From: Heterotrichella gracilis
Lineage: Eukaryota; Sar; Xanthophyceae; Tribonematales; Xanthonemataceae
DNA: 64,000 nt
Reading direction: 5' to 3'
Assembly: GCA_032358255.1 (NCBI GenBank)
Contig: JAULBX010018746.1
Span: forward strand, 1-64,000
Of the stretch, positions 1 through 64,000 are shown in pieces. The stretch's first letter is position 1. Each line of letters opens with the position of its first letter. The position numbers and the translations under genes were made by a program. The notes below the pieces were generated by a model. The model made no database searches. It was not told where the DNA came from and worked only from the letters and a program-made list of their open reading frames with translations.

Positions 1-2380
1 CCTTTCTATTGTGGCATGGCGCCTAGTAGTGATGGACACGGGCACCCTATCGCTCGTGAGTTACGCAGCCTGGACGGAAACGCTGGGAAGAGCAGCATTG
101 CCCCCAGCTGGCGCTACGCCACCTCAGCCTAGCAGCGTGCTTTTGTGGGTGGAGCCTTCTGTACCCATCATTGCAGGAAATTTAGGTCAACTACATGTCA
201 AGGAATACCCTTCAGAAGGAGAGTGTGTATCTACTTCCTAATAGGCTGATCGGGAGAAGTGTTGGGCATCATGCTTCGCTTTGTAAGATCTAGACATGGT
301 GCTATTGATTTCCCCAATCTATAAAGAGGTCCTTAGGCCATGGGTACTAGGACACCAGTACTGCTGCAACTAGCATTACCTGAGATAGACAAGGTTGTCT
401 TTCCAAAACCATGGCTTGCAGAAGTGCCCATCCCCACACGCCCCCCTGAAGTCGGCTGGTCCCATCACAAACACCTTGCCCCCCTTGATGAGAATTGGCA
501 TGCCAGGGTAGCCATGCCATCCAGAGAACCTGCGCAGCAATGGAGAGCATAACACGCCAGCCAGGATTACAACTTACTTGTACACTTGAAATGCAAGCCT
601 TGAGGCTGTGTTACCATTCAGGGCACCCTTGGCAATTTTAATACAACACAAACCTGCACAGTAACGGAGGCACAGGTAATCAGTCAGACAAGCAGCATAC
701 GCATACCCTCAGCGTGCAAGTTTGGAGTGTAGGGTTTAGGGTATAACCAATCTGCGGGTGGTGCGCAATCACTTTTTCTGGACCAGGGAACAGCCGTCAA
801 CTACTGTGAATTAATAATGTGCAATAAATCCAATGTTGCAGACAGCTGCCAAATGGCGCGCTGACATTGGGCTGCAGCTTGCACATCTGTAGGGTGGCGT
901 GACTCTGTGTTGGCCAGGCGCATGCCCACATGGCCACAAACAGCTGTGCAGACATCATGACGGAAAATCCTCCTTGGCAGGGAGCGCTACACTCGATGGC
1001 AAGTTGTCTGACAGGCTGGACGTCCAAATGGGCCCTCACAGTTCTGAGTCAGTGGTCAAGCGTTGGCAGTGGCTTTGGCAGGGAGGTGGAAGCACAGCTG
1101 ATTGGGGCTGTGTGGATTCAGTGTCCACTCCTTGCAACTGCTCACATGAAGATGCAGACTGCCTGGGAGACAGGCTAGCTAATGAGGCACTGATTGCTGG
1201 GGGCGTAAAGGTTTGCCACCCGCCAGAGCTTGGAGATCCAAGAGCAGTGCGGTCTGAATATTTGCAAGCTGCCAAAGCTGATCCAGAACTGGTTGTACGC
1301 TACACTGCAAAGATTGCCCAGCCTGCAGATCAGGACCATGACTCAGGAGAACAATCGGGTTGAAGCCTGATGGCAAAGGACCTTGAGGATAGCACCTGGT
1401 ATACTATGAGCACCTCATGCACCTATGAGCATTATCAGAATGATTCAGCTGCTGATACAGTTCGAGCCTAGGGTGACCCACGCTCAGCCCCTGACCAGCA
1501 TTCATAATGTTTGACGTTTCAACAATACATGCGTGGTTGCACAACCCTCTGACAGGCACTAGTATTTTGTGACAGGCATAGCATTACGCCTACCCAGTTA
1601 TGTGGAGGCACCTCAATGAGTGCAGATTGACTGAGTCAGACGGTATGCTCACAACCATGGGCCGAACCTTCCAGACCGGGCGTTGAGGCTATATGCAGTT
1701 GTCGCAATAAGGTGGAGGCATGGCTTACTAAGTATGACACAACGCTATCACACGGAGTGCTCTTCCAGTTCAGCTAGTGTCAAGGCCTATACCGGACATG
1801 CCAAGGGCTCCAGTAATGGACACTGTGACTTCCCACCAGGCACTGGTTGCACCGTTTGGGCCTAAGCCTTTGTCTTGAAAGCACTCTTTGCAAGAAATTG
1901 CAAGAAATAGAATCATCGAGTGCCCAGTTTGGTGGTATCAGCAGTAAAGAGGTTAAACAGCGGCATGTTGACAACGCGCGATTGGCTTGGTACAGATAAT
2001 GCAACAGCATCCAGGCAGGCTTCCCTTGACCAAGTCCTGCAATTTGAGTGATTTGGTTAACTCCCCTTGAGGGTTTCTTTTGGAACCACCCAGCTCCTAG
2101 GGACAGCTGTGCAAATGCATCCAAAGTTTTCATTGCATGGTAACAAAACCTGGCAAGAATGACTTGTACAACAAGACCTCAACATTGCCGGCAACATAAG
2201 GCCCACCCCAGTCACCTCCTAGAAGCACAGTGCCCCAATGCGTTTATATTTCCATGTGGAAGCTGTTGAAGCACTTGGCTGACAACACTGGCATCATCCC
2301 TGTCTCTACGTTTGTTGCTTTGACTGCTATTGCTTGGGTTGGCGCTATCTCCCATTGCCAACAATGATTGACCCTGCAGG

Positions 2381-2432
2381 CCTCTGTGCGAAGCAGGGGA
2401 TAGTCGCCTCTGTGCGAAGCAGGGGTTAGTGG
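2381..2432. repeat. 26-bp tandem duplication
   Basis: Two nearly identical copies of a unit beginning CCTCTGTGCGAAGCAGGGG stand head to tail. They differ at one or two positions. The repeat lies in non-coding sequence and has no evident function. Confidence 0.7.
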
Positions 2433-2950
2433 CACTGACTGCGCAGTACGCATATTGTGCAGCGGCCTGGGCATGCACTGGCAGGACTCACTAGGAGGCA
2501 GACTGTGCAAGTCCAGGAGCAAAACGGCATCAGTGATTACCCGTGATTCAGGCCTTTGCAAGTTGTCATCACACTGTGTGGCACACATTGTGGGCTGATT
2601 AAATTTCTATTAATTTTATAGTTTACTGGCAGCATTTTATTTTAAAAAGAGGAGGAATAAAGAGAGGGAACCCGCAATGACGAAGCTAGGGGGCCTATAT
2701 ATCGCACCAGCGCATCACAACCAGCCAGAACGGCTGGGCAGTCATTAGCCTTAGCCAATGCCAGCATGCAATGCATGTAAAAGGGTATCACGGTTTGTTA
2801 TTTACCCTTTGTGGCTCTGAGCCGGCAATGGCAAAATGTTGCAAGTCAGGGATCAGTTTGGCAATAGCAGATGGAGCCAAACCAGTGGCAGTCAGGAACA
2901 GTGGTATCATACCTGAATGGTCAACAACCAGTGCATGCACGTCACGCTGT

Positions 2951-2970
2951 GGAGTGTGACGTCACACTCC
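2951..2970. promoter_or_regulatory. perfect 20-bp palindrome with TGACGTCA core
   Basis: GGAGTGTGAC is followed directly by its exact reverse complement, so the dyad is perfect over 20 bp and centres on TGACGTCA, the palindromic core bound by CREB/ATF and plant TGA-type bZIP factors. A CCAAT motif follows at once. No gene start is recognised nearby, so a regulatory role is inferred only from the motif. Confidence 0.35.
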
Positions 2971-4754
2971 AATCAGCACCCTTGAAATAGTTGCCATCGT
3001 TGTGTGCTGACACGAGAGGTCAACAACCCTGTCATCATGCTGCAGGCCCCAGTAACCTGGAACCCTAGCTAGGGTTGTGGGGGTTCTGCGGCTCAAGCCT
3101 CACGCTCGCCCCTGGCCGTGTGTGAGGCGGAGGTGACTGGGAGAGTGGGGATGGTGGTGGCGCCCAGGTGTATGGTGGGGGGTGCACGCGGGGAGGGGAG
3201 GGTGCGTGATTTCTGGACGGGTATATGTAGTTGGGGTGCAGGAGGGGTCCTTATAATGAACTTGACTACGATTTGTGGTGCCAGGGGAGCTTGCTTGTTA
3301 TTTTCTTTCCTCTATGTGATGTCTGATACGCATTGTGGCACTCGACTTCCAGGAGGAGAGTCCAGTGGTTCTCACTTTGGGTTGGGGCCAGTTGTGTGGT
3401 CCTGTTGTGCAAATTATTTCAATGCGGTGGTCACCATGACACCGTGACGATATCCGGTTCGGTGCTGAGGGGGGCACCAGCCAGGCTGGTAAACTGCGTG
3501 TACCTTGGGGTGAGTTTCTGCGTCAATGAACAGGAGGCAAAGGCAACCTTTTGAGCGCTCTATTGCAGCGGAGGTGAGGGAGCAACATGAGCTGGTGAGA
3601 GAGTGGCCTCTGGGTGTGTGTGTCTGTGTCCAAGGGTGTGTGCGGGCAATGCAACCTTTGCTACGATGGCAAAGTTAAAGTGGAGTGGTGCTGGCTGGCT
3701 GGCAGGCATATGTTGCAGTTTTGTTGTCCACAGTGGGATACGTTGACAAATTTTTATATGGGGGGTGAAGTCTAGACCTCATATGCTAGAATAGCGTAGT
3801 CCTTCCCCCGGGACGTGGGGCCAGCTCCTGGGGTTATAGAACTGTTGACGTTGCCTGTATTTACAGCTCAAAGCACGGTTCCACAGGTTTTGGACGATGT
3901 CACTAACATCAAGTGGGTGACATGGGTTTGCAAGTCATCAGCTTCTTGTTGCTCTCCGTCAGCCTTGTACGACGGAAATACTCAAGATGCTGGAGAAGCC
4001 ACGACCCGCGTGGGGCAAGCCAGCTGGCTCGGCATGCGGGACATGCGGGCTGCTAATGATGTCAGTGTGGGTGCCTTGGTTGGCTACCATCTCTGCGCTG
4101 TCGTTGCTCCAGACGTATGTCTGGGCACGAACTTTGCCACAAATGACGCGAGCTTCAGGTAGCCGTTCTGAGGTTGGAATTGACTCTGCAAGGTGACTGA
4201 ATGCAATTCGCTAGACAACTTTCTGTGGTAGGTTCAACGCCAAAGTTGGTGGGACTCAGGCCTGTCACAGTGTAACATTGCTACCAAGTTGGCTGTGCCA
4301 CCGTCGGTGTAAACAGAATGGACGCAACGAAGCCAAGTTGAAGTGTTTGGGTGCAAACAGGTAGTAGTATGGAAAGTTGGGACAGGGCCTGATTCGTGTG
4401 CTTAGGCTATGCCTCTTTAGCACGCCTGCGAGGTTGTGAAAATTGCAGTTCTGGGAGCTGGGACATGGCACTTGAAGATATGCATTGCAAAGTTTCAGCA
4501 AGACTGCTGAGGACACCACGCAGCCACCTCAAGTTGACCAGCATTACGCCCTCGAGGGTTGGCACTTTGACACACAGCTTGATAGTGAAATAGATGTTGT
4601 TACAGTTGCAACAAAAACCTGCATCATTGCAATAAAGCCCCACGAATATCGGCTGTCATAACTTACTGCAAGTGTAAGAATAATTGTTTGTTACGAGTAT
4701 AGATCCAATAAAAATACTTAGCGCAGCAAAAAACACCTTCCTAGGTCAACAATA

Positions 4755-4760
4755 TTTATT
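4755..4760 (-). terminator. AATAAA poly(A)-type signal downstream of LHCSR
   Basis: On the minus strand the sequence AATAAA occurs about 85 bases after the LHCSR stop codon. Its position suits a polyadenylation signal. Chlorophytes more often use TGTAA, so this is a moderate guess. Confidence 0.35.
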
Positions 4761-4841
4761 AGTGACTTGAGCAAGCTATCCATAAACAGACAAATTTTCA
4801 TCTTCTCTCTCCTTTGAAAACACACGCATAATAATAACACT

Positions 4842-6304
4842 CTACAGACGGTCGGTGAGCTGCTTGAGGACAAACTTGTCCTCCAGACCCTCCTGGACGG
4901 CGAAGGCCAGCACGGCGAGCATGGCGAGCCTCCCGTTGTTCAGCTCCTTGGTCTGCACAGGCAAGCAGGATAACATCAGCTGCTGGTAAGGTTTGCGCGG
5001 CTGAGGGTTGCATCCATAAGCAGCAGTAGAGTTGCAGGCATTTTTTGCAACCCATCACACAGACAGTATGCTCCATCCTCGCCCCTGCACCACCTCCTTC
5101 ACAACACAGCACCAATACACAAAACACACACCTGCATGATCTTCTTCTCCTCTGGGTCCTCGGGCAGCAGGCCCAGGGGGTCGAAGCCCAGGTTGCCGGG
5201 CTCGTAGTCGTCCTTGAGGGAGTAGAAGTCGCTGGAGGAGGGGTTGGCCCAGCCCACCGCAACACGATATGCCTCAAGGATGCCGATGGCAAGCACCAGG
5301 GGCTCCCTACAAGAATTAGACAAGAATTTGGTTAGCAAGCGCAGCTTCCTGGCAATTGGGTGATTGGTGACAACAGTGGCAACCCAAGGCTTGGACACAG
5401 TAGAAACTCAATGAGATTGAAGGTGCAGTGGGGCACAGTCACCGCCATGACAGGTGCAGCTTCAATCATGGTGATGACAGAGCACCATCAACAGCACAAT
5501 CACGAGTGAGGCCTCACCAGAAGATAGCGCCCTTGGCCTCGACCTGCTGGAAGTGGGTCAGTGCGGTGCCTGTGGTGGCAAGGGAAGCGTTAGCAGGGTG
5601 TGGGTGAGTGTGGGTGTGTTTTCAGTGTGAGGTGAAACACCAAACCAATCACGCCGCAATGGGTAAGATCACTGAGGCTGACGACGCATCAAAGCAGGTA
5701 GGTAGGTTTAGCAGCAAGCTACTGGTGGGTTGCAAAGCATGGCGGTTTGATGGGTGCCTGTGGTGTAGTATCGTACCCTCAACGTGGGGGAAGGGCGATG
5801 CGGACCAGTTCTCGATGGACTCCTGCACGATCCACCCCAGGGCAGCCAGCATGGCCACGCGCCCGTGGGTGATCTCAGCCTCGCGCCACCTCCTCAGCTC
5901 GCGGATCTTGGTGTTGCTGGAACCGGCGGTGCCCAAAAGGCTGGCTGGGTCGAACACGTTGGGGAAGGGGGCGGACACACCGGGCATGTTTTGTGCGTCT
6001 GTGGGCAGCAGAGAACATGCGGTCAGTTTTGGTGCGGGGTACAAAGGACAACGGACGTCGGTGATCAGAGCAGATGATTGATGGCAGGGCGTATCACCGG
6101 TGCAAGGGCAGAATTGAATTGCGACTTACACTTGAGCACCTCGGCGCTGACCAGGGATGCGTCGGGCGCGGCGCGGGTGACCACAGCGCTGGAGTTCCTG
6201 CGGGGGACCACAGTGCTAGCGATGCCGCTGTTGCCTGCGGCGGGCCTGCTGATCAGCCCAGCGGGCTTGGTTGAGGCCGAAGCCATCAGAGCGGCGGAAA
6301 CCAT
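4842..6304 (-). CDS. LHCSR: LHCSR-type stress-related chlorophyll a/b-binding protein
   Basis: Five exons (6304-6130, 5998-5777, 5569-5518, 5306-5132, 4952-4842) join in phase to give 244 residues. An N-terminal stretch of about 45 residues rich in Ser, Ala and Arg looks like a plastid transit peptide. The mature part has the LHC helix signatures [10 protein letters not shown] (helix 1) and [10 protein letters not shown] (helix 3) with their chlorophyll-binding Glu and Arg, plus the LHCSR-type stretches [17 protein letters not shown] and [22 protein letters not shown] proteins sit in the thylakoid membrane and dissipate excess excitation energy (qE) when the lumen becomes acid. The C-terminal tail is shorter than in Chlamydomonas LHCSR3 (about 259 residues) and ends QLTDRL; where LHCSR3 carries the pH-sensing acidic cluster this protein has [16 protein letters not shown] box lies about 115 bp upstream. 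No telomere-like motif or exon copy is seen in the gene. Confidence 0.95.
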
Positions 6305-6416
6305 GGTGCGATTGCTAGTGGTACGGGAGGTGTGGAGGGATCGCAGTTACTAAGAATGAGTGAATTGGTTACTAAGCGTGTGATGAACTGATGGCTGGTG
6401 ATTTGAGGTGGGTGGC

Positions 6417-6422
6417 TATATA
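6417..6422 (-). promoter_or_regulatory. TATA box of the LHCSR gene
   Basis: TATATA (the same on both strands), in the context CAGTATATAGCC on the minus strand, lies 113-118 bp upstream of the LHCSR start codon. A TATA element suits a light-inducible or stress-inducible gene; the transcription start itself cannot be seen. Confidence 0.5.
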
Positions 6423-8171
6423 CTGCAGGCCTCCCAAGCGGCAGCTGCTCGCTGGCTAGTCACTCGTGGTAGAGACCTCGCCCGTTCTGGAACTCGCGAT
6501 AGGGTATCAAACCAGAACCACACCGTTTCTTGTGGCCCTGCTTTGAAACCAGGGGTTTCTGTGGCTGACAGCAGAGCAGCCTGTCAAGGTGGGTACCAAC
6601 CCACCAACATATCAGTCAGGCGGGGGGAAACGGAAGGTGCTCGAATATGGGCTTGAGCACAACTGAAACACAAACGACAAGTCGTGCGCGGGTAGCCCAG
6701 TTTGGGTGGTGAGAAACGTGACAAGCACAGGTTGGTGGACATGCAGGTTGTAGGCCCTCCGCATCAACCACATGGCAGCAACGGTTCAAACTGCAAGGGT
6801 TGGTGGGGTCAGATTGCTGTGGGTGCTGGCAACTGATGCCTTTACACCTTGCCCAGGACGCTACACAGCGTTGTGGCTGAGTTCTGGGTGTGGGTAGCTT
6901 GCTTGCACAGATCTAACTCTAGAGTAGGCTACAGTCTGGATAGCAACAAGTGCACTGTTCCTAACAGTGTTAGCCTGCCTAGCTCAAGCCTAGCTTAAGT
7001 GTCCTGTCTGGAAGGACTAGCTCTAGCCTATCCTAGCTCAGTCCTGTCTGGATGGACAGCTTGATCCCGATCCTGTGTCCTAGAATGCAGCAAGACAGTT
7101 CCGGAATCCTGTGTTGGTTCACACCCTAGTGCAGGGTCTTGGTGACCACCAAACGCCAAGCATATTGCCCAACAGTCACAAATTGGGTAGGCACATACAC
7201 ACACACGCTCACCTGAGAGTTCTGGGGCCCACAGTACAGCACAGCGTGCTGTGTGGCAGCCATGGCACCAAGGAGTTCACTAGTTATACAGCGTTTTAAA
7301 TAGAGTATCCTGTGATACCACCGGTTACAATGCAGCAGTACGCATGGTTTTTGTGCAGCGGCTTGGCCATCGTGGTACGATATTGAGTCAGATCCTGCAA
7401 ACGCCTGACTTCTGATGGCACATGGTTTCCTAAGCCAGTGACCCCAACCTGGCCACCGCCATCCCCAGGACCCTCGCAGCGTGTGGCACACATCTTCAGA
7501 TATAGTGTTTTAAAGTTGGTGTTCACTCGGCAAAATTTCCAAAATTTTTGAACCCTGTCCGCGGCAGGTGCAACACTGCTGCCCTCAAATAACTTGCATC
7601 CACGTCAATTCAGCACCAAAGCGTTCGAGGCAACCTGCTCGAAAATGATTGTCGTGGCTCAGCCTGTGACTGTCAGCACGTCAAGCGATCAAAGGGAAGT
7701 GCTGAGCAACGTCTGCAGCCTGCATGCATGTTCAGCCAGGAACGTGTTTCTTATGAATTACCCTAAGGGTTTGCGAAAGGAAACCCCTTCCCAACCCTAC
7801 AGGGCTGCTCAGCTTGGCTGACAGCATGTCAGCACCTGCACGCTGCACCGTCCACCAGCCACACACAGCAACCCCCCCCCCCCCCTTCCCTCTGCCTGCA
7901 GCAGTACGTATGGCTTCACCCTAACCCTCATTCCTGCTCCCTATTCCCAGCCCATTCTGACAGACCTAGACGAGGCTACATTTTCTACTACGCCTTGTGA
8001 TCCAGTCCATGGCAGGATGGCTTGATGCCTAGCAAGCTTGCACCCACCCCCAGGTCCTCCACCAGGACCGCCATCTGCAGCCATGTCCCTCCTTTCCTTC
8101 TTTCCTCAGGACAAGGCATCCAGGTCACATATTGCTCAATCTCCACTCGAAATCCCGCCTATTCCCTCCCT
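6423..8171. other. intergenic stretch between LHCSR and APR
   Basis: About 1.75 kb separate the LHCSR promoter from the APR stop codon. I see no gene. At 6940-7080 there are degenerate repeats built on CCTAGCTC and CCTGTCTGGA, and a homopolymer run of about 16 C lies near 7872-7887. Confidence 0.5.
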
Positions 8172-11100
8172 TCAGGACATGGCCTTGCTGAACCCCGCCA
8201 TGGCCCTGACCCACATGGAGAGGGTGTCCAGGTCCCGCCTGTCGGTTGGGTACTTGATCACCTTGTCGGAGGAGGAGGGGAGGAACACAAGGGTGGGGAA
8301 GGTGACCAGGCCCAGCTTCTCGGAGGCAAACTCGCGCTCGATGTCTGCCTGGAACTTGACCACGCTCACGTTGCTGCCCTGTAATTGCTCCGCCAGCTCG
8401 TTGTAGGTGGGGTCAAAGGCCTGCGGGGGGAAATGTAGGGTTTATTCTCTGTTTTGAAGATTTATGTAAGTTAATTTTGTTAATATTGCCTCTGTGTACA
8501 AAATAAATAGCGGGTGACTGGCGTTTTGACAGGCACCAACCTGTCAACCATGCGCGCACAGCTCTAAAATGATTGCCATGGTCTAGCAGCTCACTTGCAT
8601 TCCCGCCCACACCAGTTCTGCCACTTGCCACTGTGCGCTTACCACCAATCAGCGCATGCAGCCATTCCATACCTAGCAAGAATGGCCGCCGGTTCATAAA
8701 AATTATAAAACAATATCCAATTTAATTTCATTTAAGATGTATCACATATGCCCTACCTGGCAGAACTGGCACCAGGGCGCGTACAGCACCGCCAGCGTGT
8801 CCTTTTCCCGCTTGCCGCTCAGCAGGCCCTCCATCCCCGCCTTGTCCATGGGGATCACCGCGGGGCTCGTGAACAGGTCTGGGGATTCCTTCTTGGCCTC
8901 GCCCTCTGCCACCTGGACGATGTTGCCGGAGTGCAGGCCGCACTCCTTGCCTGTGCAGTGATGTGAGCGTTAGCAGGCGCCATGGGAAAACTGCTAGCTG
9001 GGGGTCACAATCAGCATGCACCGGCTTATGCCAAATCTTTGTGACAGCAGGAGGACTCAAATACATCACGTGATATATTACAGTCCTCCTGATGATGGAG
9101 GCAAAACAAAACCATTGGCAAAAATAGTTCTTGTCCTCATGCACGAGTGAGGAAGCCATGGGAGTGAAGTAAGCTGAGCAAAGCATTGCACACGTACTTG
9201 CTGCGTCCTCCCACCACCAGCGCCCCTCGCGCTCCAGCTGGTTTGGCAGCACCGCCTTGGTGCATGGCTCGCAGCCAATGGACACATAGCCGACAGAGTG
9301 CAGCTCGTTCACGGGCACGTCCTGCACAGCCAAAAAAAGCGGTGTAAAGCGCACGGGCTGAAGGACAGGCAATGCATGCCATGCATGCGTCATGCTGTCT
9401 GCGTATTGGCCACATGGATGCTGGCCCCGCACGCAATGTGAGGGACCCCATGCAACCATGCTGCCTGGATCCAAATGCCCTGCAACATGATATCCCCTGC
9501 GCGCTTCCCCCCAATTGCCATCTGAATCCAAACCCCGTCCTGGGCCTTTGTAGCCGGGCAAACATCGCCAATCTGGATGCATCCCATCTAGGGCAGGCAC
9601 GTGACTGTGCAAACACTGGCATCCCATCCTCTGCCTCTTTTGCCTGCACCCCACGCCCCACACCGACCACGCCCCCGCACCCACCCTTCCCCGCCCACCT
9701 GTATGTGCAGGAGGTTCCACAGCCCAGCAGACGTTATGTTAGACAGAGGGTTGTACTTGGTCATGTCAACCCCCCTCACACACACACACATACCCCCGTG
9801 GCACACCCAAACACCATCATGCAACACCGCACCGATCCACCAGGGCGCATCTCCCCCCTGCCAGCAACCCCACCATCCATCTGTACATATAATCCCCAAC
9901 CCCATCCCACCCCACCCACCTGTACGCGCAGGAAGTTCCACACCTCGGCGGATGTCATGTTGGACAGGGGGTTGTACTTGATCAGGCTGCCAGGGCCGCC
10001 CTCAAGGCCCTCAAACACAGGGTCAACCTGCACAACAGCTGGCGGGTTGGCACATGGTCTAATGGTGCACCCAGTGCCACATGCACTTTAACAAGTGCAA
10101 CATATAAAGACATTATCCTCCAGTAGGAGGCCTTTCATTTTTTCCGCTTGGTAATCTTGTGGCAGCACTGGAATTCACGGAGCCCCACTTCATGGCTGCT
10201 CGTTACAAAAGACTTGAGCAGAAACACACCCAGAAATGGTATAGGCAATGCCAGACAGGGCTGGGTGGCCAAAGCTGATAGAAGTCCGCAAGTTGTCCAT
10301 CTGAGTGCAACTGATGAAGCGCATGTAGTGGACAAATCACTCACCTGCACCACAGGCACTGCGCTGCGGGTGCCGGGCGACTGGTCCTTGCGCTGCCCGG
10401 TGATCCACGCCTTGAAGAGCTTCAGCTCGCGACGCAGGGGCTGGACCTGTTGGAGAGGTGTGGGGCATGGGTTGGTGAATGTTATCATTGAAAATGTATG
10501 GGATACATGGCATACATGGGATGCCTGTGCTTGAACAACTTCAGCTCACGGCGCACCTGGTGGGGTGGGGTGGGGTGTGGGTTTTAAGTGGGTCAAGAAA
10601 AACAAAATTATTTTTTATTTTTGGTAAAACCTTCTGTATATATTTTAAAATGATGGGGTGGTCAGACGAGGCCGGGGGGGGGGGTGATGGAGGGGGGATG
10701 AAGGAGCGATGGTCAGGTTGACAAGGCATGTGTGGCATGTTTCACAGTATGATTAAGAGTTCTGACTTTCAGGCCTCCATGTATCTATAAATCTGTCCAC
10801 ATGGCCCTACTTCAGGCATGCGCTCCTAGTGATGAAACTGCAAATGCCCATGCGTGCATGGCTCATTCACGAGCATGCAGCCCTTGCGCCATGCCAACAT
10901 CGTATGAGAACACATTCAGCCCCACTGTATCCATACATCCTCCACTGCGTCGCATGGCGCATTCAGGCCATCCGCATGCCATGTCACATCCGCCATGCAC
11001 ACCACACCGTGCCTCGATGCTACCCCCCCACACCCCCCTTTTCTCCCTTCATGTCGCCTACCTTCCTCACTCTGCAGCACTCGGTGTGGCCATCCTCGTA

Positions 11101-12586
11101 GAAGGAGAACAGGCCCTTGGCGCGCACCAGCTCCTTCACCTTTTCGGCGTCTGGGAAGGTGTACTCGATGTGGATGTTGTAGCGCTTCTCAACCGCGTCC
11201 ATCAGGCGGTAGGTCTCGGGGTTGAGGCGGCCGGTGTCCAGGCTGTGGGACAAGGGAAGGGGATAGGTGGGCGGTTGGTGCGCTGCGGGCAGGTGCCCCA
11301 CACCCATGTGGCATAGGTGGTAGCCCCTCGTCCATGCGGCAAGGCGGGTGAATGGCAGAGGTTATGGCATGGGGGCAGGCACCACCCAGTACTCACACTG
11401 GGCGAGCACACCACCCAGCCCAGTGTGAGTACTGGGTGGTGCATTATGTAAGTGTTGGGGACCGTATGAGGTGGTCCAAGAGGTGACCCGGCGGTGCCGG
11501 CCTAGGGCAACGCAAGTGGGGGAACCCGCTTCTGGGTTGAGGGCTGAGGTGCGTATGTGAACACCCGAAAGAAATTTGGGGTGTAGGGTATAGGGTCAAG
11601 GTGCGCATGGGTTTAGGGTATAGGGTCAAGGTGCGCGCACCTGAACACCCTGAAGGGGCGGCCAGTGAGGTGGGCATACTCAATCAGGGCAACGTCCTCT
11701 GCGCCGCTGAACGCAATGGCGATGTCACTGCCGAAGGTCGCCAGGGCCTGCAAGCACACAGCCCCGTCGGTATGCGCGGGTGAGCTGCTAGCTCGTCAAG
11801 GAGCGTCAACCATGTGCAGCGTTTAGTGCACCAAGTGGCCCCACACACATACATAGCACTGCCGTGGGTATGCCAGTGGTACAAGTAGCTGCTAGAAACT
11901 AAGTAAATCACTAACTAACTAACAAGCAGTGGTACCCACATGGTCCATGATCTCCAAGGGTGACTTGTCCTCCATGTTTGCGGCCAGGGTCTCCCAGTCC
12001 ACCTTGGTCTCTGCCTCCACCGCAGCCACGTGCACCTGCACCACGCACCAAAAACAGGTGTTGGAAACGGTTTGTAGAGGCTCAGGCGGCCCGTGGAGGC
12101 GCCCAGGGGCACAAGGCTAGGGGGGATCCTCACCACCACGCATGCTTCTGAAGTGGTACAAGCAGTGTCAGGACAGACCTGCCTGGCGCCAATGCAAGCT
12201 AGGCTGAGTGCTACCCTTGGAATGCCCGTCAGTAGCTAAGTATAAGTAGCAGTATTTGCACCCTGGAAGGTAGTGTACTGGACCATTGCGGGGGGTGGCA
12301 TGCACGTCTGGGCTAGGGGGGAGGGGGTCTGAGGCGGCCAGCGCACCTGGTGGGAAGCCTTCACCACCTGAGTTTGCCTCCTGGCGACCCCGGGAAGCCT
12401 GGGGGCCTTGAGTGAGGACTGCGAAGGTGCTGCCCGGGACAGGGAGCGCCTGGGGGCTTGCACCCGCACAAGGCCAGCCTGCGCATCGGCCCAGTTGGAG
12501 TCACGTTGCCGCGCATTGCGCCCTCCAGACATAGGAACGGAGGCAGCACAACAACCTACCTGTGCTGCAACCATGGTAAGCGCCAT
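8172..12586 (-). CDS. APR: 5'-adenylylsulfate (APS) reductase, plant type with C-terminal thioredoxin-like domain
   Basis: Nine exons (12586-12347, 12035-11940, 11747-11641, 11242-11062, 10446-10345, 10027-9920, 9321-9198, 8950-8757, 8420-8172) join in phase into 466 residues. The enzyme reduces APS to sulfite with glutathione in the plastid, the key step of assimilatory sulfate reduction. The first about 80 residues are basic and rich in Ser and Ala, as in a transit peptide. The reductase domain shows [14 protein letters not shown], the Fe-S cysteine pairs in ECCRVRK and IGCEPCT, the [15 protein letters not shown] stretch and the catalytic cysteine in KECGLH. The C-terminal domain has the redox motif YAPWCQFCQ of the thioredoxin/glutaredoxin-like domain. 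Introns carry decayed copies of exon ends (9696-9766, 10534-10565, 11549-11580) and a long hairpin (11379-11442). The gene is divergent from the DENN gene. Confidence 0.96.
9696..9766 (-). repeat. decayed copy of APR exon 6 with its donor site
   Basis: About 70 bp match the 3' part of APR exon 6 and its splice donor at 9917-9986 (offset about 221 bp). The copy still reads in frame as [18 protein letters not shown] followed by a GT donor, against [18 protein letters not shown] in the real exon. No good acceptor is visible in front of it, so it is probably a pseudo-exon. Confidence 0.8.
10534..10565 (-). repeat. fragment copy of the start of APR exon 5
   Basis: A diverged copy of the acceptor end of exon 5 (real acceptor at 10446) lies about 120 bp upstream in transcript direction. 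It keeps a CAG acceptor followed by GTGCGCCGTGAGCTGAAG. Confidence 0.55.
11379..11442. repeat. perfect inverted repeat, 25-bp arms with 14-nt loop
   Basis: The arm GCACCACCCAGTACTCACAC... at 11379-11403 is matched exactly by its reverse complement at 11418-11442. It lies in the intron between APR exons 3 and 4. Such a perfect stem is unusual in this region; it could be a foldback element remnant or a small-RNA precursor. Confidence 0.85.
11549..11580 (-). repeat. weak copy of the APR exon 3 donor end
   Basis: The stretch resembles the end of exon 3 and its donor at 11629-11662, and a short tract of TAGGGTATAGGGT and TTTAGGG separates the two. Similarity is modest. Confidence 0.4.
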
Positions 12587-13045
12587 GGTGGTAGCGGGGC
12601 GCCTTTCGGCTGGGGTTGTCGAGAAGACAGGGTCACAAACACGTGTTGGGGCTTGGGGTAGGTCACTGGATGTTATCTAAGGACAGAATACGGCACGGGG
12701 TGAACACAAGCAGTGCAATGTGCGTCTATCGGAGGGCTATTTATGCTCGACACCAACTGGAGCTTGCGGTGGAAAACCTGGTGTCTGCAAAGATGCAACT
12801 CGAGATCAGCGCCGCTGTAGATGATGTCCCAGGGATTACGTACATGGCATGCATATCTACAAATAGATTGAAATTCGCCCCACTTTCCTTTTCCAAGCGC
12901 TGTGCAAAACTTGTGTGCTGCTGCCACTGCCCAGTGGGCTCTTGTGTTACCCAACAGCATGCGCCGGTGTTGAGCGTGCACCCCTTTGGCACAGCTAGCT
13001 TTGAGCGTTGGCTGGGATGCCTGCAACTCGGCAGCTGCGAATGCG
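12587..13045. promoter_or_regulatory. divergent promoter region between APR and the DENN gene
   Basis: Only 459 bp separate the start codons of APR (minus) and the DENN gene (plus), so both promoters and 5' leaders must lie here. On the APR side a CATAAATAG element near 12733-12741 could be a TATA box. No other element is clear. Confidence 0.5.
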
Positions 13046-16000
13046 ATGGCTGGGGTGGAGAGCAGCGCTTCCTCTCAGAGTTCAAACTACTCTGTGAATA
13101 GCTCTGCGAACTCGGTGACAAGGGATAGGAAGCGAGATAAGATAGGAAGGATGTTCCAGAGCATAGCTGACTCGGTGGCCAAGGTATGTGTGCCTCTGGG
13201 CCCCGGTTTCGTCTGTGTGCCTTGGTAAGGGGCCAACAAGGCTTAACGCTGGCTGTCGTACCCGTCGTAGGCTGTGCAACAAGGGACCAAGAGTGAGAAG
13301 TCGAGCCAATGGTTCAACCCAGAATCGTTTGTCGCTCAAAAGGTGAGGTGCATAGCAGGGCTGTGATTGGGACCCACATGCATGTGAAAGGGTGCTGGTG
13401 GGGGCCAACCCTGCCAGGTTGGGTATGACGCACACTTCCTGTACCAACCCACTTTCAGTGTTGTTGTCATGCATACAAAACGCAATGCATGCAGTGCACG
13501 TCTGTACAAGCACTGGGGAGTGCTGAGATGCATATCACTGCTCAATGGTGTCCAACTCTGTTGACCTCCTTGCAGCGAGAGTGGGCGAAGCACAACAAGC
13601 TAGCTCCCATTGAGTGGCCAGCAAAGCTCTTTGAGCACTTCATCGTTGTGGTGAGTTGTACAACGGGTTTCAGTGTCGTTCCTTCACTGGCCCAAACACT
13701 CTAGTGACCTCACTCCCACCTCAACGTGCACTCACCCGTGTGTTGGGCGCACGCAGGGCCTCCCCCCCACCACAGACATCAAGTATGTCATTGCAGACAA
13801 GGAGGCAAAGGCCAAAGGTAGGCATGGGGCAGGCAAGCAGCTTGCATCACAGAGGGACTCTATTGACAGAGGTTCCCATAGGGCTGATACCTGGCAGTGG
13901 CTTGTGAAGGGCAGGAAAGCATGGCGTGGGGCCCACTGTTAGTGGACGCATATCTGAGAAGGGCATGCATACAGCTGTACCTGTGGGTTGCATCTCACTT
14001 GCTGCTTGGTTGGTGGATGCGTCCCTCTGGGGGCATGCATGTAGCTGTACCTGTGGGTTGCATCTCACCTGCTGCTTGGTTGTTGCAGCGCACCAAGCTG
14101 GCCTTGGGTTGGAGGTGAAGACACAGGAGCAGCTGCCACCGCCTCACGCGCGTGGTGGAGGTGGGCTCAAGCCAGAGGTAAGCAACATATGCTGCTCTCA
14201 GAGCTTCAGTCCTTACACACCTGGGCGGGTGTCTGGGGAAGGAAAGGTTTAAAGCGCCCGCCACAGATGGCAGTCCCGAAGGAAACAGACAGGGTGCCTC
14301 AGGTGGCGAGGCGTCCAAAAGGGGGAATCACAGAGCATATCATAGCGCCCAAAGACGAGGTCCACATTGCAAATTAGACCGTCGTGGTAGCAGGGAGGAT
14401 AGCCTTGTTGAGCATTGGCGGGAGCATGGGTCACCAACAAAGCGTGGATCACATGGCATAGCAAAGCAGAGCTTTGTCGAGCAGTGGAGGATGCAAGCCC
14501 AAGTGCAAGCCCTATGCATTGCAGGGTGCGTAGTTGTGGCACAGCGTGCACAGGTATCGGCTGGCCATGCGCCCAAAAGCGGGGCACGTAAGGCATAAGG
14601 CATAGCAGGAAGCACACCTCGTCGAGCATCGCAGGGCGCGTAATTATCACCCCTCCACCCCTGCACAGGTGCTGCTGCAGTACCCTGAGGACAAGCCGCT
14701 GGACCCCCCAGCTGACTTCCTGGCCACCTTCTGCTTCCCGCACGGGGTTGAGTGCAAGCTGCTTGAGCGCACCCCCAGCATGAGCTCGCTCAACACGCTC
14801 ATCTACGACCAGACCTACAGCACCCACGACGACCACTCCTTTGTGTTTGAGCTCAAGGTGGGTTGCTGTGTGCACACTTCAGGGTTTAGGGTTTACAGTT
14901 TAGGGTTGAGGCACCTGCTGCGTCTCAGGTTCCAAGGGTTTAGGGTTTGAGCTCAAGGTGGGTTGCTGTGTGCACACCTCAGGGTTTAGGGTTTGCAGTT
15001 TAGGGGTGAGGCGCCTGCTGCGCCTCAGGTTCCAAGGGTTTTGTGTTTGAGCTCACGGTGGGTTGCTGTGTGCACACTTCAGGGTTTAGGGTTTACAGTT
15101 TAGGGTTGAGGCGCCTGCTGCGCCTCAGGTTTCAAGGGTTTTGTGTTTTGACTAAAGGTGGGTTGCTGTGTGCACACCGTACTTGAGGTGCAGGTGGGGG
15201 GGTGTTGGCACTATGGAGGCGCGCTGCACTGGGAGGTCCACGATATACTTGAGTTGACAATTGGCAAGCAGCGGTCAATAGGGGGGTACTGTGTGCCTCG
15301 GCTCGACTCCTGTAGTGCCACAAGTGTTCTATACCCTAGTTCTTTACCCCTGGTGTGCCAGAGTCCTCATCCTGAACCCTAAACCCTTGCTGTGCCCCCG
15401 GGTGCCCTCACCCTAAACTGCAAACCTCAAACTCCAAACCCTGCTGCGCCCCAGGTGCCCAACAGCAACAAGCTCCCCGTCTACGCATGTGCCGCTACGC
15501 CGAGGAGCTGGTGCCCAAAACCCTAACCTGCAAACCCTAAACCCCAAACCCTGCTGCGCCCCAGGTGCCCAACAGCGATAAGCTGCCGGTGTACGGCATG
15601 TGCTGCTATGCCGAGGAGCTGGTCCACCGGCCGCCCGCCATCGCCAAGGACAAGTTCCCCAACGCAAAAATGCCGCTCAGCCGCTACCTGGTCTCCGCGC
15701 CCCGCTGCTACTGCCTGGTCACCAACTACCCCTTTTTCGACCTGCACTTCCGGGTGCTGCAAGCGCTGCTGGGCATGGAGCGCCTGGAGCGCATCACCTC
15801 GTTCACCAGCGAACAGCAGGACGGCCCCGCCGCCGAGGCGATGCCGGCGCGCGCCGCGCCCGCCACCCGGCCGCTCCCCATGCTGCCCACCATGCCGAAC
15901 CAGATGCCCAAGCGGTTCTACGCGCCGGCCGCCGAGCGGCGGCTGAGCGCGGATCGGGAGAAGGACCGGCCGAGCTACGCCGGCGGGCCGATGGGGGCGG

Positions 16001-19000
16001 CGGCGGCATCGGCATCGGCATCGACGGCGGCGGCGGCGGGGGTGCCGTCGAGTGCGGAGGAGAGGGCGGGGTCCAATGCGGTGGCTTCGAGCACGGGGGG
16101 GGGCGCGCAGGAGCTGCCCGGGGGGCATGGGTCTTGTGACAGCTTCAGCAGCTTGGACCCCGAGACGCCTGACAGGTAGGGGGAGGGGCTGGGGTTGGGT
16201 CTGGGTTGCATGCACTCCTGTCCCCATCAACCCGCCGCCAAGTGCCAGCCGCATACAAGCCTCCGCCAGGTGGCCACTCTAGGTGGATGCATCGCTACCT
16301 GGGGCACGCACGGAGCCATGCTGCGCACCCAATGGCAATCCTGTGCTGGCGCTTGGGATAAACCCTGGGCGTGTGGCGCCTGTGCTCACGCAAGGCTGTG
16401 CCACGTGCAGGGCTGGGCGAAAGGCGGCTGGGGGGGACACAGGAGGCAAGGCCCAGGGGAGCAAACAAGAGCTACCGCCCGGGCTGGCGTCTGGGGAGGT
16501 AAGGACGATGCCGATGGGGATGCATGTGGGGATTGTAGCCAGAGAGTCGACTACAGAACAAAGTGTGGATCATGCGCTGTTATTTTTGGTCCTGGGGGCT
16601 GGCGTCTGGGGATGGAAGAATGTGGTGCTGATATGGATGCATGTGGTGGTTAGATCATGCGCTGTACTGACTGGTACATGCATGCATGCGGGGATTGTGT
16701 TTAATGTGATGTTGCGTGAATTTCTCGCCCAATCCTGTCGACCATGGGCAAATTGATGGCAGCGTCAGCGTCTCAACCTACTGTCAGCGCCCTGACCTTC
16801 CATTTTAAAGCTCATGCTAGTCACATGTATTCCAGCACGACAGCAGATCAGCAGCCCGTTTGCACAATTGAAGCCATGCAATTCTACCCTGGCACTGGAT
16901 CCACCATTTGGGGCTCTCGCGGGATCTGAAGGGCCTGCACCTTGTTTTCACCTATACACGGCTTCCACGTGTGGGGATCAAATCCTCTGCCTTGAGATCT
17001 CTATTGACCAGGGCAGCCCATGTGCACCCACACCCTTCATCCCCTTCCTCTAGCGTACGCACATTGCCCACGATTGGGGATGACTGAACCCCTGATTGTA
17101 CCGCCGGCAGGGCGCCAAGGGCCACCATCGGCGCACCAGCTCGCTGTCTGGTCGGAGCGAGTACCTCAAGCTTGCGCAGCACCGGCTACAGAGGGTTATG
17201 GAAACGGCATCCACAAAGCAGCCGTCGCCGCTGCCAAACCAGCCACAAGGTACAACCCTAACCCCTAAACCCTAATCAGCCATGGCGGCTGCCAAATCAG
17301 CCACAAGGTACAACCCTAAATCCTAATCAGTTGTCGCCGCTGCTAAAGTAGCCACAAAGTGCAGTATTAGAAGGGGAAAGTATGCATTTAAATGTACCAG
17401 GGAAACTGCAAGATATGGTTTTGTGGGTGCAAATGTGTTGGGTGCTGCACGACTCCAAGATGATCCTGGGCGTGCACAGTGCTGCTCCTGGGGTAGCCGG
17501 TTCGCATGCCATGCCACACACTGTAAGTCCTACACACCTCGAGTTGCAGAGGGGGACAATAGTGGACAGGGGGGTATGGTAGGACATAGTGGACAGGAGG
17601 GTTGTACCTCCCTCTCGGCTACCTCCCCTCCATCAAGTAACGCGCGTTTCAAGGACAGGCTGCATAGCAGTTTATTAATTAATCTTCCATTCATTCAATT
17701 ATTGATTTGTTTATTATTCGTTTATTTATTTGATTACTTGCAGACGGGGATGCCGGCATGGATATGCACACTCGCACCCTGAGCGCCGCCAGCGACCCGG
17801 GCTTCCCTTCCACCAGCGGCCCCAGTGACCCGCCAGGGCCTGGGAAGCCGCTCCCCGCGCTGCCAGCCGCGCTGCGCCAGTCGCCAGGCACCAAGTCGCC
17901 CACCAAAGATGGCACGGTGCGTGCAGATGCATGCCAACCCCTACTTTTTTGTACACGTGTATTAGACCTTATTAAAGCAGTTTGACGGTGCATATGGGGT
18001 GCATACCTTCCTGTCCTCATTCTGGGGCGCAGTGGGTCAAAACGTACATCGGGGCCCGCACCTAATGCATACCCTTTCAAGCAGCATACGTAGCAATACA
18101 AGAATGCTCGAGTTGATTGTTTTATGAAGCAACTTACTTGTGTACATAGTTTTAAGATATGTGCAACGTGTTGTAAATATCCTGTACTCATGGGCCTGTC
18201 CCCTGCTGCTGCAGAACGGCAAGATGAGCCTGAGTTCCCTGGAGGAGGCCTGCAACCCTAAACCCTAACGCCAAAACCTAAACCCTAGACACTAGACACT
18301 AAACGCTGCTCACACACACACCCCTCACCGCAGAACGGCAAGATGAGCCTGAGCTCGCTGGAGGAGGCCTGCAACCCTAAAACCCTCATGCTGAACCCTA
18401 AGCTTCAAACCCTAGAAGCTGCTCATGTGCATCTCCCCACCGCAGAACGGCAAGATGAGCCTGAGTTCCCTGGAGGAGGCCTGCAACCCTAAACCCTAAA
18501 TGTCAAACCCTAACCCTTAAACGCCACTGCTGCAGAACGGCAAGATGAGCCTGAGTTCCCTGGAGGAGGCCTGCAACCGGCTGCAGGCCATGCTGACCAC
18601 CACCGACGAGGGCGCAAGCTTGGAGCAGCGCGTGTTTTCGCCTGGGCAGTGGAGCGTGGTGCCTGACCGGGCCAGGAGCAACTCCCTGGCTGTGATTCAC
18701 CAGTACTTCCAGACGCCGGTGCCCGAGCCTGGCGTGGAGGTGAAGATCCAGCTGGAGAACATGGCGCCCTTCAGCTTCACGCGGCCAAAGGTGGGGTTTG
18801 GGGGGTTTCTGGGGTTGTGGGTTTAGGGTTTTGTGGGCCAGTGGAGCATGGCGCCTGACCGCCCAGTGAGCAACTCCCTAGCAGGCATCCACCAGCTCCC
18901 AGGATCGTAAGCCCGCCGAGCACATGGCGAACCTGTGCCGCAGTCTCAGCCTGGACAATTGCTGCTTGCAATATGCTGTACTCTTCACCCACCAAATGAA

Positions 19001-20709
19001 ATGTTTTTTCCCCATCATTTGACAGACCCGATTCGACAAGGGCTTCAAGGTGGCCCTGCGCAACACCGTGGCTGCGGTGGACCTGGAGGCCGCAGAGTGT
19101 GAAAAAAACACCAAAATCTCCCTTTTTTTTCTTGAATCTCTAGGATCAAGTATTGATATTCCAAACAATGCTTCATTCGGTGATATGGAATATCCAACTC
19201 AAAGCTTCTCCTGCGCCACAGGCCCGGTTCGACAAGGGCGGCAAGGTGGCCCTGCGCAACACCGTGGCCGCCGTGGACCTCGAAGCCGCCGAGTGCCTGC
19301 GCCACTGGACCATCGCCGCCCTGTGCCGCACCCTCAGCCTGGACAACATCCTGCTGCTGGTGGCCTCGCTGCTGCTGGAGGGCCAGATCGTCATCTTCTG
19401 CCCTAACCTGGGGATGCTGACTGCCATGGTGCTGGCCTGCATCCCGCTCATCGCACCCTTCTCGTGGCAGAGCACCTTCCTGCCGGTGCTGCCCGAGAAC
19501 ATGCTGCTGCTGACAGGTGGGTGGGGGGTGATATGTGGATGGTAAAATGGGGAATTGGAGGTTTTTGGGTGGGGTGGTGGAGTAGTAATGTGCAGGCGTG
19601 GGGATGGAGGAGATTTGGATTAAGGTGGGTGGGAAGGGAGGGGCGTGCATCCCTCTCATCGCGCCCTTCTCATGGGAGAGCACCTTTTTGCCGGTGCTGC
19701 CCGAGAACATGCTGCTGCTCACAGGTGGGTGGTGGGGTGATGGGGGTATCTAATGAGGGAAGTGGGGCAGGTGGAGGGCGCAAGCCATAGAGGACAGGGC
19801 CGCTGTTCTGGCTTGCGCTGGATAGTGTGAAACAAACAAACAGACATACATTCTGCATTCCCAGCTGTCATTGGCGCATTGTGTTGCGCGACCCCTGAAG
19901 GGCACACACTTGGGACACCAGGCTTACAAATGTCATGACGCATGTTATTAACCCCCTTACGGCCCCCATTTGCAGAGGCGCCCACGCCCTTCGTGCTGGG
20001 CATGCAGTACAAGACGCAGGAGGTGCGGCAGCGATGCAGCAGCGTGGTTCGCGTCAACGTATACAAGAACGCGGTCAAAAACGCCGGCAACCTGCCGTCG
20101 CTGCCCCGCGAGAAGGCGCTGGTGGCGTCGCTCACCGGGCCTTACTCCATCCTGCGGGCTGTGGGCAAGGAGCGAACCAACGGCAGGCCATGCACCAGCA
20201 TCACCGATGTGCAGCGGGGCGCGGCGGAGGCGTTTCTGCAGGTGGGGGTTATGGGGTACACATGTCCTGGTTTGGTGGTTTGATGCTCTTCCCATGTGCA
20301 TGTGACCAAGCTCTAAATCACAACATCCCCACAGCTGTCCAAATATCACTAGGGTATGAACCAAAACCCTAGTAGCCAAACCCTCATCCTAATTCTCCCC
20401 CTTCCAGGTTCTGTCCAGCTACTACCTGGACCTGTTTGGCAACCTGGAGGCGCACACTTGCAGACCCTAAAACCCCTCACTTAAAACCCTAAACACTTTC
20501 CCCCCTTCCAGGTTCTGTCCAGCTACTACATGGACCTGTTTGGCAACCTGGAGGCGCACACCATCACCGACGTGCAGACCTCTGAGCGCGTCAGCCTGCT
20601 GCTCAAGGACTCCTTCGTGGAGTCGTTCCCGGTGAAGGACCGGCCCTTTGTCAAGCAGTTTGTGGAGACGCAAATGTTTGAGGAGTACACGGACGCAGTG
20701 ATCACTTAG
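13046..20709 (+). CDS. DENN-domain protein (probable Rab GDP-GTP exchange factor)
   Basis: Fourteen exons (13046-13183, 13271-13342, 13576-13650, 13757-13817, 14089-14177, 14669-14857, 15565-16175, 16411-16498, 17111-17249, 17744-17916, 18536-18790, 19222-19516, 19976-20241, 20512-20709) join in phase into 882 residues. The start MAGVESSASS was chosen because it opens the first exon in the conserved frame. The uDENN part begins around LFEHFIVVGLPP; the core DENN module shows LLLEGQIVIFCPNLGMLTA and PFSWQSTFLPVLPENMLL followed by EAPTPFVLGMQ, a hallmark of the family. A poorly conserved linker (about residues 240-480) is rich in Ala, Ser and Pro. DENN proteins activate Rab GTPases in membrane traffic; the target Rab cannot be told. 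Exon 8 is the least certain, chosen because it alone restores phase. The introns hold the densest set of exon-end copies and TTTAGGG tracts in the window. Confidence 0.9.
13942..14081 (+). repeat. 70-bp tandem duplication next to DENN exon 5 acceptor
   Basis: Two copies of a 70-bp unit containing GGGCATGCAT, AGCTGTACCTGTGGGTTGCA and GCTGCTTGGTTG stand just upstream of the exon 5 acceptor (exon starts at 14089). The second copy runs into the functional acceptor; the first has lost it. Confidence 0.8.
14330..14668 (+). repeat. degenerate repeats in DENN intron 5
   Basis: The 3' half of the 491-bp intron holds several diverged units containing GTCGAGCA or GTTGAGCATTGG followed by a GCAGGG-like sequence. 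Together they resemble copies of one ancestral segment. Confidence 0.4.
14841..15190 (+). repeat. four 100-bp tandem copies of the DENN exon 6 donor end
   Basis: The 3' end of exon 6 and its donor (TTTGAGCTCAAG|GTGGGTTGC) occur at 14848, 14948 and 15048 and, mutated, at 15148, exactly 100 bp apart. Each unit also holds CAGGGTTTAGGGTTTACAG-type telomere-like sequence. Only the first copy joins exon 6 to the rest in frame; the others supply additional potential donors. Confidence 0.92.
15445..15545 (+). repeat. decayed copy of the DENN exon 7 acceptor end
   Basis: At 15453 a CCCCAG acceptor is followed by GTGCCCAACAGCAACAAGCT, matching the start of exon 7 at 15565. The copy has lost a base and cannot keep frame. 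It runs into CCCTAACCTGCAAACCCTAAA just before the true acceptor. Confidence 0.88.
17222..17352 (+). repeat. three copies of the DENN exon 9 donor end
   Basis: The end of exon 9 and its donor (CAGCCACAAG|GTACAACCC) recurs at about 17285 and, weaker, at 17335, with CCCTAACCCCTAAACCCTAA between them. Units are about 50-60 bp. Confidence 0.85.
18195..18581 (+). repeat. four copies of the DENN exon 11 acceptor end
   Basis: An acceptor CAG followed by AACGGCAAGATGAGCCTGAG and the rest of the first about 45 bases of exon 11 occurs at 18215, 18334, 18446 and 18536. In the first three copies the sequence changes to CCCTAAACCCTAA-like repeats exactly after GCCTGCAA. Only the fourth copy continues as the real exon. 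Confidence 0.93.
18831..18966 (+). repeat. decayed pieces of DENN exons 11 and 12 side by side
   Basis: Bases 18838-18893 resemble an inner part of exon 11 and 18907-18962 an inner part of exon 12. They follow a GTGGGTTTAGGGTTTTG tract at the exon 11 donor. Neither piece is open in the right frame. Confidence 0.65.
19015..19105 (+). repeat. copy of the DENN exon 12 acceptor end
   Basis: An acceptor CAG at 19025 is followed by about 75 bp nearly identical to the start of exon 12 (real start 19222). It reads TRFDKGFKVALRN where the gene reads ARFDKGGKVALRN. The copy then breaks off into unrelated A-rich sequence. Confidence 0.88.
19648..19730 (+). repeat. copy of the DENN exon 12 donor end
   Basis: About 80 bp repeat the end of exon 12 including FLPVLPENMLLLT and the donor ACAG|GTGGGTGG (real donor at 19516). 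The offset is about 209 bp. Confidence 0.9.
20400..20460 (+). repeat. copy of the DENN exon 14 acceptor end
   Basis: The start of the last exon (VLSSYYLDLFGNLEAHT against VLSSYYMDLFGNLEAHT) occurs at 20408 with its own CAG acceptor, 104 bp before the functional one at 20512. The copy then changes to ACCCTAAAACCCC sequence. Confidence 0.92.
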
Positions 20710-20719
20710 GCAGGGGCGT

Positions 20720-20752
20720 GGTTTAGGGTTTAGGGTTTGGGTTAGGGTTGGG
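20720..20752 (+). repeat. telomere-like TTTAGGG tract after the DENN stop codon
   Basis: Several units of TTTAGGG, TTTGGG and TTAGGG follow the stop codon. A second, decayed copy of the last codons and stop (20768-20797) comes after the tract, and a third trace lies at 20860-20882. Confidence 0.85.
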
Positions 20753-20797
20753 GCGCAGATGGGTGGGTAGTATACGGATGCGGTCATCGCCTAGATT

Positions 20798-21860
20798 GCA
20801 GCTTGGGAGCAGGTGTGGGGGCTCGGGGGAGAGGGTGGAGGCGCAGGTGTGGGGGGGATGAACAGATGCGAGCGCCACCTAGGCATGCAAGGGTGCGGAT
20901 GCTACACCTAACCATTTGGCGTGCACAGTGCACCCATTTTTTGTTTTTACGTTGGCGATCATTGCATGTCACACGCAGCGTATCCTTGTTGCTGAGGCTG
21001 GAAGGGATGGGGGGGGTATAACCTTGGGGGACACTAGTGCGTGCAGAGTAGACCACAGGAACCGGTTAAGACGACAGGAATAGATCACTGTTCATTTGGT
21101 TAAGGCAGCAGGGCAATTTACTGCAAACTGGGGCAGGTGTGGGTGTGTGGGCGCTGGTGTGTGGGTTTGGGTGGGGGGGGTTGTCTGGGATGCGAAGCTT
21201 CGTTGAGAGCGGTGGTCATGACTTGCTATGCTTCTACGCAGTTGGCTGGCGGTGAAGGTGCAGGCGCTTTTCTTGGTAGGTAGATGGGTTAGTGGGTCGC
21301 AACCTAGCAGGACCTTGTTATGTTTTATAATCTCAACATTTTGCCGTTAAAGTTATGGCGCACGCCGGTATCGGCTTGTCAATGCTGAATGCAAAATTAT
21401 TGGAGCCTTCCTTGTAGTTGTAATACTTCTTCATCTGATGATTTCATTGGAAAAGCGTCTATATGCTGGCCGGGCAGCATTGCTATACATGGCGCCATCC
21501 ATGCTGAGCAGCCCAGGGAATTGTGACATGATCTGCCCATGCGCTGTACCGCAAATGGTGGTGAGACTCGGAGTCTCGACACCAACACTGTGTTTCGGAA
21601 TATCTGTTACAGTGAGGATGCAGGTGCACTGCCAATTTGGAGCCTTTAAGGCTCAGCCCCTAGTTGGGGCGACCTAAGCATGCCAACGAGATTGCATCTG
21701 CGTTATTGGTTGCTGTAAATAGTCCATTCCCTGCTGACAACAGATCACGATGGTGTGTGCCCCCGGCGAGGGTCCCCTCCAGGGCCCCGCCAAACACCCA
21801 GAAAATAAGCAGCCTCTGCAACCGCTACCCCAAATCCCCAACCTGAACCCTGAGCTTGCC
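20798..21860. other. convergent intergenic stretch between DENN and REX genes
   Basis: No gene is seen. The 3' ends of the two flanking genes meet here. The first part is G-rich with GTGTGGGGG-like runs; the rest shows no recognisable structure. Confidence 0.5.
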
Positions 21861-24800
21861 TCAGGGACCGGCTGGCAGTGCATGCTTGACCGCGCAGAAG
21901 CACAGCGCCTGCATGGTGCGCTCGCTGAGCTTTGCCAGGTGCGCCTCCTCCTGCTGGGTCCAGGGGGGAAGGCCATCCAGCCCCGCCTGCCGCCGGATCT
22001 TCTGCTCCTGCACACGCACAAAGGGGCCAGGTTAGGGTTTAGGATTAATGGCAGTGGGTGTGCGTATGTGCGTGGAGGTCTGCTACTCTTAACTAAATTG
22101 CTGGACAGCACAGTACCAAGGCCCGCTAATCTGAGTAGCAAAGCTTGACATGCAACCATCTTGTGCACAGCTGCAGTGAATTCACGGTCAGCGCAGCACC
22201 TGCAGTCTGTACCCAAACCACAGTGATCAAGATCAGCATTACCACCACACCTGCAGCCCGCGGCACACTCTGGCGTGTCCCCTTCCCCTTGTCTGCAATG
22301 TGTCCAAGGTGAAGTCCCTAAGCCCTAAACCCTAAACAACTGCGCACCTGCAGCCTGCGGCACTCTGGCGAGTCCCCTTCCCCCGTATACAGCACCAGCA
22401 GTGCGTTCTGTGGCATGGCATCCCAAATGCGCCGCAGCCGCAGGTCCATAGCCTGGAGGAGGAAACCGAACATAGGTAAATCAGAGGAATTCATTGGGTG
22501 AAACAGTACAATATCACTTGGATACCACAAAATTCAGGTTTTTTGTTATAAGATTCATTGCTTTTAAATATCTGAAAACGCAATTTCTAGATACAGGTGG
22601 GTTGTAGAGTGACAAAATTGATGTCCTCCTGGCAAAAACTACTGAAATACATTAATTGAAATGCTGAATAAATGTGTGCAGTGTCACTGAAAAGGGTGAG
22701 CTAGGTACCTGCAGGATGCCCCTCAGCCGCTCCTCCCCCACGTCGCCCTGCGCTCCAGAGGTGCTGGCCGCACCCTGCCCACCTTCCACCCCGCTGCCCG
22801 CTGCAGGGGCATCCCCCCTTGTGCCTGGTCCATCCCCAGGACCATTGCTAGCCCCATCAGTGGCAACTGGTTCTTGCTGCTGCTCCGCTGGCGTGGGTGC
22901 CGATGTTGATGCTGCGCCATTTGTGTCCATGGCTGGAGGTGAGTCAGTTGCTAGTGTGGGGTCGGGTGGGTGGGGGGCACTGGCTGCTGCAGCAAGCGCG
23001 TCCTGCTTTCGCCGAGCAGCCCGTTCCTGAACAGGGGTGCGGTAAGCATTATGGGATCGAGCGCACGTGGCTGCAGTAGGGTGTAGGGTTTAGGGTTATG
23101 GGCAAGTACAGTTGAGCGCATGTGGCTGCTGAAGGGTTCAGGGTTGAGGGTTGAGGGTGCAGGACATTGGCGAATTGAATGCATGTGGTTGGAACACACA
23201 GATGGACAATCTGCGGGCCGCAGGCAACACCAGATGCAGGACTTCAAGCACTTCACTTTGGTCACTTTAAACAATGGAATTGCAGCTGCACTGCTCATGG
23301 TGAAGGTAACAGTAGACAGTGACAGTGAGTGGAAGTCGTTCACAGGAAGGGGAGGTTGATTAACTTCTGTGATCTGTGATCACTATCCAGTGGCCCCCTG
23401 ACTCTGCATTTTGTGCCCTCTACTTTTTGCTTTCTTACCTGGTGGAAAGCATCCAGGTCCCTGAACTGAGTCCACACCAGGTCCACCCCCGCTGCCGCCA
23501 CCTCCTTGGCCGCCTTGATGGACGCATCCTCGTCGCTGTCTACGATGATGGCGCTGCTGTTGCCCGTCACATGGCGGTGGCACATGTCACTGCGCGCACA
23601 TGCCACATTTACCATCACACACCTTGGCGCTCAATTGCAAAGTTACACAGCCACTGCAGGGCTCGCCATGTACCACAACCCCTAGCCCTTAATGAATGCC
23701 CTCCAACCCCTCCAATCACCCCAGTCCATCCCCGACGCCCGGAACCGCCCCATCACATCCAGCAGTAAACCAATCTACACTACCAACGTATAGGACCATT
23801 CACACAGACACATGTTTCCAATTCCAGGGACCAGCGTGAACCCTAACCCTACACCAAAAAAAACATTTCTCTCCCCCACTCACCCCCGGTCCACCACCGC
23901 CGCCCGCCTCCGGAACCTCCCCAGCACATCCAGCAGCCGCTCCCCCCCTGCCTCCTGTGTGGTAATCCCATAGGAGGGACCGTTTTTCACCTTGAGCAGC
24001 ACCAGGTCCATGGCAGCACGCGCATCGTCGATCGAGTCGTGGGACCCCGACTGGATCTTGCGCCGCAGGAACTTGTCGGACAGGATGCGCAGCGCGGACT
24101 TGTAGGGCGGGCCCTGCGCCGTGGTTTAGGGTTTAAGGTTTTAAGGTGGGGTTTGCGCGATGGGGTGCAACATGTACTGGTGCTGGTGCTGGTTATGATA
24201 CTGTGCTGATATTGATGATGTTTACCCTATACATGTACACCAGAGAGGTTGCACTTGCACAACACCCCACCCGCCCACGCACGTACTCTAGGGTGCGGGT
24301 ACTGCAGCGCGGTGTCGATGCAGTTTGCGTGCACCACCCTCATGGCCTGCAGGTCGTTGTCCAGCGAGTGCCCCACAAGCAGCGTCTCGCAGTCCACCAC
24401 CGCCCTGAACTGCTGCTGCACATCCTCCAGGCGGGTGGTCACTCCGGCCAGCATGGCGGGGGTGATGCCAGAGTAGCGCGTGTTGTAGTCCAGGATGGGG
24501 TTGTGGGGGAGCACCAGCTGGTCTAGAAGGACCTGCGGTTGGGGGTTTGAAGGTGGAGATGTGGTACGCAAGGATGTTTTGCTAGGGGCACACAAGGGCA
24601 CTGTGTGTGTGGGGGGGGGGGGAGTTGAAAAGCAGGGGGGCGCAGAAATGCAGCATGGCGGTGGTGATGCCCGAGAGCGCATGTTGTAATCCAGGATGGG
24701 GTTGTGGGGCTGGACGAGCTGGTCTAAAAGGACCTGTGTGTGCGGGGTAAGAGGTAAAGGGTAGAGGTGGTGGCTGTGGCTGTAAATGCTGTTAAGGCGT

Positions 24801-27589
24801 GCAGGGCTGGTTCGATGTCAGAATGCACCGTGCTTCAGGCCATCATGCATGCCACCCCCACTCGCACCACTTGCCCTTGTCCCTTCTGCAGATAACTATT
24901 AACTGGAATGCATGTCCTTAGGTAATCTCATTCCCAGGTACACACAACCTACGAAGGAGCAGCTGCATTTTACTTTCTTGCATAAACCTTGCCCTCCTCA
25001 TCCACTAGCAGCACAAGCCTCGCCTGTGTGGAACACCACCTTACTTACCATAGTCGATGCCTGTACCATTCCCTACCCACGTGCCCAGGACATGGCCCCT
25101 TTCCACCCTTCGCCTACTTTTCCACTTCATCCAGACTTGTGCTTTAGGGTTTAGGGTCCCTCGCCACCCACCTTTCCCTCCTCATCCACCAGGCTCACAC
25201 GCGTCAGCTCCAGCCCCGCCTGAGTGGAGCACATCTCACAGTCCATGGCCACCATGCGGTGCCGGGGGGGCGGCGCCTCGCCATCCTCACACTTGTCAGG
25301 AAGAGGTTGGCCTGTGATGTGTTTGTTAACTAAGTAAATAACCAATAAGAATTTTTTTTACTAATAATTTTAACAAAAAATTACAAATTTACTATTTATT
25401 GTAAGTAGTAGCACCGTTGTTTTCATTCAGTATGTTGCTTAAATTTCCGCAGACAGCCACAGCTGGGGTACGGGTATGCATGCATGTGATGAGGCGGGGG
25501 CAGAACAAGGTGTGTCCTGAATTTGGTCACGGGTGTGCATGCACCACGAGAAGAAACGACAGAGAAGCTGCATGCGTGGGACCTTACTTGATGGCGGGGC
25601 TGTGACAAAGCCTTCAGGGCACAGTATCTGCCCGCTGGCATCCATGGTGGGCACCGGGTAGTTGTTGGCCTGCATCTCATCCAGGCTGATGGTGTAGTAG
25701 GAGGGCGGGAAGGGGAAGTTGTCACCCCCCTTGACCGCCGCGCCGTTGGCCGCGCCGTTGCCTTCGTCCCGCTTGCGCTTCTTGCCCTTGGAGGGCACGG
25801 TGAAGAGCGCGCTCACAGTCTGGCCTATAGGGTTTTTCCACAGGATGCCATCAGTATGGTGCACAGCAGGAGTGCCATCAGGGGGGTTGTGTGGATTGGA
25901 AAGTACTTATTTTTTAAGAAATTTTCATTTTCAATTTCATCAAGATGGTGCAAATTATGCAGTGTGCATGGCATCCAGCACAGGGATGGCATGCCAGTGT
26001 CACGGCATGGGGCACGAGCAACAAATGGTATGACCAAAACTTAATTTAAAAAAGTTAGTGGCCATGATCAACGCGTTTGGCCCCGCATGTGAAAGCCTGG
26101 CTTATACGCCAGACTGCATTGGTGGAGAGTAGTTAGACCAACCATCAGCAAGATGACTAGTTAAGAGCATGCAACCAGCATCTCAAGAGCAGACACCCAC
26201 CCTCTCCACCCGCTTTACTAGGGTGCACCACAATTAACACAGTATTCCCTAATAACCCCAAAATCCCAAACCTAATCAGCCTTACTTGGGTACACCACTG
26301 CGTTCTTGGCGAGGACCCGGATGGGCCAGATGAGGTGGGGTGTCATGGCAGGGAAGCAGTCCTGCAAGATCGGAACCAATATTGAGTCGCCAACTCAAGA
26401 ACAGAACAACATGAAGGAGTGGTGTCAACACTGAAAGTGCGAGCTCGGAACCATTGGTGGGTTGTCAATGCAAGATATAACAACATGAACAAGTGATGAG
26501 CAGCGTGCACATCCAAGGTCGCCATACCTTGTATTCCAACCCTAAACCCTAAACCCCTAAACCCTAACCTTGCCTTGTACTCCTCGAAGAGCTGTGCGTC
26601 CATGCCATGCAGCATGACCATCACCACCGTTTTGATCAGCGGCTTGTTCTGCGAGGGCAGTGAACAAGAAACTTAGTTCCACACACCCCAGCAATACACC
26701 CAGAGAAGCAGGCCACCAGTGCCCGATGCTACAAGTCGTGCAGCGTTTGCTTATTCCGTGACTTAGCATGATGTGCGCTCAAGTCAAAAGTGTGAGTGCA
26801 GTCAACAAACGTCCTGTATTATTGCAGCAGTCGATAATACAGGGCATTGGCTGTCTACACACCATCCAGTGACATTCCGCACCTTGACAAACATCCAGCG
26901 GGGGTTGATGCCATCTGCGAGCACCCACAGCAGCAGGCCTTGTATGTCAAACACCTTGATAGGGCCCTGGGTCTGCGCCTGGACCTCTGCCTTGTCCTGT
27001 AAAGTCCAACATGGTGGGTGGGTGCTAGAGCATATAGAGAGGCAGACATTGTGTGGTACAAGTGATAGTGCGCCATTGATTATGCCCTTGTGTAGCTCAG
27101 GGTACTTCCTAACGCGCAACCCGCGGTTCGCAGAGTCTGGCAAAACAGCCGTACCATAACTATATGCATGCATTGCGCAAGTTTTTGCATGCAACGATAT
27201 GCATGCATCCCGTGGTGGCCGCCACCCACCTGGCCATACACATCGAAGTACCCAGCAGCCGCTTTCCTCTCAAGCTCCAACAACCGAGCCTTCTTCTTCC
27301 CTTTCTTTGAAAGCTTGGCAGGCGCAGACTGCGCCGCTGGGGCCACTCGGCTGTGGCTTGCTGCTGGTTGTGGAGTGAGGTGCATACTGTTCGCTGCAAA
27401 AGTAGGCCGTTTGAACTCGGTTGCTGGCATCTTTATCTCACCATCTTCCAGATCCTCGTCAGGAGGCAAGGTCGAAACCGTTGCTGGCGTTGCCACTGAT
27501 TGACTCCTGGTGTCATTGACACTGTCCTGAATGTTTGTCAGTACCCCTTGCAAGCTTGTAGCGTGCCCCCGGCCACCTTGTCTACCCAT
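21861..27589 (-). CDS. REX-family DEDDh 3'-5' RNA exonuclease (REXO5/NEF-sp-like)
   Basis: Eleven exons (27589-27230, 26996-26883, 26648-26574, 26361-26286, 25824-25588, 25311-25172, 24532-24287, 24113-23884, 23589-23439, 23026-22709, 22452-22348) plus a last exon 22007-21861 join in phase into about 732 residues. The exonuclease domain has all DEDDh residues: Asp and Glu in MVAMDCEMC, Asp in [10 protein letters not shown], and His and Asp in [14 protein letters not shown]. The upstream region ([31 protein letters not shown]) resembles the N-terminal part of NEF-sp/REXO5 proteins. Such enzymes trim rRNA, tRNA or snoRNA 3' ends; plant relatives (SDN) degrade small RNAs. A Lys/Arg-rich stretch [10 protein letters not shown] suggests nuclear import. 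Exon 3 ends at a GC donor (CAAG|GCAAGG). Copies of exon ends lie at 22246-22288, 23725-23765, 24651-24736 and 26521-26535. Confidence 0.93.
22246..22288 (-). repeat. copy of a REX exon donor end
   Basis: About 43 bp match the end of the exon 22348-22452 with its donor (offset about 100 bp). CCCTAAGCCCTAAACCCTAA lies between copy and exon. Confidence 0.85.
23725..23852 (-). repeat. copy of a REX exon donor end plus telomere-like tract
   Basis: Bases 23725-23765 match the 3' end of the exon 23884-24113 (real copy 23890-23936). ACCCTAACCCTA lies between at about 23840. Confidence 0.75.
24651..24736 (-). repeat. copy of the acceptor end of the REX catalytic exon
   Basis: About 86 bp repeat the acceptor and first codons of the exon 24532-24287; it reads [17 protein letters not shown] where the gene reads [17 protein letters not shown]. 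The offset is about 201 bp. Confidence 0.9.
26521..26573 (-). repeat. CCCTAAA tract between two donor-like sequences in REX
   Basis: Four CCCTAAA-type units (plus strand) separate the GC donor of the exon 26574-26648 from a short copy of its end, GGAATACAAG|GTATGG, which has a canonical GT. Splicing at the distal GT would break the frame, so the GC donor is the likely working site. Confidence 0.7.
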
Positions 27590-28060
27590 GGTACCTGACT
27601 TTAACAGGAGCCCATTAGTTACTGCTTATATTGTTTGCCTGCGGCGTCTTGTGAGACTATGTATCACTGGTACTCGCTAGGTTTGGGTTATAAGGAAATT
27701 GCGCGGGAAACACTGCCCCCAGGCCACAACTTTGAAATGCACACATACACTGAGGAGCTGAGTCACACGCTGCATGCTGTGAAACGTTGATTTGTCTGTG
27801 GGGTTACAGCTGAACTTGGCAGCTATCGCTTCCATTTCCCTTCACATCTCCACAGTACCCGAGGCCTAGACTGAGACACCTGTTGGCAACAAGGGTGCCC
27901 CTGGCAGCTGCAGTTTGCCATTCTTCTGCATCGTGCCACAGATGGTGAACTATTTTGCCTTCGCATATGTACGATGAAGCAACGAGGTGCGGGGCTGACA
28001 ATGGATATGCATGCATCTACTCCCTTATGCATGCATGCAGTTTTGCTGCATGTAACCGCG
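27590..28060. promoter_or_regulatory. divergent region between REX and GT32 genes
   Basis: The REX start codon (27589, minus) and the likely 5' end of the glycosyltransferase gene (plus) face away from each other over about 470 bp. No clear TATA box is seen. Confidence 0.4.
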
Positions 28061-31000
28061 ATGAGTATGCCCCCACACCTCACAAGAGTGGATCTCGATA
28101 CAATAGTGGACATAGAGCCAACCCTGGGTTTCAGGCGTGGGTTCCAAGTTGGCCTCACCGCAAGCTTGTTACACTTGTGTGCAGGCACGAAGGTGATTGC
28201 TGCCAGGAGTGCGCTTTCCCTCCCGTCCCTAAAGTTCTCTTTTGTCACGAGCTTTTCGATCCTGCTGAATATCCTCCTATGCTACAAAGCCTTCCTCCCC
28301 TGTGACCTGCCGCACCCAGGTAAGACAAGCGACTCACATGCACCTGGCGCATAGCCAGATACAAGCCAGTATGCTGTCAACAGTGGGCTTGAACCTGCCA
28401 AGCATCTACGCATGGCCAGGTACAGTGAGTGGCTGCCGACCATGTGCTTACTACCTGTGCAGTGGTCCAGCTCTCCAGGAGGGATGGACACTTCCAAGGC
28501 GCATCCGCAACACAGGTGGGTGGCACCCCCGGGTGTTGAGCTTGCATACCTGCAATGCAATGGCCTACGAATCCAGCTTGGTTGACGATAACCAATGCAG
28601 TGATCTACGCATCCAGCTTGGTTGATGACAACTTGTGCATGTGGCAGGTGCAGGATGCCAGCCCGCCACCCGCACCACAGGAGGTCAATACTCTCAGCGA
28701 GCACTGGCAGATACCGCACCAAATCCATTTGCTGGGCGACGCGGAGCACCTCTCAGACGCCGCAAAGCCATTCTCTGACTCCTGGACGTATGTCAACCCA
28801 GGTGTGGTTCTATGCATAACCCTAAACCCTAAACCATATGGATGGAAGTCGACCCAGGTGTGGTGCTATGCATGTCATCACTCCCATTTTTCAAGTGCTT
28901 GTAACTGCTTTGCAATATGATACCTCCCATATGTTGCCCCACCGATCAGGGCAAGATTGCAAGGGTGTTACAATTGCCCTTAACCTGGCAATTTCTCATG
29001 GAGGGAAGCCATCTGGTTGATGCATTCATGGTCACTGACAATGGTATATGTGCCACCAGGGTGGGAAGTCAAGTTCTGGACGGAAGAGGCCCGAGGGGAG
29101 TTCATAGCTACTCACTTCTCAGCATACCAGAAGGCGTACAGGCGGCTCAAAATGGGCACAGACAGAGACCGATTATTCGCGTGAGTGCCTGAGAATTCTT
29201 GTGGAATTACATCCTGCATATCTTCTATCATGTCCTACAGTGCGTGTTCATAATGTGAATGCGGGCATGCAACATGCAGGTACCTGCTTATGTACCAACA
29301 AGGAGGGGTGTATGCTGATCCGGATGTAGAGTGCCTGTGCCCGATGTCTCAGTTTCTCAGGGCCAAAGATGCATTGGTGGTGGTCTGGGAGGGCAACTAC
29401 GTAACCTCGGAGCTGGCACGAGAAAACGGCTTTGCAAGGTAGGCCCAAAAGTCATGTTTTAGCGATGCCATTGCTATACTGCACTGTTAACCCAGGTCAT
29501 TGATTGGGAATATTCTGGCTGTACTCAAATGTATGTAATTAATTAGGTGTAGCGCTCAAAGCTCACAATTTGGTGCATTTAAAGAAAATGCACATATGTG
29601 GGTCACAGGCAAAGGCAAATGGCACCTTGGTTCATAGCTGCAGCCCCTGGGCACCCGGTTTTCAAAGATTTGGCGGAGCTAATAGTGAAGCAGGTGGATG
29701 TCGTTTTCTACAATGACCCCATCCGAGACCACCATGAACGCACAGGCGCTGGGGTCTTCACTGAGGCTGTCTTGAGGCATGCTGCCTTAAGTCAAAAGGT
29801 GAGGCCCTTGCACAAAGGCATGCCTCATATGTTAGCTAAACATCATAACCAGCAGATATTGTTGCACCAAACTTTGCATGATGCGAGCTGGCAAGGACCT
29901 GAATTTGGCAATCCATCATTGTTTGCCTGTGGTTGGTTGGCTGACAGGACTTACTGGTTGTGGTATACAGGTGGAGGGCATGCGCCTGCTGCCGACAGGT
30001 GTGACAGGGAAGCCCGGCAGTCAGATGTTGATCCTGCCGAGCATTTGCGTGATGAAGCACCTTTGGCCGTCTTCGCGAGAGGATAGCGGCGCTGCCCTTG
30101 CGGGGTAAGGCATTGCTGCATTATGTTGCTCTAGTTGTTGCTTGCAAATGGTCTGCACTTTCTGCACCATGTCGACTTTTTTACTGGCAAATGACTAGGA
30201 AGGTTTCACTCCATTGAAAACATGAATTTCGCAACCGCAGGACACCAAAGTACTCCTCCACCTACATGGTCCCTCAACCACAGCAGCTCTTTCCTGTGAC
30301 CACCACCTCCAATCCCCCTTTCACCATGTTCGTCCATGCACCTGGGGCTGGGGACCCAATTATGGGTAGTGACGTCAGCAGCCTCATTAGCGAGTATGGC
30401 ATCTGGCAGCCAACGGATGCGATTTCACATCCACCGCACATAATCGATCGCCTGCTTGATGGTCTCAGGGAGTCCCAGGGAGCACTGCTGGACATGGGGG
30501 CCACCTATGGCATGTTCTCTCTAGCTGCAGCTGCACAGGGGTACAAGGCAATGGCCTTTGAGGTGTCACCAAAGTGCACTGAGGCCCTCAAGGCCAGCAT
30601 CCAGTTCAACGGGTTTGAGTCATTGGTACAGCTGAAGGAGAACGTGTTTGGGGATAACGAGTTTTCCATTTGCTACTTGCCCAATAAACACAGCAAAGAT
30701 GAGGGGGTCTACCATGGCTATGGGGACCGTATTGGCACAGAGGTGAGAATTTTGTAGAGTGAAGTTACATCATGCCCTAGGGATCAATTGCCGCCGCATT
30801 GTCCATGAATCCCACAGCTGCAACACACTTGCCACTTTGCACATGTCGGTTTCCCAGATGGTGTTGAAATGGCAAGGTGGAATCTACCTCTGGGCTCCAA
30901 CCCATTCTTCTCTGTTTCAGGAAACCGAGACTCGACAAGCAAACTGCAGCGGCTTCACTGTGCGGCAGCGTGCCTCTGTTGTACTGGCTGCTTATGAGGG

Positions 31001-31825
31001 CAAAATCGGTGCTGTGAGGATGAGCGTATATGGCTGGACTACCAAGATCATGACCAAGCTGCTGCCCATCATCCGGCATCACGCTCCAGCAACAGTCATG
31101 ATCGAGTGGCATCCAACTGAAAACATGAACTTGAAACAGTCTCTAGAGCTGACTGTACAAATGCTGCAGGTAAGCCATGCACGGAAAATATGTATCTATA
31201 GCATACCATGAAGCATGCAGTGCACCTGTGCTTTTGACAGAGCCAGTCTTGCTGATGGTGGCATCAGATCACGTATGCATGGTGAGCCAATTCATCGTTG
31301 TTTCATGCCTCCAGCCGCAACAGACTGGCAACGTTGTGATTCTACTTGTAATGGAACTAGCATGGACTTGGTAGTTCTGAGGAATGCATTCGCTAAGGGG
31401 AGGCATTTGCGTCCGCCAGGATGCCTGCACCTAATAGTGCAAAGCCAATCCAACCCAGGCTATAGGTTGCGAAGATTTTCATAATGATATCTGCCCCTTT
31501 GCAGGACCTGGGCTACCTGGAGGTTGAGCACACTGGACCATTCTGCAAGCACAAGCTCAGCGCAGCGGTGGTGGATCTGACAATTTCAGGCCCACAAGGT
31601 GTGGAATCGTTCTTGGAAAACAGCAGGTGGTGCCGGCTAGTAGAGGCAGACTACCCCAAAATGGATTCGTGGTTATCACTGCACAGCAATAAAATACACA
31701 GGCGCCACATTATCGAAGTTTTGATGTTCACAAGAAAGGCAGATGCGGCGGCAACGTATGAAACTTCCCTAAGACCTCAGAAGGCTGTTCTTGAGGTTGA
31801 AAAAGCTGATGACGAGGAAAAATAG
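28061..31825 (+). CDS. GT32-type glycosyltransferase fused to an FkbM-type methyltransferase
   Basis: Eight exons in matching phase (28648-28801, 29060-29180, 29280-29438, 29609-29798, 29971-30104, 30241-30742, 30921-31168, 31505-31825) give 609 residues. The 5' end is uncertain: an open exon 28061-28319 encodes a hydrophobic stretch (FSILLNILLCYKAF) that would suit a type II Golgi anchor, but its phase does not join directly, so another exon may be missing. The first half is like OCH1/GT32 sugar transferases: WQIPHQIHLLGD, SWTYVNPGWEVKFWTEEA, and the DxD-type metal site in YLLMYQQGGVYADPDVECL. The second half resembles FkbM methyltransferases, with the SAM-binding motif LLDMGATYGMFSLAAAAQGY and acidic AFEVSP. 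Such a protein could add and methylate sugars on secreted glycans; the substrate is unknown. A TGTAA signal lies about 50 bases after the stop. Confidence 0.8.
28801..28872 (+). repeat. copy of a GT32 exon donor end with CCCTAAACCCTAAA
   Basis: The exon end and donor TCAACCCAG|GTGTGGT recurs about 54 bp later as TCGACCCAG|GTGTGGT, with CCCTAAACCCTAAACC between. This is the only such event seen in this gene. Confidence 0.85.
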
Positions 31826-31973
31826 CTTGCAGCGGGCTTCCAACAAATCTTCACAGCATGCAGACAGCCTAGGACTGTAACAGCCTTTGCAGAACACTAA
31901 GAATTACTGCAATCACTGGAGGAGGAAGTGGCATGGTGGGCAAGCAGCCGACTCCGTAGTTAAATTGAGTACG

Positions 31974-34175
31974 TCACGGGATATGTTGCATGCTGAGCAG
32001 AAATTCGGCAGCCTCGTTGTATCGGTTTTCTACATCTATGATCAATTGTGCAACATTGGATACTCTGGGCTGCAATGGTGTCGGGCATACATGATGTGAC
32101 AGGGCTGTGTTTTCAGAGGTTGGTGCGCCAGGCAGCTGCATGCCAGCCCTGTGGTTGCTGTCTGCTGGTTCACTGCATATGTTCACTGAGTGGCGTCCAT
32201 TGCTCCAGGCTGCTGCATCATGTGCACCAGCTTCAGATGTGAGTGGCGCCAGAAAATGTGGGATGTTCTCCTTGTCCAAATCCTGTTGTGTTGCTGCTTT
32301 TGATCCGCTGGCATAGGTCCCCAATGCCAAAGTTGGCGCCAGCAGCCCACCTACGCATGAAGCATAAGATTTTGCTTAGTGCACCATATCAAGGAGTGCC
32401 AAAAATACATTCAGCTTGAATGCAATGCAATAGAGTTTATTGGCAGCTGCTGCAGCATACTTAGTAGTCTAAATTAAATCAGCTCATAATTAAGTTAATG
32501 CATTGTGTCACCACCTGCTGTTGCTGCGACTGTAAATATATTTACTTTCTTCTTTCCATACTTTATCATTGAGATAATGCAGCAAGTCCAGTCTGTGTGC
32601 GCACCAAGCGTCAGATGCAGGCGGGTGATTTAGAAACAGCGAGGAAGAAATAAACAGCCACCAGCATACATACACAGGGCTTGCCAGCAACGTTAACTCT
32701 TGATTCAATCCAGCACCTACACCCTGTTAGCCGCACACCATACCTTTTGTTGCTAATGACACTGAGCCGTAGTCATGCAGCTGATGGGTTGAAGCATTGG
32801 AAGGCTGAGCTGAATCGGTTTTATCAGCTGCCGGGATGGCCACCACAGATTTCAAACTGCCAAGCTGGGGAGGCACGGACTGTTCCAGGTGCAGGTCTGG
32901 TTTGTAGCTCATAGGATGGCTGATATGGTTCCCAACTTGCGTGGGTGGTGAGTGTTGAGAGCTCTGGTGTTGGCCCAACGCGTAAGTGTTGTCAATTTCC
33001 CAGGCGCTTCCGTTGTCCAACTCTGATTGCGCCTCAAGCCCCCAAGATGCTTGGCTATCACTTGGGTCACAGCGACGGTCGCCAAATTGGTTATGCCCTT
33101 GTTGGTAATCGTCGCAGATTGAATCTTGCTCATCCAGCAATGAGGGAACTCCACTGACAGTGTCCATGGTGGGTGGCTGACACGCATCCCTGAGGCCCAT
33201 CGCAGAGAAGCACGGCACCAACCCATCGTCAGCAGTGTGTCTTGATGTCCAGGGAGCAACGTCTGGAAACGGCGATGGCATGGCCTCCAAATCGCTTGGT
33301 GAACTGCACGCTGAGGTGCTCTCCACAGGTCCACCTGGAACTGGTGTGCTGTGCAAGACTGCTGGTGGTTCTGAACTGCTGGCAGCTGAGTTGAATCTGC
33401 AAAGGAGATCAATTGGCGCTGTCTGCTGGGTTTGTGTGACTGAGCGCTTCACAACCTTCGCCACCTGTAGGAATCATGGTTGACTGTGACCCGGGCTGCA
33501 ACAACGAAGGCAGTGGGCAGTTGTGCTCAAAACTGAGTCTTTGGTGCAGGGAGACTTGGTGTGGTGGGCTCCACTACAGTGTTGCTTACCTTGGTGGACT
33601 TGTCACGCCGCACAGCTTGCGTGTGGTATTGCCTGCACTTGGTGACGACCTCAATCAACAAGAGGATTTTCCTTTCAGCAAAGCCCTGAATGTAAGAACG
33701 GAGAGTTGGGTTGAGTCGCAAATAGTATAACTCGCAAGTATCACGTGGAAGCAGAACTTCGTTGACAACTGAGAGGCGTGGACACACAAGTGTGCTTACC
33801 TGGCCAAGGAACTGTTGTGGCAGCAGCACTGGGTTGATGCCAAACTCCTGCCTCAACACCCTGAAAGCGTTCTCCACAAACCGAAGGTCTGTCTTGCCAT
33901 GCAGCTGCACATGAAATATGGGTTTCTCAGTTCAAAGCAGTTTGCAAGTCAAATCAGGTTGTTTGTTCCACTCCTACCTCGTAGCCCTTGGCAGTCAGCA
34001 TCTCGTTGATGTGCCTGGAGTACTTGAGCAATGCGTAACCAAGAATGGGCAGTAAAGAACCAGGATCACCGGAAGCACACTCATTCTTTCGGTTTTGCAG
34101 TGGGAACGGACACTTGATATGACGAAGTGCGTCCAACAGCATTTGCCAGTTCCCTGGAAGGTCCCCTGTGGCCAT
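31974..34175 (-). CDS. CEP44: CEP44-domain centrosomal protein homolog
   Basis: Five exons (34175-33978, 33904-33800, 33685-33590, 33464-32744, 32350-31974) join in phase into 498 residues. The start MATGDLPGNW matches the MATGDL start of animal CEP44. The CEP44 domain covers about residues 1-130, with GDPGSLLPILGYALLKYS, KTDLRFVENAFRVLRQEF and GFAERKILLLIEVVTKC. In animals CEP44 binds the centriole wall and is needed for the centriole-to-centrosome conversion. The long fourth exon is Ser/Pro/Gln-rich and unconserved. The last exon ends in a predicted helix (VAQLIIDVENRYNEAAEFL). The gene is longer than human CEP44 (390 residues) mainly through the linker. It shares a 471-bp divergent promoter with the RBM39 gene, and its 3' end lies 148 bp from that of the GT32 gene. 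Confidence 0.88.
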
Positions 34176-34646
34176 CTCGCCCCAACAGTGCACCCCAAAC
34201 TAGGTCACCAAGGTTTCAAACCAATGCACCAGCGTGTTAATCTAGGTGATTCAACAAATAGAGCCGAGCATGCGGTTCAGTTGCCCACGAGACCGTCGTA
34301 CGAAACCACTTGAACACCGGTTTTGAAATTCCACCATGCCCACATGCCACCGAATCGTAAGGCAGGCACTGAGGCAGTGGCTTTCTCTTTGTGGTCTCTA
34401 GTGACGGCTGTATTCTTGAAAGTTGATATCTGGGCTGCAACTGAGTTTCACCAGTGACAGGAGGTGTGCTGTTGGCATTCGAGGAGAATACCTTCCCGTC
34501 ACAAACAACTGATCAGCCCCCCTGGGCGGCTGCAAAAACTCCTGATCTTTTTCAAGCCCAAAGACACAAAGCATGGCGCAACCCACAACCAGTCTTTATT
34601 CTTTGGCATAGCAGCGCACCTGAAGAGTCACTCGGAGTGCTGCAAG
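34176..34646. promoter_or_regulatory. divergent promoter region between CEP44 and RBM39
   Basis: The two start codons are 471 bp apart on opposite strands. The segment must carry both promoters and leaders. I see no TATA box or other clear element. Confidence 0.5.
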
Positions 34647-37403
34647 ATGGCAGAGTTTGACGAGTGAGTGGGCGATGATGATGCAATTCCTGTAGCTGAT
34701 GTGTACGCTTGCATATCACTCATGGCTTTCTTGTGGTGCAGGTATGAGTACCTGGAGAAGATCGTAGAGAAGAAAGCAGACACCGGCAAGAGCGACGACG
34801 GAAGGAAGAAGGACAAGGAGAGGGACAGGGATAGGGACAGGGACAGGGACCGCGGGAGGGAGAAAGACAGGGAGAGGGGGGACAAGGACAGAACCAGGGA
34901 TCGCAGCAGGAAAGACCGTGATAGGGATGCCGATCGGGACAGGAAACACAGGTCTCGGTCACGGTCCAGGCATCACGATAGAGATAGGGGCCGTGACCGA
35001 GACAGGGATAGGGACAGGGACTACAGAAGGGATGATCGCAGGTATGGTGGCAGGGTACTTTCGAAACTCGAATCCATGACCAACAACGCAGTGAATTTAC
35101 TTGCATATGCCGAAATTTCATATCTCTCAGTGTTACCCACAAGTTTGGCTTCCCAAAGCCCATGCATGCATATAGGGCCCATCTGCATCATTGCCCACCT
35201 TGGCTCGCTGCCCTGCAGGCCACCTCCACCACCCCCAAGGGCGGCAACCCCACCCGAGGTGAAGGAGCAGCGGGAGAGGGAGAAGGAGCTGCGGGAGCTG
35301 GACCGCGACACCCGCACAGTGTTTGCCATGTACCTGCCACTCCGGGCGCAGGAGCGGGAGCTGTTTGAGTTCTTCTCCCAGGCGGGCACGGTGATGGACG
35401 TGAAGCTCATCATGGACAGGAACACCAGGAAGTCCAAGGGCTTTGCGTACATCGAGTACGAGAAGAAGGAGGATATCCTGAAGGCGCTTGCCCTCACTGG
35501 GCAACCGCTCATGGGCCAGCCCATCATGGTCAAGCTGTCTGAGGTGAGCGTGCTTTTGTTGTTTGTACTATCATTTGTTTGTATCTTTACGGCATTTGGG
35601 AGTCAGAAAATGCACACAGCATGTTGTTGGTGGTGTTTTGCTTGTATCATTGCTGCATCGGCAACCTGAAGCTGCATACACAGTATGCATACATGTTGCT
35701 GGGGAGGTGGTTAGTGACCGCTTTTCGTTTCCTCGGCAGGCTGAGAAGAACCTGGCGTGGGAGGCCTCGCAGCAGCAGGCAGCGCAGATGCAGAAGCTCA
35801 ACCAGGCGGCAATGGCGTCTGGGTCAGGGCCCTGCAAGCTGTATGTGGGCAACTTGCACCCAGAAGTCAACGTGCGTACTGCATACCTTGGTCCCTGGTC
35901 CAAGCTACTAGTAACAAGTTACATGTGGTCCTGCAATACTGCATATTGTCCGTCAGCCACACATTCCTTGTGGCAACCAGCCCTGTCCTACCACTGCTTG
36001 TATCGTCTCTGCATTGGCGGTTTAATACAGCTACTTGTGTTAAAGGAAGGCCCAAGGCACCATGTTCTAATACAGCTTCTCTTCCCCTTTTGCAGGAGCA
36101 AGGCTTGCGACCGCTGTTTGAGCCTTTTGGTGCCTTGGAGAACGTGGAGGTGCAGCGGGATGGGTCTGGGAAGGCCTTGGGCTATGGCTACGTCACGTGA
36201 GTGCTGCTGTCCAGTTGCCGCCAATCTTGCCTGGTCTTTCCAAGCCGTTGGTCAGCGACCATGTTGACCTAGCACTAATTTATGACCCCATGTTTCGTTG
36301 TGTGCAGGTTCAAATCAAGCTCAGACGCACAAAAGGCTGTGCACGATATTGATGGAATGGACATTGGTGGGTCAAAGCTCAAGGTCAAGGTGGCAGAGAT
36401 GTTACCGGCGGAAGCGATTGCTGTCACAGAAACGCTGGATGACGATGCTGGTGCGTAGTGTGTCCCTCCTTTGTCAATGTGACGCCACGCTACATGCCAT
36501 AGAGTTTTGCTGTTGTGCTTTAATTTATTTTCGTTTCATCATGTTCATTCATTGATTCCATTTTGATATCTTGCAGATGATGGTGGCGGCATGAAGCTCA
36601 CCTCCAACGCCAGGGCAGCGCTCATGTCCCGGCTTGCCGGCGCAGCAGGGCTGCCGCTACCGCCCCCTCCAGCTCCTGTGGCGCCTGTGCTCCCCGCAGC
36701 ACCCGCATCAATCATCATGAACCAGGACCTCGCAGCCATGCAGGGCATCCTTGGCCCCGCGTCGCCCATCCCAACCCCCTGCCTGCTGCTGAAGAACATG
36801 TTTGACCCCAGCGAGTGAGTGACTACAGATTATTATCATTTCTTGCATTCCGACAAGAATGCAATCAGACCAGCAATCAGTCTTGCACAAGCTTGCGCCA
36901 CGCAGCCCTGTCCTGACATTGCTTGTACCATTTTTTGTATGTTCCGCTTGCAGATCCTTAGTAATGAGAGCAGCCTGTGACTACAGATGGTTTCCCGGTT
37001 TTCCCTGCAACTCCCTGTCTGCAACCTGCGTGACTGATTTTTCTATTTGCTGCCTGCAGGGAGACCGAGCCTGACTGGGACATTGAGATTGGCCAGGATG
37101 TGAAGGAGGAGTGCAGCAAGTATGGGCAGGTGGCACACATATATGTTGACAAAAACAGCAAGGTACGGGTGCCCTCCAATGCACGGGGCAATCATGCATT
37201 TATGGTGGGCCGGTTAGTATTTTGACAGACTCCCCTTCTGACTTTGCCCTTTTGCGATGCAGGGCTGCGTCTATCTCAAGTTTGTCACTGCTGAGGGGAG
37301 CGCTGCTGCCCAGCGAGCCTTGCACGGCCGCTGGTTTGCAGGCAAACAGATCGCCGCCGACTTCCAGTTCGCGCAAGTGTACTCCAACTATTTCAAGGTC
37401 TAG
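34647..37403 (+). CDS. RBM39: RBM39/CAPER-like splicing factor
   Basis: Nine exons (34647-34663, 34742-35041, 35219-35543, 35740-35871, 36096-36196, 36308-36450, 36577-36814, 37060-37162, 37263-37403) join in phase into 499 residues. After a short start (MAEFDEYEYLEKIVEKK) comes a charged domain of RD, RE and RS dipeptides (about residues 35-105), then RRM1 (TVFAMYLPLRAQERELFEFF, KSKGFAYIEYE), RRM2 (KLYVGNLHPEV, ALGYGYVTF), an Ala/Pro-rich linker and a C-terminal U2AF-homology motif with the RWF loop (HGRWFAGKQIAADF). The RRM-RRM-UHM order is that of RBM39 and fission yeast Rsd1, which act in the nucleus in 3' splice-site recognition through U2AF and SF3B1. The linker keeps SNARAALMSRLA, a stretch also seen in RBM39. 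No TTTAGGG motif or exon copy is present. Confidence 0.95.
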
Positions 37404-39557
37404 GCCAATGAGGGAGAGTGTGCAAATTGCAGGCGCTCATGACAGCCAGGCGGTGGGGGCGCCTTTGCTGCACATATATACAATGTGAATTACTGCGGGA
37501 GAATGCAAATTGCAGGCCTGCTTGGGGAGCGCTTGTGCTCTACATGATGTGGCGTGACATCCACGCCTTGCCACCACCGAGATGCCCCTGAGCTCTACAT
37601 GTCACATGGAGCACTGTGCGGGCGAAAACAGGGAGCGGTACAGGCTCATTGGATTCATTTCCGCAGGCCCTTCAGCAGCCGGAGCAGCGCAGAGTGTGGG
37701 GCGGAAGCAACAGAGGGGCATACTGCCCTTTGCAGGGCAGACTCTCTGACCAGTCACACATGTCCAGGTGGCGGTGGCAGGGCGGGCTTCCAGCAAGTGC
37801 TCGGTTCTCACTCGCACTTTTCGTGCCTGTTCAGCAGGGTCTCCCAAGGGCCATGTCGATTCTGCATCAGCAGCGTTGTCGGCGTGCTTGGTGGCAAGTG
37901 TGTCGCAAGCGGCAGCCGGCGTTTTTGGATGGGTTGCGGATGGTAGTGGGGCTAAAACCGGTGGTCACTGCTGCCTGTATTTTGTGCACGCCAGTTTCCA
38001 TGGATACACAGTACAGTGGTGCATCATGCGTCTGCTGCAGTGCACTGCAGTGCCCCAGCCTGCGTTTTGATCATGTTGTTTGCAACAACAGGCCGCGTCC
38101 ACCCATGTTTGACTCTTTCAAGGAAGCGCTGACACTGAAGGTGACCTGGTATGTACCAGCTACTCTGCCACGCGGCATTTAGTCCCTACTTTTGGTCAGG
38201 AATATGCGCTTAATGACACAGGACATTGCGGGGTTGCATCACAACGGTCACTCAGCTGCGCTGCACACATGCTCATTGCACTGTGGCCTGCTGGTCCATG
38301 GATGACATGATTTTTCACCAGCAGTATTGTTCACAACTGGACTAATTTTCAGGTCATCGGGCGGATTTCTAAGGCATCCAGTCAGCTGCTGACTTCAGAG
38401 GCCTGGCTCAGGCATGTCGCTGCAGCCAGCCTTGTCTGTGGGCTGGCTTTCACGTTGCATTGCATGGAGGTGCCGGTACCTGGGGTTATGGAGCAGGCCA
38501 TTTTTGCAGGGTTTATTGTTGTTTACATTGAAAAAGCATTCTTGTGGTTTCAGTATCGGTATGTGTTGCATGTCTCAACACTGTACATTGTGGGGCCTAT
38601 CTGTAGATGATGGTGCCATGTGCATAGCGTCATTATGATGGTGTAGCCCTGTCTGTTGGACACAGTGCTCAGTTTAGTCCACTGTAAGCAACATTACAGA
38701 CTCCGAAACGCTGTCAGCGATCATCATCTGATGGTACATTGAGATGAAGCCTCAGATCATTGCCTGCATGTCAATCATTGAAGCATGATGCTGGCATTCC
38801 TAGGGCATCATGCAATGGTTGCACCGGGACCCCTAGCCTAGACTCCCTTGACCCAATCCACCTGACTCGCTTGACGCCCTCCGGGAGCGCCGACAGGACA
38901 ATGTGCCAGCCACAGGCAGTGACTGCAGCAGCTGTAGCATCCGCCTCAGGCGCACGCGGTACAATAAAGCTCGAAATAATTCCAGTAATTGTTACAAACT
39001 CGCCTTGAGCAAACTCCGCTGGGCAAAGAAAGCCTTGAGAATGATCAGTTCAACCCAACCACCAGGTCCTAGTTTGGCAAGGGCCCCACCAGTTCAACTT
39101 CATCGGATAAATCCAATACTCAGCAACTTGACCCAAAGCGCTGATGACTCAGCCTGTAGGACTCCTAGAAAGTTTCTACCACGATGACAGGTTCATCACA
39201 TGAATATTCGTTCGGAATCCCACCTACAATGATTCACAGTGCCACTAGAGGCACCGGTCCAGCTTGTATTCATCAATCTAACAAAACAAATCAACTTGTA
39301 ATGCAATGCCTGCTGTTGCAAAAGAAACATGCTCATGGCTCTTCACTTTGTATAGACTAGTAGTCTGCATCTACCTCCGCATCTAGCTCATCCCTGCTGG
39401 CAGTGCCACCTGATGAACCCACAGCCATTGGCTCAAGCCAGTGCAACCTCTGCACTGTACCGCAATGATGATCAGGTTCTAAATCTCAGGCAACTGCCCA
39501 CCGCACTCAATGCTGCTTGTACGTTGCTGCCCAATTTCTTAAATCCGAGTGCACCAC
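37404..39557. other. convergent intergenic stretch between RBM39 and MetAP2
   Basis: About 2.15 kb lie between two converging 3' ends. Open frames exist (for example 37616-38182, + strand) but show no domain and no supporting splice structure, so I do not call a gene. Confidence 0.45.
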
Positions 39558-43510
<3,953 letters not shown>

Positions 43511-44499
43511 CGCTGCGCCGTCACCTAGTGACGCGTATCCCAGCCTTTTACAGAACTTTGCAGCTATGGAAGGTCCAACGTCTCTGTCGCGAATGCCACC
43601 CTACAAGAGGAAGTCCAAGTCTAGTAATGTCGTATGCACCCTGGCCGTAAACGTATATGCATGCAATGTGACAAGGATATTGCTCCCCTTGCAAGTGCCC
43701 ACGAGTGCCACTTTCATGCATGCATTTCAGGGATTCGCAAGCGTTGACGTCCCCCGCATACTGTTGCATGCTAGAAGGGTGGTTCAACAGTAATTTCGTT
43801 CCCCTCAAAGTACCCACCTCCTTTTCTGAACAGTGTTGGGGGTCCACATGCATGCATGTACTAAACATGCCCGCATGCCACGGAAGATTAGCGCGCAAAT
43901 CTGAGGTTGCTACTGCGGTTACAGCTGAAAAGCAGAAGCAAACCCTTGGTCCGTCAGCCAACTGGACCCTTTCTGTGCAAGTGAGCACCGGTCCACGACG
44001 CACCTTGAAACCTGCAGCAACTGCCTGTGCAAACCCTCGTGTTTGGTCCTCGTGCATCGGTGAAGCAGCTATAATGCAGCAAACATATAGCAGGGTGAGA
44101 CACCTAGTCTACATTGTGTTCCCGGGCTGTCTACAGTCACAATTGGCAGTGGATGATCTGCGCGAATGCCTATATGCCAGTTCACCAGTTGGGTCACTTG
44201 TCTCGAAGGACCCAGCTCCCACGTGAGCCCGCAACCACTAACCCCCAGTCACAGCAGCAGCATTAGCCTGACAATATGTTGCACATGCACATGCCGCGTG
44301 TTGCACACCCACCAGCCGGTGCACATGGCCAGCACCCAGGCACTGCCTCCTGGTGCACGTGAGCCTTCCCAAGATAACCAGGGGCTAACAACCACTATCG
44401 CTCACAAGCACAGCATGCAACTGCAGGCTGTCATGGCCCCACCACCGCCCTTCCGCCGGCTGTTGCGGGCAGCGCAAGCACCATCCGACCCCCCGCCAT

Positions 44500-44611
44500 C
44501 TGAACCAGCGGTGGTGCAAGTGGACCCCCCCGCCACCTGAACCAGCGGTGGTGCAAGTGGACCCCCCCGCCACCTGAACCAGCGGTGGTGCAAGTGGACC
44601 CCTCCCCTTGC
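44500..44611 (+). repeat. 37-bp tandem repeat, nearly three copies
   Basis: The unit contains TGAACCAGCGGTGGTGCAAG followed by TGGACCCCCCCGCCACC and is repeated head to tail. The last copy diverges after GTGGACCCCT. Confidence 0.88.
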
Positions 44612-44939
44612 TGCGAGACCAACCCTCCAGCAGACATGCTGGACACCACCACGCCACGAAATGTCATTGGGCTAACCGGCCAGCCATGGTTCCAACTCCA
44701 TGAATGCTGGGACCACTTGCTGGAGGGCCGCACCAGGTGGCGGCCAGGGAGGGGCATGGGCTGTGACCTGGCATTTGCCACAGTCACATGGGGCATGGCT
44801 TCCGCATGCCTGGCGCCACGCCAGGCTTACACCCAGGGGTGCGCTTAGACGCCAGCCCAGCCACTGGCCTCACCGGCACCGCTACCCTCTGGGGCCAGCA
44901 CATCCAGGTGGGTTGGTGAGTGTGTATGCATGGGACAAG

Positions 44940-44984
44940 AGGGTGCACACACTGTTTAGGGTTTAGGGTTTTTAGGGTGCACAC
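44940..44984 (+). repeat. telomere-like tract flanked by 11-bp direct repeats
   Basis: AGGGTGCACAC at 44940-44950 is repeated at 44974-44984, and TTTAGGG units lie between them. This is the simplest example in the window of telomere-like sequence with a flanking duplication. Confidence 0.85.
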
Positions 44985-46429
44985 GCTTAGAGAGCTGAGG
45001 TTGATCTGTATTTGCGCACCCATGTGTCACACCCTGGCACCCTTGTCCTTTCATGGCTAGCTTACAAATGGCTCGGTGTGATGCCATCACAATAGGCTAT
45101 CGCATGGTGTTAACCCTTAGACATGTACGGTGGCAAAATGTCATCTTTGGCCCTGGGTTTCTTGCATATATCCTGGCTGCTGTGCAAAATTCTGGACTAG
45201 GGGTTGATACCCAGTTGGTCAGAACGTGTAGAACGCAAGGCCCCAAGATACCCCTTGGAACCAGGCGGTTGTGCTCATAGCCAAGTGGTGCAACGGGTGA
45301 TGATTCAGGTATCTTGGATAGTCACTTGTAAATCTGAGTTGCTTGTAAATATACCTGTTTATTTGTGTGCAGGCCTGGCTACCCTAGCTGCCTGGCGGCG
45401 CCAGCTAGTGCGCAGCGCCCACCTCATATACCCGCTGCTGCAGTTGGGTGTCGGAGGCACTGCCATGGTGCATTCCAAAGCACATGCTGCAATTGCATGC
45501 TGGGCACGCTGGCATGCAGTGCGCAGAGGGCTAGCAATATTTGACATGTCTATACCTCGTTACTGCAGGTAAAACCATGTACTGCATTGCCTTTGATAAT
45601 TGACCGGCTACGTTCTGCCTTGCAACCAGAGCCATCAGGTGTCAATTGGCAGTGCCCAGTGGACATATGTGTGCGACTGAGTCAGTGCCAGCAAGGGTAT
45701 ATACGCATAAATAGTCATAGTCATGTTTTAATCCAATTTTAATAAGCAATAAATTGTCATATATATAAATCAGTTTCAAACTGAGTCTGACTGTTTGTTG
45801 CCTTTTCTCCCATGCATATGTTTATGAGGTAGCACCATGTAAGGAAGTGATCTTTGTACCCATTCGTCTACTTGTGCTCAACCCATTTGCCTGTCATAGC
45901 CTGTCGAGTGTTTTATTTCACTCTAGCCCTTCGACCTAACTGCAAAACTTGACGACTGTCACCGACTTCCTGCTTGCTATACCCACGGTCATTGACAACC
46001 GTGTTTCCTTGAAGGACGCTCTTTCCTATACTGTGGCTAAGAGTCGTTCTTTCAGGCTTGAGCTTGGCTGTTTCTAACTCAAGTTGGGTTTGCGAAACGC
46101 TTTCAAGTGGGCTCTCCTCAAGGTAGGGTGTCAGCTCACCCAAAGTCGTGACTCTGTTGCTGTCAGACTTTGCTGCATGCGTATTTGTATTGCAGAATGC
46201 ATGGTATTTGATCAAAACTCAGTCTGACAAAGCACTCTGTTAGTAGCTAGGGCTGCCCAAGGCTATATGTTCCTGCAGGTCTTGCAGCCATAGAAAGCCC
46301 TCCTTATTAGAAGACCTGAGCTCAGCTGCAGAAGGTTCTGATACGAGGCATATACACTACATATTGCTGCAGGTCTTGCAACTACAGAAGGCTACTGCAA
46401 GTGTTGCGGCCATACAGGGCTCCTGCACC

Positions 46430-51652
<5,223 letters not shown>

Positions 51653-53029
51653 ATGGAGTTTGGCATACTACTAGCAGCTGCACTACTCCGTCCTGCGCTT
51701 GCAGTGACTCAGTCTATAGGCTATATGCTGCATCTAGCCCATGCGCGCCGCGGTTGCAATGACGTGGCAGCCGGGCTTATCTAGCTGGACATAGGCCATA
51801 ATGGCAAGAATGATTCAGCGGTGCATTTTGCTTCATCATCAGAATGGTATGCAGCCTGGCAGCGTGCAGACTCTGTTCTTTCAGCAGTCATGGATTTCCT
51901 ATTATAATAAGTGAATTTATTGGTGATATGATTTTATTGGTGATTCACCATCCATGCAGGCATTCTTGATTCTTGAAATGGGATCATTAACATTAGCCAA
52001 GGAGCCAGGAAGCACCCCCCGTGGCCGCAAGAAAACAATCAATTATCATCAGATTATGCAGAAGGTCTAGTTATTTACGTCAGCGGACGCATGCACGACC
52101 CTGCTCAGTACGAACCTACTGTGTATTAGAATCTCCGCAGAACAGTGCACGCTGTGGAACAATAGATCAGACAAGACTTCATAGGGTCCACTGAAAGTTG
52201 GTTCAACGGTTGAAAGTGGCAAACTTTAATCATGTGAACCGTGAGAAAATTGAAGCGAACCCGCAGGCAGCGAATGCTGTTATGCGCTAATGCACTCTAT
52301 CTTTCTAATCACTATTAGGAAGAAATTGAATGAACCTCGAGCTACCAGATAACGCTCACCGCTGCACTTGCACTTGGGCAGAGCAACACAGGGAACGTAT
52401 CGCCAATACAGTAAGCAATGCTGATTCAGACTTCCAAATGAAACAACGTATTGTCAAACTGCTGGGAATACCTGTTTCCTGTAACTTGGTAGCCCCGACT
52501 ATGATAAACCAGAAGTTGCCAATTATGAGAGTAACATTAGGTGTTGGATCCATGGGAACCTCAATATTGGCTATCTGCTACAATAGAAATGTCTCCAATT
52601 TTGCATGAGGACGTTGGTAGGATCATTACGTTGGTAAGCTCATGCCAAGTGTGGGCGCATTTGTTGTTGGCACTGGGCAAAATCTGCGTAATTGAGACGG
52701 TAAGAAAAAGCACCAAATTAAGGAAAAAGGATGTGAGCTCACTCAGAAGCTGACCAGCTCCATCTCATGCTCATAAATGTGACGTGACCCCCTTCCCATC
52801 TGTTCACTGACCATGCGGTGGGTGGCAGGCTTTCTAAAGCTGCCCAAAAAAGCAGCAATATAGGAAAATACTGCACCGATATTTACGCTGCGGAAAATCA
52901 CCCAATGAATAAGATCGCCTCCACGCATTGCAGCCCATGGCGGGTGAAAAGCACGGCACACCATGTCTGCCACTTACTGTCCCGCACCATCATACTGTAC
53001 ATATCCTAAATGTCGCCTGACAGCCGCAT
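51653..53029. other. convergent intergenic stretch between GFAT and PPR genes
   Basis: About 1.4 kb with no recognisable gene; small open frames (for example 52330-52608) have no similarity that I can name. Confidence 0.45.
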
Positions 53030-56000
53030 TTAGGCCCTGGGGAATTGGACCAAATCCGGATGGCTGCCCACTTGTGGCACTCGAAGGCTTGGGAGCACGG
53101 CTACCGCTGCATGGGGGGGTCGCCTCAGGTGCAGGGCGCCAAGTATGTCCTGGTGGGTGCTGGCTTTAGGCCCCAGCAGCCGGCTGCACAAGCGCTGGGC
53201 TGCCTTTATGGCCACTGTTAGCTCGGGAGTGCTCATGTCCTGTGGCAGAGAGAGAAACAAAAGTTAGATTTTCAATTTATGGCTTTTCTTGACACAAATA
53301 TAATTGAACATGTAACCCTGTGCTTGATGGCCATCACAGCTTTGCAGAGCTGTTGATCACAAGCCTTGGCACAGTGTGAGAGGTACACATTTGCAGCCCT
53401 GTTCATATTGCAAGACCTTGGCAACGCCACTGTCGGGTACCCCGCCCATCCTAGAAATGCAACACAAACCAGCACGCAGCATCGCCACGCACAGCCAGCA
53501 GCAGACAAGCAGCATGGCACACATTTGCCTCACCCATTCCTCGCCCTACCTAGTACCCTCTCAACCGCAAACGTACTACCCTCCTGACATCCTAAAACCC
53601 TACCTGGTACCCCGTGAGCTTGGCCAGCATGGAGGGCCAGAAGGGGATGGCGCCCCGCTGCCGCCGCTCAGCGTACACGATGGCCGCCGCGATGACTGAG
53701 GGCCGGCAGTTGAGGAAGGTGGTGACGGCAAGCGCCTCCCGCACAGCCCTGAGCGTGTTGCCTGCCACAGCCTGCGACGCCGCAACATGCTGTTAAATTT
53801 TGTTTAATTGACCTTTAAAAAGGGTTAGCATCCTAGATATAAAGAGCAAGTTCCCCTACCGACAGAATTCAGCAAAAAGAAATTCCTATACAACAGCCTT
53901 GTTACAAACTATCTTGAGGATCCACTCTGCCAAGACAGAGCCTGGTTGGGCTAATCATTGGTGAATGCATCCCACAAGAAGCACGCACGTGTCCATGGGA
54001 TGTCAAGAGCATGTTTACTGACCTGCGACGCCGTGGCGCTCAGGAAGTTGCACCCCATGCGTTCCATGTACAGCTTGGCGCAGCGCAGGGTGGAGATTGC
54101 CGCTGTGTCGTTGCCCAGCACTTGGCGCATGTTCCACTCCATCTGATGCAGGGCGCCCGCCTGCAGGGGGGGAGGCACACAAAACATGAGTCGGCTGGGC
54201 TGGTGAGGGTTTGTATTTGTGTTCATTAGGGTTTATTTGGGGGTCTGGCGCTCCATGTACAGCTTGGCGCAGCCCAGTGTTGGGGGAAGTTGCGGTGTAC
54301 TCTGCCTGGCTTGCTAGGCCATCCCCTACCACCACTGCTACCGTCCGAGCCCCACCAGCTGCTCATGTAACCCCTTACTCCAAGCTCCTCAACCCTAAAC
54401 CCTACGCCCTGAAACTTCTAGTAAAAGCATACCTGGAAGCCCGTTGCATGCTTCGCCTGGGCTCGCTAACCCCGTCCCCCATCCCCCTGCTGAGGCGTCA
54501 CCACCACCGCGGCCACCGTCATGAGCCCCATCAGCTGGTCTCAAAATCTCCATAAACCCACAAAACCCTAAACCCCAAACTCTCTCCCCCCAAACCATAC
54601 GAGATAGGCATTTACCTGGAAGCCCGTGGCCTGTTCCGCCTGTGCGTCGCTGGGCCCCGCCCCCGCGTCCCCCTGCCGCGCCGCCACCACCACCGCTGCT
54701 GCTGCCATGAGTCCCATCAGCTGGTCCTGGACCTGCAGGCTGGTGGACATGGTGCGGTCCATGAGCAGCACCGCGTCATGGCCAACCTCCTCCGGGAGGC
54801 TCAACCTGTGGGGAAGGGAGGGAGAGGGGTGAGTATGGGGGACGGAAGATGCGCCCAGGCATCATGTGCAGTGCGTTGCGCCAGTGGTGAGGTCTGAAAC
54901 GCATCGGTTTTCCCCCGGGAGGATTGGGCATTGTGCGGTTCATGAGGAGCACTGGATCATGGCTATCCTCATCAGGGACACCCAGCCTGCCTCCCCAAGA
55001 TGGTGGGGAGGTGAGGATGGAGGAAACTTTCCATGTAACCACCGCACGCGTGTATACAGACAATGCATGCATAAAGCAATTCTCTGCACTCGAGACGGCG
55101 AGTTATGGCTGCACTCCTGATTGCATAATATTACGCGCACCTTGCTGCCACGTCAAGTGCCCCTGCCATGAGCTCCCCCCGCCGCTGCAGGTAGCCATAG
55201 CTCATGTTCTGCAGTGCCAGGCAGTGCGTCTTCTCGAAATGCGCCACCGCCAGGAAGGCCCCGCTGCACCTCAACTCCACTGCCACCTCTTTGCTGCTGT
55301 CGAAATCGTCCAGGTCCAGGCAAAGCCCCTTGAGATTGGCGGACAGCTGGTCAATGGTGCTGCCCTGCAGGTGGAAATGGATATATTCTGATTTATGAAT
55401 TTTGCTTGTATGGAAATTTATCTTCTACTTTAGAAGTATGAAATGAATGCATGTATGTTAGCTGTGCAGATCATTATGCAGGAAAAGGGAATTCCATCCT
55501 TGCAAAAGTGAAATGCTTTTACAATACGTTTTGCGCCTCACCTTTTGTGGAGGGAACACATCAGCGCAGGGGAAGAAAGCAAAGAGGTGCGCTTCAAAAG
55601 CCCCAGACAGCATCCATTCTCCCACAGCATCCCCATCCGCCTCCAGGGCCCCGCCATACACGCCCTCTGTGGACGGCCTGCAGCACAATCAGCATGAGTC
55701 AGTCGGCACATCATATACGAATCAGCAAGAATTAGGGACTGCATCTGTAAGTGTAGCATGCATCAATGACTGTATGCTTACTGTCACGCCCTATGATTCA
55801 GTGGCCCATTGATACAACATTGACAAGGCCAAAACATTCCGAACGCCAGTACAGTTGACAAACCTATGTTGTCCACCCACTGGGATCCAAACGAAGCTCG
55901 ACCCACCAGCTGTTTTTGCCATTTGTACTGCTGCAATTGCAATGACCACCCTGTAATATCGCAACCATTGGCAGCTTTGAATGAGACCTGGCCTGCCTGT

Positions 56001-59000
56001 ACCTGAACGGCGCCCCCCATCTGGCCATCATTGCCGCCACGGCCTCCTTGACCACGAGGTTGCCCTGCTCCCTGCTGCCCTTGCCCTTGTCGGTCACGAT
56101 CAGAAGCACGCCAGGCAATGAACCTGGCAGGAATGGGAAGGGAGAGAATTGAGGGCGGTGTGCAATGAACAGGGTTTCTCACTCCAGGGCAGGGGCATAG
56201 CCATATTGCACGGGGGCATTATGTTACCAAAAAAAACATATCAGCATACAACTCATGAGTAACGGTACCAGGCGTGCCAAGACAGGGCGATGGTGCAAGC
56301 TGACTAGACGATAAATATTAAACAGATCAGCTGACGATAATTACTAAACCAATCAGCTTGTACCAACTAGACGCTAATTACTAAACCAATCAGCTTGTAC
56401 CAACTAGACGCTAATTTTTAAACCAATCAGCTTTGGTAAGTGACCAATCTATCAATTTGACAGCTGTTGAATTAGTCGATTAGTCACCAATCAACTAGTT
56501 GGTCAGGCAATCAATCACTAATCCAACTCCCTGTTCTGCTGGGTCGAATATAATCTAATCCAGCCAAGGACAGCCAAGACTTGCGGCGCACCTGGCCCCT
56601 GGCGCAGCACCACCCCCCCACAGCTCCATGATCCAGGTGTACAGGCTCAGCATGAGTGGTTTGGGCAAGCAGGGCAAGGGTGACTAACCAATGGACTACA
56701 CGCTGGACGCATGTAACTGGGATCAAGCTACCAAGATACCCCAAGCCAAGCAAACCAGGCTTTGCGGCGCACCTGGCCCCTGGCGCAGCACCCCCCCCCA
56801 CAGCTCCATGATCCAGGTGTACAGGCTCAGCATGGCCACTCCAGCGGTGGTTGCGTGCAGGTTGACGTCGCAGCGTGCCTGGCTGCGGCCCCCCACGCGG
56901 GTCTGCTTAAAGTGGCCCTCCTCAAGGGACACCCTGCGTGTGGAAAGCAGGTTAGGGATTAGGGTTTGGGTGGGGATGGGCCTGAAACAGGCTTGCGAGT
57001 TGCGTGGTTTTCAAAGTTGGGTGCCCTGGGATTTGACTGATAATACATGAGATTAATAGGGGGGAAATGAGTATTGTATCACGCAGGAATTCCAGGTGCA
57101 ATCTTAACCCTAGCTAGGGACGTTGTAGGGGAGAACAGCACCCCACCAAGCCCACCTGAGCTGCAGGGCTTTCCGCTGCGCCCAGATGACCCGCGTGCTC
57201 CACAGCGCATCCCGAGATATAGCCAAGAAAGAGAGCCAAAACCAAACAATTGAATATCTCACAGAGTTGGAAATTCAGGTGTACCACTACATAAGAAAGA
57301 ACCACTTTATGCCCACCTGAACAGCTGCAGCGCCTTTCTCTGCGCCCAGATGACCCCCGTGCTCCACAGCGCATCCACGATGGCATTATACACAATGGCA
57401 TCAGGGGCACAGCCCTGCATGCGCATCTGCTCATACGCCAGCAGTGCTCGCCGCCACTGCCCCCCCTTCTCCAGTGCACTGATGAGCGCGGTGTATGTGA
57501 CCACGTCGGGTGTGCAGCCCTGGGCGTGCATCTGCTCAAACACCTCGCTGGCCTTCTCCCACTGGGTGCCTGCAGGGTAGGGTTTAGAGTTTAGGATTGA
57601 GGGTGCCTACCACACCTAAGTGCCTGCACTTTAGGGTTTAGGTTTAGAGTTTGGGTGGCTTGTTCAGTGCGCTGATGAGCGCGGTGTATGTGACCACGTC
57701 GGGTGTACAGCCCTGGGCGTGCATCTGCTCAAACACCTCGCTGGCCTTCTCCCACTGGGTGCCTGCAGGATAGGGTTTAGAGTTTAGGATTGAGGGTGCC
57801 TACCACACCTAAGTGCCTGCACTTTAGGGTTTAGGTTTAGAGTTTGGGTGGCTTGTTCAGTGTGGTGATGGGTGCGGTGTATGTGACCCGTGATATGTCT
57901 GGGGTGCAGCCCTGGGCGTGCATCTGCTCAAACACCTCGCTGGCCTTCTCCCACTGGGTGCCTGCGGGGCAGGGTTGGGGTTAGGGTTAAGGTTTATGGC
58001 TGGAGTTTAGGACGCCTTTTGTCAAGTGCCAGCCTCCTTGAATGCCAGCGGCTTGGGGTTCAGGGCTCCATTCCCCCAGTGTTATGAGAATGTAAAAGAC
58101 TAGGTTTCATGGTTCTACAAAGTGCCCATGATTTGAGGGCTAATGGCGCACCTTGTGCTCAGGCTGAGATGAGGGAGTTGCATGAAATTGTGTTTGGCTT
58201 GCACCCCTCCTTGCACATCTCCTTGCACATTTCCAACGCCAGCTATTCTAGGGTTTACAGCTTAGGGTTTAGAGCTCCGGGCGCACCTTGCGCGCACGCC
58301 GTGATGAGCGAGTTGAAAGTCACTGTGTTTGGCTTGCACCCCTCCTTGTACATCTCCTGGAACAGCTCCAGCGCCAGCTCCCACTGCCCAGCCTTCTCGC
58401 AGGCGCTGATGAGCGAGCTGTAGGTGATCACGCTGCGCTCGCACCCCTTCCACACCATCTCCTGCAGGGGAAAATCAAGGGAAAAAGCAGGCGTCAGCAG
58501 GGAGAAGATTTCCCCTGTAGCAATCATGGCAAAAGCCCTACGGGGGATGTGCAAAACGTTGGAAGTTTTATTCAAGCAGCATCTCATGAGTGGTCAGGTT
58601 GCACACATTCCCTGCCATGGTCATATTTTCAAGACGTAGTTTATGCACATTGGACAAGTATACTTCCAATAACATCACTAGGAAAGCTCACCCACCTGGA
58701 ACACCTCCATCACCCTGTCCAGCTGCCCCGCCTTGCCGTACGCCGAGATGAGTGCGTTGTAGGTGGTGGCGTTGGGCGTGAACCCCGCGTCCAGCATGCG
58801 CGTGTACACCGCCACCGCCTCCCTTGGCTGGTTGCACATGTTGCAGGCGATGATGAGCGTGTTGTAGGTGCGCAGCACTGGCTCAACCCCCTGCGATAAA
58901 ACCATAAACCTTTGTTAACTAGAAGGGATATATCGTTGATTGGATACATAAGCATGCCTGTTTGGCATGAGTAGAAAGAAATCCTGTACAGACGATGAGT

Positions 59001-60829
59001 GTATGCGCAAGGCTGGCTCACCTCGTGCTTGGTAGGGGAGGGGGGCAAGCCATGTTGCCCGATGTACCTGTTTGCTAGAAAAAAACCAATAACAACCAGT
59101 ATGCTACAGTGTTAAGGGTTTAGTGTTGGGTGCTTCACCCCCTCATCTCAACAAGAAGTCCGAACTTCTTGTTTAAACCATCGACTCTCAATGCCCCATG
59201 CCATACATATTCCGCCGCGCATTGAAGGCAACCACATTAGGGTTTAGGGTCTCCAAGCCTAAACCCTACACCATAAACACCCTTAACCCTGAAACCTACA
59301 CCCCATGCGCACCTCGGATTTCATGGTAGCCAGCACCTTCACAGCCGCCTCCCACTGCCCCATTTTGCCATACACATCCACCAGGGTGTTGAAAGTGACC
59401 ACATTGGGGCTGCACCCCTGCTTGCGCATGGCCTGGTAGGTCTCCAGCGCCAGCGCGCACCTCCCGCACTTGATGCACACGTTCATGAGCGCAGTGTATG
59501 TGTGCACGTTCATGTCCACCCTCCGGGCCTGCATCTCGGCTGCCAGCTCGGTGGCGCGCGCCATGCTGTGCTGGGCGATGCACATGGAGATGGTGGCGGT
59601 GTAGGTGTAGACGTCGCACAGAGAACTGCGGTAGGCAATAAATGAGAGTTGAGTTAGATATTTAGTGTCATAGTACATACCCTTGGAAGGAAATAGGGCA
59701 AGTATTTTATTCAGTTTGAAATCCGCATTCATATAATCAGCATCTATATGTTGATAAAAACCATACTTGTATATAGAACACGCTCCTTATCTCGAGTTTG
59801 ACGGCGTTGATTGAGTGAGAGGCAGAGTGAGAGAGCCAGCCTGGGAGGATGGTCATACCCTACCCTACCTGAGGGGGTCATCCTGGGGTAGTTTGCGCAG
59901 CCTGTCAAAGAGCTCGTTGGCCCGGGGGACAAGGCTTGCCTTGCTCAGCTCTTTCAGGAGGAGGGCGGTGGCTCGGCTGTCAAAATCGGCCAGTGCCCTG
60001 AACACCTGCGTGGATGGGGGTTTAGGGTTTAGGGTTATGGAGTTTAGGATTTGGAACCATTGCGCACACACCTGATGCACTGAAGGACATTTTAGGGTTA
60101 AAAACGTTGCGCACCAGTATGGAACAATACAGGGTTGCAACATTTGAAGGGTTTAGGGTTTTGAAGGGGTTTTGAACCGCTGCACACACCTGGTCGGGCA
60201 GAGGCTGGGCCCTGGGCAGGGATGCCACCAGCCGAACAATCTCCTGTGCTGAAAGGCTGTCTTCTGCCGCCTGGAGCCTGCCATCGCCCGCCTCCTTGCC
60301 GCCCCCTCCCCGCCCCTTTTTGCCCCCCTTGTGGAAGCCGTGCACCCCCCCCCCCCCGCCCCTGCCCCCGCCTCGCTGTGCAGGCGGGGCCTTGCCCTGG
60401 CTCCGCCCGAACCAGGGTACCCTAAAGTTGCTGCTCTCTGGTATGGCCTGCCCCCCCCACCCCACCTGTGTCTGTACATGTGGTGGGTGGGCGCTGGTTC
60501 GATCCCGTGCATTTGGTCCCGCTGCCGATACGCTGTCGTATGCCTGTGGTGCCATCCCCGTCGTGCTCGCCAAGACTGCTATGGGCGTGGGGGCGGTGGT
60601 GGCGGTGTACCAGTCCGGGTGCTGCTGCTTGTGGGTAGGCGGGTGCTGGTGCTGCTGGTCATATATGAAGAGGCTGTCTATTTCGCTGGGGATCCGGGTG
60701 GCAGGGTCTGGTCCCATGCGGACGAGTGTGTCCATTGCTGCACTGCGGGCGCTGTCTATTTGAACGGACACGTCGATCCCAAGTGCCTGGTGGCTATTAA
60801 TATTGTCCCTCCAGAGCTTGCAGCATTGC
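53030..60829 (-). CDS. PPR-SmR-cyclin protein
   Basis: Fourteen exons in matching phase (60829-60190, 60005-59869, 59625-59313, 58890-58696, 58461-58287, 57569-57317, 56933-56773, 56123-56003, 55677-55542, 55364-55141, 54805-54616, 54160-54023, 53771-53604, 53239-53030) encode about 1019 residues; one or more 5' exons upstream of 60829 are unresolved. The N-terminal part is low-complexity (Gly/Arg/Lys-rich). Then come about eight PPR repeats (VHTYTALMNVCIKCGRCALA, VVTFNTLVDVYGKMGQWEAA, TTYNALISAYGKAGQLDRVM, VITYSSLISACEKAGQWELA). An SmR-like domain follows (CDVNLHATTAGVAMLSLYTW, LPGVLLIVTDKGKGS), then a cyclin fold (EEVGHDAVLLMDRTMS, LHQMEWNMRQVLGNDTAAIS, PSVIAAAIVYAERRQ, IPFWPSMLAKLTGY). PPR proteins bind organelle RNA; PPR-cyclins with a SmR domain have been described in green algae (Tourasse, Choquet and Vallon). 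The target RNA is unknown. Exon-end copies are frequent. Confidence 0.9.
54428..54540 (-). repeat. copy of the donor end of the PPR cyclin exon
   Basis: About 113 bp match the end and donor of the exon 54616-54805 (real 54611-54723, offset 183 bp). Telomere-like ACCCTAAACCCTA and AACCCTAAACCCC tracts flank it. Confidence 0.88.
54926..54996 (-). repeat. copy of the acceptor end of the PPR cyclin exon
   Basis: About 70 bp match the start of the same exon (real 54742-54812, offset 184 bp). The exon is thus flanked by decayed copies of both its ends at equal distances. Confidence 0.75.
56303..56441. repeat. 37-bp tandem repeat with CCAAT units
   Basis: Three to four units of ACCAACTAGACGCTAATTAC and TAAACCAATCAGCTTGT lie in an intron of the PPR gene, 37 bp apart. 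Each unit carries one CCAAT. Confidence 0.85.
56573..56654 (-). repeat. near-identical copy of the SmR exon donor end
   Basis: About 80 bp repeat the end and donor of the exon 56773-56933 (real 56745-56834, offset about 180 bp) with hardly any changes, so this copy is young. No TTTAGGG motif is present. Confidence 0.92.
57150..57212 (-). repeat. copy of a PPR exon donor end
   Basis: About 63 bp match the end and donor of the exon 57317-57569 (real 57311-57374, offset about 161 bp). Confidence 0.88.
57480..57965 (-). repeat. three copies of a PPR exon acceptor end
   Basis: The acceptor CTGCAG or CCGCAG with the first about 100 bases of the exon 57317-57569 occurs at 57569, 57762 and 57961. 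TTTAGGGTTTAGGTTTAGAG-like sequence separates the units. Only the copy at 57569 continues as a full exon. Confidence 0.93.
58146..58275 (-). repeat. copy of a PPR exon donor end plus telomere-like tract
   Basis: Bases 58146-58225 match the end and donor of the exon 58287-58461 (offset about 135 bp). AGGGTTTACAGCTTAGGGTTT lies between. Confidence 0.85.
60012..60180 (-). repeat. TTTAGGG tracts and a donor copy in a PPR intron
   Basis: TTTAGGGTTTAGGGTTATGG at 60016, and further units at 60090-60165, surround GGAACCATTGCGCACACACC, a copy of the donor region at 60170-60195. Confidence 0.65.
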
Positions 60830-62492
60830 CTGAGTTAATGTCATTTACCTGTACAGAGAGGCACACATTGGTTAAGTGTAGCGCGGTGGGGTAGAGTGAC
60901 AACACGCACACGAAACAACGGCATGCCACACCGGCTGAATAACCACCACCCACCTGCATATCCTCGCTGAACAGCGCTGCAGATAAAACCCTGTCAAGCG
61001 CTAAGCAATTCCTTCGCAATGCACGTTTTGCTGGTCCAGAGGGTATTCTTTGGAGACCTGGAAAAGCGTTTGCTTGCCTTGCTTTTGTTCAAGCACAAAG
61101 CGAGTGCATTGTCTGAGTCTCAGATGCGCTGCAGCACGCCGCAGGGCCACAAAAGTCTGCGGCCCAAACGACAGATTTGGAGGGCGCTGCTGATGTGGCA
61201 CTGAACAATTATGTAAAGCGGGCACTGGAGACAGTTCAGATTCGGCGTATGAGATCAGATTTGCCCAGTCATCAATTCACGTGGGCCCCCATAGCCACAA
61301 GTCAGCCACAAGCACTTGTTCACTTTCGCCCCCAACAACGTTTCTCTCTCGTTTTAAAGCATCCTTTTCCCATCAAAGGGGCACCAAAGCTAGGGGGCTT
61401 CCTGGCTAAACAGGAGTAAAGTAAGGTGGGCACCAAAGCAGCGCACTGCATACTGGATGTCATTTGGTGCAATAGCAATCCACAGGCATTCCATTAGCCA
61501 TCACCGTCCCAGGCAGCCATCTGCCAGTGTGCACGGGCAGTTACAACACGCAACAAGCAACCTGGCTAGGCCCAGCGGCAGTGTACATGAGGTTACAACC
61601 AAGGCACCTTTCATCTTGTATGTGTATACAGCTGCTTGCCCGTGAGAGCACTAATTGGTAAGTAAAAGCAAACTTTGGCATGATATTGAGCCCGGGTTGG
61701 CTCCCTCATGAATGTCTCAGATTTCAACCCCAACCACAGTCCAGCAACCTGAAACCCAGCGGTGTGCATCCGGCTGATAACAGTGAAAGCCGCGACCCTA
61801 GCACAGGGCGCATGGACAAAAACGCGAGTGTTGCAGGTGTGAAGTACAGCGCATCTCAGCCCACCTTACCCAGTTAAAATTGCTGGTGATTGAAGTGAAA
61901 TACATTATAGCATCGCTATCTGCACACAGCCCAGGGTGTGTGCAGACGGGTGGATGCGCACGAAAAGAACACAAAAAAAGCCCACACCAGCCCTGCAGGC
62001 TAGAATGGAAACAGATTCAAGCCATGGAAAATTGGTTTCTTACCCCCAAAAATTAACACTGTGATGCGATATGCCCAGGCGCCTTTCACCCACCCATACC
62101 ACAATCCCATGGCCTACGCCTTTGCTGACCCACATACATCCCCCGCCACCCCCGTGCCGCCTTGCTGCCAGCCACCCAACTCCCAGCCCAGTCCTTGCTA
62201 CACCGGCTTGTGTGGATACCGCTGCTGCTACTGCTGCACTTGTTGGCCTGCAGCAGGAATCCCTCCCGCTGGCAAACGCCACCCCCTCCCCCTCCACCAT
62301 CGTTTCCAACACCCACCTCAGGCACCCGGTCCAGCAAATCCTACGCGGTGTTGACCATATATCAACAAAAAAAACTCTCTGCTGCTGCTGCTGCTGACTT
62401 GCTGGCCCAGCATCTCCTGTTGCAGGTGTCCACACCACACCCATCTCAGGCCCCATGTCCAGCATAACCCTAACCCTCCACCCTGTTTAGGG
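60830..62492. other. region upstream of the PPR gene to the CCS1 3' end
   Basis: An open piece at 60954-61019 ending in a GTGGGT donor could be an upstream PPR exon, but its frame closes quickly. Beyond it no gene is seen. The part 62310-62465 holds diverged copies of the CCS1 3' end around CAGGCACCCGGTCCAGCA and a (CTG)6 run near 62380. Confidence 0.4.
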
Positions 62493-62508
62493 TTAGGGTT
62501 TAGGGTCG
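62466..62508. repeat. inverted telomere-like tracts at the CCS1 stop codon
   Basis: CCCTAACCCTCC is followed by GTTTAGGGTTAGGGTTTAGG on the same strand, so two telomere-like tracts face each other. The CCS1 stop codon lies inside the second tract. Confidence 0.9.
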
Positions 62509-64000
62509 ACCACCTCCACCTCCACCACCATGTCGGGCACCACCTCAGGCACCTGGTCCAGTATGCGCGATAGGTCCTGCTCGAAGAGCGTAGGTGCGCG
62601 GTTGGTGTTGGCGGCCACGCACAGGGTGGTGCCGTTCTGCAGCGCCCACACTTGCGAGTGCGACCCGTAGCTCATCAGCGTGGCAAGCAGCATGCCTGCG
62701 GGGTGGGGGTTCAGGGTTTAGGGTCCGTGGATTAGGGTTTAGGGTTTATGGCTAACATTCAGGAACACGTGAGCCGTAGCTCATCAACCTGTGGGTTGGA
62801 GATGCAGGGTTTAGGGTTTGTGGGTAGGGTTGACAAAATGTGAGTCATGGCTCGTCAGTATGCCTGTGTGGTGGCGGTGGTGGGGGTACCATCAAGAAAC
62901 AGCCACCACATCCGCACGAGTACAATGCTCCAGGGTACCGTGCACACATAACCCCCCTCCCTCCCCCATCCATGACTGTCTTTTAACTCATTGATCAACT
63001 GTATTGCATATTTTACATTAATTCCTCACCTGCAAATCCCAGGTAGACAATTGGCACCCCCGGGTCCGCCTTGAGCTCCATGCCTGAGCTGGCTATGATG
63101 CCCTTGATCACGATATCCATGCCCTCAACTGTGATGGGCTTGTTGGAGTCCACGCGCCGCACACCTGATGCATTTGCGAGACATTATTTTTAAATGATGC
63201 AAATGAGGAACGGGGTACCCAGAACTGCCAAAATGTGGGAAGGTCAAGGGCAAGAGCAGAGCAGGAAGGAGGGAAATTCAAGGATGCAAAGCAGCAGAGT
63301 CAATGGCTCAAATGTGGAGCTTTGAGCCAGACAATCGCGTAACCCCAGGAGACAAGGGAAGGCAGTTTAGGGTTTAGAGTTCAGGGTGTTGCCAGGGCCA
63401 CCCACCCTGCAACCTCTTGTTGTGGCACAGCATGGTGATTCAGGGCTTTGGGGTTTCATGTCTCAGGTTTTTGGCAGCGCCATCCACCTGCAACATCTCC
63501 CTTGCTGTCGTACAACGTGATAATTCAGGGTTGATTGGTTAGAATATAGGGTTTTGGCAGCGCCGCCCACCTGCAAACTCCCCCTTGCTGTCGTAGAGGG
63601 TGACTGTCTTGAGGTCCTGCGCAAGCACCGTCACCCCCAGCGGCTTGCCTGTGGAGGGGTCATCAGTGCCTGTGGGGATGAAGGTGGCCCACACGCGCTT
63701 CCCTGTGCCACGGAGGGGGTTCTGTCGGAAAATACTGTATGATGGGCGCTGTTGGTTGTTGAATTTATTTATTGTAAATAATATTTTGCATTGCATGTTG
63801 CTTATTTATTGCATACATGCCAGGCACGCTATTCCTGCCACTACCTCACCCAAGTTGGGAAAGCAGTAACCAGCTTGAGGAGCCCTTATGATGCTGCACC
63901 ATTACAAAGCTTGTTCTACTTGAAACAAAAAAAAGGAGCAATCTAACCAACTACTACATCAACTTGATAACCCGCTCACCAAAGGACTTCTCCATGGAGG
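62493..64000 (-). CDS. CCS1: CCS1/ResB-like cytochrome c biogenesis protein, C-terminal part
   Basis: The gene runs off the window; three full exons (63721-63571, 63164-63030, 62695-62493) and a fragment at 63980-64000 are visible. The protein ends with KRVWATFIPTGTDD, a Gly-Val-Arg-Arg junction, SSGMELKADPGVPIVYLGFAG, a membrane segment (MLLATLMSYGSHSQVWAL) and NGTTLCVAANTNRAPTLFEQ followed by ILDQVPE. This is the C-terminus of CCS1 (Ycf44), which with CcsA delivers and attaches heme to apocytochromes c6 and f on the lumen side of the thylakoid (System II). The conserved His of the heme-handling face may be the one in YGSHSQVWAL. The last codons read VEVVDPKP, with the stop inside a CCCTAAACCCTAA tract. 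Copies of exon ends lie at 62768-62875 and 63389-63525. Confidence 0.88.
62768..62875 (-). repeat. two decayed copies of the last CCS1 exon acceptor end
   Basis: GAGCCGTAGCTCATCA at 62770 and GAGTCATGGCTCGTCAGTAT at 62842 match the start of the last exon (ACCCGTAGCTCATCAGCG, 62665). TTTAGGG tracts separate them. Confidence 0.75.
63389..63555 (-). repeat. two decayed copies of a CCS1 exon donor end
   Basis: GGCAGCGCCATCCACCTGCA at 63473 and CAGGGCCACCCACCCTGCA at 63394 match the donor end of the exon 63571-63721. The units are about 80 bp and end in GTGATAATTCAGGG-like sequence. Confidence 0.85.

Follow-up and report, generated by a model that had tools for sequence, protein, structure and literature searches.

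The window, a 64-kb stretch that we analysed as a whole, belongs to the nuclear genome of a photosynthetic eukaryote, as its genes indicate, probably a green alga, and contains telomere-like tracts of the TTTAGGG type. Haematococcus is not supported as the source, its reported scaffold-end motif being AACCCT (PMC7617258). Ten genes were modelled in it with a gene finder that imposes a minimum exon length, and the models were then edited by hand to core exons, which exclude exons built from copies and doubtful terminal exons; some exon ends were also set by hand (e.g. 41617 and 26574). The APS reductase gene was recognised by Pfam (PAPS_reduct/Thioredoxin) and the MetAP2 gene was named by a PDB match. 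A scan with Rfam gave nothing at gathering scores, and one scan of a MetAP2 exon against viral_contigs gave no relative. Eight of the ten genes (APS reductase, DENN, REXO-like, MetAP2, GFAT-like, cyclin-like, PPR and ResB-like) contain local direct duplications, which we reduced by hand from the repeat pairs inside the modelled genes to 31 events in 24 of 56 introns; the LHC family and RBM39-like genes have none. Several duplications overrun the core spans and stand outside the 31: 13938/14009, 20662/20747 (which includes a stop codon), 28783/28839, 44489/44563, 46263/46357, 56303-56433, 56562/56744, 57137/57298 and 62281/62509. The catalogued duplications, whether counted among the 31 or not, are the following.

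9673..9984, minus strand: APS reductase, exon end with donor, downstream twin (79%), no tract
14840..15178, plus strand: DENN, exon end with donor in four copies, period 100 bp, sense TTTAGGG tracts
15375..15623, plus strand: DENN, exon start with acceptor in two copies, sense CCCTAAA tracts
16481..16651, plus strand: DENN, intron-only duplication (79%), no tract
17216..17363, plus strand: DENN, intron-only repeat in three copies, sense CCCTAAA tracts
18206..18578, plus strand: DENN, exon start with acceptor in four copies, CCCTAAA tracts between copies
18644..18895, plus strand: DENN, exon interior with twin in the following intron (78%), adjoining a TTTAGGG tract
18923..19346, plus strand: DENN, upstream twins of exon start (19022/19218, 88%) and exon interior (18923/19311, 83%), no tract
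19434..19741, plus strand: DENN, exon end with donor, downstream twin (91%), no tract
20397..20561, plus strand: DENN, exon start with acceptor in two copies (98%), 43-bp spacer that is 72% CCCTAAA tract
20662..20882, plus strand: DENN, end of the coding sequence including the stop codon, downstream twin (63% over the alignment, E 2e-8)
22248..22383, minus strand: REXO-like, exon end with donor in two copies, sense TTTAGGG in between
23059..23157, minus strand: REXO-like, intron-only duplication, sense CCCTAAA tract
23739..23936, minus strand: REXO-like, exon interior, 27-bp downstream twin
24449..24755, minus strand: REXO-like, exon start with acceptor, upstream twin (83%), no tract
24986..25205, minus strand: REXO-like, exon end, downstream twin, sense CCCTAAA tract directly 3' of the true donor
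26363..26498, minus strand: REXO-like, intron-only duplication (74%), no internal tract
28783..28873, minus strand: outside modelled genes, duplication (28783/28839), 21-bp spacer that is 86% tract
40181..40317, minus strand: MetAP2, exon start with acceptor, upstream twin, no tract
40788..40979, minus strand: MetAP2, exon start, upstream twin, no tract
41205..41327, minus strand: MetAP2, exon end with donor, then a 38-bp spacer that is 97% tract (sense TTTAGGG), then the copy
41538..41630, minus strand: MetAP2, exon end with donor, 27-bp downstream twin, no tract, exon end set by hand
42673..42942, minus strand: MetAP2, exon start, upstream twin, no tract
48322..48452, plus strand: GFAT-like, intron-only duplication (74%), short CCCTAAA-type tract
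50356..50446, plus strand: GFAT-like, exon end with donor, downstream twin, no tract
54059..54280, minus strand: cyclin-like, exon interior, 33-bp upstream twin, sense CCCTAAA tract within the span
54328..54726, minus strand: cyclin-like, exon end with donor in two to three copies, sense TTTAGGG tracts
54744..55024, minus strand: cyclin-like, exon start with acceptor, upstream twin (70%), no tract
57466..57992, minus strand: PPR, exon start with acceptor in three copies, period 193 bp, sense CCCTAAA tracts
58133..58379, minus strand: PPR, exon end with donor in two copies, 23-bp spacer that is 83% tract, sense CCCTAAA
62281..62561, minus strand: ResB-like, exon end, downstream twin, sense CCCTAAA tract 3' of the first copy
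62695..62857, minus strand: ResB-like, acceptor region, upstream repeats with CCCTAAA tracts, counted as intron-only
63366..63603, minus strand: ResB-like, exon end with donor, downstream twin, degenerate tracts

The duplications are in direct orientation and far exceed chance. Self-alignment of the window yielded 80 local direct-repeat pairs at E<1e-3, ten of which are exon-exon pairs within the PPR gene, compared with none in each of 24 dinucleotide shuffles made in 1-kb blocks. The 16 inverted pairs comprise ten self-palindromes, five telomere tracts and one pair outside the modelled genes, and hence none of them reproduces an edge of a modelled exon. Whole-window self-comparison at the same threshold revealed no mobile element or introner, that is, no one sequence at several loci within these 64 kb; three matches lay more than 2 kb apart, two of them telomeric and one of 39 bp. 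A first-pass annotation of this DNA had described about 25 places in eight genes where exon ends with their splice sites occur in two to four tandem copies, and our analysis confirmed the arrangement as well as the counts of places and of genes: an exon end with its donor, or an exon start with its acceptor, is repeated in the neighbouring intron in two to four copies. Copies of exon starts indeed lie upstream and those of exon ends downstream, because the copy has to lie in the intron.

Twenty of the 31 events span or abut an exon edge (within 3 bp), four copy the interior of an exon and seven are intron-only. The edge total is a low count, since the event 63366/63447 was entered with shortened coordinates among the seven intron-only ones and its full alignment spans an edge. 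When compared with the geometry of gene-preserving placements, a survivorship null that predicts 33.7%, 20 of 31 is an excess (p=4e-4; p=0.014 when exonic copies are taken to remain detectable 1.5 times longer), and the preference for borders is thus partly expected from survivorship. A looser null, which drew a template at random next to a randomly chosen intron site (21.6%, p=3e-7), was set aside as too generous. At 85% identity or more the edge class accounts for 9 of 11 events, a subset from which two events with hand-cut coordinates are absent, having no identity value.

The copies have diverged as one constrained and one free copy would. Mismatches between exonic and intronic twins in 29 pairs fell 61/36/104 on the three codon positions, a third-position share of 51.7% (104/201; p=0.67 against one half) and a third-position divergence of 21% (104/497 sites), which is about the expectation for such a couple. 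Identity of the exonic part ranges from 100% to 71%, 25 of the 29 pairs differ by 5-30%, and seven contain frameshifting gaps. The codon-phased mismatches therefore imply that the copies are real and decaying within introns, and that most of them are not very recent. The earlier inference that the process is recent thus holds only in part.

Telomere-type repeats away from chromosome ends are well above chance in the window. Each of the seven rotations occurs 53-82 times, and AAACCCT and AACCCTA are the two most frequent of all heptamers. They are also linked with the duplications: a tract lies inside 18 of the 31 event spans, against 9.2 expected from circular shifts, so that tracts do go with flanking duplication here. 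This agrees with the earlier description of a frequent, repair-like process of local duplication tied to tracts; its wording that the junctions "usually" carry TTTAGGG units has to be softened to somewhat over half, the remaining 13 having no tract. Viewed from the tracts, 35 of 53 intronic ones fall within duplication spans (12.9 by shifting), several of them from one array, while 17 overlap no span, eight of these lying within 40 bp of an exon edge. In all, 21 of the 53 have their centre within 40 bp of an exon edge (7.3 expected), and tract density is 2.39 per kb in core introns versus 0.90 per kb elsewhere, with none in core exons by midpoint. The placement of tracts relative to the copies varies. 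In 6 of 19 measured spacers (starting after 18442, 20397, 20662, 28783, 41205 and 58133) the tract makes up 72-100%, whereas its share is 0-65% in the other 13, among them five of 102-174 bp with just 4-29%. At 41205, 58133, 20662 and 28783 the tract is found only between the copies, whereas in the arrays at 14840, 15410, 18206 and 57466 it repeats along with the unit. Tract/copy junctions, judged by eye in the alignments, are degenerate. The spacer of the stop-codon duplication (20662..20882) is a TTTAGGG tract, and this duplication contains no splice site.

The tracts follow a strand-orientation rule that is new here. All 19 tracts nearer to a 3' splice site read CCCTAAA in the sense strand, compared with 18 CCCTAAA and 16 TTTAGGG among those nearer to a 5' splice site; a single DENN intron holds both arrangements, with TTTAGGG on its 5' side (14840..15178) and CCCTAAA on its 3' side (15375..15623). 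TTTAGGG is distributed 16:0 between the 5' and 3' halves of introns, and GGG 331:149, indicating that G-runs are generally depleted in 3' halves. We dropped the idea that the orientation is a pure telomerase signature, since tract-masked introns have more G than C at their 5' ends and more C than G at their 3' ends whether or not they contain tracts. Avoidance of AG alone was likewise dropped as the cause, CAG being 217:204 between the halves. Given its absence from 3' halves, TTTAGGG behaves like a sequence that is avoided near acceptors, and unlike a 3' splice site in use, contrary to the first-pass suggestion.

The duplications do create decoy splice sites, as had been proposed. GT or AG is retained in 22 of 24 mapped decoys, and 16 of the 24 score within 2 bits of the true site or above it, the other eight being weaker by 2.9-10.6 bits. 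The introns involved are also longer, with a mean of 540 bp for those with events (n=24) versus 289 bp for those without (n=32). This is consistent with the proposed lengthening of introns, although longer introns are also a larger target for events. Measured from the start of one copy to the start of the next, and with spacers counted in, the 31 duplications add up to 4,332 bp of the 22,209 bp of modelled intron.

On balance we lean towards a repair origin for this pattern: breaks would be mended with local duplication and insertion of telomere repeats, and the need to splice would decide which products persist. Staggered breaks or nicks would arise within genes, and repair would copy or fill about 30-140 bp beside the break and join the ends via filler, leaving a directly oriented duplication. 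In more than half of the events plant-type telomere repeats may have been put on the exposed end, most likely by telomerase. The survivors would be those events that keep one uninterrupted reading path, either inside introns or straddling an exon edge; in the latter case the extra piece of exon and its splice site would land in the intron and then decay. Selection at the RNA level, or whatever makes the donor side G-rich and the acceptor side C-rich, could set the tract orientation that is tolerated at each splice site. Telomere addition is not an obligatory part of this route, as 13 of the 31 spans contain no tract. Also counting against the break-repair reading are the 13 spacers with at most 65% tract and the arrays, where the tract recurs in each unit, which would allow either order of tract and duplication.

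The recurrence in those four arrays would suit a reversed order of events, in which the G-runs of short tracts already present at splice sites stall replication and slippage or unequal exchange then re-copies the flanking 50-150 bp. The 17 intronic tracts off duplication spans, eight of them close to an exon edge, also fit such an order, but the 13 tract-free duplications and the four loci with a tract only between the copies do not, and we regard it as a plausible yet unlikely alternative. The orientation rule bears on another explanation, namely that CCCTAAC/CCTAAAC serves as a branch site near acceptors while G-runs aid donors, so that selection retains the tracts. All 19 acceptor-side tracts have the required orientation, and 6 of the 26 introns that bear tracts have CCCTAA at -45 to -13, compared with one in the interior control, which lends indirect support to the earlier idea that an inserted tract could serve as a ready-made part of an intron. 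However, the general branch-like motif CTNAY is equally common at these positions in introns without tracts (13/30) and with them (11/26), and CCCTAAA is the commoner form near donors too (18 versus 16), which makes this explanation rather improbable.

If both copies were instead spliced alternatively and selection kept the duplicates as functional exon parts, the many decoys with intact GT or AG and competitive scores would be expected. Yet the third-position share fits a single constrained copy rather than two, as in mutually exclusive exons, seven pairs are frameshifted and eight decoys are clearly weaker, so that this is very unlikely. The birth of introns by tandem exonic duplication, in which the donor of the first copy and the acceptor of the second delimit a new intron, gains some appeal from direct repeats at splice sites, a signature proposed for such gains in the available part of PMC11782384. 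In such a birth the copy would have to touch the exon on the opposite side of the intron, but donor-side copies end about 160 bp or more short of the next core exon (the shortest distance, at 41538, being uncertain, since the model may lack a small MetAP2 exon at this place) and acceptor-side copies begin about 115 bp or more past the previous one. The duplicated units moreover include intron sequence and the stop-codon event has no intron, and we consider this origin highly unlikely. That misassembly made the tandem copies is the least credible account: the few near-identical pairs (18206/18527 at 100% and 20397/20501 at 98.4%) could be so explained, but in 25 of 29 pairs the exonic parts are 5-30% apart, and codon-phased differences would not come from misassembly.

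Break repair with splice-filtered survival, should it act beyond this window, would have several consequences. In Chlamydomonas and relatives introns are long for genome size, with a driver that is likely ancient, according to the accessible text of PMC8226300; if the window is typical of its genome, these 4,332 bp, spacers included, may show part of the answer on intron length. Each duplication holds an inner clock, a constrained and a free copy of one exon piece, that would allow rates and ages to be estimated genome-wide. The set would further serve as a natural experiment on the tolerance of splicing to decoy sites and on the frequency with which broken DNA takes up telomere repeats in organisms other than mammals. 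It is conceivable, if doubtful, that throughout the lineage exon-edge duplication with telomere healing is a main engine of intron growth and recurs in a large proportion of introns, the tracts being strand-sorted and recruited as branch-site or G-run signals; chromosome-end DNA would then feed splice-site evolution.

The short tandem duplications that follow paired nicks, and the filler DNA seen where plant DNA ends are joined, are known mainly from induced breaks. They resemble the present events in being direct duplications of tens of bp with filler at the junction; we know of no description of either that includes telomere filler or survivorship at exon edges. Exon-edge duplications with telomere tracts were not found among the literature matches listed, as judged by titles and abstract openings with subscription journals thinly covered, and the string "splic" was not found in the accessible portion of a review of interstitial telomeric sequences (PMC6410037). 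On the break-repair reading, the pattern is a dense form of the interstitial telomere insertion already described elsewhere. In primates and rodents such tracts are inserted at double-strand breaks, and those covered by the available text of PMC2246262 share with ours a length of few units, a position off chromosome ends, degeneration with age and at times a flanking duplication. Among those loci a duplication is seen at 6 of 130 in rodents and 4 of 25 in primates; here, by contrast, duplication spans take in 35 of the 53 intronic tracts, which also cluster at exon edges. The telo boxes of Arabidopsis and rice, for which telomerase and transcription-linked recombination were proposed as a source in what is available of PMC3022908, are likewise plant-type telomere motifs within genes, but they are about one repeat unit long and denser in 5' regions than in introns, whereas the tracts here often exceed one unit, are intronic near splice sites and are tied to duplications. 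Finally, introns gained through break repair or tandem duplication likewise have direct repeats near splice sites; as far as the excerpt of PMC11782384 goes, those repeats are 4-30 bp long and pair both ends of an intron, unlike the aligned units here, which measure from 27 bp to more than 100 bp and lie at one side of the intron.

The window belongs to the nuclear genome of a photosynthetic eukaryote; its G+C content is 53.6%, and it contains no N. A small gene finder, for which the window itself served as the training set, modelled ten intron-rich genes on both strands with the help of Pfam and PDB checks, encoding the following products:

4842-6286, LHC-family protein
APS reductase
DENN protein (forward strand)
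REXO-like exonuclease
34742-37403, RBM39-like factor
methionine aminopeptidase 2 (PDB match, E 3e-162)
SIS-domain protein, read as GFAT-like
cyclin-like protein
PPR protein
ResB-like protein (reverse strand)

The hand-edited core set holds 56 introns (median 332 bp, total 22,209 bp), 55 starting with GT, one with GC (26362-26573, in the REXO-like gene model) and all 56 ending in AG, a near-universal pattern that arises because the gene models were built that way. A PDB search with the LHC-family protein gave seven sequences at E<=1e-20. Six are long LHCI chains of 9vfj, the best of them at 1e-34, and the seventh (7y5e_22) is a chain of ordinary length; our guess is that the protein may be LHCSR-like.

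A sensitive local search of the window returned 80 direct-repeat pairs at E<1e-3, including 10 exon-exon pairs of the PPR gene, and none was found in 24 shuffles that kept dinucleotides in 1-kb blocks. The alignments agree that neighbouring introns hold copies of exon ends with their donors and of exon starts with their acceptors. The exon-edge duplications proposed in the first-pass annotation are thus real. Its further statement, that exon starts are copied upstream and exon ends downstream, holds, but it is no separate fact, since it follows from the copies sitting in introns. A further copy involves the 3' end of the DENN coding region, which recurs downstream together with its stop codon (20662-20882, 63% identity over the alignment); here the spacer consists of TTTAGGG repeats and a splice site is not involved. 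Inverted pairs numbered 16, compared with 0-4 in the shuffles, and because they comprise 10 self-palindromes, 5 facing telomere tracts and 1 pair outside the modelled genes, no modelled exon edge has an inverted copy among them. Four stretches, 62-66 bp long, are self-complementary (11379-11442, 26796-26860, 42444-42509 and 56433-56494), and an inverted-repeat pair of ~90 bp (2158-2243 and 3328-3418, 1.1 kb apart) perhaps marks mobile-element ends. Two different 37-bp tandem repeats lie outside modelled exons (44489-44602 and 56333-56433).

We compared the exonic part of 29 exonic/intronic pairs, two of them from one array, with frames assigned per exon by the codon model. Mismatches at codon positions 1, 2 and 3 numbered 61, 36 and 104 over 496, 496 and 497 sites. 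By simple reasoning, the third position should take ~33% of mismatches between two free copies and ~50% when one copy is free and the other fully constrained; the observed 51.7% departs from the former (p=6e-8) and agrees with the latter (p=0.67). Together with frameshifting gaps in 7 of the 29 pairs, this indicates that the intronic copy evolves freely and selection holds the exon. Exonic identity ranged from 100% to 71%, and 25 of the 29 pairs differed by 5-30%. With mismatches thus phased by codon, the duplicates are not assembly errors, and the description of the copies as recent is right only in part, most of them not being fresh.

Rotations of the plant-type telomere repeat are among the window's commonest heptamers, as are GCATGCA (80) and ATGCATG (66). 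A tract was defined as two or more hexamer pieces of the telomere repeat lying close together. There are 81 such tracts, 53 of them in core introns and none with its midpoint in a core exon; their density by midpoint was 2.39 per kb in core introns versus 0.90 per kb elsewhere, unmodelled introns included. At 62466-62506, TTAGGG units follow CCCTAA units within a few bases, forming an inverted telomere-like junction. Hand reduction of the pairs within the ten modelled genes gave 31 duplication events. A tract lay within the span of the copies in 18 of them (9.2 expected when tracts were shifted along introns), and 35 of the 53 tracts fell within spans (12.9 expected); none of ~3,150 shifts reached 18 events or 35 tracts, which upholds the proposed tie between duplications and telomere-like tracts. 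Tract centres also lay within 40 bp of an exon in 21 of 53 cases versus 7.3 expected. Since this was true of 8 of the 17 tracts outside all spans, tracts and duplications overlap, yet are not the same thing.

In 20 events the duplicated unit crosses an exon edge or lies directly against it; another 4 copy an exon interior and 7 are intron-only, although one so classed (63366, ResB-like gene) crosses an edge when aligned in full. Units that cross an edge should often survive, because events within exons would destroy the gene; even so, 20/31 exceeds the 33.7% expected among gene-preserving placements (p=4e-4). The excess weakens to p=0.014 if exonic copies are assumed detectable 1.5 times longer, and we therefore regard the edge preference as real but modest. 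Pairs of at least 85% identity spanned the edge in 9 of 11 cases (p=0.0015, rising to 0.011 under that assumption). Events touch 24 of the 56 introns, with 10 on 7 introns of the DENN gene and none in the 10 introns that the LHC-family and RBM39-like genes have together. The start-to-start offsets add up to 4,332 bp. Introns with events average 540 bp versus 289 bp without (Mann-Whitney p=2.6e-5), which fits the suggested intron lengthening and also the larger target that long introns offer.

The duplications do yield decoy splice sites, as had been anticipated. Decoy sites were mapped for 24 of 26 pairs, and 22 of these decoys retain GT or AG; scored with a matrix from the 56 introns, 16 come within 2 bits of the true site or exceed it, and the other 8 fall short by 2.9-10.6 bits. 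A rough reckoning from divergence gives ~19-20 of 24 retained by chance, and these decoys show no sign of selective removal or keeping. Among 26 tract-bearing introns, 6 have CCCTAA at a distance of 13-45 bases upstream of the acceptor, versus 1 in the interior control and, partly by definition, 0 of 30 introns without tracts; judged from sequence, it is a possible branch site. CTNAY is equally common without (13/30) and with (11/26) tracts.

The tracts also follow a strand rule that the first-pass annotation lacked. In the sense strand, all 19 tracts nearer the 3' splice site read CCCTAAA, whereas those nearer the 5' splice site comprise 18 CCCTAAA and 16 TTTAGGG (Fisher p=1.6e-4, tracts of one array not being independent; 12:0 versus 12:10, p=0.006, with each intron counted once per orientation). 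Intron 14858-15564 carries both orientations, facing each other. The rule is not telomere-specific, because even with tracts masked intron 5' ends hold more G than C and 3' ends more C than G, whether or not the intron bears a tract, and in the ten genes GGG numbers 331 in the 5' halves versus 149 in the 3' halves. The corresponding splits are 179:273 for CCC, 217:204 for CAG and 16:0 for TTTAGGG, whose skew surpasses that of GGG. Most simply, tracts would insert in either orientation, and TTTAGGG would be lost from the stretch upstream of acceptors or never be placed there.

All counts rest on a 64-kb stretch of a single genome, our own gene models and hand-reduced events. We lean towards break repair that duplicates local sequence and inserts filler, followed by a survival filter, as the best account. 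Repair would copy local DNA and add filler, telomere repeats would often accompany it, and the survivors would be events sparing the message. Direct orientation, units of tens of bp, tract spacers and one decaying copy fit this account, and work on paired nicks and on filler DNA in plants forms related background. A slippage model in which the tracts came first is a less likely alternative. A model combining telomerase and recombination is proposed for Arabidopsis telo boxes in PMC3022908. Here, a purely telomerase-based origin is opposed by the 13 of 31 events without a tract and by the spacers, most of which are not nearly all telomeric (tract makes up 72-100% of 6 of the 19 measured and 0-65% of the other 13). 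By eye, the junctions are also degenerate, which blurs any register of telomere units with the break.

Judged by titles and abstract openings, the literature library searched yielded no exon-edge duplication with telomere tracts, which weakly suggests that none has been described. The TTTAGGG-type motifs and intron sizes of the window fit a green alga (PMC8226300 and PMC7046594). The nearest described parallel is the interstitial telomere tracts of mammals, which also show duplication beside inserts, in 6 of 130 cases in rodents and 4 of 25 in primates (PMC2246262).
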